From: a virus
IMG/VR virus record: IMGVR_UViG_3300035070_003385
Span: 62,001 to 126,000 of that record
Length of the DNA stretch: 64,000 nucleotides
Direction: 5' to 3' (one strand)
The translations under genes were made by a program, and so were the position numbers. Shown piece by piece: positions 1 through 64,000 of the stretch. How positions within the stretch are numbered: the first letter of the stretch is position 1; each line of letters opens with the position of its first letter. The notes under the pieces are model-generated. The model worked only from the letters and a program-made list of their open reading frames with translations, had not been told where the DNA came from and searched no databases.

Positions 1-202
1 AACCTTCTTGAGTCCAGCCACGAACGACTGCATGGGCTGCGACCATATGAATATAGTCCATATGCGGCCAATGGCCTTCTTTCAAAGCCCACGTTTTCAT
101 ATCAGATTGAACATCAATTGATTGCTTACCTCCAACTAATTCGGGGTTAACGCGGCGGATTTCTTCTTCGATGAACATATCATCCATTATGCGTTGATTC
201 AT
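1..202 (-). CDS. Unknown protein, N-terminal part (runs off the left edge)
   Basis: Reading leftward from an ATG at 202, 67 codons are open to the window edge, so the C-terminus is missing. The visible part begins MNQRIMDDMFIEEEIRRVNP and contains a His/Trp-rich stretch further on. Its ATG shares one base with the TAA of the gene at 202-480 (TAATG), a coupling seen repeatedly in this genome, which supports the start. I do not recognise the family. It is probably the second gene of an early unit driven by the promoter at 515-543. Confidence 0.6.
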   Translation of the reverse strand, partial: MNQRIMDDMFIEEEIRRVNPELVGGKQSIDVQSDMKTWALKEGHWPHMDYIHMVAAHAVVRGWTQEG

Positions 203-480
203 TATGCTGCCTCCATACCAAGATAATCTGTTTTTAAAACTTGTAGGCGGTCGTATGCGACGTTCAAGTCATGTTCAGCGGATAATATTTTCACACATTC
301 TTCAATATGATGGAATTCATAGAAAGTTTCTAAATCCCAGGCTATATCTGAAGTGATAGAATTCCAATTAATAGAACCACCAGCGTTAATGTTTTCTTTG
401 CTTTCAACAGCAATATCAAACGCAGCGATGATATCACTGTGGATTGCTGAACCATTTGGAAAATGTACGATTCTAGACAT
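202..480 (-). CDS. Unknown 92-aa protein
   Basis: A 92-residue soluble acidic protein, rich in aromatic and His residues in its middle (DLETFYEFHHIEECVKIL). It has no signal peptide, membrane segment or recognised motif. An AAAGGAAT Shine-Dalgarno lies just upstream of the ATG at 480, and a sigma70-type promoter is at 515-543, so the gene looks early. It is coupled by TAATG to the partial gene downstream. Function unknown. Confidence 0.7.
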   Translation of the reverse strand: MSRIVHFPNGSAIHSDIIAAFDIAVESKENINAGGSINWNSITSDIAWDLETFYEFHHIEECVKILSAEHDLNVAYDRLQVLKTDYLGMEAA

Positions 481-514
481 AAGACTGATTCCTTTTGTTT
501 TACCTTATAGAATC

Positions 515-543
515 AATATAAACTAATTAAAAAAGAATGTCAA
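515..543 (-). promoter_or_regulatory. Sigma70-type early promoter
   Basis: On the minus strand TTGACA (543-538) is followed after exactly 17 bp by TATATT (520-515), about 35 bp before the ATG at 480. The match and spacing are the same as at more than ten other sites in the window. Confidence 0.75.
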
Positions 544-599
544 CAATTAATTTCAGTTATAATGCATTATTTTGTTATGATTAAAAACTTTATGATTTA

Positions 600-848
600 T
601 TAATCATAACCTCTTACCGCAACTTTATCAATATCTTCATCTTCATTTATGATCGTATCTGCACGAGCCTTGTACGCGGCTTCAAATCCTGCTTCGTGAA
701 TATAATTTTCGTTATTACCCCAAAGCCTTTTAAAATATGAATCATAAATTTTTTCTACTTCTGAGTCAGACCATGACGAATCAATAAGTTTGCCTTTAAT
801 CATCCAATAATAACGATTAGCTTCTTTACGAATGCGTGGGCTACACAT
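600..848 (-). CDS. Unknown 82-aa protein, probably late
   Basis: An 82-residue protein starting MCSPRIRKEANRYYWMIKGK with an acidic C-terminus. It is basic and aromatic at the N-terminus, with no membrane segment. I do not recognise the family. The ATG follows GGAGA with a 6-nt spacer. That ribosome-binding site lies in the 3' arm of a 12-bp perfect inverted repeat (855-891) that also contains a T4-type late promoter, so translation is probably limited to late transcripts. Confidence 0.65.
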   Translation of the reverse strand: MCSPRIRKEANRYYWMIKGKLIDSSWSDSEVEKIYDSYFKRLWGNNENYIHEAGFEAAYKARADTIINEDEDIDKVAVRGYD

Positions 849-854
849 AAAAAA

Positions 855-891
855 TCTCCTACCGATTATACTTTTATTTATCGGTAGGAGA
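855..891 (-). promoter_or_regulatory. Hairpin hiding the RBS, with an embedded late promoter / possible terminator
   Basis: TCTCCTACCGAT and its exact reverse complement (855-866 and 880-891) enclose a 13-nt loop. On the minus strand the 3' arm holds the AGGAGA Shine-Dalgarno of the gene at 848 and is followed by six Ts, so for read-through transcripts from pstS it can act as a terminator or an RBS-blocking hairpin. GATAAATA (882-875), a variant of the T4 late promoter, lies across the junction of the upstream arm and the loop. A late transcript should start near 869, lacking the 5' arm and leaving the RBS free. This is the known T4 gene e/soc type of arrangement. Confidence 0.6.
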
Positions 892-946
892 CATAATTGT
901 TATAAGTATCGCGCCATGTTATCGATAACATGCAACATAATGTTAC

Positions 947-1921
947 TTATTTGTTTGCCACTTTTGCTTGTGTGGTTGCTAGTTCTGGGTCGCTCACTAG
1001 ACCATATTGTGCTAATGGGCCGGATGGTCCTGCAATACCATCTGCTACAAAGAAACGAACATAGTCATACAATCCTGGGATTGTGCCTGCGTGTGCGTCT
1101 TTCACATAGAAGAACAATGGACGACTAACCGGATATTCAGCACTTGCGACGGTGGCTGCGCTTGGGCGAACACCATTAATAGTTGCTACTTCAATAATGT
1201 CTGTGTTGTTTTCATAGAACGCTAGTCCAAATACACCAAATGAGTTTTGGTTAGAAGAAATATTTGCTAGTGTTTCTGTATAGTCACCGTCAATGTCAAT
1301 ACTACGACTATCTGTGCGGGTTTTAATGCACATGGATTCTGCTTCATCTTCACCGTGCGCCGCTTCAAACTTCTCAAAGTCACCTACTGCTTCACAGCCT
1401 AATAATAGAACCTTTTCTTCAAATACTTCACGTGTTCCGTGCTTGGTGCCTGGGATAAACATTTTGATTTCATATGCTGGGAAACTTGGATCCACTTGAT
1501 CCCATGTTGTTAGTTCACTGCGATTGTTGAGTGCAAGGTAGATATGCGCTGGTGTAAATGCAAACCGTTCATCTTCGATTGAGTTGGCAAATACAATACC
1601 GTCATAACCAAACATAACTTCTGTTATTTCTGTTACGCCATTGTCTGCACATACCTTTACTTCTTTTGGTTTGATAGGACGACTTGAGTTTGCAATGTCG
1701 ATTGTGTTTTCGCCTACGCCCGTGCAGAATCGTTTCATACCCGAACTTGATCCGCCTGATTCAACAACTGGTGTTGGGAAGTCAAAGTTTTCACCAAATG
1801 CTTCTGCTACGATTGAAGCATATGGTAGGACAGTCGAACTGCCTGCAATCTGAATATTGTCTCGTGCTGATACAGTTGTTGCAGCCAATGCAATCCCTGC
1901 GGCTAAAATAAGATTTTTCAA
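947..1921 (-). CDS. pstS: PstS-like phosphate-binding periplasmic protein
   Basis: A phosphate ABC-transporter substrate-binding protein, expected to be secreted to the host periplasm and feed the host PstCAB permease. The best start is TTG at 1921, 7 nt after AAGGA. It gives 324 aa beginning with a signal peptide (MKNLILAAGIALAATTVSA, then RDN). An upstream in-frame ATG at 1972 would bury the signal peptide. Family motifs visible include AGSSTVLPYA near the mature N-terminus, ESGGSSSGMKRFC and ANSSRPIK. PstS is a known auxiliary gene of marine T4-like phages. It stands alone behind a Pho-box-like array at 1992-2046, so it is probably induced by host PhoB in phosphate-starved cells. Confidence 0.9.
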   Translation of the reverse strand: MKNLILAAGIALAATTVSARDNIQIAGSSTVLPYASIVAEAFGENFDFPTPVVESGGSSSGMKRFCTGVGENTIDIANSSRPIKPKEVKVCADNGVTEITEVMFGYDGIVFANSIEDERFAFTPAHIYLALNNRSELTTWDQVDPSFPAYEIKMFIPGTKHGTREVFEEKVLLLGCEAVGDFEKFEAAHGEDEAESMCIKTRTDSRSIDIDGDYTETLANISSNQNSFGVFGLAFYENNTDIIEVATINGVRPSAATVASAEYPVSRPLFFYVKDAHAGTIPGLYDYVRFFVADGIAGPSGPLAQYGLVSDPELATTQAKVANK

Positions 1922-1991
1922 TTGGAATTCCTTTCCTAAAACATTAATGAGGCGGCACCCTGGCCACCCCATACTATATTATATATTATGC

Positions 1992-2046
1992 TTTTACTTT
2001 AATAGTGTAACAGCTATGTTAAAGTTCTGTAACAGGACTGTAAAAA
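1992..2046 (-). promoter_or_regulatory. Pho-box-like array of 11-bp direct repeats upstream of pstS
   Basis: On the minus strand four 11-mers lie head to tail: TTTTTACAGTC, CTGTTACAGAA, CTTTAACATAG, CTGTTACACTA (2046-2003), then a weaker TTAAAGTAAAA (2002-1992). PhoB sites are direct repeats of 7-bp CTGTNAC/T-like cores at 11-bp period, so the phase and core both fit. An AT-rich -10-like stretch (TAATAT, near 1988) follows, and no good -35 is present, as expected for an activator-dependent promoter. Confidence 0.65.
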
Positions 2047-2090
2047 AGAGAGTTAAACTTTTTTTCTGTTTCCTATAATAAACATTTTTG

Positions 2091-2501
2091 TTACATTGCG
2101 CAATCAAGATCCCCATGATTATCAAGATGGTCTGGTGCGCGCCACGACGCGGGTTTGACCAAGTCTGGCATTCCAAACGGATTTGGGCGACCTTCTTTAA
2201 TGCCAACTTCTTTTGCCATGTTAGCGTCGTATACACGATCCCATGCTACATTTGCGTCCACGCCAAATACATCAAGAGTGCCGATTGCAAACACACACAT
2301 ATCAATAAGGCCGTCCACAATCTCTTCAGGGTCACGTGCTTCAATAGCATCCAATGTTTCATCTAATTCTTCCTTACACATAGAGAGTCGAAACTTTAGG
2401 TATTTGTCCATAAGTTCTTGGTTATCTTTGTTGTTTTCAAACCATTCACGTACACCAAACTTGTGATGCATCATCATAATATCATTTGCCCAATCAGACA
2501 T
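2091..2501 (-). CDS. MazG-like all-alpha NTP pyrophosphohydrolase
   Basis: A 136-aa helical protein. The central stretch KEELDETLDAIEARDPEEI followed by VDGLIDM has the acidic metal-binding pattern (paired Glu, then Asp in the next helix) of the MazG/phosphoribosyl-ATP pyrophosphatase superfamily, which hydrolyses (d)NTPs to monophosphates. The C-terminal third, with a GRPNPFGMPDLVKP stretch, is phage specific. MazG-type enzymes are common in marine T4-like phages, where effects on nucleotide pools or alarmones have been proposed. GGAG precedes the ATG and a sigma70-type promoter lies at 2528-2556. The specific substrate cannot be told from sequence. Confidence 0.7.
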   Translation of the reverse strand: MSDWANDIMMMHHKFGVREWFENNKDNQELMDKYLKFRLSMCKEELDETLDAIEARDPEEIVDGLIDMCVFAIGTLDVFGVDANVAWDRVYDANMAKEVGIKEGRPNPFGMPDLVKPASWRAPDHLDNHGDLDCAM

Positions 2502-2527
2502 AGTTAATCTCCTTCATTATATAATTT

Positions 2528-2556
2528 ATATTACCACACTTTTGTAATATTGTCAA
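2528..2556 (-). promoter_or_regulatory. Sigma70-type early promoter for the MazG-like gene
   Basis: Minus-strand TTGACA (2556-2551), 17-bp spacer, TAATAT (2533-2528), about 27 bp before the ATG at 2501. The -35 lies just past the stop codon of the DUF465 gene (2560). Confidence 0.75.
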
Positions 2557-2559
2557 CCT

Positions 2560-2748
2560 TTATTTAGACATCCTTAGATATTCTTCAAGAGCATTTATTT
2601 CGTCTTTTATTTTTAATTTTTCGATCTTTGCTTTTTTAATATATACTTCGGGTGATTTTTCAGATTCAAATACTTTTATTGTATTGTCTAAGTGTTTGTG
2701 GCGTTTTTTAAGCAAATTAATGCGATGAATTCTGTCTTCGTTGTTCAT
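2560..2748 (-). CDS. DUF465 (YdcH-like) small coiled-coil protein
   Basis: 62 aa, predicted as two helices: HRINLLKKRHKHLDNTIKVF then KIEKLKIKDEINALEEYL. The spacing of LKxxHxxLDxxI and KxxKLxLKDEI matches the DUF465 family found widely in proteobacteria. The cellular function of the family is unknown. It is co-oriented with gp43, starting only 12 bp after the polymerase stop, with GGAG-like bases in between, so it is probably made from the gp43 transcript. It looks host-derived. Confidence 0.65.
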   Translation of the reverse strand: MNNEDRIHRINLLKKRHKHLDNTIKVFESEKSPEVYIKKAKIEKLKIKDEINALEEYLRMSK

Positions 2749-2759
2749 TTTGGTTTCTC

Positions 2760-5288
2760 CTACACAAAAAAGCTTTCAAGAGTATCCTTTTTCTCGGCAT
2801 GCCATCCTATTGCTTCAAGAATACTTTCAACTGGACTCAAGAATACTTTGTTAAATTGAGTTTCGTAATCTACATATTCATCCAATCCTAACTGTTTTGG
2901 CAATACATTTGGAAAAGAAATAATATTTTCATGAAGCGGGTTTGGAAGTTTCAGATATACGAATTTGATCTTATCACCGCTTTTTACAGCTTCATACGTT
3001 TTGTTTAGTTTTTTTTCTTTAAGAAATTTATTGTACAAGATTGCACCGCGAACATGCATAGGACAACCTTTTTTATACGTACCACTTGACATATACTTTT
3101 CAATATTGTCTGTGCCTGAATTACGACCAACTGACTCAGGAGGGAGGTTATAAAATTCTGTTCTAAAGTTTGCAATAAAGTTCTGAACGTCAGACTCGGT
3201 ACCTTGCATAATAACTTCAAAAGCTTTTTTCATTTTTTCACGGCATACTTCGGGAGTAGAAGATCGAACAGATTCCAAACCTGTTACTGAAATCTTTGGC
3301 TTTTCGTAGTGAACACCTTCAGAGTTAAGAGTATTCATAATGTAACGTTTTTTCGCGATGAATACTGACTTGTCAGTAATCTTTTCACGTTTCATTGACA
3401 TTGCTTGACGGTATGTGCCCATCTTTTTGGCAAGCTCTTTATAACCAGCCTCAATAATTGGTTCGATTTTCATTTGGCATACTTTATCAAGAAACTCTTC
3501 ACCTTTCTTACGATCAATGTCAATAGTGCCAAACGCAGACTCTACGATAGGAGCCATGTCAACGTAAATAGAGTCAGTATCAATATAAACGATATAATCA
3601 TTATCAGTTTTAAGGATTTTATTCATGTAATCGTTAACGGACTTCTGCGCGTACCGAATAGACAATTGGCCAGATGTAGTGATGGCCTCAGCCATATCGT
3701 TAATATAGTATAGAAAGTAAATGTTTGCCATTGCGCCGTAGAGTGAGTTCATACTAATTTTAATAGCCATTTGTGCATTGTGCAATTGGTTTGATTGCCG
3801 TTTTAGTCGATCCTTTTCTTTAGGGTCCGTTGCATTTTCGAGCTGTTGTTCAACCTCCAACATTTCTTTCTTGATGATCTTACGATTGCCATAGTATTCG
3901 TCAATGATTTCAGGAATGATACCAATATGTTTATTTGTAAAACACGCACCGTTTGCTGCAACAGAGACATCAGATTTTTGATTTTGGTAATTACCATCCA
4001 ATACCATGTCCTGTGAAACATAGTCACGTTCATCCTTCATATACGTTTCAGGAGACATATTGTACTGAAGCATTAGGTGTGGATACAGAGAGTTTAGATC
4101 GAAAGATACAATCCAAGGATGCATACCAACTTTTGGATCCTTTACATAACCACCAACGAGATCACCGGCACGTTGACCAGGTCCGCCTTTAATGTGTGGT
4201 ACTCTATTTTCTTGAATCAGTTTACGGTAGAGAGTGGTTTCCCAAATGCCAACCGTACCAAACGCGTCACCATAATTTACTCCGCCACCATAAGCAACCG
4301 TCATAACCAATTGGAGCAATGACGTTTCATCTTCCATTCTCTGAATGAGATGCGTATCCTTAAGGTTATAGTCAAGATACAATTGAGGGTTCTTTTCATA
4401 TAGAGTTGTAAGATCACCATATTCTGAGTAATCGAGTTTCTTTTCTCCAAGGATTACATATGCGATATGATCGAGTTTATACGACTCTTGTGGCCCGTAC
4501 TTATAACCAAACTTTTTGAACGCGTCCATATAATCAATTACTGTCATACCGGTAATTTGATAAGTGGAAGCAGGTTTTCCAAAGATTTCACGCGTTTTCA
4601 TGCGTATGTTTTTCCAAGGAGATAGCTGCTTTGCCTTTTCTTCACCAAATAATCGAATGATGCGAGTAACAACATACATAATATCAAAGTATTCAACGTT
4701 CCAACCTGTAATGACTTCAGGATAATCGTTCATCCAAATTTGAATAAACCGTTGAAGCATGGCCTCTTCAGTATCAAACTTCATAAACTGAATATCATCC
4801 GGGTCAATGCCAGTAATAGTTTTGCTCTTGTCATAATCTTTTTGGGCCAATAGATGATATGTACTTGACTTTGAAGATTTCATTGATATCGAAGTAATTA
4901 CTTTATCAGCTTCATCGATATTTGCATATCCATCGCTAATGTCAACCTCAATATCAAAAGACATAATATTAATTTTTTTCATATTAAATTTAACATTATT
5001 AGGATATTTTTGTTGAATGAATTGTGCTACGTAGTTTGTATTTCCATATAATTCAAAACCATGCACGTCCTTATGTTGTTCAATAAATTCCTTTGCTTCT
5101 GCCATAGAGAGACAGTGCCGAGGAGACAAAGGACGATTACTGATTAGAGAACGGTAATCGCCGTCTTTATCTGGTAAAAACAGAGTAGGTTTAAACTTTT
5201 CCTTGCGAGCAAACGGCTTTCCGTTTTCATATCCACGCCATAGGATATTGTTACCAAAACGTTCAACATTTGTATAAAAATTAGACAT
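2760..5288 (-). CDS. gp43: DNA polymerase (T4 gp43, family B)
   Basis: Replicative polymerase with 3'-5' exonuclease. In order: ExoI FDIEVD (about residue 111), ExoII ITGWNVEYFDI, ExoIII YNLKD, polymerase motif A SFDLNSLYPHLM, motif B KISMNSLYGA and motif C YIDTDSIYV, all with their catalytic acids present. At 842 aa it is somewhat shorter than T4 gp43 (898 aa), with no interruption by introns or inteins. It has its own promoter at 5316-5344. It works with UvsX, gp32, gp41, gp61 and gp59 encoded elsewhere in the window; the clamp and clamp loader must lie outside. Confidence 0.97.
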   Translation of the reverse strand: MSNFYTNVERFGNNILWRGYENGKPFARKEKFKPTLFLPDKDGDYRSLISNRPLSPRHCLSMAEAKEFIEQHKDVHGFELYGNTNYVAQFIQQKYPNNVKFNMKKINIMSFDIEVDISDGYANIDEADKVITSISMKSSKSSTYHLLAQKDYDKSKTITGIDPDDIQFMKFDTEEAMLQRFIQIWMNDYPEVITGWNVEYFDIMYVVTRIIRLFGEEKAKQLSPWKNIRMKTREIFGKPASTYQITGMTVIDYMDAFKKFGYKYGPQESYKLDHIAYVILGEKKLDYSEYGDLTTLYEKNPQLYLDYNLKDTHLIQRMEDETSLLQLVMTVAYGGGVNYGDAFGTVGIWETTLYRKLIQENRVPHIKGGPGQRAGDLVGGYVKDPKVGMHPWIVSFDLNSLYPHLMLQYNMSPETYMKDERDYVSQDMVLDGNYQNQKSDVSVAANGACFTNKHIGIIPEIIDEYYGNRKIIKKEMLEVEQQLENATDPKEKDRLKRQSNQLHNAQMAIKISMNSLYGAMANIYFLYYINDMAEAITTSGQLSIRYAQKSVNDYMNKILKTDNDYIVYIDTDSIYVDMAPIVESAFGTIDIDRKKGEEFLDKVCQMKIEPIIEAGYKELAKKMGTYRQAMSMKREKITDKSVFIAKKRYIMNTLNSEGVHYEKPKISVTGLESVRSSTPEVCREKMKKAFEVIMQGTESDVQNFIANFRTEFYNLPPESVGRNSGTDNIEKYMSSGTYKKGCPMHVRGAILYNKFLKEKKLNKTYEAVKSGDKIKFVYLKLPNPLHENIISFPNVLPKQLGLDEYVDYETQFNKVFLSPVESILEAIGWHAEKKDTLESFFV

Positions 5289-5315
5289 GCGTATCCTTTA
5301 ATAATATATAAAACC

Positions 5316-5344
5316 ATAATACCACTGAATGGTACATATGTCAA
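5316..5344 (-). promoter_or_regulatory. Sigma70-type promoter for gp43
   Basis: Minus-strand TTGACA (5344-5339), 17-bp spacer, TATTAT (5321-5316), 28 bp before the gp43 ATG. It lies in the short gap after the gp46 stop. Confidence 0.75.
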
Positions 5345-5349
5345 CTAAT

Positions 5350-7062
5350 TTAAGTAGCAATTTGACTAAAGTTTTTAATTTTTTCAAATCTAACGTGTGA
5401 TTCAAACTTTTCGCTAAATTGATCACCACGATGGGAAATGACAAAAATATTATCGTTACTATTTAAATTATGCAAAGTATCAATTAAGTTTTCAACTCCA
5501 GTTGCATCCATTGCGCCATCAAGAGTTTCGTCAAGAATGAGTAAGTTTGTTGAAACAGAATTGCGTAGCTTAGCGACAGCACGCCAAGACATCATAATTG
5601 AAAGAGTAATCCGAAGCTTTTCACCTTCTGAAAACGAAGAATACGAAAAGGCATCACGAAAACGAGATTTAATTATTTCATTAAAATTTTCGTCGAGATG
5701 GAAGTCAACAAACAGTTCAAACGCGGACAGGTATTTGTTAATGAGTTTATTCATAACTGGAATGTATTGTTTAATGATTCGCGTTTTAATGCCACCATCT
5801 TTTAGCATTGTGTTTACTACATTTAATGTTTCTTTTTTATCAAATAATTCATTTTGCTCGGACTGTAATAGTTTAAGGTTTGTATTATAATCATCAAGTT
5901 TACTTGTGTCAACCTCTTCAACTTCTTTTTCTGCATCGTCAAGTTCTTTTTTATACGACTTGAGAGCATTTATTGACATTTTAATCTGTGCGCGATGTTC
6001 GCCAATCGTAAGATTGTTTTCCTGGATTTGGTCCTCGACCAAAGAAATATCTTCTATTCTTGTTTCATATTCTTTTATCTTTTCCGATAATTTTACTATA
6101 CCATCCTTGATTTCCTTTACCTTTTTACTCTTTTCGGTAACAACGTTTTCTTTGAAATCGTGGTCGATGCCTTGCTTACATGTAGGACAATTATCGTTAT
6201 CATGGTAAAAGCTTAAATCTTTTTGATACGTTTTTATGTCATTTTCTAATTCACGCTGTAAACCTTTTGCATTTTCAAGACGTTTTTTAATTGTTTGTTT
6301 GTCAGATATAGTTTCAATAAGATTTTTAATTACTACTTCGACTTCTTCAATTTCTTCTTTTTCTATTTCTATTTTTTCAAGATGTTGTTGAATTTTTTCT
6401 TTAATCTTAACAACTTCTGTTTTTTTAATTTTTAAAATAGAATCATTATGTTCTTTTGCACTTTCAATCTTTGAATTAATAATATCTATATGATAATTAT
6501 TTTCAGTTATAGATTCTTTATTTGTTGAAACTTTATCTTTCAACAAATTATTCATTGTACTAAAAACTTGAATGTCAAGCAGATCTTCAATTATTTCACG
6601 ACGAGAGTGCGCTGGAAGCTCCATAAAAGGCACATATGTAGCACTACCTAATACCACAATTTGATTAAACGACTTATAGTTTAGGCCGAGAATGTTTTGT
6701 TCCAAATACGATTGGTAATCTCTTGATGCGGCATCTTGGTCGACTAATTCTCCGTCACGATAAATTTCAAAGATATTTGGCTTAATCCCACGGCGAATTA
6801 AATATTCGTTTCCTGAAACTAAAAATTCAATTTCAACAACAGCATCCTTTTGGTTAATAGAGTTTATTAGCTGCGGCTTATTTACTTTACGAAAAGGTTT
6901 TCCATATAAAGCAAAGGTAATGGCATCAAGCATTGTACTCTTGCCACTTCCATTAGATCCACTTACTAAAGTAGTTTTGCTTTTATTTAAATTAATTTCA
7001 GTAAATACATTACCAGTCGATAGCACATTTTTATAGCGCACTTTTTTAAATTGTATTTGCAT
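5350..7062 (-). CDS. gp46: Recombination endonuclease subunit gp46 (Rad50/SbcC-like)
   Basis: The ATPase partner of gp47, processing DNA ends for recombination-dependent replication. Walker A SGSNGSGKST is near residue 35. Long coiled coils flank a zinc-hook motif CPTCKQG in the middle. The ABC signature FSEGEKLRITLS and Walker B LLILDETLDGAMD are near the C-terminus. The 570-aa length fits T4 gp46 (560 aa). The start overlaps the gp47 stop (TAATG), so the two subunits are translationally coupled. Confidence 0.97.
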   Translation of the reverse strand: MQIQFKKVRYKNVLSTGNVFTEINLNKSKTTLVSGSNGSGKSTMLDAITFALYGKPFRKVNKPQLINSINQKDAVVEIEFLVSGNEYLIRRGIKPNIFEIYRDGELVDQDAASRDYQSYLEQNILGLNYKSFNQIVVLGSATYVPFMELPAHSRREIIEDLLDIQVFSTMNNLLKDKVSTNKESITENNYHIDIINSKIESAKEHNDSILKIKKTEVVKIKEKIQQHLEKIEIEKEEIEEVEVVIKNLIETISDKQTIKKRLENAKGLQRELENDIKTYQKDLSFYHDNDNCPTCKQGIDHDFKENVVTEKSKKVKEIKDGIVKLSEKIKEYETRIEDISLVEDQIQENNLTIGEHRAQIKMSINALKSYKKELDDAEKEVEEVDTSKLDDYNTNLKLLQSEQNELFDKKETLNVVNTMLKDGGIKTRIIKQYIPVMNKLINKYLSAFELFVDFHLDENFNEIIKSRFRDAFSYSSFSEGEKLRITLSIMMSWRAVAKLRNSVSTNLLILDETLDGAMDATGVENLIDTLHNLNSNDNIFVISHRGDQFSEKFESHVRFEKIKNFSQIAT

Positions 7063-8123
7063 TATAAATTCATTGCCTCTACATAAAGTTCATCAATAAC
7101 TTTTTTGATTTTTTTCTTTTCTACTGTCGTTTCGATAGAATCAATATATGCGTGTAGAATATCTTTTGTTTCCTGAGTTTCATCAAGAATTTCATCTACA
7201 CCAGAAGACTCCAAGTTGAGAGTATCATCGATAGATTTTACATCGGCCGCGCCGCTGTCTGCTATTTTATTTAAAAATGTATCATACAAATATCCATTTG
7301 TTCTATTTTTTACAATTACCTTTACATATGTATTTTTTAATACATCAGTATTAATATTTGCGATATCCTCAATAGTCATATTTTCATCATCATATTCAAT
7401 TTTATGGAATATACGATTAGGGTTTTTTATAAATTCAATATCTCGAGTTTCCGTGTCAAACACATGAAAACCACGTCGGCCGTTATAATCAGTCCACGTC
7501 ATTTCATATTGAGCTCCAAGGTATTTAATATTGCTATATTCTGAAGGGTGGTGGAAATGGCCAGAATATACAGCTTCAAATCCAGAAAATATATCTTTCT
7601 TTAAACCATGATCACAAAGCATACCTTTCATCATTTCAAAACCTTCAATTTCAAAATGGCCTAAAAGAATATTTGCGTCTGAAGAACTAATGGCGGCATG
7701 ACATTCTTCGCGATTATCTTTAGTAATCCATGGTACCATCATAAATTTAGTAGAACCAAATGATAATTCCACAGGTTCACGGTCGTATATGTGAAAATTA
7801 TCATATTCCTGTAATAACAAAGACATAGAATTTACTTCGTTTGTATTTGTAAAATAAACACTATGATTACCAACAACTGCGTGATATTCGATATTGCGAG
7901 ACGCTAACTGGCTAAAGAAAAACTCTTTTGCTCTTTTTAATGTAACATAATTAATATACTTACGTCTATCAAACGTATCACCAAGATCCATTACAATTGT
8001 AATTTTATTATCATCTAAGTAAGGAAAAAACACTTCCGCAAAAAACTTTTCTTGATGATCCAAAAATATTTTGCTATCACCTCTACAACCAAAGTGATTA
8101 TCATTAATAAAAGCAATCTTCAT
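7062..8123 (-). CDS. gp47: Recombination nuclease subunit gp47 (Mre11/SbcD-like)
   Basis: Metallophosphoesterase nuclease of the gp46-gp47 complex. Visible motifs: INDNHFG (motif I), DLGDTFDRR (II), VVGNHSVYF (III) and GHFHHPSEYS (V). The canonical GNHD is GNHS here, a substitution at a usually conserved Asp although the His is kept. 353 aa, close to T4 gp47 (339 aa). Its ATG overlaps the gp55 stop (ATGA). Confidence 0.95.
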   Translation of the reverse strand: MKIAFINDNHFGCRGDSKIFLDHQEKFFAEVFFPYLDDNKITIVMDLGDTFDRRKYINYVTLKRAKEFFFSQLASRNIEYHAVVGNHSVYFTNTNEVNSMSLLLQEYDNFHIYDREPVELSFGSTKFMMVPWITKDNREECHAAISSSDANILLGHFEIEGFEMMKGMLCDHGLKKDIFSGFEAVYSGHFHHPSEYSNIKYLGAQYEMTWTDYNGRRGFHVFDTETRDIEFIKNPNRIFHKIEYDDENMTIEDIANINTDVLKNTYVKVIVKNRTNGYLYDTFLNKIADSGAADVKSIDDTLNLESSGVDEILDETQETKDILHAYIDSIETTVEKKKIKKVIDELYVEAMNL

Positions 8124-8680
8124 TTATCGTCGTCTTCCTTCTTAACTTCAACTTCGATTGTTTCTACGACTTCTTTCGGTTGCTTTGGAATTTTACTCTT
8201 CGCTAGCTTTTCCTCATAGTCACTAACAAAGTGATTTATATAATCTGCGTTTGTATTTAAATGCAATTGAACTTCGTTTGATTCATATGTAGCGCCTTGT
8301 GCAACCATATTATGAGATGATTTAAAACGAATATACATTTGCTTTTTTTCTTTTTGAATACGGCGCAAAAATGCGTACCAAATAATCTGTGTAAAATACG
8401 CAAACGGGTTTGATGATTTGTTATGATCAAAATTACCAATGTATAAAAGACAGTTTTCAATACCATCCATAATCATATCTTCTTTATAGGTGTATCCTGA
8501 AAAGTTTGGTTTTGTTGCTAAACGATTTGCAATTTTAAAAATACATTCACCGATATAATTTGGTACAGTAGGCAAATCATCACCTTGGTCTTCTGCCTCT
8601 TGACATTTTTTCTTATACTCAATAAGAGCATCTAGCAAATCTTTATTATTTACATAATTTCTTTTTACCCGGCGAGCCAT
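8120..8680 (-). CDS. gp55: Late-promoter sigma factor gp55
   Basis: A 186-aa divergent sigma70-family protein directing RNA polymerase to TATAAATA late promoters. The N-terminus MARRVKRNYVNNKDLLDALIE and the central aromatic region NPFAYFTQIIWYAFLRRIQ (sigma region 2-like, DNA melting) are typical of T4-group gp55. It has its own early promoter at 8712-8740. Its presence, with gp33 at 36125, matches the many TATAAATA sites in the window. The downstream gp47 ATG overlaps its stop. Confidence 0.92.
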   Translation of the reverse strand: MARRVKRNYVNNKDLLDALIEYKKKCQEAEDQGDDLPTVPNYIGECIFKIANRLATKPNFSGYTYKEDMIMDGIENCLLYIGNFDHNKSSNPFAYFTQIIWYAFLRRIQKEKKQMYIRFKSSHNMVAQGATYESNEVQLHLNTNADYINHFVSDYEEKLAKSKIPKQPKEVVETIEVEVKKEDDDK

Positions 8681-8711
8681 GATACTACTCCTTTATATCT
8701 TTGTTATATAC

Positions 8712-8740
8712 ATTTTATATTAGAATTTGAAAAATGTCAA
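8712..8740 (-). promoter_or_regulatory. Sigma70-type promoter for gp55-gp47-gp46
   Basis: Minus-strand TTGACA (8740-8735), 17-bp spacer, TAAAAT (8717-8712), 32 bp before the gp55 ATG. It is divergent from the plus-strand promoter at 8784-8811, with which its -35 region forms an imperfect inverted repeat. Confidence 0.75.
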
Positions 8741-8783
8741 CTGTTAATTTGAAAAATATTTTCATCAACTGTGCATTTTTCTA

Positions 8784-8811
8784 TTGACATTTTCAAAATA
8801 ATGAGTATAAT
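8784..8811 (+). promoter_or_regulatory. Plus-strand sigma70-type promoter pointing into uvsW (antisense)
   Basis: TTGACA (8784-8789), 16-bp spacer, perfect TATAAT (8806-8811). No plus-strand gene follows; transcription would run antisense to the 3' end of uvsW from about 8818. The 8681-8841 gap contains only this promoter and the gp55 promoter. Confidence 0.5.
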
Positions 8812-8841
8812 AGAATTATTAATTCTGGGAGTTGTGGTATA

Positions 8842-10338
8842 CTATTCTAATGGTATGGTGTATATTTTAAATGGAAAATGTTCTTCTGAGTATATTTCTA
8901 TACGTCTCTTAAAGTGATTAAGAGTATAGTTTGTAAATGCTCCTACAGAAAGGTCATCTGCAATATCATACAGAGTAGCTTTATTTGAGTCATCAGCTTT
9001 ACGTAATGTTCTACCAATTGATTGGAGTACTTTAATTTCAGATTTAGATCCAGATGCAAATATAACATTATCTAATCTTTTAATATTTACACCTGTTGAA
9101 AACACTCCGTATGATGCCAATATGTCATGTTGTTTGATAGGGTCATTTTCGACAAGGTGGCGAATGTTTTCGCGTTCATTACCTTTTACGCCACCATATA
9201 CAAAATGTAATTGACGATCGTCTCTCCGAAGGAGTGGCTCTAATACCTTACCGTGTTTTTCAACAAGATCGAACAAAATAAGATTATTTTGTCCTTTTAA
9301 AGACCATACAAGATTGCGAATAAAAATATTTCTTTTTTCGTGGTTAATAAGATATTCTCTTTCAGCAGGATATCTTTTTTGTTTAACTTGAATAGAATTA
9401 AAAGCTTTACGGAAATCTTTTCGTTTATTTTCAGGATGAGAAAGTACTATAGCTTTTACTTGAAAGTTTGCTACGGTACCTTCTTCAATAAGATCCTTTG
9501 TTTTTACAAATCTTTTAACTTGACCAAAACAACCTTCGAGAATAAGCTGATGAGTCTTTGACTCTCCTGACTTTAGAGTACCAGTAAATCCGTGGCGATA
9601 TTCGCATTCAGTTAACTTTTCCATAATCGTAGTCAAAGACTTTGCTTGGAACAAGTGAGCTTCATCACCTAGTGCTACTCTAAATTGGTCAAACCATTCC
9701 TTTGGTTGTTTAATTAAAGACTGCCACGTACTGATTACGATTGGCGCAGATGTATTCTTATCTATCCCACCCTGGATCTTATATATCATAGAAGGATCGC
9801 AACCATAGTCCGCAAAGTCACCTGCCATCTGATGGACGAGCGAAATTGTTGGGACAATGATAAGAGTCCTATGGCCAAACGCTTGATAATAGTGCTGCTG
9901 AATTAGGTAAATAATAAGTGACTTGCCAGAAGAAGTTGGAGACAGAGAAAGTGAACGGTTATTTTTAATTGCACTTACAACATATTCGTTTTGATAATCG
10001 CGAGGAGTAAACTTACAGTTTATTTCTTTTGCAATTTCGTAACCATAGTCTTCAGGTACTTTATTATCTACGATTAATTCATCTGATATTGAAAGATCAT
10101 ACTCACGCTCTTCGCAGAATTTTTTTAAGTATGGAAGGAGACCGACGTATAGAACAGGTCTCATTGGCTGGTAAATACGAATATAACCATCCCAGACTCT
10201 TGCTTTGAATTTGGGACTGAACTGATATCCATCCGGCCGAAAGGAAAAATAATTCATTATTTCCTGACGTGTACCAGGGTCAGCAGTTACTTTCATGTGA
10301 ACGGCGTTAATATATTCTACTGTTACCACGTCTGTCAT
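8842..10338 (-). CDS. uvsW: UvsW helicase
   Basis: Superfamily 2 RNA/DNA helicase that unwinds R-loops and branched DNA, used in the switch from origin to recombination-dependent replication. SPTSSGKSLIIYL (Walker A), GDEAH (motif II), a GFTGTLK motif III-like stretch and QSIGRTLRKADDS (motif VI) are in order. The start at 10338 (MTDVVTVEYINA) follows a TAGG element; an upstream ATG at 10383 would overlap uvsY and lacks family support. 498 aa, as in T4 (503 aa). It lies 17 bp after uvsY, the same neighbour as in T4. Confidence 0.95.
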   Translation of the reverse strand: MTDVVTVEYINAVHMKVTADPGTRQEIMNYFSFRPDGYQFSPKFKARVWDGYIRIYQPMRPVLYVGLLPYLKKFCEEREYDLSISDELIVDNKVPEDYGYEIAKEINCKFTPRDYQNEYVVSAIKNNRSLSLSPTSSGKSLIIYLIQQHYYQAFGHRTLIIVPTISLVHQMAGDFADYGCDPSMIYKIQGGIDKNTSAPIVISTWQSLIKQPKEWFDQFRVALGDEAHLFQAKSLTTIMEKLTECEYRHGFTGTLKSGESKTHQLILEGCFGQVKRFVKTKDLIEEGTVANFQVKAIVLSHPENKRKDFRKAFNSIQVKQKRYPAEREYLINHEKRNIFIRNLVWSLKGQNNLILFDLVEKHGKVLEPLLRRDDRQLHFVYGGVKGNERENIRHLVENDPIKQHDILASYGVFSTGVNIKRLDNVIFASGSKSEIKVLQSIGRTLRKADDSNKATLYDIADDLSVGAFTNYTLNHFKRRIEIYSEEHFPFKIYTIPLE

Positions 10339-10355
10339 TATATACCTACTTATTA

Positions 10356-10805
10356 TTATCCGCCAGCCTGGAAGCGAGCCCAATCTATCATATTCTTAAC
10401 TATGAAGTTCCTATTATTTATCTGTCTAACAATACTTTCCAAATACTTTGCTCTTTCCTCGTGTAATGCTATTTTTAAGCTAAGTTGTATTATTTCACTA
10501 TCGCTCTGAACATAACGGTCTAAATCACCACGAAGAACTTTAAGCTGAAAGGGTTTCCATCCCCTATCTTTAAGATCCAACTCGTCCATTGTTCCATTAT
10601 AATAGTCTGACTTTATTTTTTCAAATTCAAGCAAGTCAGCTTTTAGCTTTTTTACCTTTAGAGCTTCGCGGTAAAAAAGGTTATAGTACTTATTATGAAG
10701 CTCAGGAATGCGTGAAGATTCACGAGACAAGTTAGTTTCGTCAATCTTACAATCCTGAGCCCATAGATGATTTATTTCATCAATATCCATATCGCGCATC
10801 TCCAT
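10356..10805 (-). CDS. uvsY: UvsY recombination mediator
   Basis: A 149-aa helical protein that loads UvsX on gp32-covered single strands. The layout fits T4 UvsY (137 aa): a helical N-terminus, a DYYNGTMDE segment like the T4 DYYSG segment, and a C-terminus ending IDWARFQAGG, like T4 DMRAFEAGK. It is placed just before uvsW as in T4. The start is uncertain: ATGs occur at codons 1, 3 and 6, and GGAG inside the first codons would suit the sixth. A promoter is at 10824-10852. Confidence 0.85.
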   Translation of the reverse strand: MEMRDMDIDEINHLWAQDCKIDETNLSRESSRIPELHNKYYNLFYREALKVKKLKADLLEFEKIKSDYYNGTMDELDLKDRGWKPFQLKVLRGDLDRYVQSDSEIIQLSLKIALHEERAKYLESIVRQINNRNFIVKNMIDWARFQAGG

Positions 10806-10823
10806 TATGTAGTATATAGTACA

Positions 10824-10852
10824 AATATATCACAGAAGTGAGTAAATGTCAA
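10824..10852 (-). promoter_or_regulatory. Sigma70-type promoter for uvsY-uvsW
   Basis: Minus-strand TTGACA (10852-10847), 17-bp spacer, TATATT (10829-10824). The TGA stop of the upstream nuclease gene (10851-10849) lies inside the -35 hexamer. Confidence 0.75.
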
Positions 10853-11325
10853 CCGTTCTGTTTAGCAACTTGCTTTTCATATTCGGCTCTATCGACGATT
10901 CCTTCATTAAGTAATTTTTGACGGTTAACTTCGTGAGCTGCCTGGGTTTCTTCTTTTGACCCGCCAAAATATGGAACAGCGTGTCCTTCTTCAATAAGTA
11001 TTTCAGTTAAACGCTTATCTGCTCCATTGTAATTTTCAATAATAAAATCGCCAAGTACTCGTCCAAACTTGCCTTTCATATCTTCGCCATTTTTACTTAC
11101 TTCAGTTTTAAGAATAACATCTCCAGAAAGAAGTTCTTTTACTCTTGCCTTTGCGGCTTCCCCAAACAAGTCTTCAACTTTATCTGAAGTTCTAGATTCT
11201 GGAGTATCAATACCCATAATGCGTACTCTTTCGTCCGCAAGTACTACTCCGAATCCTAATTCTATGTCAACATCTACGGTGTCCCCATCAATTACTTTAT
11301 TAACGGTGCATCTATATTCGTACAT
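10849..11325 (-). CDS. Thermonuclease-like (SNase-fold) protein
   Basis: 158 aa. VNKVIDGDTVDVDIELGFG near the N-terminus, VRIMGIDTPESR, then GRVLGDFII and LIEEGHAVPYFGGSK follow the staphylococcal nuclease layout (Asp in DGDTVD, Arg in VRIMGIDTPE, Arg in GKFGRVLGD). Enzymes of this fold cut DNA and RNA with Ca2+. No signal peptide, so a cytoplasmic role such as host DNA or RNA degradation is likely. It is downstream of the tail-tube-like gene and upstream of uvsY. SNase-like genes are common in T4-like marine phages. Confidence 0.85.
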   Translation of the reverse strand: MYEYRCTVNKVIDGDTVDVDIELGFGVVLADERVRIMGIDTPESRTSDKVEDLFGEAAKARVKELLSGDVILKTEVSKNGEDMKGKFGRVLGDFIIENYNGADKRLTEILIEEGHAVPYFGGSKEETQAAHEVNRQKLLNEGIVDRAEYEKQVAKQNG

Positions 11326-11336
11326 TTATTATTTCC

Positions 11337-11822
11337 TTATAGTTGTGTGATTTTAAAATCTCTAAACGTAAAACTTACCGTTGCTTGCGGGTACGTGACA
11401 TCGGTTTGAGTTGTATCAAGAGTTATATCAGATAGGTTTGTTGGAAAACAATCTCTAAATTCTATGTTTATGTTTGGGTTTTTGTGGCTGTTCATAATCA
11501 CAAGCGAAATATCTGTAAGAATTCCGTATTCACCATCTTTTATTCTGTCAAATTGTTCAAATTCTTCATTAAAGGTCATATCTTTTAACCAATTATAAAC
11601 TTCTATATAATTATTCATTGATTCATCAACTATAAATGATAAAGGCAATTCACCATAAGTTAAACGATCTCCAGGAACTGGTACAATTTTAAAAGGCGTA
11701 TTTTGATCTACCTGTGCAATCGAAACAGATGGGATTGTTACAGACTGAGTAAAAAATTCTACTTGCGGCAACCTTCTTACAGTTACTACAAATTCTAATG
11801 GCGATAAAAAATTAGTTATCAT
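11337..11822 (-). CDS. Tail-tube-like (gp19-fold) structural protein
   Basis: 161 aa. The N-terminus SPLEFVVTVRRLPQVEFFTQ is followed by VTIPSVS, GDRLTYGELPLSFIVDE, NYIEVYNWL and a C-terminal FRDCFPTNLSDI segment. This pattern of beta strands is typical of contractile-tail tube proteins and tube-fold baseplate proteins in marine T4-like phages. It could be the tube itself or a tube-initiator paralog. A minus-strand TATAAATA late promoter lies 42 bp upstream (11864-11871), agreeing with a virion role. Confidence 0.65.
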   Translation of the reverse strand: MITNFLSPLEFVVTVRRLPQVEFFTQSVTIPSVSIAQVDQNTPFKIVPVPGDRLTYGELPLSFIVDESMNNYIEVYNWLKDMTFNEEFEQFDRIKDGEYGILTDISLVIMNSHKNPNINIEFRDCFPTNLSDITLDTTQTDVTYPQATVSFTFRDFKITQL

Positions 11823-11863
11823 CGTTTTTCCTATTTACATTTATATAAAAGTGTTATATAATC

Positions 11864-11871
11864 TATTTATA
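11864..11871 (-). promoter_or_regulatory. T4-type late promoter
   Basis: A perfect TATAAATA on the minus strand, 42 bp before the tail-tube-like gene. It marks the divergence point between the minus- and plus-strand halves of the window. Confidence 0.65.
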
Positions 11872-11926
11872 TAAATGCAATACAGAATTAATATAAATAA
11901 GATTACAAGTCGTGGTGTTTACTCGT

Positions 11927-12103
11927 ATGGTAAAAAGAAAAAATAAAAATCCTCCTATAATTCTCAATCCGTGTATAAGTGTATGTATTATTAAAAATAA
12001 TTCATGTATAGGATGTAAGAGGACCCAAAAGGAAATTTCTGAATGGTTTTGGATGGAAGACAGCACGAAGCAAAAAATAATGATGTCCTTGAAAAAAAGA
12101 TAA
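11927..12103 (+). CDS. DUF1289 cysteine-rich protein
   Basis: 58 aa from ATG at 11927. NPCISVCIIKNNSCIGCKRT followed by EISEWFWM and KIMMSLKKR matches the DUF1289 pattern (PCxxVC, CxGCxRT, EIxxW, IMxxLxxR), a four-Cys probable metal- or Fe-S-binding protein common in proteobacteria. The family role is not established. GTG codons upstream at 11912 and 11915 are in frame but lack a ribosome-binding site. It is the first plus-strand gene and is coupled by TAATG to a 19-codon reading frame. Confidence 0.7.
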   Translation: MVKRKNKNPPIILNPCISVCIIKNNSCIGCKRTQKEISEWFWMEDSTKQKIMMSLKKR

Positions 12104-12162
12104 TGTTATTGGGTATGCAAGATCCGTGTGATGATTGTACTCATTGGGTAGGAAAAATATAG
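12103..12162 (+). CDS. Possible 19-aa Cys peptide
   Basis: An ATG at 12103 shares a base with the DUF1289 stop (TAATG) and opens 19 codons, MLLGMQDPCDDCTHWVGKI. The CDDC pair recalls the Cys motif of the gene before it. It ends two bases before the phosphomannomutase ATG, and its last codons carry that gene's TAGGA ribosome-binding site. It may be a real peptide or only a translational bridge. Confidence 0.3.
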   Translation: MLLGMQDPCDDCTHWVGKI

Positions 12163-12164
12163 AT

Positions 12165-12866
12165 ATGAAAAAATATATATTTGATGTTGATGGCACTTTA
12201 ACTCCAAGCCGAGAAAAAATGAACAAAAATTTTGCGATTTGGTTTAGTGTTTTTTGTCAATCACATCATGTTTATTTAGTTACAGGAAGTGATCGCGCTA
12301 AAACTATTGAACAGATTGGTGAATTTATTTTTTTTAATTGTAAACGAGTTTATAATTGTTCCGGCAATGATGTTTACCAAGGCGACCGCAACATAAGAAC
12401 TTCCGAGTGGAAATTACCCAACGATCTTAAATCAAATTTAAATTTATGGCTTAATAAAAGCAAATTTCCTATACGAGCTGGACAACACATAGAAGAAAGA
12501 CCTGGTTCAATTAATTTTAGTATTGTTGGCCGCGGTGCTTCCCAGGAAGAAAGATCGCAGTATGTAAAATGGGATCTAAAAACAAATGAACGTATAAAAA
12601 TATCAAAAAAAATTAATATTCTTTTTCCAAATATAACTGCAAGTGTTGGCGGAGAAACAGGTCTAGATATTTACCCAAAGGGAAATGACAAATCCCAAAT
12701 ACTCAAAGATTTTTCAAGTAAAGATGTTATATATTTCTTCGGTGATAAAATGGATAAAGATGGAAACGATTACCCATTAGCTAAAGAATTGAAACACCCA
12801 AGTAAATCTTTTTGTGTAGATAATTGGGAACATACATTTAAAATTTTAAAGGAGCTTAAAGATTGA
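12165..12866 (+). CDS. HAD-type phosphomannomutase
   Basis: 233 aa. FDVDGTLTPSREKM is the HAD nucleophile/acid motif at the N-terminus, VYLVTGSDRAKT is motif II, ERPGSINFSIVGRGASQEER matches the substrate-cap motif of eukaryote-type phosphomannomutases, and FFGDKMDKDGND is motif III/IV. It interconverts mannose-6-P and mannose-1-P, the precursor of GDP-mannose, which is the substrate of Gmd (51233) and then ColD (50076). The ATG at 12165 follows TAGGA; an in-frame TTG at 12135 is less good. The next gene overlaps its stop. Confidence 0.85.
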   Translation: MKKYIFDVDGTLTPSREKMNKNFAIWFSVFCQSHHVYLVTGSDRAKTIEQIGEFIFFNCKRVYNCSGNDVYQGDRNIRTSEWKLPNDLKSNLNLWLNKSKFPIRAGQHIEERPGSINFSIVGRGASQEERSQYVKWDLKTNERIKISKKINILFPNITASVGGETGLDIYPKGNDKSQILKDFSSKDVIYFFGDKMDKDGNDYPLAKELKHPSKSFCVDNWEHTFKILKELKD

Positions 12867-13279
12867 AAACTGGTATTGTAGCATCATCATTTGATTTACT
12901 ACATTCAGGACATATTATGATGTTAAGAGAAGCAAAGACAAAATGTGATCATTTAATTTGTGCTCTTCAAATAGATCCTAGTGTGGACCGAGATGAAAAA
13001 AATTCACCAATACAAACTATTGTTGAAAGATATACACAACTGAGTGCAGTAAAATATGTTGACGAAATTTTAGTATATCAAACAGAAAAAGATCTTGAAG
13101 ATATATTAGAATTGTATCCAATAGATGTTCGTATATTAGGTGAAGAATATAAAGATAAAGATTTTACAGGGCGTGAAATTTGTAAACGTTTAGGCATTTA
13201 CATTTATTTTAACAAACGAAATCATAGATTTAGCTCCAGCGGTTTAAGAAAAAGAGTTGCGATAAGAGAAACTGTTTGA
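12863..13279 (+). CDS. Small nucleotidyltransferase (TagD / cytidylyltransferase-like)
   Basis: 138 aa, TTG start at 12863 preceded by AAGGAG at 8 nt and overlapping the previous stop. SSFDLLHSGHIMML carries the HxGH signature, GEEYKDKDFTGREI resembles glycerol-3-phosphate cytidylyltransferases, and FSSSGLRKRV is the ISSTxxR-type motif. It would activate a phosphorylated alcohol or sugar with CTP or another NTP. The phosphomannomutase upstream suggests a glycan role, but it is too small and of the wrong family to be a mannose-1-P guanylyltransferase. Its TGA stop lies in the -35 of the tilS promoter. Confidence 0.75.
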   Translation: MKTGIVASSFDLLHSGHIMMLREAKTKCDHLICALQIDPSVDRDEKNSPIQTIVERYTQLSAVKYVDEILVYQTEKDLEDILELYPIDVRILGEEYKDKDFTGREICKRLGIYIYFNKRNHRFSSSGLRKRVAIRETV

Positions 13280-13304
13280 CATTATAATAGAATTAATATA
13301 GAAT
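13276..13304 (+). promoter_or_regulatory. Sigma70-type promoter for tilS
   Basis: TTGACA (13276-13281), 17-bp spacer, TAGAAT (13299-13304), 32 bp before the tilS ATG. The stop codon of the nucleotidyltransferase (13277-13279) is within TTGACA. Confidence 0.7.
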
Positions 13305-13335
13305 AAAATATCTAAATATTAAAAGGCGAGAAATT

Positions 13336-13968
13336 ATGATTCAATTACAGGGAAAACTCCCACGTAATATTAACGTAGCATGTTCAGGGGGTGTAGACTC
13401 GATGGCCGCTGTAGATTTTTTGAGAAGAAATCATAATGTAAATCTTATGTTTTTTGACCACGGCACTGAGACGTCGGCTGATGCTTTAGAATTTTTACGT
13501 GAATATGTTAATGAAAGGAATAGTGTTTTTAGTGAAACACCAACAGCAACATCTATGACATTAAGCATAGGGCAAATTTGTAATAAAAGAAAAAACAGAG
13601 AGTCAGAAGAAGAATATTGGAGAAACGAAAGATATAATTTCTTTTTTCAAGAATCCTCGCCAGTTATAACATGCCACCACCTAGATGATTGCTTAGAAAC
13701 ATGGATTTGGTCTAGTTTACACGGCGAAGGAAAAATCATTCCATATTCAAACAGAAATGTAATTCGACCGTTTCGATTAAATAAAAAGGCAGAATTGGTA
13801 AATTGGTGTAGGCGCAATAGTGTACCATGGATCGAGGATACGTCAAATGAAGATACAACATATATGAGAAACTTTATACGACACGAAATTATGCAAAAGG
13901 CGCTGATTGTAAATCCCGGGTTACATAAAGTAATTTCTAAAAAAATCAACAAAGATTATAATATTTAA
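13336..13968 (+). CDS. tilS: tRNA(Ile)-lysidine synthase, catalytic domain only
   Basis: 210 aa of the N-type ATP pyrophosphatase family. NVACSGGVDSMA is the PP-loop. CHHLDDCLETW, NVIRPFRLNKK and WIEDTSNEDTTYMRNFIR are the TilS-specific blocks. The enzyme changes C34 of CAU-anticodon tRNA-Ile2 to lysidine so that it reads AUA. It lacks the C-terminal domains of E. coli TilS (432 aa) and stops after the minimal domain. The window also encodes a CAT-anticodon tRNA (22371-22447) with the C4-G69/C5-G68 pairs that TilS recognises. SD AAGGCGAG precedes the ATG. Confidence 0.88.
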   Translation: MIQLQGKLPRNINVACSGGVDSMAAVDFLRRNHNVNLMFFDHGTETSADALEFLREYVNERNSVFSETPTATSMTLSIGQICNKRKNRESEEEYWRNERYNFFFQESSPVITCHHLDDCLETWIWSSLHGEGKIIPYSNRNVIRPFRLNKKAELVNWCRRNSVPWIEDTSNEDTTYMRNFIRHEIMQKALIVNPGLHKVISKKINKDYNI

Positions 13969-13990
13969 CCTTTTAAGATATCTTTATTAT

Positions 13991-13998
13991 TATAAATA
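13991..13998 (+). promoter_or_regulatory. T4-type late promoter
   Basis: A perfect TATAAATA 33 bp before the ATG at 14031. Confidence 0.65.
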
Positions 13999-14030
13999 AA
14001 ACTAAACAGAGTCCAAGATGGGTGCAAAAA

Positions 14031-14909
14031 ATGAATAAAAACGAATCAGTTTCAGGTACGTTAAATTATATTGACGACATGACGAATAAAAGAGCGCAGC
14101 GCAAATCTCCTAATATAGTACCACAAAAAAATTCTGTACAAGTTAAAAAAATACAAGCTCCTAGGAATGAATCGATTTCTGCTGCAGAGCCGCATTTAAA
14201 ACAATTTGCTGGTATGCTTAGCGAAGAATTGGCGAATGTAAAAAAATTAAGAGTAGAAGAATTGGAAAAGATTCGTCAAGAAGAATTGGAAAAGATTCGC
14301 TTTGAATATGCTGAAAAAATACGTTTAGAAGAAGAAGCAAAAATACACCAAGAAAAAGAGCGTGAAAGAATTCGTGCCCAGTTGGCTGAGCAAGCTTTTA
14401 TGGAAAAAGAGCGTGAAAGAATTCGTGCAGAATTGCTAGCTGAATTTAAACATACACCACAGCCAGTTTATGAAAACGCACAATATGACTCGTTAAATTT
14501 TGAAAATGTGGAAACAATTGATTTAACCGAAGAACCTATAATAGAAGAAGCAATAAAACAAAACAATATACATGAAGATTATTTAGCAAAACAAAATAAT
14601 TTAGACGAATCGCTATTGATGTTTTCCAATAAAAAACTTGCTAAAACTCAAGTCAATGAGCAAACCGATTTTGTAACATTTGAGGATTTGCAAAAACACT
14701 ATTCAGATTTTATTAACAAAATTAATACACAACTAAGTACTTTAGGTGGAGGCGGTGAAGTTGTTATGCGCGGCCTTGATGATTTGGACATGTCAACTTT
14801 CCAAGATGGTGATTTCGTATCATATGACGCAACTACTGGAAAATTTATCGGTGGTTCAATTACACCAGAAGGTGTAGAAGGCGGTGTTCTTGAAGGTGGC
14901 ACTTATTAA
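14031..14909 (+). CDS. Coiled-coil, probable virion structural protein
   Basis: 292 aa from ATG 14031 (an in-frame GTG at 14022 is less likely). Residues about 65-140 are a highly charged coiled coil with internal repeats (EELEKIR twice in tandem, KERERIRA twice). Near the C-terminus is LDMSTFQDGDFVSYDATTGK, a small repeat-domain pattern common in tail-fibre and neck-associated proteins of T4-like marine phages, then a Gly-rich tail. Perfect late promoter upstream and strong terminator downstream make it a single late gene. Exact role unknown. Confidence 0.6.
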   Translation: MNKNESVSGTLNYIDDMTNKRAQRKSPNIVPQKNSVQVKKIQAPRNESISAAEPHLKQFAGMLSEELANVKKLRVEELEKIRQEELEKIRFEYAEKIRLEEEAKIHQEKERERIRAQLAEQAFMEKERERIRAELLAEFKHTPQPVYENAQYDSLNFENVETIDLTEEPIIEEAIKQNNIHEDYLAKQNNLDESLLMFSNKKLAKTQVNEQTDFVTFEDLQKHYSDFINKINTQLSTLGGGGEVVMRGLDDLDMSTFQDGDFVSYDATTGKFIGGSITPEGVEGGVLEGGTY

Positions 14910-14933
14910 AAAATAAAAAAATTATTAATTAAT

Positions 14934-14958
14934 AAAGCCTCGCCTTGCGAGGCTTTTT
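14934..14958 (+). terminator. Intrinsic terminator
   Basis: AAAGCCTCGC, loop CTT, GCGAGGCTTT, then more Ts: a perfect 10-bp stem with a T tract, 25 bp after the coiled-coil gene stop. The T tract runs directly into the late promoter at 14960. Confidence 0.88.
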
Positions 14959-14959
14959 A

Positions 14960-14967
14960 TATAAATA
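14960..14967 (+). promoter_or_regulatory. T4-type late promoter
   Basis: TATAAATA immediately after the terminator T tract, 65 bp before the EF-hand gene. Confidence 0.6.
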
Positions 14968-15032
14968 TATCATGAACTGAAAAATACTTTTATAATGAAT
15001 ATACAATGTTATATAAATTATAGGAGGTAAAC

Positions 15033-15413
15033 ATGGCTAAAGATAAAGCTAAAACGCTATCTGCAGATTCAATATATGCTCATTTGGATACAGACGGAGA
15101 TGGTGTAATTACAGATGAAGAAATGGCCCGGGCGAAAGAAATCGCTGAATTTGAGCATAGAAAGAAACTTCAAGAAAACGAAGATGCTAAAGAAGATCAA
15201 ATTCGAGCAATGGCGTGGTTTGCACTTTGGGGAATGCTTCTTTATCCAGTTCTTATTTTAATTACGAGTGTAATTGGAATTGACGATGCTGCTTCAATTA
15301 TTGGTGATATTGCGCCAACATATTTTGTAGCAATTGCTGGACTTGTTGCTGCGTTCTTTGGAGCACAAGCATACTCAAAAGGTAAGTCTTCAAGTTCTGA
15401 TGACGACTATTAA
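15033..15413 (+). CDS. EF-hand, two-transmembrane protein
   Basis: 126 aa, start preceded by AGGAGG. Residues 19-30 (DTDGDGVITDEE) are a complete canonical EF-hand loop with Asp at 1, 3, 5, Gly at 6, Ile at 8 and Glu at 12. A charged helix follows, then two hydrophobic segments (about residues 60-85 and 98-117, the first rich in Leu/Ile, the second in Ala/Gly), and a Ser/Asp tail. Likely an inner-membrane protein with a cytoplasmic Ca2+-binding head. Role unknown; with a late promoter it could act in lysis timing or the virion. Confident as a gene, not as to function. Confidence 0.7.
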   Translation: MAKDKAKTLSADSIYAHLDTDGDGVITDEEMARAKEIAEFEHRKKLQENEDAKEDQIRAMAWFALWGMLLYPVLILITSVIGIDDAASIIGDIAPTYFVAIAGLVAAFFGAQAYSKGKSSSSDDDY

Positions 15414-15460
15414 ATAAAAATACATTCTATATTGATTTTGTGCAAATGATTTTTTTTTTG

Positions 15461-15489
15461 TTGACATTTGCATAGAATCAGTATAGATT
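15461..15489 (+). promoter_or_regulatory. Sigma70-type promoter for the topoisomerase large subunit
   Basis: TTGACA (15461-15466), 17-bp spacer, TAGATT (15484-15489), 59 bp before the ATG at 15549. Confidence 0.72.
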
Positions 15490-15548
15490 TATATTAATAA
15501 AGTTTAAATCATGAGAATGCACAAGAGTATTCATATTGGGAGTATACG

Positions 15549-17384
15549 ATGGCAAACGAAGAATTTAAAATACTAACAGCAAGAGATCACGTACGTACCC
15601 GTATTGGTATGTACATGGGATCCGCTTCGAAAGAAGAAGTTGAACGGTTTGTACTTGGTGAATGGAAAAAATCTATTTATGTGCCAGCACTATCAAAAAT
15701 GATTGACGAAATATTGGATAACTCAATTGACGAGGCAATCCGAACAAATTTCAAATATGCAAATAAAATCAATGTTTGGGTAGATGGAAACAAAGTAACT
15801 GTTTCAGACAACGGCCGTGGGATCCCACAAGAAAACGTATATGACGAAACCTCGAAAACAAATATACCTCGCCCAGTAGCGGCCTGGACAAAGGTTAACG
15901 CAGGAACTAGCTTCGATGATAACCGTGTTACGATTGGCACAAACGGTGTAGGATCGGCGGCAACCAATTTCTTATCATCTGCATTCGTTGGTAAAACCTG
16001 GCAAAATGGAAACGCTGTTGAGGTTAAATGTAAAACCGGCGCGTTAGATATTAAAGTAAATTCTAATATGAAAGCAGGAAATGGTACTGAAGTATCCTTT
16101 GTTCCTGACTTTTCTTTGTTTGAAGTTGATTCTTTAGAAGAGCTTGATACAATAGCATTACTTGAAGATCGTCTAATCAGTCTCCAAATGGCATTTCCTG
16201 AAATTGCATTTTCCTTTAATAAGAAAAGAATTCGTGTTTCCAATATTAAAAAATATGCTGAAATGTTTACTACAGAAGAAAACGCATCTGTTATAACTGA
16301 TGTATCCAATGACCTTTCGTTTTTCTTTGCATCTTCCGAAGATGGTTTCCGTTCAAACAGTTTTGTGAATGGAGTAAACACTCGACAAGGTGGTGCATAT
16401 GTTGATTTTATTGTAAACAGTATTGTTGAAGAATTGGGAGTATTAATTAAACGCCGCCATAAAATCGAAGTTGCTAGGAACACCATTAAAGGTGGACTAA
16501 CTTTTATTATGTTTGCTCGAAATTTTACAAACCCAAAGTTTGACTCTCAAACTAAAGAACGCCTTACAAATACTGTTGGCAACGTAAAAGAGCATTATGA
16601 AAAATCAGAATCAAAAGAATTTATAAACATAGCAAGAAAAATATTTGCGGCTAACGATATCGTAGAACCAATTATTGAAGCGCAACTTGCTAAGAAATTG
16701 GCAGCAGACAAAAGAGCTGCAACTCTTGCTCAGAAAAAGCTACGTAAAGTAAAGGTAGCAAAACACATTGCTGCAAATTCCTATAATGCAACACTTAAGA
16801 TCGTAGAAGGAGACTCAGCTATGGGGTTCCTACTTAAAGTTAGAGATCCTAATAAAGTTGGAGCTTATCCACTTCGAGGTGTTATTATGAATACCTGGGA
16901 TATGAAACCTGCCGATGTTTTAAAAAATAAAGAACTTAGTGAGTTGGTTGCTGTATTGGGATTAGATATTAATAACCCTAATAGCGTTGACGATATGTCT
17001 TATTCAAATATCGCAACTTTAACTGATGCTGACCATGATGGTATTGGACATATTTCGCCATTACTTATTGCGTTCTTTTATAAATTTTGGCCTCGTCTTT
17101 TAACAGAAAAACGCGTAAACATTACTCGTACTCCTATTATGATTTCAACGAAAGATAAAGACGTGAAATGGTTTTACACATACGAGGATGCTAGTAAATT
17201 TAAAACAGAACATTCTGGTTGGAAGCATCGTTATATTAAAGGTCTAGGTAGTCTTGAAGAATCAGAATATGATAAGATTATTAATCAACCCGTTTATGAT
17301 ACCGTAACAGTCGACGATGCATCTGTATTTCAAATGATGTTTGGTCGCGAGTCTCAGCTTCGTAAAGAATATATGTTTGCATAA
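15549..17384 (+). CDS. gp39: Type II DNA topoisomerase large subunit (gp39/gp60 fused)
   Basis: 611 aa. GHKL ATPase motifs: EILDNSIDEAI, DNGRGIP and GTNGVGSAA. TOPRIM motifs: VEGDSAMGFLL and LTDADHDGIGH. T4 splits this subunit into gp39 and gp60; here ATPase and TOPRIM are in one chain, with no bypass gap. With gp52 it forms the phage topoisomerase that relieves supercoiling during replication. SD GGGAG is upstream and a sigma70-type promoter is at 15461-15489. Confidence 0.96.
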   Translation: MANEEFKILTARDHVRTRIGMYMGSASKEEVERFVLGEWKKSIYVPALSKMIDEILDNSIDEAIRTNFKYANKINVWVDGNKVTVSDNGRGIPQENVYDETSKTNIPRPVAAWTKVNAGTSFDDNRVTIGTNGVGSAATNFLSSAFVGKTWQNGNAVEVKCKTGALDIKVNSNMKAGNGTEVSFVPDFSLFEVDSLEELDTIALLEDRLISLQMAFPEIAFSFNKKRIRVSNIKKYAEMFTTEENASVITDVSNDLSFFFASSEDGFRSNSFVNGVNTRQGGAYVDFIVNSIVEELGVLIKRRHKIEVARNTIKGGLTFIMFARNFTNPKFDSQTKERLTNTVGNVKEHYEKSESKEFINIARKIFAANDIVEPIIEAQLAKKLAADKRAATLAQKKLRKVKVAKHIAANSYNATLKIVEGDSAMGFLLKVRDPNKVGAYPLRGVIMNTWDMKPADVLKNKELSELVAVLGLDINNPNSVDDMSYSNIATLTDADHDGIGHISPLLIAFFYKFWPRLLTEKRVNITRTPIMISTKDKDVKWFYTYEDASKFKTEHSGWKHRYIKGLGSLEESEYDKIINQPVYDTVTVDDASVFQMMFGRESQLRKEYMFA

Positions 17385-17395
17385 TAATATTGTGA

Positions 17396-17424
17396 TTGAC
17401 ATTTGTATTGTAATGTGTTAGAAT
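17396..17424 (+). promoter_or_regulatory. Sigma70-type promoter for gp52
   Basis: TTGACA (17396-17401), 17-bp spacer, TAGAAT (17419-17424), 25 bp before the gp52 ATG. Confidence 0.72.
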
Positions 17425-17448
17425 AATATAGAATCAGATGAGGATAAT

Positions 17449-18801
17449 ATGAGTATATTAGAATTTACTAAAGACGATGACGCAATGAACAATTATCCAA
17501 TTTCGAAAGTAGCTGCTAACGAATGGTTGAGTTTCGCTATGTATACTGTCGAGTCACGTGCCATTCCTAATATGATAGACGGTCTAAAACCAGTTCAAAG
17601 GTTTTACCTATACAGTTCGTTACTTAATTCAAAAAAGGATTTTAAAAAGGTGTCAGCTGTTGCTGGTATCATATCAGATTACGGATATAATCACGGAGAA
17701 GCTTCAGCTGCCGGCGCAGGTCAATTAATGGCTGCAACATGGAACAATAATGTTTGTCTTATTGAAGGCCGAGGGTCCTTTGGTACACGACTTATTCAAG
17801 AAGCTGGCGCGGCCCGGTATGTATATACTCGAGTCCATGCGAATTTTAGTAAGTACATTAAAGATTTAGAGTTAGCGCCAGTTCATTCTGATCCTGAACA
17901 TGAACCTCCTGCGTTTTATTTGCCAGTTATTCCATTGGTTTTATCAAATGGTACAAAAGGTATTGCTACTGGTTTTGCAACAAACATTTTACCTCGAAGT
18001 GTTGTCTCTCTTTCTCGTGCCTGCGATGAATTCCTTACGAATGGTAATATAGCCAAAAGACTTCCAGTGTCATTTCCAGACTTCAATGGTAGTGTAGAAT
18101 ATGATAAAACTGAGGATAAATACACTGTATTTGGTTGCTTTAAAAAGAAGAGCAAAACGGTATTAGAAATTACTGAAGTACCGTATGGCTTTGACAGAGA
18201 AGGCTATATTAAAGTTTTAGATAAGCTTGAAGATGATGGAGATATCGTATCTTATGAGGATCTTTGCGATAAAACTGGTTTTAAATTCGAAGTTAAATTA
18301 AAACAGACTTCGTCAGCAAACTGGGCAAACTCGAAAATTATTCAAAAGTTTAAGTTAAGTAAGCCACTTACAGAAAACCTAACTGTTATTGATTATGACG
18401 GCAAGCTGCGTGAATATAAAGATGAACGTGAGCTAATTAAAGATTTTTGTAATTATCGACTTATGATCATGAAGAGCAGAATCGAGCTAAGGAAAAAAGA
18501 AGCATCTGAACTTGCTCGTTGGCTAAAAGTAAAAATGCAATTCATTCAAGCTGTCATTGATAATAAAATTGAATTTAAAAATAAAAATAAAAAGCAGGTA
18601 GGAGAACAAATATTGTCTCATACTGATGCAAATAGTAATAGTGATATTGATCGCCTTCTTCGTGTTAACATCATGAGTCTTACTCAAGAAATGGTAGCTG
18701 AATTGAAAAAAGAAATTAAACAGGCCCAGCAAGAGTTTAAATATTGGAAAGAAACTACAGCTGAAGTTCAATTTAAAAATGACTTAGCTGAGATTTCATA
18801 A
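17449..18801 (+). CDS. gp52: Type II DNA topoisomerase medium subunit gp52
   Basis: 450 aa, as T4 gp52 (442 aa). The DNA-breakage subunit: the N-terminal AIPNMIDGLKPVQRF region, GEASAAGAGQLMAA, and the active-site Tyr in EAGAARYVYTRV (about residue 124), followed by GIATGFATNILPR. The C-terminus is a charged coiled coil. Its stop overlaps the ATG of the next gene (TAATG), joining it to the HExxH gene. Confidence 0.95.
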   Translation: MSILEFTKDDDAMNNYPISKVAANEWLSFAMYTVESRAIPNMIDGLKPVQRFYLYSSLLNSKKDFKKVSAVAGIISDYGYNHGEASAAGAGQLMAATWNNNVCLIEGRGSFGTRLIQEAGAARYVYTRVHANFSKYIKDLELAPVHSDPEHEPPAFYLPVIPLVLSNGTKGIATGFATNILPRSVVSLSRACDEFLTNGNIAKRLPVSFPDFNGSVEYDKTEDKYTVFGCFKKKSKTVLEITEVPYGFDREGYIKVLDKLEDDGDIVSYEDLCDKTGFKFEVKLKQTSSANWANSKIIQKFKLSKPLTENLTVIDYDGKLREYKDERELIKDFCNYRLMIMKSRIELRKKEASELARWLKVKMQFIQAVIDNKIEFKNKNKKQVGEQILSHTDANSNSDIDRLLRVNIMSLTQEMVAELKKEIKQAQQEFKYWKETTAEVQFKNDLAEIS

Positions 18802-19238
18802 TGTTTTATGTATCATATGATAAACCAAAATCTATTTCAAATAAACTATTAGATAATGCTGTTTCTTTTGCAGCTAACTTTTTAGAAATAGACGGCGAAA
18901 TTGAATTATATTTTGATGGTGAATTTAACGACGGTTGTTACGGTTATTGCGAATATGATCCAGAGGATGAGGAGCTGTCAGTCTATATTGATCCGAAACA
19001 CGATAGGCACGATATCATCACTACGTTTTTTCATGAAATGGTTCATGTTAAACAATACTTAAAAGGAGAATTAGAATCGGGAATTGGAAACAAGCCTTCT
19101 AAATGGAAAGGTAAAGAATATAACGTATCGTACTCTGAAGCTCCTTGGGAGCAGGAAGCGCACGAACTTGAAAAAATAATGTATGACATTTTTAATATCA
19201 TGAAAGGATATACATATGCCCTGGCCTGCGAAAAATAG
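18801..19238 (+). CDS. HExxH zinc-metalloprotease-like protein 1
   Basis: 145 aa. FFHEMVHVKQYLKGE carries a HExxH zinc-site motif, and PWEQEAHELE about 40 residues later could give the third (Glu) ligand, as in gluzincins. The N-terminal half is acidic with a YDPEDEELSVYID strand region. No signal peptide, so cytoplasmic. It is a paralog of the protein at 19308 (shared HEM(V/I)HVKQY and WEQEA). Substrate unknown; similar small proteins occur in other marine T4-like phages. Co-translated with gp52 (TAATG). Confidence 0.65.
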   Translation: MFYVSYDKPKSISNKLLDNAVSFAANFLEIDGEIELYFDGEFNDGCYGYCEYDPEDEELSVYIDPKHDRHDIITTFFHEMVHVKQYLKGELESGIGNKPSKWKGKEYNVSYSEAPWEQEAHELEKIMYDIFNIMKGYTYALACEK

Positions 19239-19308
19239 ACCACGAAAAGGAAGACGTAAAATTGGATCTTCGAAAAGAAAATCAAGAAATCAGCGTAAGA
19301 AAAAATAA
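19216..19308 (+). CDS. 30-aa very basic peptide
   Basis: ATG at 19216 follows AAAGGATATACAT, one of the best ribosome-binding sites in the region. It encodes 30 residues, over half Lys/Arg (RPRKGRRKIGSSKRKS in the centre). It overlaps the end of the first HExxH gene by 23 nt in another frame and joins the second by TAATG. A nucleic-acid-binding peptide is the obvious guess. It is placed between two paralogous metalloprotease-like genes. Confidence 0.6.
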   Translation: MPWPAKNRPRKGRRKIGSSKRKSRNQRKKK

Positions 19309-19682
19309 TGAATATTGTTATAGAATTGAATAAAGAATATATTCAATTGGCTGAAAAGTTTGTGAAGTTCCTGTGTAAGGAGCTTTGCATTATCCCACGT
19401 AATATATTAATAGCAAATTGCGATATTGATGGCAATAATGGAATGTGTATAGATAAAAGCGAAGGGAGCTATATGATTCTTGTGAAGCAAACTGATCGTA
19501 ATATCGGACAAATATTTACTACGATAGCTCATGAAATGATCCATGTAAAACAGTATATGACCCAGGATTTGGGTACTCTTTTAGATGAATACAAAACTGT
19601 TCCATACTTGGACAGATGGTGGGAACAAGAAGCTTTCGACAACTCGGTTTCTTTTGTTGAAAAATTTTCAAAACAAGTGTAA
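19308..19682 (+). CDS. HExxH zinc-metalloprotease-like protein 2
   Basis: 124 aa. IAHEMIHVKQYMTQD holds the HExxH motif and RWWEQEAFDNS the possible third-ligand region. It is clearly a paralog of the protein at 18801 though overall divergent, and its N-terminal half has a Cys-containing strand region (FLCKELCIIPRN). It may be secondarily specialised. Last gene of the gp52 unit; a new promoter starts at 19690. Confidence 0.65.
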   Translation: MNIVIELNKEYIQLAEKFVKFLCKELCIIPRNILIANCDIDGNNGMCIDKSEGSYMILVKQTDRNIGQIFTTIAHEMIHVKQYMTQDLGTLLDEYKTVPYLDRWWEQEAFDNSVSFVEKFSKQV

Positions 19683-19689
19683 TTAACTA

Positions 19690-19718
19690 TTGACATTCTC
19701 TTTAAAATTAGTTATATT
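19690..19718 (+). promoter_or_regulatory. Sigma70-type early promoter
   Basis: TTGACA (19690-19695), 17-bp spacer, TATATT (19713-19718), 29 bp before the ATG at 19747. It is the first of a series of near-identical promoters (19690, 20348, 21039, 21292, 21510). Confidence 0.78.
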
Positions 19719-19746
19719 GATATTAACAAATGAAAAGGAATAGATT

Positions 19747-20340
19747 ATGATAGAACAGTGGTTTAGCATACCTATTTTTTATAAAGATTTAGGCACTGCC
19801 AACATTACCGAAGAAGTAAATTTAGCACTAGAAGAAACTGAGATAAACTCTGCACTCGATATGTGGAATGATTCTGTACAAACAAGTTTTACTTATTCCG
19901 ATAATAATCGATTTTTAGAAAAATGCCCAACGTTAACATCGTTAATATACAATAGTGTTTTAGAATATATTGATACGTTTAACTTCGAACACGACAGTAA
20001 AATATGTATTAAAGAATCGTGGGTTAATATTACTGAACGCGGTCAATATCAAAATTACCATATTCATCCATTAAATGATATTTCTGGAGTATTTTATCAT
20101 GAAACAACCGGTGACCCAGACGAAGGGAATATTGTGTTTCAGACTCCGTCGCCAGTAGCAATGAATTCAAGATTGTTTCATAATGAGCATAATCGAATTT
20201 ATTACGCTCCTATAAAAGGTCGATTAATTTTATTCCCAAGTTTCTTAGAACATGCAGTATTACCAAATAAAACTGATAATAAAAGAGTTAGTATTTCTTT
20301 CAACGCAAACTTAGGAGACATTTGGCCAAAACAAGTGTAA
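19747..20340 (+). CDS. 2-oxoglutarate/Fe(II) oxygenase-like protein (TIGR02466 type)
   Basis: 197 aa. QNYHIHPLNDISGVFYHE matches the first iron-binding block (H..HP...SGVfY), PSFLEHAVLPN carries the second His, and KRVSISFNANLG the Arg that binds 2-oxoglutarate. This family of double-stranded beta-helix oxygenases is common in marine phages; substrates are unknown. Single gene with its own promoter and AAAAGGA ribosome-binding site; early expression likely. Confidence 0.85.
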   Translation: MIEQWFSIPIFYKDLGTANITEEVNLALEETEINSALDMWNDSVQTSFTYSDNNRFLEKCPTLTSLIYNSVLEYIDTFNFEHDSKICIKESWVNITERGQYQNYHIHPLNDISGVFYHETTGDPDEGNIVFQTPSPVAMNSRLFHNEHNRIYYAPIKGRLILFPSFLEHAVLPNKTDNKRVSISFNANLGDIWPKQV

Positions 20341-20347
20341 TTAACTA

Positions 20348-20376
20348 TTGACATTCTCTTTAGAATCAGATAGATT
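20348..20376 (+). promoter_or_regulatory. Sigma70-type early promoter
   Basis: TTGACA (20348-20353), 17-bp spacer, TAGATT (20371-20376), 30 bp before the ATG at 20406. Confidence 0.75.
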
Positions 20377-20405
20377 GTATATATCAAATGGAAAAGGAAC
20401 ATGCC

Positions 20406-20606
20406 ATGAATATGATTAACGGAACAGACAACGCAAAAATTGCATACGGTATGCGCGAAATGGCTCGTACACATAAGAACGATCTTATCTCTGTTAACTT
20501 GGCAAGAGTTGCAGGAAAAGTAGCAGGAAAAGGCGCAGCCTGGGCTGGTTCTCCTATGACTGAAATTGACAATGCAATTGTTAAATATTACTTGGATAAT
20601 AAATAA
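20406..20606 (+). CDS. Unknown 66-aa protein
   Basis: 66 aa from ATG 20406, chosen because AAAAGGAAC ends 6 nt before it. An in-frame ATG at 20388 lies upstream of that ribosome-binding site. The middle is Ala/Gly/Lys-rich (ARVAGKVAGKGAAWAGSP) and could be a small amphipathic or nucleic-acid-binding segment. Not recognised. First gene after an early promoter, so a possible host-takeover protein. Confidence 0.6.
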   Translation: MNMINGTDNAKIAYGMREMARTHKNDLISVNLARVAGKVAGKGAAWAGSPMTEIDNAIVKYYLDNK

Positions 20607-20610
20607 TATT

Positions 20611-20874
20611 ATGGAAAACATGGAAAACTTTTTAGGCCTAATTGTTGTATTAGCTTTAATAGGTACTGTTCTTGGAATTGTATTTGGTGTAATTGCGTCA
20701 TTTGTAAAAATAGGAATGCAGCTAGCTCCAATTATCGTGGGAGCTGTCTTAATTCTTTTGTATTACGAATCAAGCACAACAGATTTTAACATTGATAGTC
20801 ACATCAATACAACTACCAAGGTTATCACGGACATTATGAAAAATCAAAATATAACTATTCCAGGATCCGAATAA
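20611..20874 (+). CDS. Small two-transmembrane protein
   Basis: 88 aa starting MENMENFLG. Two hydrophobic segments (about residues 8-32 and 36-52) are followed by a polar tail. The ribosome-binding site is weak (GGATAA), suggesting coupling to the gene 5 bp upstream. Size and topology would allow a holin- or antiholin-type function, but its early promoter context argues against lysis. Not recognised. Confidence 0.55.
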   Translation: MENMENFLGLIVVLALIGTVLGIVFGVIASFVKIGMQLAPIIVGAVLILLYYESSTTDFNIDSHINTTTKVITDIMKNQNITIPGSE

Positions 20875-20875
20875 T

Positions 20876-21031
20876 ATGAAAACGAATACAACGCCGCCAA
20901 AACACCCTGCGGAATATTTAACATATGAGGAATATGTTAATAGTCGGGTTCAGCCAACTGGTTTGCAACTTCAAGTAATACCTAAAACATTATATAATGC
21001 TCTAAGAGATAAAAAACAAAAAGAAGAATAA
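20876..21031 (+). CDS. Unknown 51-aa protein
   Basis: ATG one base after the preceding stop. 51 residues, MKTNTTPPKHPAEYLTYEEY then a basic C-terminus ending KKQKEE. Tight spacing and a balanced composition support it as a gene. No known domain. Confidence 0.5.
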   Translation: MKTNTTPPKHPAEYLTYEEYVNSRVQPTGLQLQVIPKTLYNALRDKKQKEE

Positions 21032-21038
21032 TTGACTA

Positions 21039-21067
21039 TTGACATTCGTTATGAAATAGTATAGAGT
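21039..21067 (+). promoter_or_regulatory. Sigma70-type early promoter
   Basis: TTGACA (21039-21044), 17-bp spacer, TAGAGT (21062-21067), 27 bp before the ATG at 21094. Confidence 0.7.
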
Positions 21068-21093
21068 AATTTTATAACAAAAGGAATCACTCT

Positions 21094-21288
21094 ATGACAC
21101 TATACACTAAAAAATCTGAAATTCTTTTTAACTATCTTGTACTTCCTCACTGGGAAAACCGTGGGGATTTCGGTCTTGTGCATCTTGACACTAATGAAAC
21201 AATCTATGAAGGTACCTGTTTTGAGTGCTGGACTTATCTTGCTAAAATCCAACCAAAGTGTCGTTGGTTACAAAAATATGTGAAATAA
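21094..21288 (+). CDS. Unknown 64-aa protein
   Basis: 64 aa starting MTLYTKKSEILFNYLVLPHW, with aromatic residues and three Cys/Trp clusters (GTCFECWTYL, KCRWLQKYV). An AAAAGGAAT ribosome-binding site and its own promoter upstream support it. It resembles in size other single-gene early units here. Function unknown. Confidence 0.65.
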   Translation: MTLYTKKSEILFNYLVLPHWENRGDFGLVHLDTNETIYEGTCFECWTYLAKIQPKCRWLQKYVK

Positions 21289-21345
21289 CTATTGACATTC
21301 TGTTTAGAATCAGTTATATTAATAGTATAAAGAGAATCAATGGAG
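21286..21345 (+). repeat. 60-bp duplicated promoter-leader module, copy 1
   Basis: This 60-bp stretch is repeated without change at 21504-21563. It carries TTGACA (21292-21297), 17-bp spacer, TATATT (21315-21320), and the GGAG ribosome-binding site of the gene at 21352. So an entire expression cassette head has been copied in front of a different small gene. Confidence 0.9.
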
Positions 21346-21351
21346 AATAAA

Positions 21352-21513
21352 ATGGAAAATACTGCAACAATGTTTTCAGAAATGTTTCAAGACGTTTCAA
21401 AAGATATCATAGATAACGAATTTCCTATTGAGCAAGAATTTGATGGTATGTTTTGTGCTGAATTTTCAGATCCAATTGTAGATTTAGATTTCGAAACTGA
21501 AATTAACTATTGA
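21352..21513 (+). CDS. Unknown 53-aa acidic protein
   Basis: ATG at 21352, 6 nt after GGAG; an in-frame ATG 12 bp earlier precedes the ribosome-binding site. 53 residues, strongly acidic (for example DVSKDIIDNEFPIEQEFDG), which would suit a DNA-mimic or RNA-polymerase-binding role, but this is speculation. Its TGA stop (21511-21513) lies within the -35 hexamer of the next promoter. Confidence 0.55.
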   Translation: MENTATMFSEMFQDVSKDIIDNEFPIEQEFDGMFCAEFSDPIVDLDFETEINY

Positions 21514-21563
21514 CATTCTGTTTAGAATCAGTTATATTAATAGTATAAAGAGAATCAATGGAG
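21504..21563 (+). repeat. 60-bp duplicated promoter-leader module, copy 2
   Basis: Exact copy of 21286-21345, with TTGACA at 21510-21515 and TATATT at 21533-21538, plus the GGAG ribosome-binding site for the 26-codon gene at 21570. Confidence 0.9.
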
Positions 21564-21569
21564 CCTATC

Positions 21570-21650
21570 ATGGCTAAGAGTAAAGAAGATCTTAAAAAAG
21601 AAGCAGCTTCTCGTCTTGCAGGCGAACTGATGTCAAAGCTGTTTAAGTAA
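21570..21650 (+). CDS. 26-aa micropeptide
   Basis: ATG at 21570, 6 nt after GGAG, encoding MAKSKEDLKKEAASRLAGEL and six further residues, probably a single amphipathic helix. The dedicated promoter and ribosome-binding site (copied from the upstream gene) are the main argument that it is real. A longer in-frame start at 21558 (30 aa) is less likely. Transcription would continue into the RNA genes downstream. Confidence 0.5.
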   Translation: MAKSKEDLKKEAASRLAGELMSKLFK

Positions 21651-21666
21651 TAAAGGAGACTATTTC

Positions 21667-21802
21667 ATACATACGTCTGTGTAGAGGCGTTGATCAGCTA
21701 AAAGCACTATCTCGAAAGGGATGTTAGTTTCAATTGAACTAGAGCGGCAATGTCAATAAGGCCGTGCGGGGAGATTGGAAATACTAGCTCGGGCGTATGT
21801 AT
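21667..21802 (+). ncRNA. Candidate structured RNA of unknown class
   Basis: A 136-nt non-coding stretch closed by a perfect 9-bp helix (ATACATACG 21667-21675 with CGTATGTAT 21794-21802). Inside are a hairpin with a GAAA tetraloop (ATCTC/GGGAT), an AGTT...AACT hairpin with complementary flanks, and a CGGC/GCCG hairpin. It directly precedes tRNA-Trp and has no open reading frame. It does not show the conserved blocks of RNase P RNA, 6S RNA or a group I intron that I would recognise. Confidence 0.5.
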
Positions 21803-21814
21803 AAAATAGTTTAT

Positions 21815-21888
21815 TAGGGTGTAGTATAATGGTAGTACAACGGATTCCAAACCCGTTGGCGTGGGTTCGATTCCTACCACCCTAGCCA
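21815..21888 (+). tRNA. tRNA-Trp (CCA anticodon)
   Basis: Acceptor TAGGGTG/CACCCTA, discriminator G, encoded CCA (21886-21888). Anticodon loop TTCCAAA gives anticodon CCA. The TTCGATT T-loop is present. One mismatch (A-C) lies at the bottom of the anticodon stem. Confidence 0.92.
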
Positions 21889-21907
21889 ATATAAAGGATT
21901 AGTATGA

Positions 21908-22096
21908 ATGTTTAAATTGTTTAGTTCTACTAAGTTTAAAGCTGATGATATTGACTGGGAGTTAGATGTGCATCCAGTTCAATCTGTGATTAACGAAGGT
22001 CCTAAGGAATTAACTTTAAGTGAATCTTATGAAGTAATTCTAGATCGTCTTAATAAAATTGAAGAAAAAATTGACAAGATCTTAAAGGACAAATAG
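21908..22096 (+). CDS. Unknown 62-aa protein between tRNA genes
   Basis: 62 aa starting MFKLFSSTKFKADDIDWELD and ending in a Lys/Glu-rich helix (VILDRLNKIEEKIDKILKDK), a likely short coiled coil. AAAGGATT precedes the ATG. It sits between tRNA-Trp and tRNA-Pro and must be carried on the same primary transcript. Not recognised. Confidence 0.6.
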   Translation: MFKLFSSTKFKADDIDWELDVHPVQSVINEGPKELTLSESYEVILDRLNKIEEKIDKILKDK

Positions 22097-22103
22097 TAAT
22101 AAG

Positions 22104-22181
22104 CTCTCGGTGGGAAAGTCTGGTTAATCCGCTTGGTTTGGGACCAAGAAACCGCTGGTTCGAATCCAGCTCGAGAGACCA
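22104..22181 (+). tRNA. tRNA-Pro (TGG anticodon)
   Basis: Acceptor CTCTCGG/TCGAGAG with C at position 1 as in proline tRNAs, discriminator A and encoded CCA. Anticodon stem CTTGG/CCAAG is perfect, loop TTTGGGA gives TGG. Confidence 0.93.
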
Positions 22182-22189
22182 AATATAGA

Positions 22190-22218
22190 TTGACATATTA
22201 GAATATATATGTTATAAT
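22190..22218 (+). promoter_or_regulatory. Consensus sigma70 promoter in the tRNA cluster
   Basis: TTGACA (22190-22195), 17-bp spacer, TATAAT (22213-22218): a full consensus promoter 46 bp before tRNA-Arg. It should drive Arg, Ile2, Gly, Leu and what follows. Confidence 0.82.
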
Positions 22219-22263
22219 AGTAATATAAACGGATAAAAACAACTAAAGAATATAACAGTTAAT

Positions 22264-22341
22264 GGTCTCTTAGCTCAGCAGGATTAGAGCAAGTGCCTTC
22301 TAAGCACTAGGTCGTAGGTTCGAGTCCTACAGAGATCACCA
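22264..22341 (+). tRNA. tRNA-Arg (TCT anticodon)
   Basis: Acceptor GGTCTCT/AGAGATC (one G-T pair), discriminator A, encoded CCA. Anticodon stem AGTGC/GCACT, loop CTTCTAA gives TCT, reading AGA/AGG, which are common codons in this AT-rich genome. Confidence 0.93.
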
Positions 22342-22370
22342 AACTTTTAAAGAATAGAAATAATATTCGT

Positions 22371-22447
22371 GGGCCTTTAGCATAATTGGTTAATGCACAG
22401 TGCTCATAACACTGCCGATTGGGGTTCAAGTCCCTAAGGGCCTACCA
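22371..22447 (+). tRNA. tRNA with CAT anticodon, probably tRNA-Ile2 (lysidine)
   Basis: Acceptor GGGCCTT/AGGGCCT, discriminator A, encoded CCA. Anticodon stem CAGTG/CACTG, loop CTCATAA gives CAT. Elongator tRNA-Met is the alternative. The acceptor has C4-G69 and C5-G68, the pairs E. coli TilS uses to tell tRNA-Ile2 from tRNA-Met, and the phage encodes TilS at 13336. I therefore favour an AUA-reading isoleucine tRNA. Confidence 0.75.
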
Positions 22448-22457
22448 ATATTATTTC

Positions 22458-22532
22458 GCGGGTATCGTATAGTGGTTATTACGGTAGGTTTCCAACCTTT
22501 AGACAGGAGTTCGATTCTCCTTACCCGCTCCA
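22458..22532 (+). tRNA. tRNA-Gly (TCC anticodon)
   Basis: Acceptor GCGGGTA/TACCCGC, discriminator T, encoded CCA, very close to E. coli tRNA-Gly(TCC). Anticodon loop TTTCCAA gives TCC. The anticodon stem is weak (one T-T mismatch and one G-T pair). Confidence 0.88.
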
Positions 22533-22680
22533 AAGATCTACTTTAGACAGACTGTTTAAAGAACCAAACATCGAAAAGGGGTTTGTAGTAGAGAGTGGCA
22601 AACCAGAAACCCTGAAACACCCAAAGCCGAAAGGTGAGTACGCTGTTAGGTCACTCGCATTAATACAGAATAAAGTTACG
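22533..22680 (+). other. Non-coding spacer with hairpins between tRNA-Gly and tRNA-Leu
   Basis: 148 bp with no credible gene, long for a spacer inside a tRNA cluster. ACTTTA near 22542 can pair with TAAAGT near 22671. GGTTTG/CAAACC and a CCGAAAGG mini-hairpin lie inside. It shares CTGTTTAAA with the intervening segment of the tmRNA precursor (27831). It may be a second small RNA or only processing sequence. Confidence 0.35.
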
Positions 22681-22766
22681 GCCCTCATGGTGGAATAGGT
22701 AGACACAAGAGACTTAAAATCTCTCGCTCAGAGAGCGTCCCGGTTCGAGTCCGGGTGAGGGCACCA
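22681..22766 (+). tRNA. tRNA-Leu (TAA anticodon)
   Basis: 86 nt with the long variable arm of leucine tRNAs. Acceptor GCCCTCA/TGAGGGC, discriminator A, encoded CCA. Anticodon stem AGAGA/TCTCT, loop CTTAAAA gives TAA. Confidence 0.93.
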
Positions 22767-22813
22767 TTTAAACAAGGTAAAATAAGCGAGTAAAGATAAA
22801 AAATAAATAAGTA

Positions 22814-22898
22814 TATCACTGCAGGTTTGCTAATTAATCAGAGTTATTTCAGGCGTCATAACAGATTTCTTCGAGGTTCAATTCCTCGAGTGATACCG
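22814..22898 (+). pseudogene. tRNA-like element, degenerate
   Basis: A perfect 7-bp acceptor-like helix (TATCACT/AGTGATA) and a perfect T arm (CGAGG/CCTCG around TTCAATT) are present. The D arm is not canonical, the only anticodon-arm candidate (GTTAT/ATAAC) has a 10-nt loop, and the end reads CCG instead of CCA. It is either a decayed tRNA or an RNA that uses a tRNA-like end. Confidence 0.45.
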
Positions 22899-22927
22899 TT
22901 TTAAATAAGCTGCATTAGGAAACTGTA

Positions 22928-23059
22928 GTGAGAATTTATCAATATAAAAATAAACATATTCTGGTAGATGAAAATAATAAAATAATTTTATCTTCTACTG
23001 ATAAATCAATTGTGACAAAAACATTAAACAATATACTCAACAAACAAAAAAAATTATAA
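22928..23059 (+). CDS. Unknown 43-aa protein, GTG start
   Basis: GTG at 22928 follows TAGGAAACT. 43 residues with an N-terminal strand-like segment (RIYQYKNKHILVDENNKIIL) and a basic C-terminus. It lies between the tRNA cluster and the late promoter for dps. Not recognised; small but with a fair ribosome-binding site. Confidence 0.45.
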   Translation: MRIYQYKNKHILVDENNKIILSSTDKSIVTKTLNNILNKQKKL

Positions 23060-23069
23060 TGCTTTTTCT

Positions 23070-23077
23070 TATAAATA
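23070..23077 (+). promoter_or_regulatory. T4-type late promoter
   Basis: TATAAATA 29 bp before the Dps-like gene, ending 17 bp upstream of its GAGGAG ribosome-binding site. Confidence 0.6.
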
Positions 23078-23106
23078 ATAATGTAATTGCATAGAGGAGA
23101 AATATC

Positions 23107-23550
23107 ATGGAATTAGAAAACTTAGTTGAAAAAATGAAGGTTGTATTAGCATCAGCCTTTTCCTTATATTTAAAATCACACAATTATCATTGGAATGTAA
23201 CAGGCGAAAACTTTAAAGCTTATCACGATTTCTTTGGAGAATATTATGAAAATGTTTTTGGTTCTATCGACGAATATGCTGAACGGATTCGTACTTTAAA
23301 ATCTTTTGCTCCAGGATCTTTAAAAAGGTTTTCTGAGCTTAGTGTAATTTCAGACGAATTGTCAATTCCTTCCCCTAAGTTTATGTTTGTCCGCCTCGCA
23401 CAGGATAATCAAAGATTTGTTGCAGAACTTAAAGAAGCACACGGCATTGCAAACCAGCTCAGTCAGCAAGGAATTGCTAGCTTATTAGAAGATCGCATTG
23501 ACTTCCATGAAAAAATGCAATGGATGTTAGATTCGCACGCTGACATTTAA
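23107..23550 (+). CDS. dps: Dps-like ferritin
   Basis: 147 aa. SHNYHWNVTGENFKAYHDFF then GEYYENVFGSIDEYAERI has the Dps ferroxidase pattern (H..HWN......H..F...Y......D..AE). Dps dodecamers oxidise and store iron and shield DNA from peroxide. Here it may protect the replicating or packaging phage DNA or hold iron from degraded host proteins. Strong GAGGAG ribosome-binding site and a late promoter upstream. The length fits short bacterial Dps proteins, without a DNA-binding N-terminal tail. Confidence 0.88.
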   Translation: MELENLVEKMKVVLASAFSLYLKSHNYHWNVTGENFKAYHDFFGEYYENVFGSIDEYAERIRTLKSFAPGSLKRFSELSVISDELSIPSPKFMFVRLAQDNQRFVAELKEAHGIANQLSQQGIASLLEDRIDFHEKMQWMLDSHADI

Positions 23551-23562
23551 ATAAGATTTGCT

Positions 23563-23790
23563 ATGTCAGAAGAAGAATGGAAACTCATTTTAGAAGTAAT
23601 TAAAGAGCTTGAAGATAAAGATGGCTTTGTAACATTTCCGATTTCTGCTGAATCGGGTGATGAAAGCGAAGATTACAAATTTTATACTGATGACATAATG
23701 AAAATGATAGCTGAAGAATTAGATAATATACTTGTTGACGATACTACAATGGCAAAACACATGTTAAACACAATAGGAATCAAAACTTAA
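23563..23790 (+). CDS. Unknown 75-aa acidic protein
   Basis: 75 aa, very acidic, helical (SEEEWKLILEVIKELEDK at the start), with an acidic loop SGDESEDYKFYTDD. No clear ribosome-binding site, so perhaps translated by coupling from dps, 12 bp upstream. Not recognised. Confidence 0.55.
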   Translation: MSEEEWKLILEVIKELEDKDGFVTFPISAESGDESEDYKFYTDDIMKMIAEELDNILVDDTTMAKHMLNTIGIKT

Positions 23791-23807
23791 CTTTAAAGAG
23801 GTACGAT

Positions 23808-23990
23808 ATGCTACATGCAAAAATTAAACCCGATGAAGATAAAATAGTTGAAAAGCCAAAACCAAAGGCTGTTCGTATTAAAAAATCTATAGCAGCCCGT
23901 ATTAGACGTAAAGAAATAAAACAAATTAAGCAAATGCAATTAATAAAAGAAGAAAAAGAAGCTAAAAACAAACTAAAAAATAATAACTGA
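23808..23990 (+). CDS. Unknown 60-aa basic protein
   Basis: 60 aa with a Pro/Lys-rich start (KIVEKPKPKAVRIKKS) and a Lys/Arg/Glu helix at the C-terminus. GAGG lies 6-8 nt before the ATG. It shares a base with the next ATG. Possibly nucleic-acid binding; not recognised. Confidence 0.55.
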   Translation: MLHAKIKPDEDKIVEKPKPKAVRIKKSIAARIRRKEIKQIKQMQLIKEEKEAKNKLKNNN

Positions 23991-24232
23991 TGTTTACTAA
24001 TGAAATTGAATTTGACGAATCGATCATAACAGTCCTTGATGATTGCGGTCTATACGAAGATATAAAAGTTTTTTTAGATGACCAAGAAGTTTACATTCAA
24101 CAATACAATAATAAAAAAGACAAAATGGAATTTGTTGTAATGTCAGCAAAAATGTTTTACGAATTAATGGAAGCAATGAAAAAGCCAGCTGGCGCATACA
24201 TTTCTAATAGGAAAATTAATAATGTTAAATAA
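23990..24232 (+). CDS. Unknown 80-aa protein
   Basis: 80 aa, an acidic strand-helix mix (FTNEIEFDESIITVLDDCGL at the start), ending with a short basic tail. It overlaps the RNase H-like gene by 11 nt. Probably part of a small operon running from 23563 to 24701. No recognised domain. Confidence 0.6.
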   Translation: MFTNEIEFDESIITVLDDCGLYEDIKVFLDDQEVYIQQYNNKKDKMEFVVMSAKMFYELMEAMKKPAGAYISNRKINNVK

Positions 24233-24701
24233 AAACCAAATTGAAGATTTGGTCAATTTATTGTATTCTTTAGATCAAAATACTAAAATATACATTGGAA
24301 CTGATTCCGTTCGTTTTAATAAAAATGGAGTTTGGCACGCAAAATACGCATCCGTTTGTGTAGTACATATGAATGGGCGGAGCGGATGCAAAGTATTTAA
24401 GCACAGGTCTATTGAAAGAGATTATGATGTAAGAAAAAACAGACCATCTTTGAGATTAATGAATGAAGTAATGAAATCTTGCGAATTATATACTCAATTA
24501 ATTCCGTTCATTGATGAGTTTGATGTGGAAATACATCTTGATGTTAATACAAATCCGCTTTACGGTTCTAATTGCGTTGCACATCAAGCCGCAGGATATG
24601 TATTAGGAGTTACTGGCCTTTCAGAAAATAGAGTTAAATTAAAACCAAATGTTTTGGCTGCAATTTCCGGCGCAGATCATTTTGCTAATAGTTTCTATTG
24701 A
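24222..24701 (+). CDS. RNase H-fold protein (DUF458 / YkuK-like)
   Basis: 159 aa. TKIYIGTDSVR at about residue 25 is the first catalytic-Asp strand of the RNase H fold. EIHLDVNTNP and the C-terminal SGADHFANSF follow the DUF458 layout. Enzymatic activity of the family is not well described; an RNA/DNA hybrid or structured-RNA nuclease is plausible. Its TGA stop (24699-24701) lies inside the -35 of the promoter at 24698. Confidence 0.72.
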   Translation: MLNKNQIEDLVNLLYSLDQNTKIYIGTDSVRFNKNGVWHAKYASVCVVHMNGRSGCKVFKHRSIERDYDVRKNRPSLRLMNEVMKSCELYTQLIPFIDEFDVEIHLDVNTNPLYGSNCVAHQAAGYVLGVTGLSENRVKLKPNVLAAISGADHFANSFY

Positions 24702-24726
24702 CATTTTGTTCATTATAGATTAATAT
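24698..24726 (+). promoter_or_regulatory. Sigma70-type promoter
   Basis: TTGACA (24698-24703), 17-bp spacer, TAATAT (24721-24726), 20 bp before the ATG at 24747. Confidence 0.7.
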
Positions 24727-24746
24727 TAATTATAAGGAGAATCAAT

Positions 24747-25253
24747 ATGAAAATCGTAATCACAGCTTGTGCAATATCAATCTTGCCTGTACTTTCTTTT
24801 GCAGGTAATTCAAATAATTATGCTACTATCACATCAGTAGATCCAGTTTATAAAAATAATTATGTAACACGCTATGACAATAACTGCTATGATGTTGATG
24901 TTCCTATTTACCAAGAACGCGTGATACCTGGCGGCGGTTCTGATGGCGATGTTTTTGCCGGAGCAATTATAGGCGGAGTTATTGGAAATCAGTTTGGTAA
25001 TGGTAGCGGAAAAGACGCCGCGACGGTTTTAGGAGCTATTCTAGGCGCTAATAGAGCATCTAATAAACGTGTACAGGAAATAGTTGGATACCGCGTTGAG
25101 CAAAAATGTGAGTCAATACAAAAAACTGTAAATGAACCAACAATCTATAAATACAATATCAGTTACGAGTATAACGGTTATACTTATACTCAAGAAACTA
25201 CTAAGCGTTATACTTTAGGTCAAACTGTTTTAATCCAGCCATCTTTGGATTAA
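24747..25253 (+). CDS. Exported glycine-zipper (17-kDa antigen-like) protein
   Basis: 168 aa. N-terminal signal peptide (MKIVITACAISILPVLSFA, then GNSN). In the middle FAGAIIGGVIGNQFGNGSG and AATVLGAILGA form a two-segment glycine zipper, as in the Rickettsia 17-kDa surface antigen family. It should enter the periplasm and associate with the outer membrane. Its early-type promoter is unusual for an envelope protein, and it is a possible superinfection-exclusion factor. A terminator follows. Confidence 0.75.
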   Translation: MKIVITACAISILPVLSFAGNSNNYATITSVDPVYKNNYVTRYDNNCYDVDVPIYQERVIPGGGSDGDVFAGAIIGGVIGNQFGNGSGKDAATVLGAILGANRASNKRVQEIVGYRVEQKCESIQKTVNEPTIYKYNISYEYNGYTYTQETTKRYTLGQTVLIQPSLD

Positions 25254-25283
25254 TTAAATTCGGGTGGTTGCGTAATAAACCCG

Positions 25284-25309
25284 CGAAGGCCAACGGTTAG
25301 CCTTTTTTT
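25284..25309 (+). terminator. Intrinsic terminator
   Basis: AAGGC, loop CAACGGTTA, GCCTT then a run of Ts, 31 bp after the glycine-zipper gene. A second weaker hairpin (CGGGT/ACCCG) precedes it. Confidence 0.75.
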
Positions 25310-25338
25310 ATTTGCGAATTTGTTATTAGGAGAAATAC

Positions 25339-25707
25339 ATGGGCATCAAAGCTGGAAAAATTTGGGGAAATACAGAACTCATTCACGCAAATGGCGTATT
25401 GGAATTTCATAGAATTGAATTTAACAAAGGTTATAAGTGTTCAGAGCATGAACATAAATTTAAATGGAACGGGTTTTACGTAGAATCTGGTCAAATGATT
25501 GTAAGGGTATGGCAAGATGAAGATCAAGCTGGCTTGGTTGATGAAACAATTCTTGGTCCTGGTGATTTCACTCAAGTTAAACCTGGGAAGATCCACCAGT
25601 TTGAAGGGGTTGAGGACGGAGTGGCCTTTGAATTATACTGGGCAGAATTTAATCACGATGATATTGTTCGAAGAACTATCGGAACATCAATACAAGGTAA
25701 AAAATAA
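25339..25707 (+). CDS. Cupin-fold protein
   Basis: 122 aa. CSEHEHKFKWNGFYVESGQM and PGDFTQVKPGKIHQFEG are the two cupin motifs, with the metal ligands His-x-His and a distal His present. Small cupins often act in sugar-nucleotide isomerisation or binding. It opens the operon cupin-DUF805-kdsA-kdsB, so a role in Kdo or related sugar supply is likely. AGGAG ribosome-binding site. The stop overlaps the next ATG. Confidence 0.78.
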   Translation: MGIKAGKIWGNTELIHANGVLEFHRIEFNKGYKCSEHEHKFKWNGFYVESGQMIVRVWQDEDQAGLVDETILGPGDFTQVKPGKIHQFEGVEDGVAFELYWAEFNHDDIVRRTIGTSIQGKK

Positions 25708-26009
25708 TGAAAAAATATTTTGATTTTAATGGTGTAGCAAAGCGCCAAGAATTTTGGGCAGTACACATCGTAGGCATAATAGCAATCGTAATTGCTATGA
25801 CAATGCTAGAAGGTTCCGGAGCACTAGGGGCGCTTGTCGCATTGGTTGCATTAATTGCAACACTTTGGGCAATTATTGCTGTAACTGTAAAACGTTTGCG
25901 TGATGCAGGTCTTAACACTTTGTGGGTTTTAGCAATACTTATACCTTATGTTGGTACGGTTGCTAGTATTGTGTTTGGTTGTATTGGCAGCATTGAAATT
26001 AAAGAGTAA
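25707..26009 (+). CDS. DUF805 membrane protein
   Basis: 100 aa, about three transmembrane segments. RQEFWAVHIV near the N-terminus and KRLRDAGLNTLWVLAILIP after the second segment are DUF805 hallmarks. The family is common in bacteria and of unknown function. TAATG overlap with the cupin gene and 3 bp before kdsA. Probably host-derived. Confidence 0.8.
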   Translation: MKKYFDFNGVAKRQEFWAVHIVGIIAIVIAMTMLEGSGALGALVALVALIATLWAIIAVTVKRLRDAGLNTLWVLAILIPYVGTVASIVFGCIGSIEIKE

Positions 26010-26012
26010 TAA

Positions 26013-26792
26013 ATGAGAATTATTGCAGGTCCATGCCAGCACGAAACACTTGCACAAAGTGCAGAAATTGCTAAAGAGTGTAAACGCGTATGCGACAAAT
26101 ACGGTATAGAATATTACTTTAAAGCTAGTTATGATAAAGCAAATCGGAGTAGTGCTAACGGTCAGCGCGGCCAAGGTATGGATGCGACATTAACAGACTT
26201 TCTTGCACTAAAGGTAACACTGGGTGTAAAAACACTTACTGATGTGCATGATGTCGTACAGATTGCCAGGATTGAAAAGGAATTTAAAGATGCAGTTGAT
26301 GTTTATCAAATTCCAGCGTTCTTGTGTCGACAAACTGATTTAATCAAAGCAGCCTGTGCTACAGATAAAATTGTAAATATCAAAAAAGGGCAATTTATGG
26401 CTCCTTGGGATGTAAAGGGAGTATTAAGCAAGTGTGATGGTGCAAAAGAAGTTTGGATAACTGAAAGAGGTACTAGTTTTGGATATAACAATCTCGTTGT
26501 TGATTACACTGGTCTTATTTACATGCTCAACACTTATGATAATGATATTGTGTTTGATGTTACGCACTCTGTACAAAAACCCGGGGGATTGGGGGATAGT
26601 AGCGGTGGGAATCGTGATTACGTGCCTAGCCTTTCTTATGCAGGGGCTGCTCTTGGGATCAAATCATTTTTCCTCGAAGTCCACGCTATGCCTGATGACG
26701 CGCCAAGCGATGGTCCAAATATGCTTAAATTAGAAAATTTTGAAGCTGTAGTAAAACAAATAAAAAAAATAAATATCGCTATTAGTAAATAA
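26013..26792 (+). CDS. kdsA: 3-deoxy-D-manno-octulosonate 8-phosphate synthase (KdsA)
   Basis: 259 aa. It condenses phosphoenolpyruvate with arabinose-5-phosphate to Kdo-8-P. IAGPCQHE, YFKASYDKANRSS, QIPAFLCRQTDLI and FDVTHSVQKPGG are in the family order. The Cys in AGPC marks the metal-dependent class. With KdsB (26931) it supplies CMP-Kdo, the first inner-core sugar of lipopolysaccharide. Arabinose-5-P isomerase and Kdo-8-P phosphatase are not seen here, so the host must provide them. Confidence 0.92.
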   Translation: MRIIAGPCQHETLAQSAEIAKECKRVCDKYGIEYYFKASYDKANRSSANGQRGQGMDATLTDFLALKVTLGVKTLTDVHDVVQIARIEKEFKDAVDVYQIPAFLCRQTDLIKAACATDKIVNIKKGQFMAPWDVKGVLSKCDGAKEVWITERGTSFGYNNLVVDYTGLIYMLNTYDNDIVFDVTHSVQKPGGLGDSSGGNRDYVPSLSYAGAALGIKSFFLEVHAMPDDAPSDGPNMLKLENFEAVVKQIKKINIAISK

Positions 26793-26804
26793 GGAGATAA
26801 TATA

Positions 26805-26921
26805 TTGGCTGACATAATTTTATGGAATTGTATATTTTGGAGTGTTTGGTTAACAATTTCTTACATTCCTTATTTACTTGTGCAAATTGCAATAGATAAT
26901 AGTAAAGACACAAGTAATTAG
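26805..26921 (+). CDS. 38-aa single-transmembrane peptide, TTG start
   Basis: TTG at 26805 follows AAGGAG by 8 nt. MADIILWNCIFWSVWLTISY then a further hydrophobic run and a polar tail (DNSKDTSN): one membrane helix rich in Trp. Located between kdsA and kdsB. Strong ribosome-binding site supports it. No family recognised. Confidence 0.55.
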   Translation: MADIILWNCIFWSVWLTISYIPYLLVQIAIDNSKDTSN

Positions 26922-26930
26922 GATCAATAA

Positions 26931-27611
26931 ATGACTAAAACGGCAATATTAATACCAGCTAGATTTGCAAGCACACGATTTCCAGGTAAACCTTTGACTC
27001 TACTTGGCGGTGTTCCCATGATACAGCGTGTATATAATGAGTGCAAGAAGTCAGGTTTAGATACATATGTGCTTACAGATGATCTGAGAGTGTTTAATTT
27101 ATTTGGATCGAGCAAGTGCTGGATTGAAGAAGGTGAATATGAAAATGGCACAGCGCGATGCGCAGGTGCTATTAAGAATTCTTTCTTTGATGATTATGAT
27201 AAGTTTATCAATGTCCAAGGTGATATGCCTGATGTAACTCAACATATGATTGAAAAAACTGAGTGGCATTTGGAAAACTACACTGTTACAACTATGTGTG
27301 CATTAATGCCTTCTGAGTTGCAGAATGATCCTAACACTGTTAAGCTAGTAAGAGTAGGTGATAAATGTCTATGGTTTGGAAGAGGTATCACTGGTTATGG
27401 CGATCACCACCTAGGTATATATGGATATAAACGATGGGCATTGGAAATGTATCCTAATATGGAGATTACAAAAGAAGAACGTATCGAAGCTTTAGAGCAA
27501 ATACGCTGGCTTAAAAATGGATTTGACATTGGAGTATTGCAAACTGACTTTAATGGAATAGAAATAAACACGCCAGAAGATGCTAAAAAATGGAAAGAAG
27601 CTAACAAATGA
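26931..27611 (+). CDS. kdsB: CMP-Kdo synthetase (KdsB)
   Basis: 226 aa. TAILIPARFASTRFPGKPL is the CTP-binding N-terminal motif; VNVQGDMP-like (INVQGDMPDV) and GIYGYKRW follow. It activates Kdo with CTP. At 226 aa it is a little shorter than E. coli KdsB (248 aa), and the region before NVQGD is compacted. It overlaps a 22-codon acidic reading frame at its stop (ATGA). Confidence 0.9.
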   Translation: MTKTAILIPARFASTRFPGKPLTLLGGVPMIQRVYNECKKSGLDTYVLTDDLRVFNLFGSSKCWIEEGEYENGTARCAGAIKNSFFDDYDKFINVQGDMPDVTQHMIEKTEWHLENYTVTTMCALMPSELQNDPNTVKLVRVGDKCLWFGRGITGYGDHHLGIYGYKRWALEMYPNMEITKEERIEALEQIRWLKNGFDIGVLQTDFNGIEINTPEDAKKWKEANK

Positions 27612-27676
27612 ATGATGAATATCTATATGAAGATACCGAAGAAGACGATTTTAAAGAAATGGATGATGGCGCTTAG
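27608..27676 (+). CDS. Possible 22-aa acidic peptide
   Basis: ATG overlaps the kdsB stop by 4 nt (ATGA) and opens 22 codons, MNDEYLYEDTEEDDFKEMDD then GA. Eleven of 22 residues are Asp/Glu. Coupled translation is plausible. It is followed by an 11-bp tandem repeat (TAACATAATAG) before the tmRNA promoter. Confidence 0.35.
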   Translation: MNDEYLYEDTEEDDFKEMDDGA

Positions 27677-27727
27677 GTAACATAATAGTAACATAATAGT
27701 AACACATTAAGTTATTTAAATAAATAG

Positions 27728-27756
27728 TTGACATTTGGACTACAATGGATTATATA
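27728..27756 (+). promoter_or_regulatory. Sigma70-type promoter for the tmRNA
   Basis: TTGACA (27728-27733), 17-bp spacer, TATATA (27751-27756); the start should be near 27763, at the 5' end of the acceptor piece. Confidence 0.8.
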
Positions 27757-27762
27757 TAATTA

Positions 27763-28076
27763 GTAAGCGTTGAAGCAACGTGGACACATACTGGACCCCG
27801 GTTCGATACCGGGCAGCTCCACCATAGATACACTGTTTAAACAGGAACATTGTTCTGGGCATAGCCAACGAAATCGCCTGCTGCGGTTGGCAGTGTATCT
27901 TTGATGGGGCTGAAATGGGATCGACAGGTGTGGAAGTGGAAGTGGAGTTTACCGGATGACTGCGTTATTGGTCAAACTTTCTAAATGCAAACGCAAATAG
28001 AGCGCCAAAAATGGCATTAGCAGCCTAAAGGTATGTGAGGGTTGGCAACGCACCTAGTAACAGAAGCGTTGCAATT
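27763..28076 (+). ncRNA. ssrA: Two-piece, circularly permuted tmRNA (ssrA)
   Basis: The 3'-type acceptor piece comes first (about 27763-27824). It has a T arm around GGTTCGATACC and ends GCAGCTCCACCA. An intervening segment closed by a 10-bp helix (AGATACACTG with CAGTGTATCT) follows. The coding piece starts with GGGGCTGAAATGGGATCGAC at 27906, where GGGGCTG pairs with CAGCTCC of the acceptor piece. The tag frame 27987-28028 reads ANANRAPKMALAA then TAA, ending in the LAA typical of SsrA degradation tags. A GCAACGC/GCGTTGC hairpin (28045-28072) lies near the 3' end. This order is the alphaproteobacterial permuted form. Confidence 0.93.
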
Positions 28077-28103
28077 ATTTTAAATAACAGAGGAAAAAAT
28101 GTA

Positions 28104-28904
28104 ATGAATAAGTTTTTAACAACAGCTGCAATTGTGTTTGCAGGTTCTGCAGCTTTTGCAGAAGAAACCAGCGAAACGCCATATGTACCATATATTGGTA
28201 TTAGCGGTGAAATTAAAACGGTAATTGCAGAAACACCTGAAAATAATTATGGCGCTACAACATCTTTAGATTTAGATGTTTCTGCTGTAAACGGATTGGC
28301 TTTTGGGTCTATGGAATTTGGTATTGACACTGGATCCAATGCAATTACTCTCGACGAATATTCAGTTGGTACAACCGTTGGTGCTGCATCAATAAGCTTT
28401 GGTAGACAAGGTAATGTTTTTGTTGAAGGCGAAACTGGCGCGACTCTACTTGATCCTGCGTTAGGTACAAGCATTATAGCTAATGCTTATGGCGCAACAG
28501 TTGGTCTTGGCTTTACTGACGTAACTGCTGATGTAATTGATATCGAAAACATACAAGGTGCGTACTCTGTCGGTGCAAATGCTATTGGTTTAGAAGCATC
28601 TGTAGATTATAACTTCAATTCAGAAGATTGGGTCCTTGGCGGACGTGCAACTACAGACCTAAGTATTGCATCAATTGGCCTAACAGGAACATACGGTTCA
28701 GCAGCAGAAAAAGCAGCCTTTGAAGCTGATGCAACTGTATTTGGTGTTACTGCATATCTTGCTGGTGATGCTGATGATATGGCCCAAAATATTGGTGGTT
28801 CATATGAATATGTTTTTGGTGGCATGTCATTAGAATCTGGCGTGGATTATAACTTAAATTCTGAAGAAATTGTCCCAACAATTTCGGCATCCTTTGCGTT
28901 TTAA
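28104..28904 (+). CDS. Porin-like outer-membrane beta-barrel
   Basis: 266 aa from ATG 28104 (AGAGGAA upstream; an upstream in-frame start would lie inside the tmRNA). Signal peptide MNKFLTTAAIVFAGSAAFA. The mature part alternates polar and hydrophobic residues in short strands rich in Gly, Tyr and Ala and ends with a terminal Phe (SASFAF), the usual outer-membrane barrel signal. It resembles small alphaproteobacterial porins. Possible roles are replacing a host porin or masking receptors against superinfection. It probably shares the tmRNA promoter. Confidence 0.75.
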   Translation: MNKFLTTAAIVFAGSAAFAEETSETPYVPYIGISGEIKTVIAETPENNYGATTSLDLDVSAVNGLAFGSMEFGIDTGSNAITLDEYSVGTTVGAASISFGRQGNVFVEGETGATLLDPALGTSIIANAYGATVGLGFTDVTADVIDIENIQGAYSVGANAIGLEASVDYNFNSEDWVLGGRATTDLSIASIGLTGTYGSAAEKAAFEADATVFGVTAYLAGDADDMAQNIGGSYEYVFGGMSLESGVDYNLNSEEIVPTISASFAF

Positions 28905-28930
28905 ACACTAAAAATTATTTTTATAGACAA

Positions 28931-28957
28931 AAAGAGGAGCTAAGGCTCCTCTTTTTT
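28931..28957 (+). terminator. Intrinsic terminator
   Basis: AAAGAGGAGC, loop TAAG, GCTCCTCTTT followed by more Ts: a perfect 10-bp stem. The T tract touches the late promoter at 28958. Confidence 0.9.
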
Positions 28958-28965
28958 TATAAATA
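28958..28965 (+). promoter_or_regulatory. T4-type late promoter
   Basis: A perfect TATAAATA directly after the terminator T tract, 33 bp before the ATG at 28998; it heads the exported-protein block up to about 34.4 kb. Confidence 0.65.
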
Positions 28966-28997
28966 TAAGGCAATTGTTATGAATATAGGATTAATAC

Positions 28998-29576
28998 ATG
29001 TTTAAAAACCTTTTTACTATAATAATGCTATTGGCGGCAACGTCCGTGCTAGCACAGGATGTAGGTGATGATGTAATTTATACTGATAACACAAATACAA
29101 GTGATGTAAACAGTACAAGTACTTCTAGCACTACTGTAAAATCTCCACCACCTTCAGCAATTTCACCTTCTATAAATTCTTCAAATTCTGATTTGTGTAC
29201 TGTTGGTGTATCTGGTGCTGTCCAAACCCAAATTCTTGGTATTAGCGCAGGTAAAACCGTTCGTGATATGAATTGCGAAAAGCTAAAAAATGCTAAAGTG
29301 TTATATGACATGGGTATGAAAGTAGCTGCTGTGTCTGTGATGTGTCAAGATGAAAGAGTTTTTGATGCTATGATGAACGCAGGAACTCCTTGCCCATATC
29401 AAGGAATGATTGGACCGGAAGCTCGAGCTGCTTGGGAGGCAAACAAAGATAAGCAACCTGGCAACAAGTCAAAAAACAAGTCAATGAACCCATTTAAGGA
29501 TTTGGAAAATGATGAAAAGTCAACTTTATTTGGCGGCGGCGCTGTTGGTATCCTCCTCCTCCTATTGTTACTCTGA
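28998..29576 (+). CDS. Exported protein with C-terminal membrane anchor
   Basis: 192 aa. Signal peptide MFKNLFTIIMLLAATSVLA, a Ser/Thr/Asn/Pro-rich linker, then a conserved-looking domain with four Cys (CTVGVSGAVQTQILGISAGK; NCEKLKNAKVLYDMGMKVAA; CQDERVF; PCPYQG), a Lys-rich stretch and a C-terminal GGGAVGI plus a run of eight Leu. Periplasmic domain held by a tail anchor is likely. Similar proteins occur in cyanophages and pelagiphages; function unknown. Its last 68 nt also encode the signal peptide of the next protein in another frame. Confidence 0.65.
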   Translation: MFKNLFTIIMLLAATSVLAQDVGDDVIYTDNTNTSDVNSTSTSSTTVKSPPPSAISPSINSSNSDLCTVGVSGAVQTQILGISAGKTVRDMNCEKLKNAKVLYDMGMKVAAVSVMCQDERVFDAMMNAGTPCPYQGMIGPEARAAWEANKDKQPGNKSKNKSMNPFKDLENDEKSTLFGGGAVGILLLLLLL

Positions 29577-30414
29577 CACAAGCTACGGTGTTACTAATAA
29601 CGCGGCTATAGCCGGATTATCCTGGGGCATGGAAGAAATACTCCCTAATCATGCCGCTCCATATGTTACAGTTCAAGTTCATGGATTAACATATAGATAC
29701 ACGATGGTAAAAAATCCAGAAACGGATGCTTTAGTTTACGTTAGAAACAAAAATGCTGTTGATGGTGGTTATATATTTGAAGAAACTGATGATTGGTCTG
29801 GTAATCCTGGTGGAACCATTCAAAAATATGTTAGGTTTCCTTATGTTGATGCTACTAAATGGGGCGATGGATCCATGAATGTTGAAGGCGAAGGCCGCAT
29901 AGAAAATCCTTCAGTAATATATAATTATAAATTAGATGTAGACGAACAAGCAATGATGTGTTATGGAAATCCTTTGTACGATCCGTCGTGCCCTGGCTTT
30001 CAACAAGCTTTATTAGATTATTTAAATAATATGGAAACATTAAGTGCAGGCGACCCATTTTATGATGAATGGGTGCAAGCAAATCTTTCTATGAATGACA
30101 AAAAAGAAAACGAAGAAGCGAAAGAAATAAAAGAACCCGAAGAAAAATTATCTAGGTTTGAAAAAAAATTAGGCGGTAAAAATACGATAGGCAATTTAGT
30201 TAATGAGGCAGAGCAGACAAGAGTACTAGCTTCATTGGCACAAAATCAAAAAATTGAAAATTATTATACAGTAACAATCCAAGGCGGGGAATATGTTGAT
30301 GCTGTAATACTTGAAGACACAATAATACAAGATAACAGAAGGGCAATGAAAAGTTTAGCGTCTGATGCTAAACACAATACGATGGTTCGCTCACAATACG
30401 AAAACGAACAATAG
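29509..30414 (+). CDS. Exported protein, 301 aa
   Basis: Starts ATGATGAAA at 29509. Signal peptide about 20 residues (LYLAAALLVSSSSYCYS), then a mature N-terminal domain with aromatic strands (APYVTVQVHGLTYRYTMVKN) and, after about residue 190, a charged helical region (KKENEEAKEIKEPEEKLSRF). No domain recognised. The 68-nt overlap with the previous gene means hydrophobic codons are shared in two frames. It may work with the preceding protein as an envelope pair. Confidence 0.6.
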   Translation: MMKSQLYLAAALLVSSSSYCYSDTSYGVTNNAAIAGLSWGMEEILPNHAAPYVTVQVHGLTYRYTMVKNPETDALVYVRNKNAVDGGYIFEETDDWSGNPGGTIQKYVRFPYVDATKWGDGSMNVEGEGRIENPSVIYNYKLDVDEQAMMCYGNPLYDPSCPGFQQALLDYLNNMETLSAGDPFYDEWVQANLSMNDKKENEEAKEIKEPEEKLSRFEKKLGGKNTIGNLVNEAEQTRVLASLAQNQKIENYYTVTIQGGEYVDAVILEDTIIQDNRRAMKSLASDAKHNTMVRSQYENEQ

Positions 30415-30423
30415 GAGATTCAT

Positions 30424-30927
30424 ATGTTCAAACAATTATTAACTTTAAGTACACTTAGCATCTTTGTAGCATCAGCTGCTTTTGCTAATGAAACACCAAT
30501 TGTAGGTAATGTTTCATCTAAATGCTCAATATATACAGATAAAGCCGGTGTTTATGGTAACCCTACACCAGATGAATTAAGTACATTACCAGCAGATGGC
30601 GGTGTACTTCCAGTCGTTAGATACGACGTGTCCATTGCAGATTATTACACCGCTAAAATCTCTTGGCCGAATTCATTTTCCAGTAGCCCATCATTAACAG
30701 ATGCGGTTGCGTGGGATGGTGAAATAGAAGTGTCAAATACATCTGATGCTGGCATGGCCGGTTACGAAACCGCAAAGATTGAATATGAAAATCATACAGA
30801 ATACGATCTTACAGTTGCAGGCTCAACTTGGTTTAAGGTAACTTCAGAGGCATTATATGGTGTTGGTAAAGCATTACCTGGAGGAGAATATAAGGCTAAT
30901 GTTGTGGCGGAATGTATAGCAAAATAA
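30424..30927 (+). CDS. Exported protein, 167 aa
   Basis: Signal peptide MFKQLLTLSTLSIFVASAAFA; AGGAG upstream. The mature protein is beta-rich with two Cys (KCSIYTDKAGVYGN at the start, VVAECIAK at the end) that could form a disulfide tying the ends, giving an immunoglobulin-like or pilin-like fold. Not recognised by family. Coupled by TAATG to the next gene. Confidence 0.6.
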   Translation: MFKQLLTLSTLSIFVASAAFANETPIVGNVSSKCSIYTDKAGVYGNPTPDELSTLPADGGVLPVVRYDVSIADYYTAKISWPNSFSSSPSLTDAVAWDGEIEVSNTSDAGMAGYETAKIEYENHTEYDLTVAGSTWFKVTSEALYGVGKALPGGEYKANVVAECIAK

Positions 30928-31301
30928 TGAAAATTTTAAATATAATTGCAATAGCGCTTTTTGCTAATAGCGCTATTGCGCATGAATTAACACCAACATA
31001 TCCAAAAATATTACCGTCTTATATTACAGGAATATCGGTAATAAAAATGAAATTGTGGAATAGGCGAAACGATGCTAATTTTTATGAGATAGACGTATTT
31101 GACTCTGAATGGAATAAAATTTCGTTTGCGTCAACTGATAAAATTTTTCAATTAGATTATTTAGAGCAAAAGAATTTTGATATTTACATCAAAGACAGTG
31201 ATAGAAATAAAATATCTTTTATCTGTACTTCATCTAAACAATTAAAAAAAGATGTGTTGTCAACAGGAATAAAGACTAGAATTTGTTCAAAGATAAAATA
31301 A
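30927..31301 (+). CDS. Exported protein, 124 aa, chaperone-like N-terminus
   Basis: ATG 30927 overlaps the previous stop. Signal peptide MKILNIIAIALFANSAIA. The mature part is a single beta domain (MKLWNRRNDANFYEIDVFDS) ending with two Cys (FICTSSKQ and RICSKIK). The strand pattern recalls the N-terminal domain of pilus chaperones, but the hallmark residues are not certain. It would interact with its neighbours in the periplasm. Confidence 0.55.
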   Translation: MKILNIIAIALFANSAIAHELTPTYPKILPSYITGISVIKMKLWNRRNDANFYEIDVFDSEWNKISFASTDKIFQLDYLEQKNFDIYIKDSDRNKISFICTSSKQLKKDVLSTGIKTRICSKIK

Positions 31302-31319
31302 TACTAAGTGAGATAAAAA

Positions 31320-31724
31320 ATGAAATATATAATACTATTGTTTATTGTTATTGGTTCAGCTTCATATGCAGATTCATCTTCATTAAACTTACAACTCCCT
31401 GGTATACCAGGTAATTACCAATCTGATAGGTTTCGTGCTGGTGATCTTGATTGTTCCAATGCTATTGGGTCAGCAACCAATTTGGAGTTTGGTGTCACTG
31501 GTATAATTGATAAAGACTACGATGATCCTATAAGTGGTTTTAACCAAGACACCAAAACCGACGTTGGTGTATATGCAAGAATAACAATTCCTTTAGGTAA
31601 AAAGCCAAAATCTCGTGTTGATTGCAACAGATTATTTGAATTAGAATTAAGAAAAAAACAATTAGAAGTAAGAAAGCTAGAACAAGAATTGGAACAACTC
31701 AGAAAATTGCAGTTTGAAAATTAA
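31320..31724 (+). CDS. Exported protein, 134 aa, with C-terminal coiled coil
   Basis: Signal peptide MKYIILLFIVIGSASYA. The mature N-terminal part (LQLPGIPGNYQSDRFRAGDL, two Cys) contains a barrel-like strand pair (TDVGVYARITIPLG); the C-terminus is a Leu/Arg/Glu coiled coil (RKKQLEVRKLEQELEQLRKL). The combination suggests an outer-membrane strand segment with a periplasmic oligomeriser. Function unknown. Confidence 0.6.
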   Translation: MKYIILLFIVIGSASYADSSSLNLQLPGIPGNYQSDRFRAGDLDCSNAIGSATNLEFGVTGIIDKDYDDPISGFNQDTKTDVGVYARITIPLGKKPKSRVDCNRLFELELRKKQLEVRKLEQELEQLRKLQFEN

Positions 31725-31736
31725 AGGAAATTAATT

Positions 31737-32075
31737 TTGTTTTGTAACTATTTAATAGGATTGGCACTATCTGTACATATAAATTCTGCCAAGAATTTTA
31801 ATGAAATACATCCGCAGGGAAGAATGGAATGTGGAAATTATGTTTCTGGCATATATTTAAATAGCCTTGAAAAACCTAGCATATATGCAGGATTTAAGAA
31901 TAAATTTTATAACGATTTACACATAGAATATGGTATTGTGGATGGGTATTATGGATTAGGGAAAAAGGATATAGTTCCTTTTTTAAAATTAAATTACAAA
32001 AACTATTTTCTTACACCAACATTTGATGATGATATTGCGATTGTAATTGGAGTAGAATATTTTTTAGGAGACTAA
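31737..32075 (+). CDS. Small outer-membrane-type protein, TTG start
   Basis: 112 aa from TTG 31737 (AAAGGA upstream). Hydrophobic N-terminus without a clean cleavage site, then alternating strands with many Tyr and Gly (FKNKFYNDLHIEYGIVDGYY) and a C-terminus VIGVEYFLGD. Probably an eight-stranded or smaller barrel, or a periplasmic beta protein. Similar small proteins are seen in other marine myophages. Lies 1 bp before the next gene. Confidence 0.55.
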   Translation: MFCNYLIGLALSVHINSAKNFNEIHPQGRMECGNYVSGIYLNSLEKPSIYAGFKNKFYNDLHIEYGIVDGYYGLGKKDIVPFLKLNYKNYFLTPTFDDDIAIVIGVEYFLGD

Positions 32076-32076
32076 C

Positions 32077-32772
32077 ATGGCTGAAGTAGAATTTGGCGGA
32101 TTAAAATTTTCTGGTGGTAAAATGTTTGCTGTGCTTACTGCTTTATCTACGCTAGGCGGCGCAGCCTGGGGAGGATTTGAAATATACGCAGACTATATGG
32201 ACATGAAAGAAATTATTCAAAATATAGACATTCAAGAGATCCAAGCTGCGAATGAATTACAGTTACAAAAACTTGATGATGCAATAAATTACACAGTAGA
32301 AATTAGACAGGACTTGGCAAATGATGTCGAGCGAGTCGAAGGAACTGTACGTCAATTAGAAAATCAAGTACAGAAAGCTGAAGAAACGGTAAGAACATTA
32401 CGTAGCGACATATATGTAAAACTTGATCAATTTGAAGAGCGCCAAAGATTGACATTAAAAGATAACCAAGATACTATGGCTAATTTACGAGATACAATTA
32501 GCACAAATTTAGAAACCTCTGAAGGGCGAATTAAAAGTACTCAGTCCTCAATAGAAAATATTCTTGCTAATATTCGTGAAGATTTAAACAACCAAACCAA
32601 AGATGTTACCACGTCAATACGAGAAGTTGAAGCAACTGTAAGATTATCAGAAAAAGATGTACGCGATGTTATGAAAGAAACAATTAAAAATCTTGAAGAA
32701 AAAATGACAAAACTTAACAATGATATAAATAAAATAATACAAGAAGCTTTGGATAATCCATTATCAGACTAA
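32077..32772 (+). CDS. Membrane-anchored long coiled-coil protein
   Basis: 231 aa. After a short N-terminus (MAEVEFGGLKFSGGK) comes one hydrophobic segment (MFAVLTALSTLGGAAWGGF), then about 180 residues of coiled coil with regular heptads (VEGTVRQLENQVQKAEETVR). No signal peptidase site. Likely a membrane- or virion-associated rod. It could span the periplasm together with the exported proteins upstream. GGAG ribosome-binding site. Confidence 0.6.
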   Translation: MAEVEFGGLKFSGGKMFAVLTALSTLGGAAWGGFEIYADYMDMKEIIQNIDIQEIQAANELQLQKLDDAINYTVEIRQDLANDVERVEGTVRQLENQVQKAEETVRTLRSDIYVKLDQFEERQRLTLKDNQDTMANLRDTISTNLETSEGRIKSTQSSIENILANIREDLNNQTKDVTTSIREVEATVRLSEKDVRDVMKETIKNLEEKMTKLNNDINKIIQEALDNPLSD

Positions 32773-32798
32773 TACAAAAATCTTTAGGAGAAACGGCA

Positions 32799-33527
32799 AT
32801 GATAGAACAGTGTTCTAAAATGGCAAAACTAGCTGGGATTGCATATCTTGATGAAAAACCAGCAAAACCAAAATATAAAAAGCTTGGGTATGCAGGTCAT
32901 AATTTTATAGAAAATGATGGAGCACAGTGTCATGCTATTTGGAACGATGAAGAAATTGTATTATGTTTTAGAGGAACTGAGCCAAACGAATTTTCAGATA
33001 TATTAGCAGATCTTAATGCTTGGCCTGATAAAGCGCAAGTAGGCGGAAGAGTTCATAATGGTTTCCAAAACGAATTAGAAAAAATTTGGGAAGATATAAT
33101 TGAAATTCTTGAAGTAAATAAAGACAAAGAATTGTATATCACAGGTCATTCTTTAGGTGGCGCAATGGCAACAATTGCTGCTAGCCGTTTAAAAGACGAA
33201 ATAGAAGCTCTATACACGTATGGATCACCAAGAGTTGGTACTAGAAAATTTGTAAAATCTTTTTCTAACGTTGAACATTATCGTCACGTTAATAATAACG
33301 ATGTGGTTACTTCAATTCCATTAGCATTGATGGGATACGTACATCACTGCCCTCCTCGTTACATTAATTATCATGGGCACATTAGACCTTTTACTCCTTG
33401 GCAAAGATTAAAAGATAAGTGGCGTGGTAGGTTAGCGTCAATTAAGCAATGGAAACCATTCGATGGCGCATCAGATCACGGAATGGATTATTACATAGAA
33501 TATACGGAGAAAAATAAAAATGTCTAG
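32799..33527 (+). CDS. Class 3 lipase (alpha/beta hydrolase)
   Basis: 242 aa. LYITGHSLGGAMATIAA carries the nucleophile elbow (Ser118), Asp168 lies in NNNDVVTSIP, and His182/183 or nearby His residues complete the triad; LCFRGTEPNE is the oxyanion-hole strand typical of the fungal-lipase-like family. No signal peptide is seen, so it would act in the cytoplasm or on the inner face of the membrane, or be released through a lysis pore. It sits with four small membrane proteins, suggesting a role in lysis or membrane remodelling. Confidence 0.88.
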   Translation: MIEQCSKMAKLAGIAYLDEKPAKPKYKKLGYAGHNFIENDGAQCHAIWNDEEIVLCFRGTEPNEFSDILADLNAWPDKAQVGGRVHNGFQNELEKIWEDIIEILEVNKDKELYITGHSLGGAMATIAASRLKDEIEALYTYGSPRVGTRKFVKSFSNVEHYRHVNNNDVVTSIPLALMGYVHHCPPRYINYHGHIRPFTPWQRLKDKWRGRLASIKQWKPFDGASDHGMDYYIEYTEKNKNV

Positions 33528-33729
33528 CGAAATACTAAAAGATGAAGATACTCCTGAAGGAACCTTTGATTTAAGTTTTAGGGTTATGAATAACGAAATA
33601 CTAGGATTTACAATGCGTGTTGATGATTTTAAAGCTAAGTGGCTATTATTAGGTCTTATATCTATTGCCGTTTTGGGATATATAGTTTCAATCTTTGGCC
33701 CTGCTATAATGTCTACGTTTGGAAGCTAA
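33520..33729 (+). CDS. Small single-transmembrane protein, 69 aa
   Basis: Overlaps the lipase by 8 nt. Soluble N-terminal half with an acidic strand region (DEDTPEGTFDLSFRVMNNEI), then one transmembrane helix (WLLLGLISIAVLGYIVSIFG) and a short tail. Not recognised. Coupling to the lipase suggests joint action. Confidence 0.6.
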   Translation: MSSEILKDEDTPEGTFDLSFRVMNNEILGFTMRVDDFKAKWLLLGLISIAVLGYIVSIFGPAIMSTFGS

Positions 33730-33730
33730 C

Positions 33731-34006
33731 ATGGATACATTAGTAAGAATGTTTGGTGATACACTGTGGATTTATACAGCGATCGGCGGGTCAATAATTG
33801 GTGCTGCGTTTTTGGCATGGTTTAGAAATACACACGCAGCACTTTATCTAATGTCAAAATTTGACGCGTTTTTAGATTATTTAGTAGATAAGTTTGGGTG
33901 GAATTGGCTACAAGATGATCCCGAGGCTTGGCGGAAACGGTATCCACGTGTTACTAAAAAAATTGACGACTTAGAACAACGTATTAAAGAATTAGAAAAT
34001 AAATAA
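33731..34006 (+). CDS. Membrane protein with C-terminal coil, 91 aa
   Basis: ATG 33731 follows GGAAGC. One hydrophobic segment (LWIYTAIGGSIIGAAFLAWF), then an amphipathic region and a charged helix (KKIDDLEQRIKELENK). Size and topology would fit a holin/antiholin-like or spanin-like component but no signature proves it. TAATG overlap with the next gene. Confidence 0.55.
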   Translation: MDTLVRMFGDTLWIYTAIGGSIIGAAFLAWFRNTHAALYLMSKFDAFLDYLVDKFGWNWLQDDPEAWRKRYPRVTKKIDDLEQRIKELENK

Positions 34007-34239
34007 TGCATGGCGATCAAAATCTAGATAATATAATATTAGATATTAGAAAAAGAATTTCCGATTTGAGAGCTCATTTGGAAACAAATGAGCCAAGTAA
34101 AGATATTGTTAATGTCGACCATGAAAACCCGCCAATTCAAGTAATAGACGAAGCTGAAGAAAAAAAGAAAGAGCAGGCTAAAAAGAAGTTAGCTGAACTC
34201 AGTGCAATGAAAGCTAAACTGTTAGGAAAGAAAAAATGA
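34006..34239 (+). CDS. Unknown 77-aa helical protein
   Basis: Cytoplasmic, helical and charged: NIILDIRKRISDLRAHLETN, a proline-containing linker, then a Lys/Glu helix (EEKKKEQAKKKLAELSAMKA) and basic end. No transmembrane segment. It lies between two membrane-protein genes and is coupled to both by overlaps. Confidence 0.55.
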   Translation: MHGDQNLDNIILDIRKRISDLRAHLETNEPSKDIVNVDHENPPIQVIDEAEEKKKEQAKKKLAELSAMKAKLLGKKK

Positions 34240-34388
34240 ACTGGATTAAAAAAAGATTAACAGAAAGAACTACTCTTGACGGGGCTGTTCTTATTGCAAC
34301 TGGTGTAGCAATGATTTTAATTCCAATAGATTTAATTGCGTATGCAGTTATTTTTTATGGTGCATGGACTATTTGGAAAAAAGAATAA
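34236..34388 (+). CDS. 50-aa small membrane protein
   Basis: ATG overlaps the previous stop (ATGA). MNWIKKRLTERTTLDGAVLI then a continuous hydrophobic stretch to about residue 44 and a KKE end: one long or two short transmembrane helices with a positively charged N-terminus. Last gene of the late membrane block; a new promoter follows. Confidence 0.6.
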   Translation: MNWIKKRLTERTTLDGAVLIATGVAMILIPIDLIAYAVIFYGAWTIWKKE

Positions 34389-34397
34389 ATTAATCTA

Positions 34398-34426
34398 TTG
34401 ACAAATACAAATATATGTAATATAAT
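34398..34426 (+). promoter_or_regulatory. Consensus sigma70 promoter for ho1-bilin reductase
   Basis: TTGACA (34398-34403), 17-bp spacer, TATAAT (34421-34426): full consensus, 37 bp before the heme oxygenase ATG. Confidence 0.82.
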
Positions 34427-34462
34427 AAAACAATAAGACTAGTAAAAAGCGAATTGAGATTA

Positions 34463-35056
34463 ATGGATAATTTAAAAAACCTAACAAAATCAGAACATCG
34501 GAATGCTGAAAGAACTACGTTTATGCGTAGGCTAATAAAAAAGAATATTACGCCAGAACAATATTACGTCTATTTAAAAAACCAGCTGGCTGTATATACT
34601 ACGTTAGAATTTTATGCTGGCCGTAAAAATATATTTGAAGGTGAAATGTCAAAATTAGAAAGATCTCCTGCGCTGCTTGCAGATCTTTTGGAAATGGAAT
34701 CGGCTGAAAATTTTAATTCGCTAGGTGACAATTTAATCCTTTCAACTGCTATAAATTACATAAAATATATTGAAGAAATACAAAACAATAAAGATAGACT
34801 TTTTGCTCATATTTATGTAAGGCATATGGGTGATTTGTCTGGCGGCCAAATGATTAAAAAACTAGTACCAGGTCCTACATCCTTTTATGAATTTGATAGT
34901 GATACTGAATATCTTAAAAGCAAAATAAGAGAAAAATTGCACGATGGGCTAGTTGATGAAGCTAAAGTTTGTTTCGGCATGGTTCAAGATTTTTTAGAAG
35001 AATTGGAACAATATTTCAATGGAACAGACTCCGAAGTTATGGCAAAGATTAAATAA
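34463..35056 (+). CDS. ho1: Heme oxygenase
   Basis: 197 aa from ATG 34463. It cleaves heme to biliverdin IXalpha, CO and Fe2+ using ferredoxin. LTKSEHRNAERTTFM holds the proximal heme-ligand His in the usual H..AE context, and RHMGDLSGGQMI is the distal-helix signature. Overlaps the bilin reductase gene by 38 nt, so the product biliverdin is probably handed on directly. Known from cyanophages and from alphaproteobacterial marine phages. Confidence 0.93.
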   Translation: MDNLKNLTKSEHRNAERTTFMRRLIKKNITPEQYYVYLKNQLAVYTTLEFYAGRKNIFEGEMSKLERSPALLADLLEMESAENFNSLGDNLILSTAINYIKYIEEIQNNKDRLFAHIYVRHMGDLSGGQMIKKLVPGPTSFYEFDSDTEYLKSKIREKLHDGLVDEAKVCFGMVQDFLEELEQYFNGTDSEVMAKIK

Positions 35057-35708
35057 ATATGCTGAGTATTTAGAAACAAGGTTCGATAGCTCGTTTGAGA
35101 GATATGAAGAACCAAAAATGAATAACCTAAATTTTAAAAATTGGAACGACACGTTTTGGTGCTCCAATGTTATTCGCAAATGCCATTTAAAAACAATTTC
35201 GCCAAAAGATGGCAAAGGCCTTTGGTTAATGCATGTAAATGTGTTTCCAAGAGTGAATATAGAGTTGCCAATTCTTGGATTTGATATCGTAGCCGGGCCC
35301 AAAAAAATTACTGGCTCGTTTATGGATTATAGCCCATTATATGGCTTTCCACACCCATATCACGAATATATGGAAATGTGTGTTGCCGGTTTGGAATGGA
35401 ACAAGCCACGCGAATTGCCACCCTGGGCCAGTGAAATTTTTTCAAGTGATATGATTGCAGTAAGCAATATTAATACTGATAAAGAACTTGACCAATTTAT
35501 TCAAGTTACAACTGATTTAGTAGATTATTATTTAGATAATTTAAATATGTTTGCGCTCGAGTCTCGGCGTGACATAAGACCGTTGTTAAACAAATATTGC
35601 CAAAACCAAAAACTAAATCCGCATTTGCATCGTTCTATTTTGGCTATGGGAATATCAGAAAAAGATAAAAACGATTACATAAATAACATATTATTTGAAG
35701 AAATTTAA
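35019..35708 (+). CDS. pcyX: Ferredoxin-dependent bilin reductase, PcyX-like
   Basis: 229 aa. Family features: NTFW-like NDTFWCSNVIRKCH, LPILGFDIVAGPKKITGSF then MDYSPL with its Asp, an HPYHEYMEMC segment, and a C-terminal region resembling PcyA/PebS. These enzymes reduce biliverdin to phycobilins. PebA, PebB, PebS, PcyA and PcyX cannot be separated by eye; PcyX is the name favoured because that subfamily was described from marine phages that apparently infect alphaproteobacteria, next to a heme oxygenase as here. Biological purpose is unsolved, as such hosts lack phycobilisomes. Confidence 0.85.
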   Translation: MEQTPKLWQRLNKYAEYLETRFDSSFERYEEPKMNNLNFKNWNDTFWCSNVIRKCHLKTISPKDGKGLWLMHVNVFPRVNIELPILGFDIVAGPKKITGSFMDYSPLYGFPHPYHEYMEMCVAGLEWNKPRELPPWASEIFSSDMIAVSNINTDKELDQFIQVTTDLVDYYLDNLNMFALESRRDIRPLLNKYCQNQKLNPHLHRSILAMGISEKDKNDYINNILFEEI

Positions 35709-35738
35709 ATAAGAATATTCAAAGTTGTGCGTGCATAT

Positions 35739-35924
35739 ATGGAAAATAACAATTCACCAAAAAAGCAGTTGACATACATGCACTGTTGTGATAATATTAA
35801 TATTATTAGAAATCAAACAGCCCTTACCTTTTCAGGACACAAATATTTAATAGCTGTGGTTTGCTGTAGCAATTGCGGTAGTAAAAAAGCGACCTCTTAC
35901 ATTAAACACATAAAGGAGATATAA
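35739..35924 (+). CDS. Small Cys-rich protein, about 61 aa
   Basis: ATG at 35739 (in-frame GTG 12 bp earlier). MHCCDN and CCSNCGSKK give a CC...CCxxC arrangement suited to a zinc knuckle. No good ribosome-binding site. A sigma70-type promoter lies inside the coding region (35769-35797), so part of this stretch may instead be regulatory. Ends next to the following ATG. Confidence 0.45.
   Translation: MENNNSPKKQLTYMHCCDNINIIRNQTALTFSGHKYLIAVVCCSNCGSKKATSYIKHIKEI
35769..35797 (+). promoter_or_regulatory. Possible internal promoter upstream of gp33
   Basis: TTGACA (35769-35774), 17-bp spacer, TAATAT (35792-35797), inside the Cys-rich small gene. It could drive the next gene, gp33, gp59 and gp32. 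Confidence 0.45.
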
Positions 35925-36125
35925 ATGATTGTAAATAAATTCCTAAAAGAAAAGTCAGGACAAAATTTACGTGCTGAAATTCATTCTGACACGGATGGAT
36001 ATAATATTAAATATTTTATAAATGAAACCATGCAAACTCAAAAAACATTTGCTGGTCAAACTATCCAGCAAGTTGAAAATGAGGCAAAGGCATGGATTGA
36101 TTCGGTAGGGGTTATAAACGGTTAA
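35925..36125 (+). CDS. Unknown 66-aa protein
   Basis: 66 aa with a strand-rich middle (NLRAEIHSDTDGYNIKYFIN) and a helical C-terminus. AAGGAG 6-8 nt before the ATG. Located directly before gp33 and overlapping it by TAATG. Small proteins of this type are common next to gp33/gp59 in marine T4-like phages. Function unknown. Confidence 0.6.
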   Translation: MIVNKFLKEKSGQNLRAEIHSDTDGYNIKYFINETMQTQKTFAGQTIQQVENEAKAWIDSVGVING

Positions 36126-36358
36126 TGATAGAAACTAAAACCCCTGAAAAAATTCATATGGCTATTCAAGATAAATTAACAAAAGGAGCAACTTATATTG
36201 ATGCTCTTGTTACCTATGCTAAAGAAAACAACCTTGAAATTGAAACAGTAGCAAATATAGTTAAAAAGTCCACAATTATAAAGCAAAAAATAAAAACCGA
36301 AGCTTTAGAATTAAGACTAGTAAAAAAGGAAGAAAATGACGTCACTAAACTATGCTAA
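36125..36358 (+). CDS. gp33: Late transcription co-activator gp33
   Basis: 77 aa. The protein that links gp55-RNA polymerase with the sliding clamp. KTPEKIHMAIQDKL, GATYIDALVTYAKENNLEIE and TVANIVKKST are close to gp33 of marine T4-like phages, and the position gp33-gp59-gp32 is the T4 order. The extreme C-terminus, expected to hold a hydrophobic clamp-binding motif, is short (VTKLC). Overlaps gp59 by 23 nt. Confidence 0.8.
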   Translation: MIETKTPEKIHMAIQDKLTKGATYIDALVTYAKENNLEIETVANIVKKSTIIKQKIKTEALELRLVKKEENDVTKLC

Positions 36359-36932
36359 TGAAGCATCGTTTCGAGTCTATGTGAACTACTTAGCACTCAA
36401 AAAGCATTTTGATACAGACGGTTACGATTATCACAAATATAACGGTAAGATCCGTGCTTCCTTTGATAAATTCCAAACTCGAAACGATGCATTTTTTTTC
36501 TATAAGCTATCAAAGAAAAAAGATCCACTCAAGATTCTTATTGCTAACCTTGTTCGAAATCCTAAAGCATGGATTCGTGAAATAGTTGAAGAACGCGGAG
36601 AAGAAATCTATAACGAATGGGAAAAAAAGATGGACTCTTTGTCATATTTGTATAAAATGGATCTGCATAAACTCAAGGACAATTATCATGACAATCTATC
36701 CGTCATTGACGGTCAGCATCCATATGTTATGACTATGTATTTTCAAAAGGAAATATCTATTGAAACTTTTACTATACTTTCAAAGATTTCTAATGTTTAT
36801 GACTACTGGGAAGAAAAAGTAGTTGACAAATTCGTTGCACGTGATATAATAAGATTATCCAAGAAATATTATCCATTCTTGGAAATAGACCAAAAAAAGT
36901 TTTCTGCAATCACTAAAGAGTACTTTTTTTAA
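36336..36932 (+). CDS. gp59: Helicase loader gp59
   Basis: 198 aa helical protein that loads gp41 helicase on gp32-covered forks. The N-terminal SFRVYVNYLALKKHF and the middle DPLKILIANLVRNPKAWIRE match T4-group gp59 in order and length (T4: 217 aa). Next to gp32 as in T4. An internal promoter-like sequence for gp32 lies at 36823-36850. Confidence 0.88.
   Translation: MTSLNYANEASFRVYVNYLALKKHFDTDGYDYHKYNGKIRASFDKFQTRNDAFFFYKLSKKKDPLKILIANLVRNPKAWIREIVEERGEEIYNEWEKKMDSLSYLYKMDLHKLKDNYHDNLSVIDGQHPYVMTMYFQKEISIETFTILSKISNVYDYWEEKVVDKFVARDIIRLSKKYYPFLEIDQKKFSAITKEYFF
36823..36850 (+). promoter_or_regulatory. Possible internal promoter for gp32
   Basis: TTGACA (36823-36828), 16-bp spacer, TATAAT (36845-36850), within the end of gp59, 166 bp before the gp32 ATG. 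Confidence 0.45.
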
Positions 36933-36940
36933 TATAAATA
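36933..36940 (+). promoter_or_regulatory. T4-type late promoter for gp32
   Basis: TATAAATA directly after the gp59 stop. A transcript from about 36946 would begin with a GTGGA/TCCAC hairpin (36945-36959) followed by a 55-nt AU-rich leader. Confidence 0.6.
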
Positions 36941-37015
36941 GATGGTGGAATAAATCCACAATATACATCGCAATATAAACCAATGCTATATAACGCAAAA
37001 CTAGGAGACACAAAT

Positions 37016-37954
37016 ATGACAATGTCATTTGATGCACTTAAAAAGAACCGTTCATCTTCACTCGATAAGTTGAACTCACAGCTCTCACAAATCGCAACAA
37101 AGAGCTATTCAGATCCCAACGAAGGTAAATTTTGGAAACCAACCCGTGATAAGGCAGGTAACGGCTTCGCCATCATTCGCTTTCTTCCTCCTACATCAGG
37201 AGAAGAAATGCCATTCGTCAGACTCTGGGACCATGGATTTCAAGGTCCAACCGGTTTGTGGTATATCGAGAACTCACTCACAACTATCGGAAAAGATGAT
37301 CCAGTTTCAGAATTTAACTCCAAACTCTGGAACAGTGGTGTTGACGCAGATAAAGAACAAGCTCGTAAACAGAAACGCCGCCTTAAATACGTATCGAACA
37401 TTTATGTAGTTAAGGATAGCGGTAACCCTGAGAACGAAGGCAAGGTCTTTATGTATCAGTTTGGTAAGAAAATCTTTGACAAGCTCAACGATTTGATGAA
37501 CCCATCCTTTGAAGACGAAAACCCAATCAATCCGTTTGACTTTTGGGAAGGCGCAAACTTTCGTTTGAAAATTCGTCAGTTTGAAGGTTACCCAAATTAC
37601 GACAAGTCAGAGTTCGACGGTCCGTCTCCACTCTTCGAGGATGATGATAAACTCGAAGGAGTTTGGAAACAGCAACACGCACTCCAAGAACTCGTTGACG
37701 AAAAGAACTTCAAATCCTATGGAGATCTTAAAGCAAAACTATATCGTGTTTTAAATTTAACAGGAGACTCTCCGCTGTCAACGAGCACAGCAGAAGATGA
37801 AACGGATAACGAGCTCGATATGAGCAAGTTTGGAAAAAGCGACGACGCCCCTACGATGAAAGAAGAAACATCTTCCCCGCAGACATCACAGTCTGACGAT
37901 ATCAGCGATGACGATGAAGATCTTGCAATGTTTAGAGACCTCGTTAAAGGTTAA
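37016..37954 (+). CDS. gp32: Single-stranded DNA-binding protein gp32
   Basis: 312 aa from ATG 37016 (AGGAG upstream). N-terminal basic region (FDALKKNRSSSLDKLNSQLS) for cooperativity, core OB-fold with aromatic/basic strands (RFLPPTSGEEMPFVRLWDHG), and a very acidic C-terminus (SDDISDDDEDLAMFRDLVKG) for partner binding. There is no Cys in the whole protein, so the zinc site of T4 gp32 is missing, as in the cyanophage-type group. A terminator follows. Confidence 0.95.
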   Translation: MTMSFDALKKNRSSSLDKLNSQLSQIATKSYSDPNEGKFWKPTRDKAGNGFAIIRFLPPTSGEEMPFVRLWDHGFQGPTGLWYIENSLTTIGKDDPVSEFNSKLWNSGVDADKEQARKQKRRLKYVSNIYVVKDSGNPENEGKVFMYQFGKKIFDKLNDLMNPSFEDENPINPFDFWEGANFRLKIRQFEGYPNYDKSEFDGPSPLFEDDDKLEGVWKQQHALQELVDEKNFKSYGDLKAKLYRVLNLTGDSPLSTSTAEDETDNELDMSKFGKSDDAPTMKEETSSPQTSQSDDISDDDEDLAMFRDLVKG

Positions 37955-37960
37955 CAAAGA

Positions 37961-37982
37961 GAAGGGGCTTCGGCCCCTTCTT
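37961..37982 (+). terminator. Intrinsic terminator after gp32
   Basis: GAAGGGGC, loop TTCG, GCCCCTTC followed by TT: a perfect 8-bp GC-rich stem with a stable UUCG tetraloop, 6 bp after the stop. The T tract is very short, so it may also serve as an mRNA 3' stabiliser. Confidence 0.75.
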
Positions 37983-37999
37983 ACATCCAGGAGGTAAAC

Positions 38000-38326
38000 A
38001 TGGCTAACAAAATATACGAAGAAGTTTTGGATTTTGACTTCGGATTTACTTTTATAGACGAAGAGCTGCAAGAAAAGGAACTTGCCGCCGAAGAAACTAT
38101 TCAGCAAGTAAGTTCTGAAAAACAAACACTTGAGGATCAATTAGTTGATGCTAAATTGGCAGCAGATGATTTAGAATATAGATTAGAACTTTTATATAAA
38201 TCTATTGTACCATTTCTTAATAATCTTTGCAAAAATCCAGACAAATCAACAATCTATTGGCCTGACCGAGTTTCTAAAATTGAATCTTATCAGGGTAAAC
38301 TACTTTCAATCGTAGAAGGAAAATAA
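38000..38326 (+). CDS. Unknown 108-aa coiled-coil protein before uvsX
   Basis: Strong AGGAGG ribosome-binding site. An acidic N-terminus, then a heptad coil (EEETIQQ...QTLEDQLVDAKLAADDLEYR), and a C-terminal helical part. It lies 1 bp before uvsX and is the usual site of a small conserved gene in related phages. Role unknown, perhaps an accessory to UvsX or gp32. Confidence 0.6.
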   Translation: MANKIYEEVLDFDFGFTFIDEELQEKELAAEETIQQVSSEKQTLEDQLVDAKLAADDLEYRLELLYKSIVPFLNNLCKNPDKSTIYWPDRVSKIESYQGKLLSIVEGK

Positions 38327-38327
38327 T

Positions 38328-39434
38328 ATGAGTCTACTCGACAAACTTGTGAAAAACTCTACTATTAAACTTACAGCTCAATTAACAGAGTCAAAAGTTT
38401 TTGGTAAAAAAGAAATGGCACCAACGCCTGTTCCTATGGTAAATGTGGCCCTTTCTGGTGACATCGATGGAGGATTATCCCCAGGCCTTTTGGTTTTGGC
38501 TGGTCCGTCTAAACACTTTAAGTCTGCGTTTGCACTATTAACAGCAGCTGCATATATGAACAAATATGAAGATGCAATTTTACTGTTTTATGATTCAGAA
38601 TTTGGTACACCACAAGCATATTTTGAGTCGTTTGGTATTGACATGGATCGAGTAGTCCATACACCAATTACTAATGTTGAAGAACTTAAATTTGACATTG
38701 CAAGCCAACTCGATGCAATTGATAAAAAAGATCATGTATGTATTATCATTGACTCCGTTGGTAACCTTGCTTCAAAGAAAGAAGTTGAGGACGCAATGAA
38801 CGAAAAATCAGTTGCCGATATGTCTCGCGCAAAGGCTCTGAAATCTTTGTTCCGTATTGTAACACCACATCTTAATCTTAAAGATATTCCATTGATTGCT
38901 GTCAACCACACGTATCAAGAGATCGGTCTGTTCCCAAAGGCAATCGTATCAGGTGGTACAGGCATCTATTATTCAGCTGATGCCATTTGGATTGTTGGTC
39001 GCCAACAAGATAAAGTTGGCACTGAAATCCAAGGTTATCACTTTGTTATTAATATTGAAAAATCTCGACACGTTAAGGAAAAATCCAAAATTCCAATTTC
39101 CGTATCTTGGGAAGGCGGTATTGTTAAATGGTCAGGTTTGATGGACGTTGCTGAAAAAGGTGGATATCTACGTAAACCAAAGGTTGGTTGGTATGAAGCA
39201 GTAGATCCAGCAACTGGTGAAATACTTTCGGCAAAACTAATGCGAGCTAAGGAAGTAAATGATAATGGTGATTTTTGGAATATGATGTTTGAAAAAACTG
39301 ATTTCAAAGCCTACGTTCACGATCGCTTTACAATCGGTGCATCTGGTAGTATTATGCGTGAAGATGATGGTAATAGCAGATCAAAGGCATTGGACGATTT
39401 GGCAGAAGCTGATAGCGAAGATGATCTAATTTAA
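38328..39434 (+). CDS. uvsX: UvsX recombinase (RecA-like)
   Basis: 368 aa. Strand-exchange protein. Walker A is GPSKHFKSAF (T4: GPSKSFKS), Walker B VCIIIDSVGNL, and NHTYQEIGLFPKAIVSGGTG is the L2 DNA-binding region. The C-terminus is acidic (LDDLAEADSEDDLI). T4 UvsX has 391 aa. It works with UvsY (10356) and gp32. Confidence 0.96.
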   Translation: MSLLDKLVKNSTIKLTAQLTESKVFGKKEMAPTPVPMVNVALSGDIDGGLSPGLLVLAGPSKHFKSAFALLTAAAYMNKYEDAILLFYDSEFGTPQAYFESFGIDMDRVVHTPITNVEELKFDIASQLDAIDKKDHVCIIIDSVGNLASKKEVEDAMNEKSVADMSRAKALKSLFRIVTPHLNLKDIPLIAVNHTYQEIGLFPKAIVSGGTGIYYSADAIWIVGRQQDKVGTEIQGYHFVINIEKSRHVKEKSKIPISVSWEGGIVKWSGLMDVAEKGGYLRKPKVGWYEAVDPATGEILSAKLMRAKEVNDNGDFWNMMFEKTDFKAYVHDRFTIGASGSIMREDDGNSRSKALDDLAEADSEDDLI

Positions 39435-39437
39435 TTG

Positions 39438-39466
39438 TTGACAATTCTATGATATAGTGATATATT
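39438..39466 (+). promoter_or_regulatory. Sigma70-type promoter for gp41
   Basis: TTGACA (39438-39443), 17-bp spacer, TATATT (39461-39466), 3 bp after the uvsX stop. The leader contains an ATGGCA/TGCCAT hairpin near 39484-39512. Confidence 0.75.
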
Positions 39467-39540
39467 AAAATTAATTACAAAGGTGATGGCATTGATCTGT
39501 GATTGGTGCCATTACTCATCTTAACAATGGAAAAATTTGT

Positions 39541-40971
39541 ATGATTGAAAAAACAATATTATCTAATTTGATTTACAACGAAGAATATTGCAGAAGAGTA
39601 TTTCCTTACATTAAGGAAGAATATTTCGATGATAATAGTCTTCGTAAAATCTTTTCAACATATTCGGACTATATGAACGAATATAAAGAGCCGCCATCAA
39701 TCGAAGCTCTTAAAATTTCAATAGATAAACGTAAAGATCTAAATGAAAGCGCATATAAAGAAGTCACGAATTTAATTGATGAATTAAAGACAGACGATAA
39801 TACAAATGAAACGTTTCTTGTAGATGAAACTGAAAAGTTTTGCCAGAATAAAGATCTTTATAATTCAATTCGTAAGGCTATTCTTATTCTCGACGGTCAA
39901 GATAAAGAAAACGATAAAGGAGCAATTCCAGGAATTCTTTCTGATTCGCTTGGCATTAGTTTCGATACACATATTGGCCACGACTTTCTTGAAGATTTTG
40001 AGTCTAGGCACGAGTATTACCATCGTAAAGAAGAACGCATTCCGTTTGATATCGACATCCTAAATACTATTACAAAAGGTGGATTACCTCGTAAATCTAT
40101 GTCAGTTCTTTTGGCAACAACTGGTGGTGGTAAGTCCCTCGTTAAATGTCACATGGCCGCATCGAGTCTAATGCACGGCAAGAATGTTCTATACGTTACA
40201 ATGGAATTGGCGGAAGAAGAAGTTGCTCGGCGTATTGATGCAAACATTATGAATATTACTCTTGACGAAGTTAAGGAAGTTCCTCTTAACGTATTTGAAA
40301 AAAGAATGGATCGTTATAAAAGTAAGACTCCTGGAAAATTGGTTATTAAAGAGTACCCAACAGGTTCTGCGCACTCCGGCCACTTCCGCCATCTCCTCAA
40401 CGAAATGCGTATGAAAAAGAACTTTATTCCAGATATTGTGTTTATTGACTATCTTAACATTTGTGCATCAGCGAGAGTAAAAGGCGCGGCCGCGGCAAAC
40501 TCTTATACACTTGTTAAATCAATCGCTGAAGAAATTCGCGGTCTTGCCATGGAATTTGACATGGCTATTGTTACCTCCTCTCAGTTTAATCGAGATGGTT
40601 ATGGAAACTCTGATGTTGATCTTACGAACACCTCTGAGTCTATGGGTATTACTCACACCGCGGACCTTATCCTCGGTCTTATCACATCAGAAGAATTAGA
40701 TCAACGCGGACAGCTTATGATTAAACAACTTAAAAATCGCTATGGAGATTTAGGCTATTATCGTAGATTTGTTGTAGGGATTGAAAGAGCAAAAATGAAA
40801 TTGTTCAATCTTGAAGAGCGTGCTCAAGATACTATTCAATCCGAGTCTTCAAATGGTAAAGGCGGTAATGATCCTCGCCCGACATTTGATAAGTCTTCGT
40901 TTGGAGAACAGTGGGACATGGGTTCCAAAAATAAAAAGAAAAGTTTGTTTGAAGTAGGAGAATTACAATGA
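39541..40971 (+). CDS. gp41: Replicative DNA helicase gp41 (DnaB family)
   Basis: 476 aa from ATG 39541 (MIEKTILSNLIYNEEYC); an in-frame GTG at 39499 would add a non-conserved segment over the leader hairpin. LATTGGGKSLVKCHMA is Walker A, FIDYLNIC Walker B, and a DnaB-type ELAEEEVARRID block (after LYVTM) is present. Hexameric 5'-3' helicase acting with gp61 primase and gp59 loader. The stop overlaps the next ATG. Confidence 0.95.
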   Translation: MIEKTILSNLIYNEEYCRRVFPYIKEEYFDDNSLRKIFSTYSDYMNEYKEPPSIEALKISIDKRKDLNESAYKEVTNLIDELKTDDNTNETFLVDETEKFCQNKDLYNSIRKAILILDGQDKENDKGAIPGILSDSLGISFDTHIGHDFLEDFESRHEYYHRKEERIPFDIDILNTITKGGLPRKSMSVLLATTGGGKSLVKCHMAASSLMHGKNVLYVTMELAEEEVARRIDANIMNITLDEVKEVPLNVFEKRMDRYKSKTPGKLVIKEYPTGSAHSGHFRHLLNEMRMKKNFIPDIVFIDYLNICASARVKGAAAANSYTLVKSIAEEIRGLAMEFDMAIVTSSQFNRDGYGNSDVDLTNTSESMGITHTADLILGLITSEELDQRGQLMIKQLKNRYGDLGYYRRFVVGIERAKMKLFNLEERAQDTIQSESSNGKGGNDPRPTFDKSSFGEQWDMGSKNKKKSLFEVGELQ

Positions 40972-41159
40972 GTTATTCATTAAAGAAAAACGAAAACCAA
41001 TACAGCATTTTGGAAATAGATAGTGGTACTTTAATTCAAGTTGGAACAGACTATAAAAATGCAAGAGTTACTTGCAGAAAATTAAATTTAGGATTTGGGT
41101 TTCAAGGATGGACTCCATTGTTTTTTTCGAAAAAAAATATTTCTACCAATTTACAATAA
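40968..41159 (+). CDS. Unknown 63-aa protein
   Basis: ATG overlaps the gp41 stop (ATGA), preceded by GTAGGAG. 63 aa, basic and strand-rich (SLKKNENQYSILEIDSGTLI), with a hydrophobic FGFQGWTPLFF segment. Probably expressed with gp41. No domain recognised. Confidence 0.6.
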   Translation: MSYSLKKNENQYSILEIDSGTLIQVGTDYKNARVTCRKLNLGFGFQGWTPLFFSKKNISTNLQ

Positions 41160-41179
41160 GCGCCTAAAGCATGTTATTT

Positions 41180-41187
41180 TATAAATA
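41180..41187 (+). promoter_or_regulatory. T4-type late promoter
   Basis: TATAAATA 32 bp before the ATG at 41219; it starts a three-gene late unit (41219, 42518, 43759). Confidence 0.65.
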
Positions 41188-41218
41188 GTTTAAATTAATC
41201 CTATACAAGAGAATATGT

Positions 41219-42514
41219 ATGATTTCGTTTAAAAAATATTTAAGAGAGAACAGTGAAATGCTTTTTGTGTCTCAGCAAGACAAGGCTAGATTTGATGCAG
41301 CCATTCAGCCATATACTTACACCGTAAAGAGTACAACAAATAACAAAACAGTATTGGTCGTTCGTTCTCAGAAAAATGATCGTGACTCTGTCAAGAAAAA
41401 TATAGAACAAAAATTAGATAAAGCAAACATAGATTACGAACTAAGCACATCCGGCGGGTCCGTCGGTTCTACTATCGTAAAGCTTGGATCTAAAAAGGTT
41501 CAAATTACATTTAAGCCAACGTCAGGGGGCATGTCAGAGACTACTCTTAATTCAACGATTACGGAGTTGGTTCCTTCTCTAGCATTTATGTCAAAGAAAA
41601 AGTTTTCAAACATAAACGACCTATATGATTTTATATCTGAAGCCGATGGAAACAAATATGGCGTATATGTAAATAGTAGAGACGCAGAAGCCGGTAAACA
41701 ATTTATCGAACAAATGCCAACGTCTTCAAAATATTCTGAAAAAATGGAAAACGCTTTAGCTATTTTAGACTATCTTAATGATTTAAACAAACAATCTCCT
41801 ATTCAACAAGTGTTTTGGGGTTATCGAGCGAAGCCAACCGGCATACCTGCGTCTCATAAAGGTGATTTATTCATCAAGTTTAAAAATAAAAATATGCTTG
41901 GCGTATCGCTTAAAGCTGGTGGTGAAAAAACCGCTGAACCTCAATTAAATACTTACGTGAATAAATTCTTTGATGATTTTTCGTATGCACGTGAAAAATC
42001 AGATCTACAGAAACTAATATTTAACAAAGTACATTCAAAACTTGGGTTACCTTTTGATTGGGACTCGAGAGGAAAGAAACGAAATTCAATTAAAATTATT
42101 ACAGAATTTAAGAAAAAGAATTCTAGAGAATACGAAAGTATGTACGACCAAATGCTTGATCTTATACGCGATGGTATTATAAGTGCAGTAAATAAGAATA
42201 AATCTAAAGCTATTGATTATATACAAAAACAAGTACTTAAAAAAGACAAAAACGTACCTTTAGTTGTCGTTAAAGCATTTGGTAATAAGTATAAAATGGT
42301 TACAGACGAAGATGATCTAGGAGCATTTTTGCCGAGGGTAAAAACTGTTAAAGCATATAAGTCTACCTCATCTAAACAAAATTGGTTTATTGAATTAAAC
42401 GCTGGTGGTAGCGAAAAGCTAACGATGAATATGTCAGTTCGTTCGAACAAATCTCCACCTGAAAATAAAATTGCTCAAGGTTTTAATCTTGCTATCAAAT
42501 TTAATGGAATTTAA
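41219..42514 (+). CDS. Probable internal capsid protein, 431 aa
   Basis: The N-terminus MISFKKYLRENSE fits the shared motif M-x-x-F-K-x-(F/Y)-(I/L)-x-E found in at least six other proteins of the window. It resembles the T4 capsid-targeting sequence cut by prohead protease gp21 after (I/L)xE. The remaining protein is large, basic and mixed alpha/beta, with LGVSLKAGGEKTAEPQLN near the middle, a pattern like a nuclease or restriction-like fold, but I do not recognise it. Late promoter, adjacent to the ligase-like gene with the same N-terminal motif. Confidence 0.6.
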   Translation: MISFKKYLRENSEMLFVSQQDKARFDAAIQPYTYTVKSTTNNKTVLVVRSQKNDRDSVKKNIEQKLDKANIDYELSTSGGSVGSTIVKLGSKKVQITFKPTSGGMSETTLNSTITELVPSLAFMSKKKFSNINDLYDFISEADGNKYGVYVNSRDAEAGKQFIEQMPTSSKYSEKMENALAILDYLNDLNKQSPIQQVFWGYRAKPTGIPASHKGDLFIKFKNKNMLGVSLKAGGEKTAEPQLNTYVNKFFDDFSYAREKSDLQKLIFNKVHSKLGLPFDWDSRGKKRNSIKIITEFKKKNSREYESMYDQMLDLIRDGIISAVNKNKSKAIDYIQKQVLKKDKNVPLVVVKAFGNKYKMVTDEDDLGAFLPRVKTVKAYKSTSSKQNWFIELNAGGSEKLTMNMSVRSNKSPPENKIAQGFNLAIKFNGI

Positions 42515-42517
42515 TAA

Positions 42518-43759
42518 ATGATTCGTTTTAAAAAGTTTTTGTCCGAAGAAAAGAACCTGCACATGACACATGCAGAAGATGCTGTTATTGATGGCGGCAT
42601 TGTTGGTACACGAAACGTAATAAACTATCTTCGTGATATTAGAGATATGCTAGCAGGTAATACTAAAGCACCCGTCAATATTAGCGTCAAGTGGGATGGC
42701 GCACCAGCAGTATTTGCTGGCATCGATCCAAGTGATGGAAAATTCTTTGTAGCTAAAAAAGGTATTTTTAATAAGAACCCAAAGCTATATAAAACACACG
42801 CCGATATTGATGCTGATACCGTGGGTAAGGCAGAGCTAAATGCAAAACTAAAAATTGCGTTAGATGAATTTTCAAAACTAGGAATTAAAGGTGTAGTACA
42901 AGGCGATTTTTTATATGAAAAAAGTGATATTAAAGAAGATACGATTGACGGTGAACCGCATATTACTTTCCATCCTAATACGATTGTTTATGCGATACCT
43001 AAATCATCAAAGCTTGCTAAAACAATACTCAGATCCAAGGTCGGAGTGGTCTGGCATACTGTATACCGAGGATCAAGCCTTGAAAAAATGTCTGCAAATT
43101 TTGGAAAGGAGATTGCAAGCGGCCTTAAAACAGTCCCGTCGGTCTGGTCAGTAGACGCAGTATTCAAAGATCAATCTGGCAATGCAACATTTACCGCAAA
43201 AGAGACTGCTGATATTACAAAAATAATATCTCAAATTGGTTCACTGCTTAAGACAATTCCAAAAAACACATTTGATGCTCTCAAGCCAGGATCTCAGTAT
43301 GATATTAATATGCGCCTCAATACTTACATCAATACAAAAGTTCGCGCCGGCGAAAGAATTGGTAATCCAAAAACTTTTGTTAAAGGCTTTCAGAAATACT
43401 TAAGTGATTATTACGATAAAGAAATTGATAGTAAAAAATCGCCAAAAGGTAAAGCAACCTGGCAAGCTAAAAAAGATAATGCCATGATGTTTTTCAAAAA
43501 AGTCAAACCGCGCGATCTTGAAAATTTATTTACTATGTATAACCTAATCGTTGACGCAAAGCATACAATTATTCGTAAACTTGAAAACGTTGATGGCTTA
43601 AAAACACTACTTAAAACCAATAAAGGCTATGAAGTTACAGGGCAAGAAGGTTTTGTTGCAATTGATCGTTATGGTAAGAATGCGTTAAAACTTGTTGACC
43701 GCTTACAATTTTCAGCTGCAAACTTTTCAGATAAATATATTAAGGGATGGCAAAAGTAA
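42518..43759 (+). CDS. Nucleotidyltransferase/ligase-like protein with capsid-targeting-type N-terminus
   Basis: 413 aa. Starts MIRFKKFLSEEKN, again ending in LSE. VSVKWDGAPAVFAGID-like NISVKWDGAPAVFAGIDPSD carries a KxDG motif as in covalent nucleotidyltransferases (DNA/RNA ligases, capping enzymes). GKFFVAKKGIF could be motif IIIa-like and GVVQGDFLYEKSDI motif III/IV-like. Downstream motif V is not clear. Homologous hypothetical proteins are common in cyanophages. If packaged, it would be delivered with the DNA. Confidence 0.65.
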   Translation: MIRFKKFLSEEKNLHMTHAEDAVIDGGIVGTRNVINYLRDIRDMLAGNTKAPVNISVKWDGAPAVFAGIDPSDGKFFVAKKGIFNKNPKLYKTHADIDADTVGKAELNAKLKIALDEFSKLGIKGVVQGDFLYEKSDIKEDTIDGEPHITFHPNTIVYAIPKSSKLAKTILRSKVGVVWHTVYRGSSLEKMSANFGKEIASGLKTVPSVWSVDAVFKDQSGNATFTAKETADITKIISQIGSLLKTIPKNTFDALKPGSQYDINMRLNTYINTKVRAGERIGNPKTFVKGFQKYLSDYYDKEIDSKKSPKGKATWQAKKDNAMMFFKKVKPRDLENLFTMYNLIVDAKHTIIRKLENVDGLKTLLKTNKGYEVTGQEGFVAIDRYGKNALKLVDRLQFSAANFSDKYIKGWQK

Positions 43760-44544
43760 TGGCTATTTGGAACAAATTAACTCAAGCGTATTTACAAAAT
43801 AATAAAACTTTATTTGAAGCATTTATTCTAGCAGATAAAGACGGCAATATTATCAACTCATTTGGAGTTGCATCTAATATTCCAATTGCTGCGGGCGACG
43901 TTGACGGTTATGACCATATTAACAAATTTGGCGCAACTGATGGAGACGTTACAGCTGGAACTATCTGGGACGGTAATTCAGCAGCAGTAACATATCCGTA
44001 CCCAGCTGCCGGTGTTGTAGCTGTAACTTCTACTCAAAACAGTGGCGCATCAGTTGAAATCCAAGGTCTTGACGCAGACTACGCACCACAAACAGTAACG
44101 ACTACTATTGGTGGAACAACCACTGAAACATTTTCACGAGTATTTAGAGCTCGTATGGTAGATACTAATAACGATGCAGATGTTACTATCAATCAAGGTG
44201 GCGCTTTAGCTGCAAAAATTCTTGAAGATAAAGGCCAAACTCTTATGGCTGTTTATACTGTGCCGGCAGGTAAAACGGCGTATCTAATCAAAACTCAAAT
44301 GGGTTCTGACAAAGCATCAACCAATGCCTCGTTACAATATACATTGTTTGCAAGACCTTTCGGTGGTACATTTAATGTTAAAGGTATTTCGTACGCTGCC
44401 GGCGGTCAAAATGTTATTGTAGAATATCCAGTACCATTAAAGTTTGAAGAAAAGACAGATATTAAAATTGATGTTGTTGCTGCATCGGGTGGTCAAACTT
44501 GTTCAGCAATGTTTGACCTTATATTGGTAGACAACCCGACATAA
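43759..44544 (+). CDS. Probable capsid decoration / virion structural protein
   Basis: 262 aa from ATG 43759, overlapping the previous stop by 1 base. Starts MAIWNKLTQAYLQNNKTLFE; the middle is a Gly/Thr/Val-rich beta region (VEIQGLDADYAPQTVTTTIG), followed by a strand-rich receptor-like or jelly-roll-like end (SAMFDLILVDNPT). Composition (few Cys, many Ala/Gly/Thr) and late context fit a head-surface protein. Related proteins are virion components of marine T4-like phages. Confidence 0.6.
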   Translation: MAIWNKLTQAYLQNNKTLFEAFILADKDGNIINSFGVASNIPIAAGDVDGYDHINKFGATDGDVTAGTIWDGNSAAVTYPYPAAGVVAVTSTQNSGASVEIQGLDADYAPQTVTTTIGGTTTETFSRVFRARMVDTNNDADVTINQGGALAAKILEDKGQTLMAVYTVPAGKTAYLIKTQMGSDKASTNASLQYTLFARPFGGTFNVKGISYAAGGQNVIVEYPVPLKFEEKTDIKIDVVAASGGQTCSAMFDLILVDNPT

Positions 44545-44620
44545 TGTCACGGTTGACACTAGTGAATACCGTCTATACCAAATTGGCAACCCAAATTAAG
44601 CCTTATTTTTACATTTCCTT

Positions 44621-44628
44621 AATAAATA
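44621..44628 (+). promoter_or_regulatory. T4-type late promoter, variant
   Basis: AATAAATA, one base off TATAAATA, 47 bp before the ATG at 44676. The 44545-44675 gap otherwise holds only a weak ACGGT/ACCGT inverted repeat. Confidence 0.45.
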
Positions 44629-44675
44629 TAATTGTAATTCAATAAAAACAATCATATGCGTTAAGGAGATGCAAC

Positions 44676-44963
44676 ATGTCACACACACTTCAATCACAAT
44701 CTTTATATAAATTTATTACGTTATCAATAGTAATTGAAAAAATCAAAGCCTTGTTTGTAGCTTTAGACAAATTTATGTATAAGCGTGCATTAAGACGCCA
44801 ATCATATAGAGAATTATCCTCCCTTTCAAATAGAGAATTAAAAGACATTGGCTTGTGCCGTGGCGACATCATGGCTGTTGTTAACGACCAGTTTTACGGT
44901 GACTCTATCCGCGAAAAAGAAACAACTGCAGAAATAAACAAAAATCTTAAAGGGTGGGCATAA
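44676..44963 (+). CDS. DUF1127 protein
   Basis: 95 aa. YRELSSLSNRELKDIGLCRG with following DI is the DUF1127 domain (about residues 47-68), an Arg-rich motif found mostly in alphaproteobacteria, where small DUF1127 proteins act in RNA turnover and phosphate/carbon metabolism regulation. The N-terminal part is hydrophobic-amphipathic. Strong AAGGAG ribosome-binding site. Almost certainly acquired from a host; could interfere with host RNA regulation. Confidence 0.75.
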   Translation: MSHTLQSQSLYKFITLSIVIEKIKALFVALDKFMYKRALRRQSYRELSSLSNRELKDIGLCRGDIMAVVNDQFYGDSIREKETTAEINKNLKGWA

Positions 44964-44964
44964 T

Positions 44965-45162
44965 ATGTTAGAACGTATATACGCAAGATTAGAAATCATT
45001 GGTTATAGCAGAGCTATTGGTGCAATGATTGGATCACCAGGAATTACCGCAGCGCATATGAAAGGCATGTATGAAGCCCGCGAAGACGCAGTTCAAAGAT
45101 TAGCAAAGTTAAAAGCAATAACTAAAGAAGAAAGCTTTGGAAGAACACTATATAATGCTTAA
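44965..45162 (+). CDS. Unknown 65-aa helical protein
   Basis: ATG one base after the DUF1127 stop. Helical, with YSRAIGAMIGSPGITAAHMK and MYEAREDAVQRLAKLKA. Size, helix content and position suggest it is a diverged relative or partner of the DUF1127 protein. It overlaps the next small frame by 8 nt. Confidence 0.55.
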   Translation: MLERIYARLEIIGYSRAIGAMIGSPGITAAHMKGMYEAREDAVQRLAKLKAITKEESFGRTLYNA

Positions 45163-45265
45163 TTTTATATTAAATAGTATTAGCGCATTTAATAACGCAG
45201 TTCTTGCCTCAAAATTGTGTGAACAAGGCTACATAGAAGAAGCAAGAAAAGTAATGCTAAGATAA
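45155..45265 (+). CDS. 36-aa helical peptide
   Basis: ATG at 45155, overlapping the previous gene. 36 residues, FILNSISAFNNAVLASKLCE and YIEEARKVMLR: two short helices similar to the N-terminal part of DUF1127 proteins. Likely a third member of the small-protein unit. Confidence 0.45.
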   Translation: MLNFILNSISAFNNAVLASKLCEQGYIEEARKVMLR

Positions 45266-45299
45266 CAGTAAATTTAGTATAATTAGGTTTGTAAGTAAA

Positions 45300-45336
45300 T
45301 ATAAATAAAGGCAGGGACAAGTTCTCTGCTTTTTTT
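45300..45336 (+). promoter_or_regulatory. Late promoter overlapping an intrinsic terminator
   Basis: TATAAATA (45300-45307) is followed at once by GCAGGGA/TTCTCTGC with a T7 tract (45309-45336). A T4-type late start, about 6 nt downstream of the box, would fall in the 5' arm at about 45313, so late transcripts would lack part of the terminator stem while transcripts arriving from 44676 would be stopped. The glycan island begins at 45357. Confidence 0.6.
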
Positions 45337-45356
45337 GTTAACAGGGATAATATACT

Positions 45357-45893
45357 ATGAAAGAATGGTTTGAAGGCAAGACCGTAGCGGTTGTAGGAAA
45401 TGCTGCATCTATCATACAACAGAAATATGGCGATGAAATAGATTCTGCGGATGTGGTTGTAAGAATCAATCGTGGTGGGTATCGGTTTCCTCAGTACAAA
45501 AAGCAGATGGGAACGCGTATTGATGTATGGTGTATGCAGAACATCCGACAGAACAAATCTCATTTTAACACTGCTCATAATAAAGGTGTTCTTAAAATGC
45601 AAATGGATACCGAAAGTGTATCTCCTAAATTTATAGAAATGGCCGATGTAGTGTTTTCTGAAGAGGATAGAATAGCTCTTGACAGCAACCTAACAAAGAA
45701 ATCCTCAACCGGGCTCAGAGTCCTCTATTACATTTCTAAACAGGATCCAAAGAGCGTACGCGTATATGGTTTTGATTGGAAAGAAACGTACTCTTGGCAC
45801 GAGAGAAGAAAGTGTGTTGCTCACGTTTTTAGCGAAGAAAAAGAATACTGCTTTAATAATTTTTTTAATAAACAATTCAAATTAAAGATTTAA
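45357..45893 (+). CDS. GT29-like (sialyltransferase-family) protein 1
   Basis: 178 aa. KTVAVVGNAASIIQQKYGDE, IDSADVVVRIN, SSTGLRVLYYIS and VRVYGFDWKETYSWH correspond to the sialyl-motif blocks of the GT29 family (VGNxxSL, D..VVRxN, STG, VYGFDW). Two paralogs lie at 53454 and 53960. Bacterial and phage members are small; the donor sugar is not known. Starts the glycan island behind a late promoter. Confidence 0.75.
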   Translation: MKEWFEGKTVAVVGNAASIIQQKYGDEIDSADVVVRINRGGYRFPQYKKQMGTRIDVWCMQNIRQNKSHFNTAHNKGVLKMQMDTESVSPKFIEMADVVFSEEDRIALDSNLTKKSSTGLRVLYYISKQDPKSVRVYGFDWKETYSWHERRKCVAHVFSEEKEYCFNNFFNKQFKLKI

Positions 45894-46949
45894 ATGAAGT
45901 TTTTTGTAGCATCCTCTTCTAAGGCGACCGCTTCTTTTGCGAGTAGAGCACAGTGCCCAAGAATAAAGTATTTTTCTAGGAATAGAGTCATTCCAAGACG
46001 CGTTGTCCCTGAGAACTACATGCATAGCTTTAACAATGCTGATGTTTTAATTTTAAATGGAACTTGGGGTTCAGAAATTAGAAAGAACGCATATCTAGAA
46101 GGATACTTAAACGGAGATTATACAGACGGTTACATACCAGATATAGAATACGAATGTGATAGTATACCACGTTTAAATAGATCAGCAACATTAGATTATA
46201 TTAACGTTGAGCTCTTGAGGATGGCAAATGAACAAAATAAACCCGTAGTCGTATTTGAAAGCTCTACAGTGTCAAGAGCAGAAGCAAACTATGAAACGAC
46301 GTTTAACATTAAGGATTACGCGAGAGTAGGATTATATAGCTGGATGCACGGTGATGGAAAGTGGCTTCATCCTGATGATTTCGAATCTCTTCAGATAGTA
46401 AAAGCCCCTCGTTTGTATAATCATATTTGGAAACACGATAAAGATAACGGTGCAATATATATCTTTACCGGTTTTGAAATGGATCCAACGGGCACAAAAC
46501 ACCCAAAGGATTTTTTATTAGAAACAGTAGAAACAATAAGAAACAAAACGAACCGAAGAATATGCATAAAGGTTCATCCTATGTCTAAATTACAAAATTA
46601 CGTTAAAGAACTATTAATTGAGTATAAAAACATTCATATCATTGGTAAAAACATTACAATGCAAAACCTTTATCATGATATGTATTGTGCAGTGATTGAT
46701 AATTCAACGAGTATATTTGAATTGATAGACGCAGGAATACCGACCTTTTGTTCAAAAATGAACTTTGGTTCAGAACTATTGAATACGAACATAGAAAATA
46801 TATGTGATCCGTATCTTGCTCCAAAAAAAGAAGTCTTGGACTGGACTGTAAGAATGTCTTGCACAGAACTTCATAAAGACATCATACTGTCAGATGATAT
46901 AGTAACATACGTAGAAAAGTTAGTAAGGAGACACTGGGATGGATTTTAA
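45894..46949 (+). CDS. GT-B-like glycosyltransferase (capsule-synthesis type) 1
   Basis: 351 aa. The C-terminal half has RRICIKVHPMSKLQNY and DMYCAVIDNSTSIFELIDAG then IPTFC, the nucleotide-sugar-binding pattern shared with capsule (KpsC/KpsS-like) transferases. The N-terminal half is variable, with an FVASSSKATASFAS start. Resembles 47499 and 49189 in the C-terminal domain. ATG adjacent to the GT29-like stop. Confidence 0.6.
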   Translation: MKFFVASSSKATASFASRAQCPRIKYFSRNRVIPRRVVPENYMHSFNNADVLILNGTWGSEIRKNAYLEGYLNGDYTDGYIPDIEYECDSIPRLNRSATLDYINVELLRMANEQNKPVVVFESSTVSRAEANYETTFNIKDYARVGLYSWMHGDGKWLHPDDFESLQIVKAPRLYNHIWKHDKDNGAIYIFTGFEMDPTGTKHPKDFLLETVETIRNKTNRRICIKVHPMSKLQNYVKELLIEYKNIHIIGKNITMQNLYHDMYCAVIDNSTSIFELIDAGIPTFCSKMNFGSELLNTNIENICDPYLAPKKEVLDWTVRMSCTELHKDIILSDDIVTYVEKLVRRHWDGF

Positions 46950-47502
46950 AGAGAATCAGCACGGAGGTGGAACAAACATTGACATAGAAGCGTTAAAATA
47001 TGCTATGAAAAAATGGAATGTAAATTCTATGATTGACATTGGTTGCGGCACGGGCGACCAAGTGTTCGAAGGAATAAAACTTGGTATAGATTCTTACGGT
47101 GTAGATGGTACACAATCAATACCAAATACCTCTAATTTTCAAAGAGTAGATTATCGTGTTGGAGCTTCAACGTTTGACAGAGAATTTGATTTAGGCTGGA
47201 GCGTGGAGTTTGTTGAACATATTGAAGAAGAATGCATACCTATTTTTATGAAAGATTTTCAGAAATGCAAGAGAGTTATATTAACAGCGGCTCCTCCTTT
47301 TTGGGGTGGTAAGAACCACGTAAACGAACAATCAGAAATATATTGGATTGATGTGTTCCAAAAATATGGTTTTAAAATAAATATTGAAGAGTCTTTGCTT
47401 TTAAGAAAGGCGTCTATAACGCTAATGAATAATAAAATAAGACCTCCACGACAACAATTTGTGTCAATAAGAGGTCTCGTATTTGAAATAAATAATAAAT
47501 GA
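46939..47502 (+). CDS. Class I SAM-dependent methyltransferase
   Basis: 187 aa. SMIDIGCGTGDQVFEG is motif I (SAM binding), SYGVDGTQS motif II and GWSVEFVEHIEEEC the motif following beta strand 4. Ends in a PPRQQF segment. In this island it probably methylates a sugar or glycan. Overlaps the previous gene by 11 nt and the next by 4. Confidence 0.8.
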   Translation: MDFKENQHGGGTNIDIEALKYAMKKWNVNSMIDIGCGTGDQVFEGIKLGIDSYGVDGTQSIPNTSNFQRVDYRVGASTFDREFDLGWSVEFVEHIEEECIPIFMKDFQKCKRVILTAAPPFWGGKNHVNEQSEIYWIDVFQKYGFKINIEESLLLRKASITLMNNKIRPPRQQFVSIRGLVFEINNK

Positions 47503-48404
47503 AAAGTACGATATTTTATAATACCTTAAAATCAAATAGAGTTGATAATAGGTTTAACGCGATTGCTAACGCATTTCCTAACTGTAACATTGTAAGAGGT
47601 TACGAAGGTGTTCAGGATTGCGATATTGCAATTATACAAGGGTGGTCAAAGAAAAAAGGTAAAGGCGCACACAATCTTTTACGAAAGCTAGTTATCGAAA
47701 CCCAGTTAGAAAAAAACAAAAACATTCTCACAATAGATGGAAATATATTTAATTATTTGTCAAAAGGCATATATTTTAGATATAGTTTAAATGGGATTTA
47801 TGCAAACACTGGATATTATTTTGATAATACAATAGATCCTAATAGGTGGAAAAAAATAAAAAGCACAATAGGATTTGATTTAAAAAGTTGGAGACAAGAA
47901 GGCGAACATATTCTTATATTATTACAAAAAGATTCTGGGTGGACAATGGAAGAAAAAAGTAACATATCATGGTGTTCTGAAACTATAAATAAAATAAGAA
48001 AATATACGGATAGGCCAATTGTAATAAGAATGCATCCGTCTGATGTAAAACACAAAGAAAATTATTTAATGATGGCGCGGAATAAAAAAGTAACTTTATC
48101 TGAAAATAAAAACATTATGCAAGATTTAAAAAATGCATGGTGTTCAATATCACACAACAGCTCTCCAGGCGCTGTGAGTGTATTAGAAGGTATACCAGTT
48201 TTTATAACTGATAAAGATTGGCAGAAAAGCCCTGCAGGACTTGTTGGTAATTATGACATGTCTAAAATAGAAAATCCCGTTTTACCAAATAGAGAATCTT
48301 GGGTACAAAAACTTGCTATGTCTCATTTTAGTATTGAAGATATTAAAAAAGGTCTATTATGGGAAAGCATAAACGAATATTTTTATAGGTGTAAACAAAA
48401 ATGA
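47499..48404 (+). CDS. GT-B-like glycosyltransferase (capsule-synthesis type) 2
   Basis: 301 aa. KYTDRPIVIRMHPSDVKHKE and LKNAWCSISHNSSPGAVSVL then EGIPVFITD form the conserved C-terminal domain, the best match of the three such proteins to the pattern with Ser/Asn-Ser-Ser loop and Glu-Gly-Ile-Pro. N-terminal part binds acceptor. Overlap of 4 nt on both sides. Confidence 0.6.
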   Translation: MKSTIFYNTLKSNRVDNRFNAIANAFPNCNIVRGYEGVQDCDIAIIQGWSKKKGKGAHNLLRKLVIETQLEKNKNILTIDGNIFNYLSKGIYFRYSLNGIYANTGYYFDNTIDPNRWKKIKSTIGFDLKSWRQEGEHILILLQKDSGWTMEEKSNISWCSETINKIRKYTDRPIVIRMHPSDVKHKENYLMMARNKKVTLSENKNIMQDLKNAWCSISHNSSPGAVSVLEGIPVFITDKDWQKSPAGLVGNYDMSKIENPVLPNRESWVQKLAMSHFSIEDIKKGLLWESINEYFYRCKQK

Positions 48405-49192
48405 AAACAATTAGCGCAGTTACGTGTTTCAATCTTCAAGGATGGAGAGAAACTGGTGGTCTTTTAGTACAAGGGTTTATAAAAAATTGGCCTGATGACG
48501 TGTCACTAACTGTTTATGTTGACAATCCAATTCCAAAAAAAGATTTAATAAGAGATCCAAGAGTTTCGTATAAAATATTAAATTATAAAGATCTTATTTC
48601 CTTTAAGGATAGACATAAAAACAATCCTGAAGCAAATGGATTGGGAAAATATGCTTCGAAAGGAGCTTCAAATTATCGCTATAACGCTGTGCGATTTAGT
48701 CATAAAGTATTTGCTCTTTTTCAATTTTTACAAGAAAATAAAACTGATATTTTAATATGGTTAGATGGAGATAGCAGAACACATTCACCAGTTAAAAGAA
48801 GTGACATATCAAATTGGTGCCCAGAAGGAAAGTTTGCAGGATATCTTGCCCGCCCTTGGATGTATACTGAAACCGGATTTCACATCTTTAATATGAATCA
48901 TGACATTGCTAAAGACTTTTTAAATGCATGGAAACAATATTATTTAGATGACAGTATTTTTAAATTAGAGTTTTGGACTGATTGTCATACATATGACGCG
49001 GCAATGCAAAACTTTAATCAAATACATTGGCATAACCTAAGCCCGCAAATTAAAAACAACCATCCTTTCATCAACGGGCCTCTTGGAGAATTTATGGATC
49101 ATATGAAAGGTCCAAGAAAACAAAAAGGAACTAGTCATAAAAAAGATCTTGTTGTTCAAAGAAAAACTTCGTATTGGAATAACGTAAAATGA
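48401..49192 (+). CDS. GT-A-type glycosyltransferase
   Basis: 263 aa. AVTCFNLQGWRETGG at the N-terminus, ILIWLDGDSRTHSPV with a DxD-type metal site (DGD), and later GFHIFNMNHDIAKDFLNAW and LEFWTDCHTYDAAM. Typical layout of small nucleotide-diphospho-sugar transferases of the island type in phage and bacterial capsule loci. Donor unknown. Overlaps neighbours by 4 nt. Confidence 0.65.
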   Translation: MKTISAVTCFNLQGWRETGGLLVQGFIKNWPDDVSLTVYVDNPIPKKDLIRDPRVSYKILNYKDLISFKDRHKNNPEANGLGKYASKGASNYRYNAVRFSHKVFALFQFLQENKTDILIWLDGDSRTHSPVKRSDISNWCPEGKFAGYLARPWMYTETGFHIFNMNHDIAKDFLNAWKQYYLDDSIFKLEFWTDCHTYDAAMQNFNQIHWHNLSPQIKNNHPFINGPLGEFMDHMKGPRKQKGTSHKKDLVVQRKTSYWNNVK

Positions 49193-50073
49193 TATATTCA
49201 TTTCTGACAGGCAAAAAAGAACAGGACATTTACGTAAAGTATTTTGGGGCTTCGGTTGGCGCAAAAACAATTTGGACAAAACATTTTTTAGCGAAGTCAA
49301 AAGGTAACAGTCAGGTACCGCCTAGTATTAGACCACGCCCTTTGCCAAAAGAAGTAAACGCAATTATATTTGCGGGCATGCTTCGTGGAAACGCACATTT
49401 ATTTCAATTGGCGAAGCAACATAATATTGATTTTTATTACATTGACCATGCATATTTCAATCGAGGATATAAAAATCCATATTGGATGCGAATTACAAAA
49501 AATGGCTTTGTACAAAATGCAATCCTTTCTGAAATAGATCACGACAGGTATAATTCTAACTTTAATGTTAATTTTGAAAACTACAATTTTAAAAATAAGC
49601 AAAATATTGTTATACTACCGCCCAGTGATGTTGTGTCACAGGTTTTTGATAAAGGAAAATGGGAAAAAAATGTAATTACAACATTAAAAAAATACACAGA
49701 TCGCCCTATTGTTATAAGGAGAAAGTCCTCTCCTTGGGTTCTTGATAAATTATCATATGACTCAGTTAGACCAAAACATCAAGTTAAAAATGATACATCT
49801 TTTGAAGAAGAATTAAAAAACGCATATTGTGTTATTGCGTTTAATAGTTCAGGAGCACTAGACGCATTAAGACTAGGAATTCCAGTTATATGCGATAAAA
49901 TGTGTCCAGCATATCCATTATCTCATTCTATTTCCCAAATTGAAAACTTACAAGAAAAAGATAGAAAACAATTATTCGGTAGTTTGGCTAATGGGCAATA
50001 TACACTGGCAGAAGCTAGAAATGTCAAAACATTTAATTTTATTAATAGAAATAGACAATGGATCGGAAATTAA
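49189..50073 (+). CDS. GT-B-like glycosyltransferase (capsule-synthesis type) 3
   Basis: 294 aa. KKYTDRPIVIRRKSSPW and ELKNAYCVIAFNSSGALDAL then RLGIPVICD align with the C-terminal domain of 47499, so the two are paralogs. The expected HP of the RxHP motif is replaced (RRKSSP), which may change substrate or activity. N-terminal half contains YYIDHAYFNRGYK. Confidence 0.6.
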   Translation: MIYSFLTGKKEQDIYVKYFGASVGAKTIWTKHFLAKSKGNSQVPPSIRPRPLPKEVNAIIFAGMLRGNAHLFQLAKQHNIDFYYIDHAYFNRGYKNPYWMRITKNGFVQNAILSEIDHDRYNSNFNVNFENYNFKNKQNIVILPPSDVVSQVFDKGKWEKNVITTLKKYTDRPIVIRRKSSPWVLDKLSYDSVRPKHQVKNDTSFEEELKNAYCVIAFNSSGALDALRLGIPVICDKMCPAYPLSHSISQIENLQEKDRKQLFGSLANGQYTLAEARNVKTFNFINRNRQWIGN

Positions 50074-50075
50074 CA

Positions 50076-51236
50076 ATGAAATATAAATTAGCAAGTGATA
50101 CCTGGGGTGATGAAGAAGTTAACGCTATTCATCGAGTAATCTCAAGTGGTAAGTACACGATGGGTGAAGAAGTAAAGAAATACGAAAACCAATTTGCCGA
50201 ATTTTTTGGAAGCAAGCATGCTGTTATGACAAATAGCGGAAGTAGTGCTAATCTTATTACTATATCAGCTCTCGCATTAAATCCAAAATATAAAAATAAA
50301 GGGAATATTATTGTACCGGCCGTAAGCTGGAGCACAACTTATTTTCCAATACACCAATTAGGTTATACTATTCGATTTGTTGATGTTGACCCATATACGT
50401 TTAACATAGATCCTAGTAAAGTAGAGGCAGCTATTGATGAAAACACGGCGGCTGTTTTTGTTGTAAACCTTTTAGGTAATCCAGCAGAACTCAACAAAAT
50501 TAAAGAGATATGTGATAAGCGAAACATTACCTTATTAGAAGATAATTGCGAAAGCTTAGGTGCATTAGAATACAATAAGCACTGCGGATCTGTTGGAGAA
50601 ATGGGTACCTTTAGTTTTTTCTTTAGCCACCACATGCAAACTATGGAAGGCGGAATGGTTCTTACTAATGACGATACCACCTATGAATATTTAAAGAGCC
50701 TACGAGCTCACGGGTGGATAAGAGATAGCACTTCAGATGATCCTTTGTTTGCAAAATCCGGTGATCCATTTGAAGACAGTTTCAAGTTTATATTACCCGG
50801 GTATTGTGTAAGACCACTCGAAATGAGTGGTGCTATTGGCCAAGAGCAATTAAAAAAATGGCCGCAGATGATGATAGATCGAAGAAAGAATGCTGAAATC
50901 GCAAAAAAGGTTTTTGCAGATGTTCCTAATATAAGATTACAAGATGAACACGAAAAAAGCAGTTGGTTTGGTTTTGGACTAGTTCTTGAAGGTGATTTAG
51001 CCGGAAAAAGAAAAATGGTAATTGAAGAGCTCACGAAAAACGGTGTTGAAACACGCCCTATCGTAGCAGGAAACTTTATGCGCAATCCTGTAATAGACCG
51101 ATTAAATTGGGATAGTGTTGGAGATTTTACTGGAACTGATAAATTACATTTTGATGGTTTTTTTATTGGTAACGATTGTGTAGATCTTTCTGATAATATA
51201 CAAATGGCAGCAAATGTAATAAGGAATATAAAATGA
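50076..51236 (+). CDS. colD: GDP-4-keto-6-deoxy-D-mannose 3-dehydratase (ColD-like)
   Basis: 386 aa from ATG 50076 (GGAAA upstream; an in-frame ATG at 50058 overlaps the previous gene). A PLP protein of the DegT/DnrJ family in which the Schiff-base Lys is His: FSFFFSHHMQTMEGGMV. This His for Lys exchange defines ColD, which removes the 3-hydroxyl to give 3,6-dideoxy sugars. LASDTWGDEEVNAIHRV, YTMGEEVKKYE and VPAVSWSTTYFPI closely follow E. coli ColD. The substrate would come from Gmd, the next gene. Confidence 0.9.
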   Translation: MKYKLASDTWGDEEVNAIHRVISSGKYTMGEEVKKYENQFAEFFGSKHAVMTNSGSSANLITISALALNPKYKNKGNIIVPAVSWSTTYFPIHQLGYTIRFVDVDPYTFNIDPSKVEAAIDENTAAVFVVNLLGNPAELNKIKEICDKRNITLLEDNCESLGALEYNKHCGSVGEMGTFSFFFSHHMQTMEGGMVLTNDDTTYEYLKSLRAHGWIRDSTSDDPLFAKSGDPFEDSFKFILPGYCVRPLEMSGAIGQEQLKKWPQMMIDRRKNAEIAKKVFADVPNIRLQDEHEKSSWFGFGLVLEGDLAGKRKMVIEELTKNGVETRPIVAGNFMRNPVIDRLNWDSVGDFTGTDKLHFDGFFIGNDCVDLSDNIQMAANVIRNIK

Positions 51237-52234
51237 AAACTGCTTTAATTACTGGTTTCCCAGGACAAGACGCATGCTATCTTGCCGACCTTCTTTTAGG
51301 AAAAGGTTATAATGTATATGGATTAGTAAAAAGATATACAAGCCCAAATTGGTCAAACATCGAATATTTAAATTTATTTGAAAAAGGTCTTAAAACTGTT
51401 ATTGGGGATGTCACCGACCTGTGTAGTATCATGGATGTAATGGAAATAGCAAAACCTGATGAATTTTATAATCTTGCAGCTCAAAGCTTTGTTGGTGGTT
51501 CATGGAGATTACCTTATGTAACTACTCATGTTGATGCTATCGGACCACTTAATTGTCTTGAAGCTATACGACGAATCAAACCTAACACTAAATTTTATCA
51601 GGCTGGCACAAGTGAAATGTTTGGTAACAGCAACATAGACGGAAGACAAACAGAAAATACACCGTTTGAACCTGCGAGCCCGTATGGAATAGCAAAATTG
51701 TATGGTTACCATATAACAAAAAATTACCGTGAAAGTTATGACGCGTTTGCGTGTACTGGTATACTTTTTAATCATGAATCTTCGATACGCGGTATTGAAT
51801 TTGTTTCAAGAAAAATCACAGACGGCGTAGCAAAAATATCATTAGGTAAATCTGATAAAATTGTATTAGGAAATCTTGATGCCGAAAGAGACTGGGGCCA
51901 TGCTAAAGATTATGTAAAAGCCCAATGGCTTATGCTTCAAGAAGACAAACCTGAAGATTTTATTATTGCAACTGGTATTAAACACAGTGTGCGTGATCTA
52001 TGTAAAATAGCTTTTGAAACTGTAGGAATATCAAATTGGGAACAATATGTCAAATCCGATGAAGAATTTCAAAGGCCAAACGAATTACACAGTTTACACG
52101 CTGATTCAAATAAAGCAAAGAATACATTAAATTGGGAACCGGAATATACATTTGAAAAAATGATATCTGAAATGGTTGAAGATGATATATCTAGACATAA
52201 AATTTTAAATGTTGGCGGTACTTTTAAATTATGA
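51233..52234 (+). CDS. gmd: GDP-mannose 4,6-dehydratase
   Basis: 333 aa. ALITGFPGQDACYLADLLLG is the NADP-binding start, EFYNLAAQSFVGGSW and YQAGTSEMFGNS precede the catalytic SPYGIAK (YxxxK). Usual motif PxxxSPYAxAK is present as FEPASPYGIAK. It makes GDP-4-keto-6-deoxymannose, the ColD substrate. Together with the phosphomannomutase at 12165 it supports a GDP-mannose-derived deoxysugar route. Confidence 0.9.
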   Translation: MKTALITGFPGQDACYLADLLLGKGYNVYGLVKRYTSPNWSNIEYLNLFEKGLKTVIGDVTDLCSIMDVMEIAKPDEFYNLAAQSFVGGSWRLPYVTTHVDAIGPLNCLEAIRRIKPNTKFYQAGTSEMFGNSNIDGRQTENTPFEPASPYGIAKLYGYHITKNYRESYDAFACTGILFNHESSIRGIEFVSRKITDGVAKISLGKSDKIVLGNLDAERDWGHAKDYVKAQWLMLQEDKPEDFIIATGIKHSVRDLCKIAFETVGISNWEQYVKSDEEFQRPNELHSLHADSNKAKNTLNWEPEYTFEKMISEMVEDDISRHKILNVGGTFKL

Positions 52235-52770
52235 AAATAGTAATCACTGGCCATACGAGTGGTCTTGGAAAAACATTGTATGAAACCTTTTCAAAAAATC
52301 ATGAAGTCGTAGGATTGAGTCGAGCAACTGGTAATGATTTAAATGATGGTGTTAATTCTTTTTTAATAAATGATTTTGATTTATATATTAATAATGCGCA
52401 TTGTAAATACTTTCAAACAGATCTTTTATATGAATTGTTTAAAAAAAATAAATATAGAGAGTGCACAATACTTAATATTGGAAGTGTAAGTGCTGACGGT
52501 AATAAAGACACAGTTAACGAATATGCCATTTATAAATCCTCTCTTGAAAAGGCATGTTCGCAGCTGCAGCTTATTGACACTGATTGCAAAATAATTCATA
52601 TGAAGCTAGGAAGAATGAATACTCCTATGACTGAGCACAGAAAAGAATATCCTAGGATGGGAACCGATTACATAACTAATATTATCGAATGGATTGTGAA
52701 TCAGCCAAAAGAAATAATAATAAAAAATTTGACATTAGATATAATGCACAGTAGAAGGAAACTTGTATAA
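52231..52770 (+). CDS. Short-chain dehydrogenase/reductase
   Basis: 179 aa, short for the family. VITGHTSGLGKTLYE is the TGxxxGxG cofactor motif, DLYINNAH the NNA motif, and NEYAIYKSSLEKA the YxxxK active site. After ColD a ketoreductase is needed to reach GDP-colitose or a related dideoxy sugar, and this could be it, although the known ColC is a larger epimerase/reductase. Coupled on both sides by short overlaps. Confidence 0.8.
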   Translation: MKIVITGHTSGLGKTLYETFSKNHEVVGLSRATGNDLNDGVNSFLINDFDLYINNAHCKYFQTDLLYELFKKNKYRECTILNIGSVSADGNKDTVNEYAIYKSSLEKACSQLQLIDTDCKIIHMKLGRMNTPMTEHRKEYPRMGTDYITNIIEWIVNQPKEIIIKNLTLDIMHSRRKLV

Positions 52771-53447
52771 TGATACCAATTTTTATGGGATACGATAAAA
52801 GAGAAGCAACTGCGTATCATGTTTGTGCTAACTCTATTATTCGTCATGCAACATCCCCAATAAGTTTAAATCCTTTATCACTTAATCTCTTAAATGGTTA
52901 CGAAGAAAAACATTCTGATGGCAGTAATCATTTTATATATAGTCGATTTCTTATTCCACATTTAATGGAATATAAAGGCTGGGCAATTTTTATTGACGGG
53001 GATATGATATTACGTGATGACATATCAAAGCTTTGGGAAATGCGAGACGAATCAAAAGCAGTCATGGTAGTAAAGCATGACTATAAAACTAAAACAGCTA
53101 AAAAATATTTAGGATCAAAAAACGAAGATTACCCTCGAAAAAATTGGTCAAGTGTAATTTTATGGAACTGTGAACATCCTGAAAATAGAATTGTTACTAC
53201 AGATTTTGTTTCAAATGCAACTGGCGCACAAGTTCACAGATTTACATGGTTAGAAGATAATTTAATTGGTGAATTGCCTATTGAATGGAATTGGCTGCCA
53301 GACGAATTTGGTCCAAATAAAAATGCTAAACTATTACATTACACTTTAGGTACTCCGTGTTTTCACGACTTTGCAACAACGTCTATGGCAGATGAATGGC
53401 ACCGCGAAAGAATATATATGGATTACAGTCAACAATACGGATTATGA
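52770..53447 (+). CDS. GT8-like glycosyltransferase
   Basis: 225 aa. IPIFMGYDKREATAYHVCAN at the N-terminus, GWAIFIDGDMILRDDISKLW with the DxD-type motif, and LLHYTLGTPCFHDF near the C-terminus, matching the layout of GT8/stealth-like alpha-transferases (HYT for the second metal ligand). Donor sugar unknown. Confidence 0.75.
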   Translation: MIPIFMGYDKREATAYHVCANSIIRHATSPISLNPLSLNLLNGYEEKHSDGSNHFIYSRFLIPHLMEYKGWAIFIDGDMILRDDISKLWEMRDESKAVMVVKHDYKTKTAKKYLGSKNEDYPRKNWSSVILWNCEHPENRIVTTDFVSNATGAQVHRFTWLEDNLIGELPIEWNWLPDEFGPNKNAKLLHYTLGTPCFHDFATTSMADEWHRERIYMDYSQQYGL

Positions 53448-53453
53448 TATATT

Positions 53454-53963
53454 ATGAAAGAAGTATTTGAAGGTAAAACAGTTTCTGTTGTTGGCAATGC
53501 AAGAAGTTTGTTTAATAAAAAATACGGAAATGAAATAGATTCTGCAGATGTAGTTTGTAGGATTAAAAGAGGGTTTTTTCTACTCAAACCATCTGATATT
53601 ATTTCACATGGTGCAAAAACGAATGTTTGGTTTTTAAACTGGTTTAAAACAATGAATCCGAACAAAGTAACCAATAAAAAATGTGATAATATTATTGAAA
53701 TTTTACATCATCCTGAAATAAATAAAGAGTGGTTAGTAAAAGATTTAGGCCACCACCGCCCGTCAACTGGGTTAAGAATATTACATTTAATATCTTTATA
53801 TAACCCAAAGACTGTAAATGTTTACGGTTTTGATTGGAAAGAAACCCCATCGTTTCATGATAAAAAAATGATTGATGAAAGACATAATTTTGCCTTAGAA
53901 AAAGATTATTGTAATAGGCGGTTTTTTGAAAAACAAAAAGAGGTTTTTAAATTAAGAAAATGA
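53454..53963 (+). CDS. GT29-like (sialyltransferase-family) protein 2
   Basis: 169 aa. KTVSVVGNARSLFNKKYGNE, IDSADVVCRIKRG, RPSTGLRILHLIS and VNVYGFDWKETPSFHD are the same blocks as in the paralog at 45357. The VVRIN Asn is Lys here (CRIKRG). 7 bp from the previous gene, 4-nt overlap with the third copy. Confidence 0.75.
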   Translation: MKEVFEGKTVSVVGNARSLFNKKYGNEIDSADVVCRIKRGFFLLKPSDIISHGAKTNVWFLNWFKTMNPNKVTNKKCDNIIEILHHPEINKEWLVKDLGHHRPSTGLRILHLISLYNPKTVNVYGFDWKETPSFHDKKMIDERHNFALEKDYCNRRFFEKQKEVFKLRK

Positions 53964-54520
53964 AAGAATGGTTTGAAGAAAAAACTGTTGCTGTAGTTGG
54001 AAACTCTATGGGACTGTTCAGTAAAAAATATGGAAACGAAATTGATTCGCACGACGTTGTAGTACGCTTAAATAAGGCGGCTATGTTATACACGAGAATG
54101 AATGTTCCGCTGAGTCATGGAAGTAAAAGTGACATTTGGGTGTTTTGGAATACTTCCGAATATAAGTTATTCTTTGAAAAAATACCAAAACATGTTAAAA
54201 AAATGCATGCGGGTCATCAGGCCAGGACTCCTAGTAATCTTAGCAAAGTAGATTTTGTGTACCCAGATTCTTTATATAAACACTTGAAGTTAAAATCAGG
54301 TAAACATAAAAATCCTACAACAGGTTTAATTACATTAGATTATATATCAACGTGCAATCCAAAAAGTGTTACCGTTTATGGGTTTGATTGGAAAGAAACC
54401 GCAACGTTTACAGATCCAGAAAGGAAAAGAGAACGTGGATGTCCGCATGATTATCCTGTAGAAAAGGAATATTGTATGACAACATTTTTTTCGAAGAATA
54501 ACTTTACTTTAAAAATCTAA
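53960..54520 (+). CDS. GT29-like (sialyltransferase-family) protein 3
   Basis: 186 aa. KTVAVVGNSMGLFSKKYGNE, IDSHDVVVRLNKA, NPTTGLITLDYIS and VTVYGFDWKETATF give the same four blocks. The N-terminus MKEWFEEKTVAVVGN is nearly that of the first copy. Tandem with the second; the third is 8.6 kb away, at the other edge of the island. Last gene of the island. Confidence 0.75.
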   Translation: MKEWFEEKTVAVVGNSMGLFSKKYGNEIDSHDVVVRLNKAAMLYTRMNVPLSHGSKSDIWVFWNTSEYKLFFEKIPKHVKKMHAGHQARTPSNLSKVDFVYPDSLYKHLKLKSGKHKNPTTGLITLDYISTCNPKSVTVYGFDWKETATFTDPERKRERGCPHDYPVEKEYCMTTFFSKNNFTLKI

Positions 54521-54532
54521 TATCATCAATAT

Positions 54533-54540
54533 TATAAATA
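54533..54540 (+). promoter_or_regulatory. T4-type late promoter
   Basis: Perfect TATAAATA 32 bp before the ATG at 54572, heading a late unit that includes several putative head-packaged proteins. Confidence 0.65.
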
Positions 54541-54571
54541 AAATATAATTCATATGACCTAGGGGTATTTC

Positions 54572-56860
54572 ATGGTTGAGAAGAAAAAAAATAAAAAAGA
54601 TCTTAAAAAAATAAAAGATCATAATCCTAGTGATTATATTGAAACAAAGCCAACTATGTCCGAGGCTTTGAAGAAAACTGTGGTTATAACTTTTGGTAGG
54701 TTTAACCCTATTACAGTTGGACACGAAAAATTAATAAACAAAGTAATAACAGAAGCTGTAAAGCGCAAGGCTGATGCTGCAGTTTATATGTCACATTCTC
54801 AAGATTCAAAAAAGAACCCTATGAGTTATAATCAAAAAATATCTCTTGGGCAAAAAGCTTTTGGCGGAATTGTAAAAAAATCACCAGCAAAAACAATCAT
54901 TGAAGTAGCTAAAGAATTATCTAAAAAATATAATAATTTTGTACTTGTTGTTGGGTCTGATAGAGTTAAAGAATTTGAAGTTCTTTTGAAAAAATATAAT
55001 GAATTAGATTATACTTTTGAAAATATCGAAATAGTTTCTGCTGGTGAAAGAGATCCTGATTCTGACGGCGTGTCCGGAATGTCAGCATCAAAGATGCGAC
55101 AGTCAGCTGCAAAAGGAAATATTGTTTCTTTTAAACAGGGGTTGCCTAAAAAGTTAAAAATATCCGCAGTGTCTATAATGAACATGGTTCGTAAAGGTAT
55201 GAATATTACAGAAGAACTTGAAGAGCAAAATCTTTCAGAAAGAGAACCGCTTTCAATTCAACAAAGACGTAAAAAAGCTTTGGTAATGAGAAAGTATAAA
55301 ACAAAAATAAAAATGGCTCGTGAAAGATCCAAAAGAAAAATGGCCCCAAAAGAAAAGTTATTAAAAAGATCTAGAAAAGCAGCTCTTAATTTTATGAAAG
55401 ATAGATTATCTAAAAATAAAAAGTATTCTCAAATGTCTACCGCAGAAAAAATTACTTTAGATAGAAGATTGCAAAAAATTCCTGGCAAAACAATAGATCG
55501 TATTGCGTCTCGTCTTTTACCTAAAGTTAGAGCCGCCGAAAAAGAACGTCTTGCTGGTGTTTTAAATCCAAAAAAGAATGAAGATGTTTATGATATAAAC
55601 AATATGTTTGAACTATTTTTAGAATCAAAATCAATAAAACCTCAAGATCCTGATGTAAAAGATATGCCTGGTTCACAGCCAAAGGGTTATTACAAAGGTG
55701 TTGAAAAAGATAAAAAAGATGATAGAGCTAGACATTTTGCCAAGTACGGTAAAATGGACGATGATAATCCTGATGCATATAAACCAGCACCTGGTGATAA
55801 AGAAGCTAAAACAAAACCGTCTGTTCATACAAAAAAATTTAAAGATATGTTTGGCGAAGCTATACACGCTGATATACCAATTCGCAAAAGACCGCATATG
55901 GCTTTAGAAAAAAACGGCTCTGTTAAATTTGACAAGCGGTTTAAAATATTCAAGCCAAAAGAAGACACTGTAAGTGAAACCTACGAGGACTTTGGCGAAG
56001 ATATATCAAAACTTATTTCTGGTATGAGTGATTTTATTATGTCTGAAGAATTTGATGTTTTAATGGAATCAAATCCAAAAGCAGCACTTAAGAAAAAAGC
56101 AGAAAAAACCGGAATATCATATGGTATATTAAAAACAGTTTTTGATAGGGGGGTCGCTGCCTGGAGAACAGGTCATCGCCCAGGAACAAACCCAACACAA
56201 TGGGGGTTTGCCAGAGTTAATTCGTTTGCTACCAAAGGTAAAGGAACCTGGGGAAAAGCAGACAAAGACTTAGCTGACAAAGTTAGAAAGGAACAGTTTG
56301 ATTTGGCAACAGGACAAGAGCAACTCTTAAACCTTGATGAACAAATTATGCTAAATAAAATTCTTGAAAAAATACATAATCATATTTTAAATGGCGAAAA
56401 ATTAAAAGACGTAATTGAAGAAATTGAAACTCTTGCGAATATTGGAATTCCAGGGCGCCGTCTAGAAACAGAATATTTTAAAAAATATAATAACGAGCAT
56501 GCAGATCTTACACAAAATGAAGACACTGAAAGTTTATTAAAAAGAAATCAACTTCTTAAAAAATATGGATATAAAGTTGAGGCAAAAGACGAAAAAGATT
56601 CTCCATCGAAAAGAGAATACGGTACTGATGCTTTAACAAAAAAATATAAAGAAGATACTCCAGGGCAAGAAATTGAAGAAGCAGCATTAAATGCAAATAT
56701 ATACCGTGGTGATGTAATAAAGTTTATGCATACTTATGTGACTGGCGAAAAAGATGAATTAGAAGGAACCCTTGTAGGAACCGATTCAGAAACAGGGCGC
56801 GCAAAAATAAGAACAGGGGACGGTAAATTGTATATCGTAAAACACGATGAAATCATTTAA
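54572..56860 (+). CDS. Large mosaic protein with N-terminal nucleotidyltransferase domain
   Basis: 762 aa. Residues about 30-200: VVITFGRFNPITVGHEKLIN (HxGH motif) and GMSASKMRQSA (ISSTxxR-like) mark an adenylyl/cytidylyltransferase. Then a Lys/Arg-rich helical region (about 210-340), a segment PKGYYKGVEKDKKDDRARHF and PSVHTKKFKDMFGE, a GISYGILKTVFDRGVAAWRT domain common in cyanophage proteins, and a C-terminal helical part. Several (I/L)xE sites (for example NLSE, ELEE) would permit prohead protease cutting into separate parts. Late promoter. Overlaps the next gene by 14 nt. Confidence 0.6.
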   Translation: MVEKKKNKKDLKKIKDHNPSDYIETKPTMSEALKKTVVITFGRFNPITVGHEKLINKVITEAVKRKADAAVYMSHSQDSKKNPMSYNQKISLGQKAFGGIVKKSPAKTIIEVAKELSKKYNNFVLVVGSDRVKEFEVLLKKYNELDYTFENIEIVSAGERDPDSDGVSGMSASKMRQSAAKGNIVSFKQGLPKKLKISAVSIMNMVRKGMNITEELEEQNLSEREPLSIQQRRKKALVMRKYKTKIKMARERSKRKMAPKEKLLKRSRKAALNFMKDRLSKNKKYSQMSTAEKITLDRRLQKIPGKTIDRIASRLLPKVRAAEKERLAGVLNPKKNEDVYDINNMFELFLESKSIKPQDPDVKDMPGSQPKGYYKGVEKDKKDDRARHFAKYGKMDDDNPDAYKPAPGDKEAKTKPSVHTKKFKDMFGEAIHADIPIRKRPHMALEKNGSVKFDKRFKIFKPKEDTVSETYEDFGEDISKLISGMSDFIMSEEFDVLMESNPKAALKKKAEKTGISYGILKTVFDRGVAAWRTGHRPGTNPTQWGFARVNSFATKGKGTWGKADKDLADKVRKEQFDLATGQEQLLNLDEQIMLNKILEKIHNHILNGEKLKDVIEEIETLANIGIPGRRLETEYFKKYNNEHADLTQNEDTESLLKRNQLLKKYGYKVEAKDEKDSPSKREYGTDALTKKYKEDTPGQEIEEAALNANIYRGDVIKFMHTYVTGEKDELEGTLVGTDSETGRAKIRTGDGKLYIVKHDEII

Positions 56861-57152
56861 ACAACATATAAAAAATACTCCAAATTTAAAAGAGCAACAT
56901 TCAAACTGTGGTACTCAACAGTGTTGTGGTAAATGCAGCACTGCAGTTACAGAAGGCTCAGAAACTTGGGAAGCTGGTTATAAGCGTAGAGTAGTCAAAA
57001 CTACAAAACCAGAGCACAAAGAAAAAGGTATGAATTGGAGAATTAAAGGTAAAGACCGTCCTGAAATTTCCATTAAATTGTATAAAGAAAAACCTTCCCA
57101 GGAAGAATTCAACAAACAAATGAAACGTGTTGCAGGACACGAGTTCGGATGA
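56847..57152 (+). CDS. Small protein with capsid-targeting-type N-terminus, 101 aa
   Basis: Starts MKSFKQHIKNTPNLKEQHSN; the motif is MKSFKQH with LKE following somewhat later. A Cys cluster CGTQQCCGKC comes next (possible zinc site), then a basic C-terminal domain. Overlaps the previous gene by 14 nt and the HD-domain gene by 4. Family unknown. Confidence 0.6.
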   Translation: MKSFKQHIKNTPNLKEQHSNCGTQQCCGKCSTAVTEGSETWEAGYKRRVVKTTKPEHKEKGMNWRIKGKDRPEISIKLYKEKPSQEEFNKQMKRVAGHEFG

Positions 57153-57715
57153 AAAGATTTAAGCAATACATATCAGAAGAAACAGAAACACTTAATGAAA
57201 GCGCACTTAAAGCTTTACGGGTTGCTACTAAAGCCCATTCAGGACAGACACGTAAAAGCGGTGGTAAATATATTGAGCATCCAAAAGAAGTTGCTCGGTT
57301 CGTACAAAAGTTTAAAAAATCAAACAATCTTTCGGCGTTAGTACAGGCGGCTTATCTACACGATACTATTGAAGATACTGATACAACATATGATGATTTG
57401 GTTAAACAGTTTGGTGCTCTTATAGCTGATATGGTTCAGGAATTAACAACTGATAAAGCTGCATCTGATGCAATTGGTAAAGGTGAATATATTGCCAATA
57501 AGATGGCTAAAATGTCAAGTTGGTCATTAGTTATTAAACTCGCAGATAGATTAGCAAACGTACAAGACATTGATACACGGCCTGCAGATTTTCAAAAGAA
57601 ATATGCTGCACAGACTGCGCTTGCTATTAAACGTCTTCGTAGTGATAGATATTTAAGTAAAACACATAATAAAATCATATCAGCTATTGAGAAAAAAATT
57701 AAAGAATATGTATAG
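57149..57715 (+). CDS. HD-domain (p)ppGpp hydrolase-like (MESH1/SpoT type) with capsid-targeting-type N-terminus
   Basis: 188 aa. After MKRFKQYISEETETLNES comes the single-domain hydrolase: AHSGQTRKSGGKYIEHPKEV, AAYLHDTIEDTDTTYDDLV and LVIKLADRLANVQDI, with His, HD, ED and the distal Asp all present. This is the RelA/SpoT hydrolase signature; no synthetase or regulatory domain follows. Expected to degrade (p)ppGpp or a related nucleotide. The N-terminal MKRFKQYISE matches six other proteins here and would be removed after ISE by a gp21-type protease if packaged. Confidence 0.85.
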   Translation: MKRFKQYISEETETLNESALKALRVATKAHSGQTRKSGGKYIEHPKEVARFVQKFKKSNNLSALVQAAYLHDTIEDTDTTYDDLVKQFGALIADMVQELTTDKAASDAIGKGEYIANKMAKMSSWSLVIKLADRLANVQDIDTRPADFQKKYAAQTALAIKRLRSDRYLSKTHNKIISAIEKKIKEYV

Positions 57716-58001
57716 TTTCAAACAATATATTTCCGAAGGTATCATGGTTAAACTGATTCGTGGTAAAGGCCAGGATACTTTAAAAATGAGAGACACTAAA
57801 GAAAAAAGTTGGGTTGAATTACGAGGTAAACCTAATTTTGAAACTAAATATGATAAAAGAGATCCATTACATAAAGCAATTACAGCATTAGGTAAATCGG
57901 CAAATATATCTGATTTTATGAACGGTGATGAAGTCAGTATTAATCCAAACCATCCTGACGGTAAAAAGGCATTGGCAGCAATGAAGAAGTTAATGAAATG
58001 A
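57708..58001 (+). CDS. Small protein with capsid-targeting-type N-terminus, 97 aa
   Basis: ATG 57708 overlaps the previous stop by 8 nt; upstream in-frame codons would hide the motif. Begins MYSFKQYISEGIMVKLIRGK. The mature part is basic and ends with a helical GKKALAAMKKLMK. Related sequences are seen in other marine T4-like phages; function unknown. Confidence 0.6.
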   Translation: MYSFKQYISEGIMVKLIRGKGQDTLKMRDTKEKSWVELRGKPNFETKYDKRDPLHKAITALGKSANISDFMNGDEVSINPNHPDGKKALAAMKKLMK

Positions 58002-58306
58002 AAAATTTTAAAAAATTCTTAGAAGAAAAAGATCCTCGATTGGCGAAGGCTGGAGTGGATGGTTATAATAAACCAAAAAGAACTCCTAGTCATCCTACTA
58101 AAAGTCATATTGTCGTTGCTAAAGACGGTAATAAAATTAAAACTATTAGATTTGGTGAGCAAGGCGCATCCACTGCCGGTGATCCAAAAAAAGGTGAATC
58201 TGATAGAATGAAGGCTAAGAGAAAATCGTTTAAAGCACGCCATGCTAAAAATATCGCTAAAGGTAAAATGTCTGGGGCATATTGGGCAGATAAAGAAAAG
58301 TGGTAA
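57998..58306 (+). CDS. Small basic protein with capsid-targeting-type N-terminus, 102 aa
   Basis: Begins MKNFKKFLEEKDPRLAKAGV. The remainder is Lys/Arg/Gly-rich (RTPSHPTKSHIVVAKDGNKI; KKGESDRMKAKRKSFKARHA), as expected for an internal DNA-associated head protein. A widely conserved hypothetical family in cyanophage-type myoviruses. 4-nt overlap with the previous gene. Confidence 0.65.
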   Translation: MKNFKKFLEEKDPRLAKAGVDGYNKPKRTPSHPTKSHIVVAKDGNKIKTIRFGEQGASTAGDPKKGESDRMKAKRKSFKARHAKNIAKGKMSGAYWADKEKW

Positions 58307-58315
58307 TTTAAATTT

Positions 58316-58323
58316 GATAAATA
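58316..58323 (+). promoter_or_regulatory. T4-type late promoter, variant
   Basis: GATAAATA 33 bp before the ATG at 58357. Confidence 0.5.
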
Positions 58324-58356
58324 TTAACAGTAATCAGGAACAAAGGTCTAAAACAA

Positions 58357-58575
58357 ATGAAAAGTTTTAAGCAATTTACACTTAATGAAAAAGTCAAGGT
58401 TGAATGCCCTAAATGTGATGGTGCTGGCTGTGATCATTGTGACGGTAAAGGTTATCACGCCGAACCTGAGCTTAACGAGTTATCCGCCGAAGAAAAAAAA
58501 CTTGTTAATCAAATGTACGATAAAAAGGGTAACTTAACACCACTTGGTAAAAAAGTTATGAACTATAATAAATAA
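58357..58575 (+). CDS. Zinc-knuckle protein with capsid-targeting-type N-terminus, 72 aa
   Basis: Begins MKSFKQFTLNEKVKVECPKC. CPKCDGAGCDHCDGKGY is a DnaJ-like CxxC...CxxC zinc motif, then an acidic helical part. The LNE after the FKQF motif fits the (I/L)xE cut. Preceded by its own late-promoter variant. Role unknown. Confidence 0.6.
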   Translation: MKSFKQFTLNEKVKVECPKCDGAGCDHCDGKGYHAEPELNELSAEEKKLVNQMYDKKGNLTPLGKKVMNYNK

Positions 58576-58604
58576 ATTAAACCCAAATAAGGAGAATAAA
58601 AACA

Positions 58605-58919
58605 ATGGCACTTTGGGGAAAAACAGACGCATTAGCTTCAGTACCAACATGGTTGGAAGATGCTGCAGCTAACACAAACAAATCAAATGATCGTGATAAC
58701 GCGATATTTGTTGACACAGGAGAAGCTGGTGTCGCAGGAAACCGCGCAAAAGGTATTAAAACGCCAGGTTGGAATATTTATTATACTTACACAGATCAAA
58801 ACGGCGCTACACGCCATAAAAACGAAGCACTTATACCAATGAAAGTTTCAGCCGGTGATGCTGGTGATTTAGGTGTTGCTGGTACTGGTGATGACTCTGT
58901 TGTAGCTGACCCAGCTTAA
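58605..58919 (+). CDS. Probable virion structural protein, 104 aa
   Basis: Starts MALWGKTDALASVPTWLEDA; Gly/Ala/Asp-rich with strand TPGWNIYYTYTDQNGATRHK and an acidic end. AAGGAG ribosome-binding site; AATAAATA at 58567 could be its late promoter. Short proteins beginning MALWG occur as virion proteins in marine T4-like phages. Confidence 0.55.
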   Translation: MALWGKTDALASVPTWLEDAAANTNKSNDRDNAIFVDTGEAGVAGNRAKGIKTPGWNIYYTYTDQNGATRHKNEALIPMKVSAGDAGDLGVAGTGDDSVVADPA

Positions 58920-58936
58920 TTAAAGAAATATACATT

Positions 58937-59311
58937 ATGAAATTGACAGAATCAACCTTTCTATTATATGCTGCAAAATACTATGAAAATCCGCATTGCT
59001 CGGATATATCTGAGTTTGAAGAAGATCTAAAAAGATTGCAATACTTAAGAAAACTTTTTAGTAGATTTAAACAAACTGGAGAACTTAAAGAAAGGTTGAT
59101 TCTAAATCATTTGATTATTTTATATAATTGTTTTGGCACTGAAACAACAAATATATTGTTTATGAAGTTAGAGGAATACCACGAGTATTTGAAGCCTTTT
59201 GTGGCATACTTAAATTTTATGCCAGAATTTATTGAATATGAAGATGAAAAAATTCATAATCGTCATTTTAGATCAAATGAATTTATAGAAGAAATTTTAA
59301 GGAAAATATAA
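58937..59311 (+). CDS. Conserved helical protein, 124 aa
   Basis: Helical, charged, MKLTESTFLLYAAKYYENPH at the start and an FEEDLKRLQYLRKLFSRFKQ middle. This conserved hypothetical occurs in most cyanophage-like myoviruses, usually near head genes. No signal or membrane segment. Function unknown. Ends 1 bp before the next GTG. Confidence 0.65.
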   Translation: MKLTESTFLLYAAKYYENPHCSDISEFEEDLKRLQYLRKLFSRFKQTGELKERLILNHLIILYNCFGTETTNILFMKLEEYHEYLKPFVAYLNFMPEFIEYEDEKIHNRHFRSNEFIEEILRKI

Positions 59312-59312
59312 A

Positions 59313-60374
59313 GTGGTAGTAGATCTATTCTTAGTTTATCAATTTATCCGTAGATTAGCTACGCCATTTGAAAAGTGGCCTGCTTACGAAGCAGGGGTTA
59401 TAGATAAAAAAGGAAATATACTCAAAGGAAAAAACCAAAGAAATTTAAAATCTGAAAAAGATTCATTTGGTATTTTTGATTTGATGATATTAAAAATCAA
59501 AAAGCTTTTAGCTAAACTACCAGGCGGATCATCAAATTTTGCTTCCTATGCCGCAGCGCTGTTTCTCATAAAAGAATGGAAACATTTTACTAATGATAGC
59601 ATGCTTAATGAATCTATTTCTGAAGAGAATATTGACCAGTCACTGGATTTGTTTTTTAGTAGATATAATCATTATAACACACTTTCAGAAAATGTCAATA
59701 GTTTTTTAGATGAAAAACTTAAAAAATCAGATGATATGGGTACATGGATTAAAGATTTTTATGACTCAGATGCTCCTCAATTCAAAGGTAAATCAAAAGC
59801 AAAACGCCGGCAAATGGCCGTTGCTGCAAAACTTGACGCTATGGATGAAGCACGAAAACTACAACCTCCTAAATGGAAAAAGGCTGGACCCAATGGAGAA
59901 AAAGAAATTACTTTTCCGACTGGCCGTCGCTTTAAGATAGAAAAACAATATGATGAAAATATTCGTCATAAGGGTGAGTGGAAAGTAATGGAATGGGATC
60001 CTCGCTCTCGTGATTGGGAATGGCATGAAACATTTAGTCCACAATGGTATGCGAAAGAAAAAGTAATGGAACTAGGTAAATATGATTCCAAAGGTAAAAA
60101 AGTTACTGAGTCAGCAATTAATATGCGTACTTTAAAACTTATCAATAAAATTAAAAAGTCCGGTGTTGTAAAATCCGGTTCTATGTCAAAAAATGTAAAC
60201 ACAAAACCGACGATGAAAGAAGAACCAACAAATAGCGTTGGATCTGGCGCTGTTGCTGGTTTAGGCGTTGGTCCACAGGGAGAGCCAGGATTGACTCCTG
60301 CTCAAATGAAAAAGTATAAAAAGAAAAACAAAGGTCCAAAAAGACTAAGGGATATTATAGGAGCGAATACATGA
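59313..60374 (+). CDS. Unknown 353-aa protein, GTG start, probable late virion-associated
   Basis: GTG at 59313. VVDLFLVYQFIRRLATPFEK and WPAYEAGVIDKKGNIL are conserved in cyanophage homologues. A helical middle, then KRRQMAVAAKLDAMDEARKL, a beta-rich DPRSRDWEWHETFSPQWYAK part and a C-terminal Gly-rich collagen-like stretch VGPQGEPGLTPAQMKKYKKK. Several (I/L)xE sites (for example ISEEN, LSEN). Possibly a processed head protein. Overlaps the endolysin by 4 nt. Confidence 0.55.
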   Translation: MVVDLFLVYQFIRRLATPFEKWPAYEAGVIDKKGNILKGKNQRNLKSEKDSFGIFDLMILKIKKLLAKLPGGSSNFASYAAALFLIKEWKHFTNDSMLNESISEENIDQSLDLFFSRYNHYNTLSENVNSFLDEKLKKSDDMGTWIKDFYDSDAPQFKGKSKAKRRQMAVAAKLDAMDEARKLQPPKWKKAGPNGEKEITFPTGRRFKIEKQYDENIRHKGEWKVMEWDPRSRDWEWHETFSPQWYAKEKVMELGKYDSKGKKVTESAINMRTLKLINKIKKSGVVKSGSMSKNVNTKPTMKEEPTNSVGSGAVAGLGVGPQGEPGLTPAQMKKYKKKNKGPKRLRDIIGANT

Positions 60375-61231
60375 TTACTCTTGAACAATTTAGCGCAATG
60401 ATACCAAGAAATAAAGAACCTGAAGCCTGGTATGAAAATGTTGTTGACATGTTTAAAAAATATGATATAATAACACCATTACGTATTGCTGGTTTTATGG
60501 CACAATGTGGTCATGAATCAGCTGACTTTACTGCACTCGAAGAAAATTTAAATTATAGCGAAAAAGCTTTGAATGGTGTATTTGGTAGGTATTTTGGAAA
60601 AGATAAAAGAAACGCAGCTGATTATGCTCGTAAACCTGAAAAGATTGCTAACTATGTGTACCAAGATGAATTCCGTTCTAAACGCGGGGCAATGGGTAAT
60701 ACAGAAGACGGTGATGGTTGGAGATTCCGCGGTAGAGGAATTAAACAGTTAACCGGGCGCAACAACTATACTGCATTTGGCAAATCTGTTGGAATGTCAG
60801 CAGAAGAAGCGGCTGAATACGTAGCAACGAAAAAGGGTGCTCTTGAGTCAGCTTGCTGGTTTTGGGCCACAAACAAAATTGATAGATATGCAGACAATGA
60901 CGATATTGTAGGAATGACAAAACGTATTAACGGCGGTACAATTGGTTTAGACGACCGTAAATCACGATATGCAAGGGCAAAAAGTATTTTAGGTGGTGAA
61001 AGTATTCCAACGCCAAAGAAAACTTCAAGCAGCTCCTCGTCTAATAAAAGAACACTGCGCAAAGGCATGAAAGGCGACGATGTTGCTAAAATGCAAAAAG
61101 CTCTCGGTGTTACTGCAGACGGCGATTTTGGGTTTGGTACTTTGGGTGTAGTAAAAAAATGGCAGCGATCAAACGGATTAACTCCAGACGGTATAGTTGG
61201 TCCAAAGACTCAAGCAAAAATGTTTAGATGA
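60371..61231 (+). CDS. Endolysin: GH19-type muramidase/chitinase domain plus peptidoglycan-binding domain
   Basis: 286 aa. Residues about 1-210 are a GH19-type catalytic domain: FMAQCGHESADFTALEENLN (Glu acid), YQDEFRSKRGAMGN, RFRGRGIKQLTGRNNY. Then a Ser-rich linker and a C-terminal PG_binding_1 domain: LRKGMKGDDVAKMQKALGVT to NGLTPDGIVGPKTQAKM. No signal peptide, so it needs a holin or other export path. Lysis gene together with the spanins at 61631. Confidence 0.92.
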   Translation: MITLEQFSAMIPRNKEPEAWYENVVDMFKKYDIITPLRIAGFMAQCGHESADFTALEENLNYSEKALNGVFGRYFGKDKRNAADYARKPEKIANYVYQDEFRSKRGAMGNTEDGDGWRFRGRGIKQLTGRNNYTAFGKSVGMSAEEAAEYVATKKGALESACWFWATNKIDRYADNDDIVGMTKRINGGTIGLDDRKSRYARAKSILGGESIPTPKKTSSSSSSNKRTLRKGMKGDDVAKMQKALGVTADGDFGFGTLGVVKKWQRSNGLTPDGIVGPKTQAKMFR

Positions 61232-61237
61232 TAAATA
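61230..61237 (+). promoter_or_regulatory. T4-type late promoter, variant
   Basis: GATAAATA overlapping the end of the endolysin stop, 39 bp before the ATG at 61277. Confidence 0.5.
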
Positions 61238-61276
61238 ATAAATAAGTTAAACCACAAACGAATAAGGAGACAGTAA

Positions 61277-61621
61277 ATGTCAATTAGAGATATTATAGAG
61301 CACTCGGTTAATAAAAATCCTCTCGCTATGAAAGAAGCATTGGACGAAGAAATGCGTAATCGTATTGCTATAGCAATCCAAGAAAAAATGATGGCAGAAA
61401 AAAATGATGAAATGTTGGAAGCATCTGATGATGATGAAGACGACGAAGATGAAGATGATGCCGATGACAATGATGATGACGAAGACGAAATGGCGTCTGA
61501 AATGAAAAATCTCCATGCTTCTTCATGTGGCAAAACAGAAATGTATGCCAAAATGAAAGAAAAATATGGTTGTGATAAAGCAACATTTGAAGGTTTATAC
61601 GCTTCTTACTGCAATAGTTAA
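61277..61621 (+). CDS. Acidic prohead-core-like protein (gp67-like)
   Basis: 114 aa. The N-terminal helix (NPLAMKEALDEEMRNRIAIA) followed by an Asp/Glu run (EDDEDEDDADDNDDDEDE) has the layout of T4 gp67, a scaffold-core protein in the prohead that is cut up by gp21. Unlike gp67 it has a C-terminal domain with three Cys (SSCGKTEMYAKMKEKYGC and SYCNS). AAGGAG ribosome-binding site and late-promoter variant. Confidence 0.55.
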   Translation: MSIRDIIEHSVNKNPLAMKEALDEEMRNRIAIAIQEKMMAEKNDEMLEASDDDEDDEDEDDADDNDDDEDEMASEMKNLHASSCGKTEMYAKMKEKYGCDKATFEGLYASYCNS

Positions 61622-61630
61622 AAAGTTCAT

Positions 61631-62080
61631 ATGGCAAAATTATATCTTTTAATCATATTAGCTAGCATTATCGGTGGCTTAGGTTACGCTGCTAAAAGCT
61701 ACTATGAATGGTCAGAAGAAACCATTGGAACACTTCGTGAAAATAACGTTAAATTAGCATCTGCAGCCGAAACTCTACAAAATACAGTAGATCAAATGGT
61801 TGCAGATGCTGAACGCAACGAAGAGCTGAATCAAAATCTTACAATACAGTTAGCAGCATCACGTGAATATTTAAACACTTTACGAAATAAATTTGCGCGT
61901 ATTGATTTAACTATGGAAGCCTTACAGGATCCTACAAACTTAGAGGAAAGGGTACAGCGTGCAGTTGACAGACTTATCAGTGACATCGCTGAAGACACTA
62001 CCGCTCCTGGTGATATCACTGATGCTCCTGACGGGGTGTCTGGGGAGAACGCCGGAACCGACAGTAGTAGTTCAGACTGA
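61631..62080 (+). CDS. Inner-membrane spanin (Rz-like)
   Basis: 149 aa. An N-terminal signal-anchor (LYLLIILASIIGGLGYAA) followed by a periplasmic coiled coil (ETIGTLRENNVKLASAAETL; QNTVDQMVADAERNEELNQN) and a flexible Gly/Asp/Ser-rich end. The 3' part overlaps in another frame with a lipoprotein gene, the usual Rz/Rz1 architecture, so this is the i-spanin. Confidence 0.8.
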   Translation: MAKLYLLIILASIIGGLGYAAKSYYEWSEETIGTLRENNVKLASAAETLQNTVDQMVADAERNEELNQNLTIQLAASREYLNTLRNKFARIDLTMEALQDPTNLEERVQRAVDRLISDIAEDTTAPGDITDAPDGVSGENAGTDSSSSD

Positions 62081-62339
62081 ATATCAAAAACAAAATATTC
62101 CAATTCAAGCAAGACCTCCTAAGGTAGAGTTTCCACCAGTTGAGTGGAGTGTTATTACCGAAGATAACATTGACGTAAAAATGGAAGAGCTGAAAGGTTC
62201 AACTGGCAATTTCGTCGTGTTTGCTGTAGGACCTAAAGGTTACGAAAATCTTGCTATTGGTATTGGTGAATTACGTCGATATATTAATGAACAAAAAGCT
62301 ATAATTGTTTACTATGAAGATGCTTTAAAGAATAAATAA
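61959..62339 (+). CDS. Outer-membrane lipoprotein spanin (Rz1-like)
   Basis: 126 aa from GTG 61959 (GAGGAAAGGG upstream) overlapping the i-spanin gene by 122 nt in the +1 frame. Signal LPLLVISLMLLTGC with lipobox LLTGC at about residue 27, followed by a Pro-rich stretch (RTPEPTVVV; RPPKVEFPPVEW). The lipoprotein-Pro-rich pattern is characteristic of o-spanins, though this one is longer than most and has a small C-terminal domain. Confidence 0.85.
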   Translation: MQLTDLSVTSLKTLPLLVISLMLLTGCLGRTPEPTVVVQTEYQKQNIPIQARPPKVEFPPVEWSVITEDNIDVKMEELKGSTGNFVVFAVGPKGYENLAIGIGELRRYINEQKAIIVYYEDALKNK

Positions 62340-62368
62340 ATTTTATAAACTTCATTATGTTAAATATT

Positions 62369-62392
62369 GGGAGGTGTAATACCTCCTTTTTT
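62369..62392 (+). terminator. Intrinsic terminator
   Basis: GGAGGT, loop GTAAT, ACCTCC, then six Ts, 29 bp after the o-spanin stop. Confidence 0.82.
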
Positions 62393-62419
62393 AATTTAAA
62401 AACAAAGAAGTAAACACAA

Positions 62420-62887
62420 ATGGCCAATGAAGAATTAAATACACTAAAAACAGATGTTGCTGTTATAAAAAAAGATATAAAACAAATAGATCGTGTATTC
62501 AATAAAGTTGATGGCGCAATCGAAGACATGTCTGAACTTCATAAAATCGCGGCAGTGCAAGATACGATATTAGAAAATACCGAAAGAAGACTCGTAAGTC
62601 TAGAAAACAATTTCGTAAAACACGGTGATGATGAACTTGCGTTTAGGAAAGATCTAAATAAATCTTTAAATGAAATGAAAGAAGAGGCACAAATCCAAAG
62701 AGAGCGTCGACATAAAGAAGTTTTAGAAACGCTCAACTCAATGAACTCGTCAGTAAAAAAACGCCTTGAAATACAAGATGAAAGAGTACGAGCATTGGAA
62801 AATTGGAGATGGTGGATCCTAGGTGCGTCAGCAGGACTTGTTTTCGTTTTAACAAAATATAATATGTTAATGTCTTTTTTTAGTTGA
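62420..62887 (+). CDS. Tail-anchored coiled-coil protein, 155 aa
   Basis: Starts MANEELNTLKTDVAVIKKDI; coiled coil through residue about 125 and a single transmembrane helix at the C-terminus (WWILGASAGLVFVLTKYNML). Same design as phage haemolysin XhlA-like and cyanophage lysis-region proteins. Possibly a lysis regulator or membrane-anchoring component. Its TGA stop is within the -35 of the primase promoter. Confidence 0.65.
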   Translation: MANEELNTLKTDVAVIKKDIKQIDRVFNKVDGAIEDMSELHKIAAVQDTILENTERRLVSLENNFVKHGDDELAFRKDLNKSLNEMKEEAQIQRERRHKEVLETLNSMNSSVKKRLEIQDERVRALENWRWWILGASAGLVFVLTKYNMLMSFFS

Positions 62888-62912
62888 CATTTTATAATAT
62901 TGGTGTTATATT
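62884..62912 (+). promoter_or_regulatory. Sigma70-type promoter for gp61
   Basis: TTGACA (62884-62889), 17-bp spacer, TATATT (62907-62912), 36 bp before the primase ATG. Confidence 0.78.
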
Positions 62913-62947
62913 GAATAGTAACCATATAAATCAACTTGTGAGGCGAA

Positions 62948-63961
62948 ATGGTAGATTTCGTAGACCTTCATTATGCAACTTTGTTATCAAACAGGCTCGA
63001 ACGCTTTCGAGTTAGATCTACAAACCCATATAAAATAAATTTTAGATGCCCAGCGTGTGGTGATTCGCAAACATCACGAACAAAGGCTAGAGGATGGTTG
63101 TTAGAAAAAGATAACACGTTTCATTTTTATTGTCATAATTGTGGAGCAAGCCAATCTTTTTCATATTTCCTAAAAAGCGTTGATAACCTAGTTTATAACG
63201 ATTACATATCTGAAAAGTTTGTAAAAAAAGTAAGTGAAAAACAACCAGAAAAAACGGCAATAGAAAAAACAAAATTTGAAAAACCAGTATTTAATACAAA
63301 TCCATTAAAAAAACTTAAAAAGATAAGTCAATTGGATGTTAACCATCCTTTAAAAAAATATATAATGAAGCGTGGCATTCCACCTGAGCATCATTATCGA
63401 ATGTTTTACGCACAAAAATTTAAAACATGGATCAATAGTGTCATTCCAAATAAATTTGAAAATGTTGGAAAAGATGAGCCTCGTTTAGTAATACCATTCG
63501 TGGATAAAAAAGGTAAAGTCTTTGGAGTTTCAGCAAGAGGTTTCGACCCAAAGGGAATGCGCTATATTACAATTATGTTTGACGATCGCCCAAAGATTTT
63601 TGGCCTTGATAAAGTTGATTTTAATAAAAAATATTTTGTAGTTGAAGGAGCACTTGACAGCATGTTTCTTTCAAACGCAGTAGCGATGGCCGGTGCAGAA
63701 GGTAGTACTGCCGCGCTACAAAATATAACTAATGCGACGTTTGTATTCGATGCCGAGCCAAGAAACAAAGAAATTCACAAACGAATGGAAAAAATAATTC
63801 GTAACGGTAATAAAATTTGTATTTGGCCGTCTGATGTTCCAGCAAAAGATATTAACGAAATGGTATTGGCTGGTGCAAATAACGTTGAAGAAATCATTTG
63901 TAATAATACATATACTAGCTTAGAAGCTAATTTAAAATTAATGGCATGGAGAAAAGCATGA
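62948..63961 (+). CDS. gp61: DNA primase gp61
   Basis: 337 aa, as T4 gp61 (342 aa). N-terminal zinc site FRCPACGDSQTS and FYCHNCGAS (two CxxC), then the TOPRIM-type core YFVVEGALDSMFLSNA and FVFDAEPRNKEI. It makes RNA primers at forks together with gp41. GTGAGG ribosome-binding site. Overlaps the DHFR gene by 4 nt. Confidence 0.95.
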   Translation: MVDFVDLHYATLLSNRLERFRVRSTNPYKINFRCPACGDSQTSRTKARGWLLEKDNTFHFYCHNCGASQSFSYFLKSVDNLVYNDYISEKFVKKVSEKQPEKTAIEKTKFEKPVFNTNPLKKLKKISQLDVNHPLKKYIMKRGIPPEHHYRMFYAQKFKTWINSVIPNKFENVGKDEPRLVIPFVDKKGKVFGVSARGFDPKGMRYITIMFDDRPKIFGLDKVDFNKKYFVVEGALDSMFLSNAVAMAGAEGSTAALQNITNATFVFDAEPRNKEIHKRMEKIIRNGNKICIWPSDVPAKDINEMVLAGANNVEEIICNNTYTSLEANLKLMAWRKA

Positions 63962-64000
63962 TACGGGCAATATTAGCATGTGATGATGATTGGGGTATAG
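63958..64000 (+). CDS. frd: Dihydrofolate reductase, N-terminal fragment (cut by the window edge)
   Basis: Only 14 codons: MIRAILACDDDWGI. The strand-plus-WGI(G) start is the classic DHFR N-terminus (E. coli: MISLIAALAVDRVIGM; phage forms: ...NWGIG). ATG overlaps the gp61 stop (ATGA). It would support dTMP synthesis with a phage thymidylate synthase outside the window. Confidence 0.65.
   Translation, partial: MIRAILACDDDWGI

Follow-up and report, generated by a model that had tools for sequence, protein, structure and literature searches.

A probable T4-type capsid-targeting tag on otherwise unrelated phage proteins as a candidate signal for head-packaged cargo

Seven open reading frames (ORFs) on the + strand of a phage genome begin with similar short peptides, which raises the question of whether their products are packaged into the phage head by a targeting sequence of the T4 type. 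The window analyzed is a stretch of 64,000 nucleotides (positions 62,001 to 126,000 of IMG/VR record IMGVR_UViG_3300035070_003385). A preliminary description had assigned one motif to all seven ORFs; the coordinates were confirmed throughout, whereas M-x-x-F-K-(K/Q)-(F/Y)-(I/L)-x-E was found exactly in five of the seven. These five are located at 41219..42514 (431 aa, MISFKKYLRE; phrog_2496, function annotated as unknown), 42518..43759 (413 aa, MIRFKKFLSE), 57149..57715 (188 aa, MKRFKQYISE), 57708..58001 (97 aa, MYSFKQYISE; belonging to a cluster of 5), and 57998..58306 (102 aa, MKNFKKFLEE; phrog_7595, in a cluster of 12 tagged members). The start of ORF 57708 is an internal ATG, with an alternative start of the same ORF at 57687. 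A second PHROG match of ORF 57998, to phrog_220 ("minor head protein and DNA pilot"), was weak (E 1.8e-4). The tag of the ORF at 58357..58575 (72 aa, MKSFKQFTLNE) is one residue longer, with the cut-like site shifted one residue later. The ORF at 56847..57152 (101 aa) is a weak member of the set as judged from its N-terminal sequence, MKSFKQHIKNTPNLKE, which fits the pattern only if (I/L)xE is allowed at residues 14-16; this long-form tag resembles the start of T4 IPI, MKTFKEFTSTTTPVSTITE. Aromatic residues occupy positions 4 and 7 in the five ORFs in strict register and in ORF 58357 (F4/F7), with F4/H7 in ORF 56847, and the (I/L)xE closing the putative propeptide falls at residues 8-11 in all of the ORFs but the last. 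Codons vary between tagged members, and selection therefore acts on the protein. The carriers had been described as otherwise unrelated, as was borne out by the presence of the tag on many unrelated families in the loci of relatives.

The tagged genes had also been placed mostly under late promoters, and a promoter core does lie ahead of the leading gene in each of two runs. T4-type late promoter cores, TATAAATA, at 41180..41187 and 54533..54540 (both + strand) start 39 bp before ORF 41219 and ORF 54572, respectively, the latter being an untagged ORF at 54572..56860 (+ strand) for a 762-aa protein with a cytidylyltransferase/NMNAT-like domain and DUF5824. The same core was present 38, 51, 33, and 38 bp before gp23, gp22, gp21, and a further tagged ORF in the head cluster, respectively. 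The record contains 42 putative sites, of which 31 lie no more than 150 bp upstream of a same-strand ORF (raw counts). A site of their own was not found for tagged genes other than ORF 41219 and the head-cluster ORF.

We compared the frequency of the motif with chance. Of 254 non-overlapping ORFs in the 182.7-kb record, seven fit M.{1,3}[FY]K.{2,6}[IL].E, comprising six of the seven in the window and the head-cluster ORF, with six of the seven matches at the called start; 1000 shuffles of residues 2-30 gave 0.30 matches on average and never more than 3. Four further strict matches in this record, in short, antisense, or alternative-start ORFs, were left uncounted. A looser pattern gave 7 matches in the same genome versus a shuffle mean of 4.1 and a maximum of 10, without a clear excess, and the FK core and the spacing therefore matter. 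As had been proposed earlier, a motif search of related phage genomes was informative: across 160 IMG/VR loci from relatives, 193 of 4792 early Met residues (4.0%) carried the motif versus 19 of 12291 internal ones (0.15%), counts that are not independent because the loci share ancestry. The strict form was accepted at any Met up to 25 residues (phage records) or 15 residues (the 160 loci) from the first start. Searched as a 30-base DNA pattern, the motif gave 69 matches, a few of which are not gene starts, versus 5 for a reversed control in 21 hand-picked phage records that included T4. As a control, the strict pattern returned only IPII, IPIII, and gp61.1 in T4.

The motif might also be an N-terminal handle for another role, such as membrane or host-factor binding, that has converged on a likeness to T4. 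The motif is indeed short, and in this genome its loose form does not clearly exceed chance; we nevertheless consider this explanation very improbable, given the protein-level selection indicated by the differing codons, the retention of (I/L)xE at the tag together with its avoidance downstream (see below), and the recovery in T4 of two of the three internal proteins with one other gene.

Published virion proteomes of the cyanophages S-CREM2, S-SM1, and S-SCSM1 were scored with the strict pattern, which was fixed beforehand; those of S-CREM1 (14 reported virion proteins), S-PM2, Syn9, and S-CRM01 were outside this scope. Six of the seven strict-tag genes were detected, with 1.5 expected (P = 4.5e-4 for at least six of seven; 0.003 for S-CREM2 alone), although the seven genes are not independent because three of the six detected encode related cytidylyltransferases. 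The counts were 4/4 in S-CREM2, in which 52 of 219 genes were detected overall, 1/1 in S-SM1, and 1/2 in S-SCSM1, in whose record SSCSM1_30 (MKTFKQFMSE) has a strict tag yet bears no virion-protein label. Strict matches antisense to or inside other genes (one in S-CREM2, three in S-SM1, and one in S-SCSM1) were left out, and the gene totals in the probability for S-SM1 (234) and S-SCSM1 (about 270) were estimated from record sizes. For S-SM1, scoring relied on the main text of PMC3037559, where T4-GC190 is named; all 41 proteins are listed in its Table S8. In the S-SCSM1 record, we counted 48 genes labeled as virion proteins beyond the first 4,999 bases; the paper gives 45. The looser pattern first used on S-CREM2 also matches four annotated genes that were not detected (gp30, gp32, gp35, and gp175). 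S-CREM2 ORF12, annotated as Cas9, was considered as a tagged gene and was not counted: LRFASFMAE lies at residues 17-25, with L17 encoded by CTG, and a Pfam scan of this ORF gave no match at E 0.001.

The authors of the S-CREM2 study caution that highly expressed proteins may co-purify with virions. Tagged proteins in such preparations could on this basis be abundant late contaminants that carry the tag incidentally. We find this scarcely credible, given that six of seven were detected versus 1.5 expected and that contamination by itself would not favor one start motif. SSCSM1_90 and SSCSM1_92 are virion proteins without the tag, and the tag is therefore not the sole packaging route. The untagged ORF 54572 has relatives in S-SM1 and S-SCSM1 that are tagged and are virion proteins. 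The earlier suggestion that the tag could serve to list injected effectors would hold in part: the tag marks part of the packaged set only, with untagged virion proteins existing in relatives.

The head genes of this phage were identified by Pfam as encoding Peptidase_S77 (a gp21-type protease, E 4.7e-35), Portal_T4, Gp23, and scaffold. The head-cluster ORF, the eighth tagged one, lies outside the window between the genes for the portal and the Peptidase_S77 protease. LxE[ATS] was present in 40 of 40 distinct NH2-terminal segments of gp23 from relatives, and we infer LxE specificity for the protease of this phage. In the mature portions of tagged proteins from 18 families, the observed/expected ratio for (I/L)xE was 0.72 versus 1.27 +/- 0.17 (P 3e-4), and 13 of the 18 families were below the expected count; swapping E for D, K, or Q revealed no avoidance in the same test. 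This test excluded singletons and the families of the core and of gp23, along with one antisense family and a further two-member family. When the seven tagged ORFs here were taken by themselves, 8 sites were observed with about 7.2 expected, and avoidance was not seen. If true, (I/L)xE avoidance would provide a second, tag-independent route to packaged proteins.

These sites bear on whether the motif binds the prohead core in proteins that are scaffold or core parts, degraded or expelled during maturation rather than injected. The head-cluster tagged family is rich in (I/L)xEA (3.5 per 1000 residues versus a background of 1.0), like T4 core proteins that get cut up, and its member here is probably a core component cut to pieces; in T4, the tag is described as acting through the core (PMC9026906). 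The cargo families as a set, in contrast, avoid (I/L)xE, some tagged proteins are enzyme-like with whole domains, and tagged enzymes were found in finished virions of relatives. We therefore regard such a scaffold role as unlikely for the set.

To the presence of enzymes among the tagged proteins, as had been stated in the preliminary description, two of the ORFs lend support. ORF 42518 matched Pfam DUF6267 (E 1.5e-104), and alignment of 44 sequences showed E10, K58, D60, G61, E377, G378, and K391 to be invariant. Polynucleotide ligases carry KxDG as motif I, followed by EG and K motifs, to which K58/D60/G61, E377/G378, and K391 correspond here. The structure model had a pLDDT of 84, with residues 1-14 below 50, and the tag is unstructured in the model. 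All 50 matches listed by VIA-align for this model were RNA or DNA ligases, the best listed being 6vt1_A with a middling Z of 8.8 (182 aligned residues, rmsd 3.6). A profile search of PDB sequences with DUF6267 found nothing at E up to 1. On the model, ORF 42518 is predicted to encode an ATP-dependent polynucleotide ligase. DUF6267 is untagged in S-SM1, and 18 of 83 loci have it without a tag-like start; its nearest named relatives are mostly from Kyanoviridae and other marine phages, not T-even phages. ORF 57149 matched Pfam HD_4 (E 2.4e-16) and 22 PDB sequences at E <= 1e-3, the best being 3nr1 (E 1.4e-16) and 5vxa (MESH1) and the remainder mostly RelA/SpoT-type or alarmone hydrolases. It likely encodes a MESH1-like HD hydrolase, nearest MESH1 and small alarmone hydrolases and related to the RelA/SpoT hydrolase domain. 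The strict tag is present in 35 of 74 complete HD homologs, with the tag E lost in some.

Residues 23-128 of ORF 41219 are related to the S-SCSM1 virion protein SSCSM1_90 (hhalign probability 88, E 2.9e-6, 104 columns; blastp E 0.004). Its model was poor (pLDDT 65), and structural matches, with Z up to 8.2 and within the chance range, were mostly nucleotidyltransferase-like and confined to residues 1-107. The notion that genes in the slot before DUF6267 all encode PD-(D/E)XK nucleases appears doubtful: a tight signature was found in only 3 of 19 representatives versus a 5.1% background. A loose signature, made by eye, matched 10 of 19 slot cluster representatives versus 16.5% of background ORFs, and Pfam left 8 of 10 submitted slot proteins without a match at E 0.05. 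Also present in this slot are a HAD-type and a Zeta-type kinase member.

Together with the match to T4 IPIII positions, the presence of a gp21-family protease with LxE in gp23, the enrichment in virions, and the site avoidance favor the T4-type capsid-targeting reading that had been put forward. We estimate at roughly 0.8 the probability that the tagged ORFs encode head-packaged cargo with such a sequence, which the prohead protease removes before the cargo is injected. This indirect evidence makes a good case for packaging, and for this phage all three steps (packaging, cutting, and injection) are inferred. The N-terminal 10 to 16 residues of a tagged protein would bind the prohead core, a gp21-type protease would then cut after (I/L)xE to free the mature protein among the DNA, and the freed cargo would enter the next host cell together with the genome. 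The tag would be a module on unrelated proteins, gained and lost by genes, and the cargo here would comprise the predicted polynucleotide ligase, the MESH1-like hydrolase, and five other tagged proteins.

More tentatively, marine Kyanoviridae-like relatives of T4 may possess a swappable kit of injected enzymes against fast host defenses, with tag gain turning a protein into cargo. The NMNAT-like cytidylyltransferase would restore NAD+, the MESH1-like hydrolase would remove alarmones or tRNA pyrophosphates, the polynucleotide ligase would reseal DNA or tRNA, and a SAM hydrolase would counter restriction; one slot next to the ligase gene would be hypervariable. Enzymes in cyanophage virions have been puzzling, contamination not having been excluded by the authors, and the tag offers an explanation for several. 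It allows some of the proteins packaged by many marine phages to be predicted from sequence and opens what they inject to direct testing.

With regard to known systems, the virion enzymes of S-CREM2, S-SM1, and S-SCSM1 that were found by mass spectrometry include a SAM hydrolase, a kinase, and cytidylyltransferases that are tagged as are the proteins here; the accessible parts of the proteome literature on those phages make no mention of a targeting signal. P1 DarB is similar in that NH2-terminal residues steer cargo to the head, but its signal, as described in PMC9024508, is of 30 residues. T4 Alt, an ADP-ribosyltransferase, is likewise an enzyme that is packaged and whose propeptide gp21 cuts (PMC9026906), whereas its start, MELITELFDE, falls outside the strict pattern; no ADP-ribosyltransferase was found when the seven window ORFs were scanned with Pfam and PHROG. 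Closest are T4 IPI, IPII, and IPIII, with an NH2-terminal propeptide of 10-19 residues, aromatic residues at 4 and 7, I or L at 8, and E at 10. Mutagenesis of IPIII assigned positions 4 and 7 to targeting and 8 and 10 to processing (PMC9026906). T4 and this phage also both have a protease of the gp21 family and LxE in gp23. Unlike the T4 internal proteins, the cargo here would be more numerous and include enzyme-like proteins (the ligase fold and the MESH1-like HD hydrolase), which would extend the T4 capsid-targeting code, described for T-even phages in the literature available, to marine relatives with enzymatic cargo.

The window corresponds to positions 62001–126000 of a virus record 182,738 bases long. 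All seven tagged ORFs, named here by their start positions in the window (41219, 42518, 56847, 57149, 57708, 57998 and 58357, plus strand), were present with the NH2-terminal sequences quoted in the preliminary description. They belong to two co-directional runs (41219–43759 and 54572–58575), and the block separating these runs holds an aminotransferase and a nucleotide-sugar epimerase. Consistent with the assignment of the genes to late promoters, TATAAATA, a late promoter core of the T4 type, starts 39 bp ahead of the first ORF in each run (window positions 41180 and 54533). The same core precedes gp23, gp22, gp21 and a tagged ORF of the head cluster in this record, throughout which it occurs at 42 sites, a raw count without a chance control. 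The T4-type head cluster (Portal_T4, Peptidase_S77 prohead protease, scaffold and Gp23) is located on the other strand. The region between the tagged runs (window 45357–54520) encodes three similar proteins of ~180 amino acids, at 45357, 53454 and 53960, that start with MKE(W/V)FE.KTV.VVGN; a PHROG scan of two of them yielded no match.

A genome scan with the pattern M.{1,3}[FY]K.{2,6}[IL].E gave seven matches in 254 ORFs, compared with 0.30 for shuffled NH2-termini, and six of the seven were ORFs noticed previously. In 160 related IMG/VR loci (80 recruited by gp21 and 80 by DUF6267), a motif search of the kind suggested earlier revealed an excess at early Met residues: a strict pattern (aromatic at position 4; hydrophobic, aromatic or H at 7; hydrophobic at 8; E at 10) was found at 193 of 4792 early versus 19 of 12291 internal Met residues. 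The DNA form of the pattern gave 69 matches in 21 chosen phage records versus 5 for the reversed control, with matches present in 20 of these records. In T4, examined as a control, the three strict matches were IPII, IPIII and gene 61.1; this pattern did not find IPI, in which the cut site lies farther on. The product of gene 61.1 (54 amino acids; NC_000866, 18966–19130, minus strand), which starts with the strict tag MKTFKEFIKED, may by its sequence be an unrecognised internal protein. In S-CRM01 (NC_015569), the acetyltransferase SCRM01_185 (139045, plus strand; MKTFDEFLTE) and the cytidyltransferase SCRM01_127c (100704, minus strand; MKLFNQFFKE) are predicted to be further cargo.

Presence of tagged proteins in virions, as proposed in the preliminary description, was supported for relatives of this phage by the accessible parts of published proteomes for three cyanophages. 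The virion proteome of S-CREM2 comprised 52 of 219 proteins (PMC10665884). The four genes of S-CREM2 with a strict tag at the annotated start, encoding a SAM hydrolase (Pfam S-AdoMet_lyase), an APH/ChoK-like kinase (GTG start), a cytidylyltransferase and the hypothetical ORF136, were all among those detected, and none of the undetected annotated genes carried a strict tag (P = 0.003 for this phage alone). With the looser pattern, which was the first one used, four undetected genes (gp30, gp32, gp35 and gp175) matched as well. T4-GC190 of S-SM1, named as detected (PMC3037559), starts with MKKFSAFLNE and is the sole strict match in that phage not antisense to a gene. The NMNAT-like protein of S-SCSM1 (MKSFLQFLKE) is a virion protein (PMC9602691 and record annotations); SSCSM1_30 (MKTFKQFMSE) is not marked as such in the record. 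In total, six of seven strict-tag genes were detected versus 1.5 expected (P = 4.5e-4), a joint value that is too small given that cytidylyltransferases related to one another account for three of the six. An S-CREM2 virion protein annotated as Cas9 (OR473000, 7704–10313, minus strand) has a tag-like stretch at residues 17–25 and showed no Pfam match at E 0.001.

Genes 89–93, 95 and 97 of S-SCSM1, annotated in its record as virion proteins, fall in the interval from helicase/primase gene 81 to primase gene 99; the tagged runs of the window likewise have a DnaB-like helicase (39499) on one side and a primase (62948) on the other. SSCSM1_91 matched the untagged ORF 54572 (44% over 183 residues), SSCSM1_92 part of the same ORF, and SSCSM1_90 the NH2-terminal part of ORF 41219, and phrog_26159 was common to SSCSM1_95 and window ORF 58605. 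SSCSM1_90 and SSCSM1_92, virion proteins by annotation, carry no tag, which is therefore not necessary for virion presence. The idea that the tag lists the packaged set held, in the available proteome data, for the enrichment of tagged genes in virions but not for completeness.

Mature cargo that meets the protease would be expected to lack further (I/L)xE sites. In 18 multi-member tagged families, the ratio of observed sites to those expected from composition was 0.72, versus 1.27 ± 0.17 for length-matched untagged genes (P = 3e-4), and was below 1 in 13 families. Replacing E in the site by D, K or Q gave ratios of 1.13–1.23 for tagged families and 1.10–1.13 for untagged genes. The seven proteins of this genome, too few when taken alone, showed no such avoidance. 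The opposite direction was apparent for the family of the head-cluster tagged ORF (559 amino acids; record positions 163779–165458, minus strand), which is situated outside the window between portal and prohead protease: (I/L)xE sites numbered 5.8 versus 3.6 expected (ratio of 1.6 versus a background of 1.34), and (L/I)xEA sites 3.5 versus 1.0 (background) per 1000 residues. The start of this ORF, MKTFKNLIAE, is close to the T4 IPII/IPIII tag MKTYQEFIAE, and its (L/I)xEA sites are repeated; its sequence suggests a core component that is cleaved into numerous fragments. In relatives, gp21 loci frequently had a tagged ORF of this kind preceding the protease.

Sequence comparison indicates that the tag is modular. 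With a somewhat wider pattern, 270 tagged proteins from 163 loci and this record fell into 55 sequence clusters, 22 of them with more than one member and some singletons being antisense noise. The slot directly before DUF6267 is hypervariable, its genes from 80 loci falling into 19 sequence clusters, and 60 of the 80 had a tag-like start; some members show a loose D...(S/E)xK signature like that of nucleases. Homologous sequences further indicate that the tag comes and goes within families. DUF6267 began with a tag-like sequence in 65 of 83 loci and had no tag in S-SM1. The cytidylyltransferase is tagged in S-SM1, S-SCSM1 and S-CREM2, as well as in phage C48C1 if the start is placed 22 codons before the annotated one, and is untagged in the present phage (ORF 54572). 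Among homologues of the HD protein, 35 of 74 complete sequences had the strict form, the others having shortened or E-less forms.

The tagged proteins appear to include enzymes, as previously suggested. ORF 42518 (42518–43759, DUF6267) has a predicted fold like those of RNA and DNA ligases and retains K58-x-D-G together with E-G and K residues farther along the sequence; a sequence profile compared with solved structures found no ligase. The fold and the conserved residues make DUF6267 a predicted ATP-dependent polynucleotide ligase. Our literature search, which covered few subscription papers, found no paper mentioning DUF6267. ORF 57149 most closely resembled alarmone hydrolases, MESH1 among them, and ORF 57998 weakly matched a minor head protein and DNA pilot family. 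In the parts of the source available, T4 IPI, IPII and IPIII are described as blocking type IV restriction (PMC12373910); given these internal proteins and the kinds of enzyme encoded here, we infer that the tagged set may serve to blunt host defences.

Overall, we consider it probable (about 0.8) that these proteins are T4-type cargo, trimmed by a gp21-type protease and injected. The codons differ between tags, and conservation is therefore at the protein level. Residues 1–14 of the DUF6267 model are unstructured and the remainder is well predicted. The major capsid protein of relatives contains LxE[ATS] in 40 of 40 distinct NH2-terminal segments, directly before P-T-N in the 12 of these displayed. 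This packaging mechanism has been described before in T4, and the signal has served to find internal proteins in T-even phages, according to the accessible part of one account (PMC12373910); among the literature covered, in which subscription papers were few, we found no extension of the term capsid targeting sequence to marine T4-like phages. For T4 IPIII, the available portion of another source (PMC9026906) states that ten residues are enough for packaging, with targeting controlled by residues 4 and 7 and processing by residues 8 and 10, and that L/I-x-E is the site after which gp21 cleaves. In the likeness to IPIII noted in the preliminary description, the residues that recur in the present tags occupy the same four positions.
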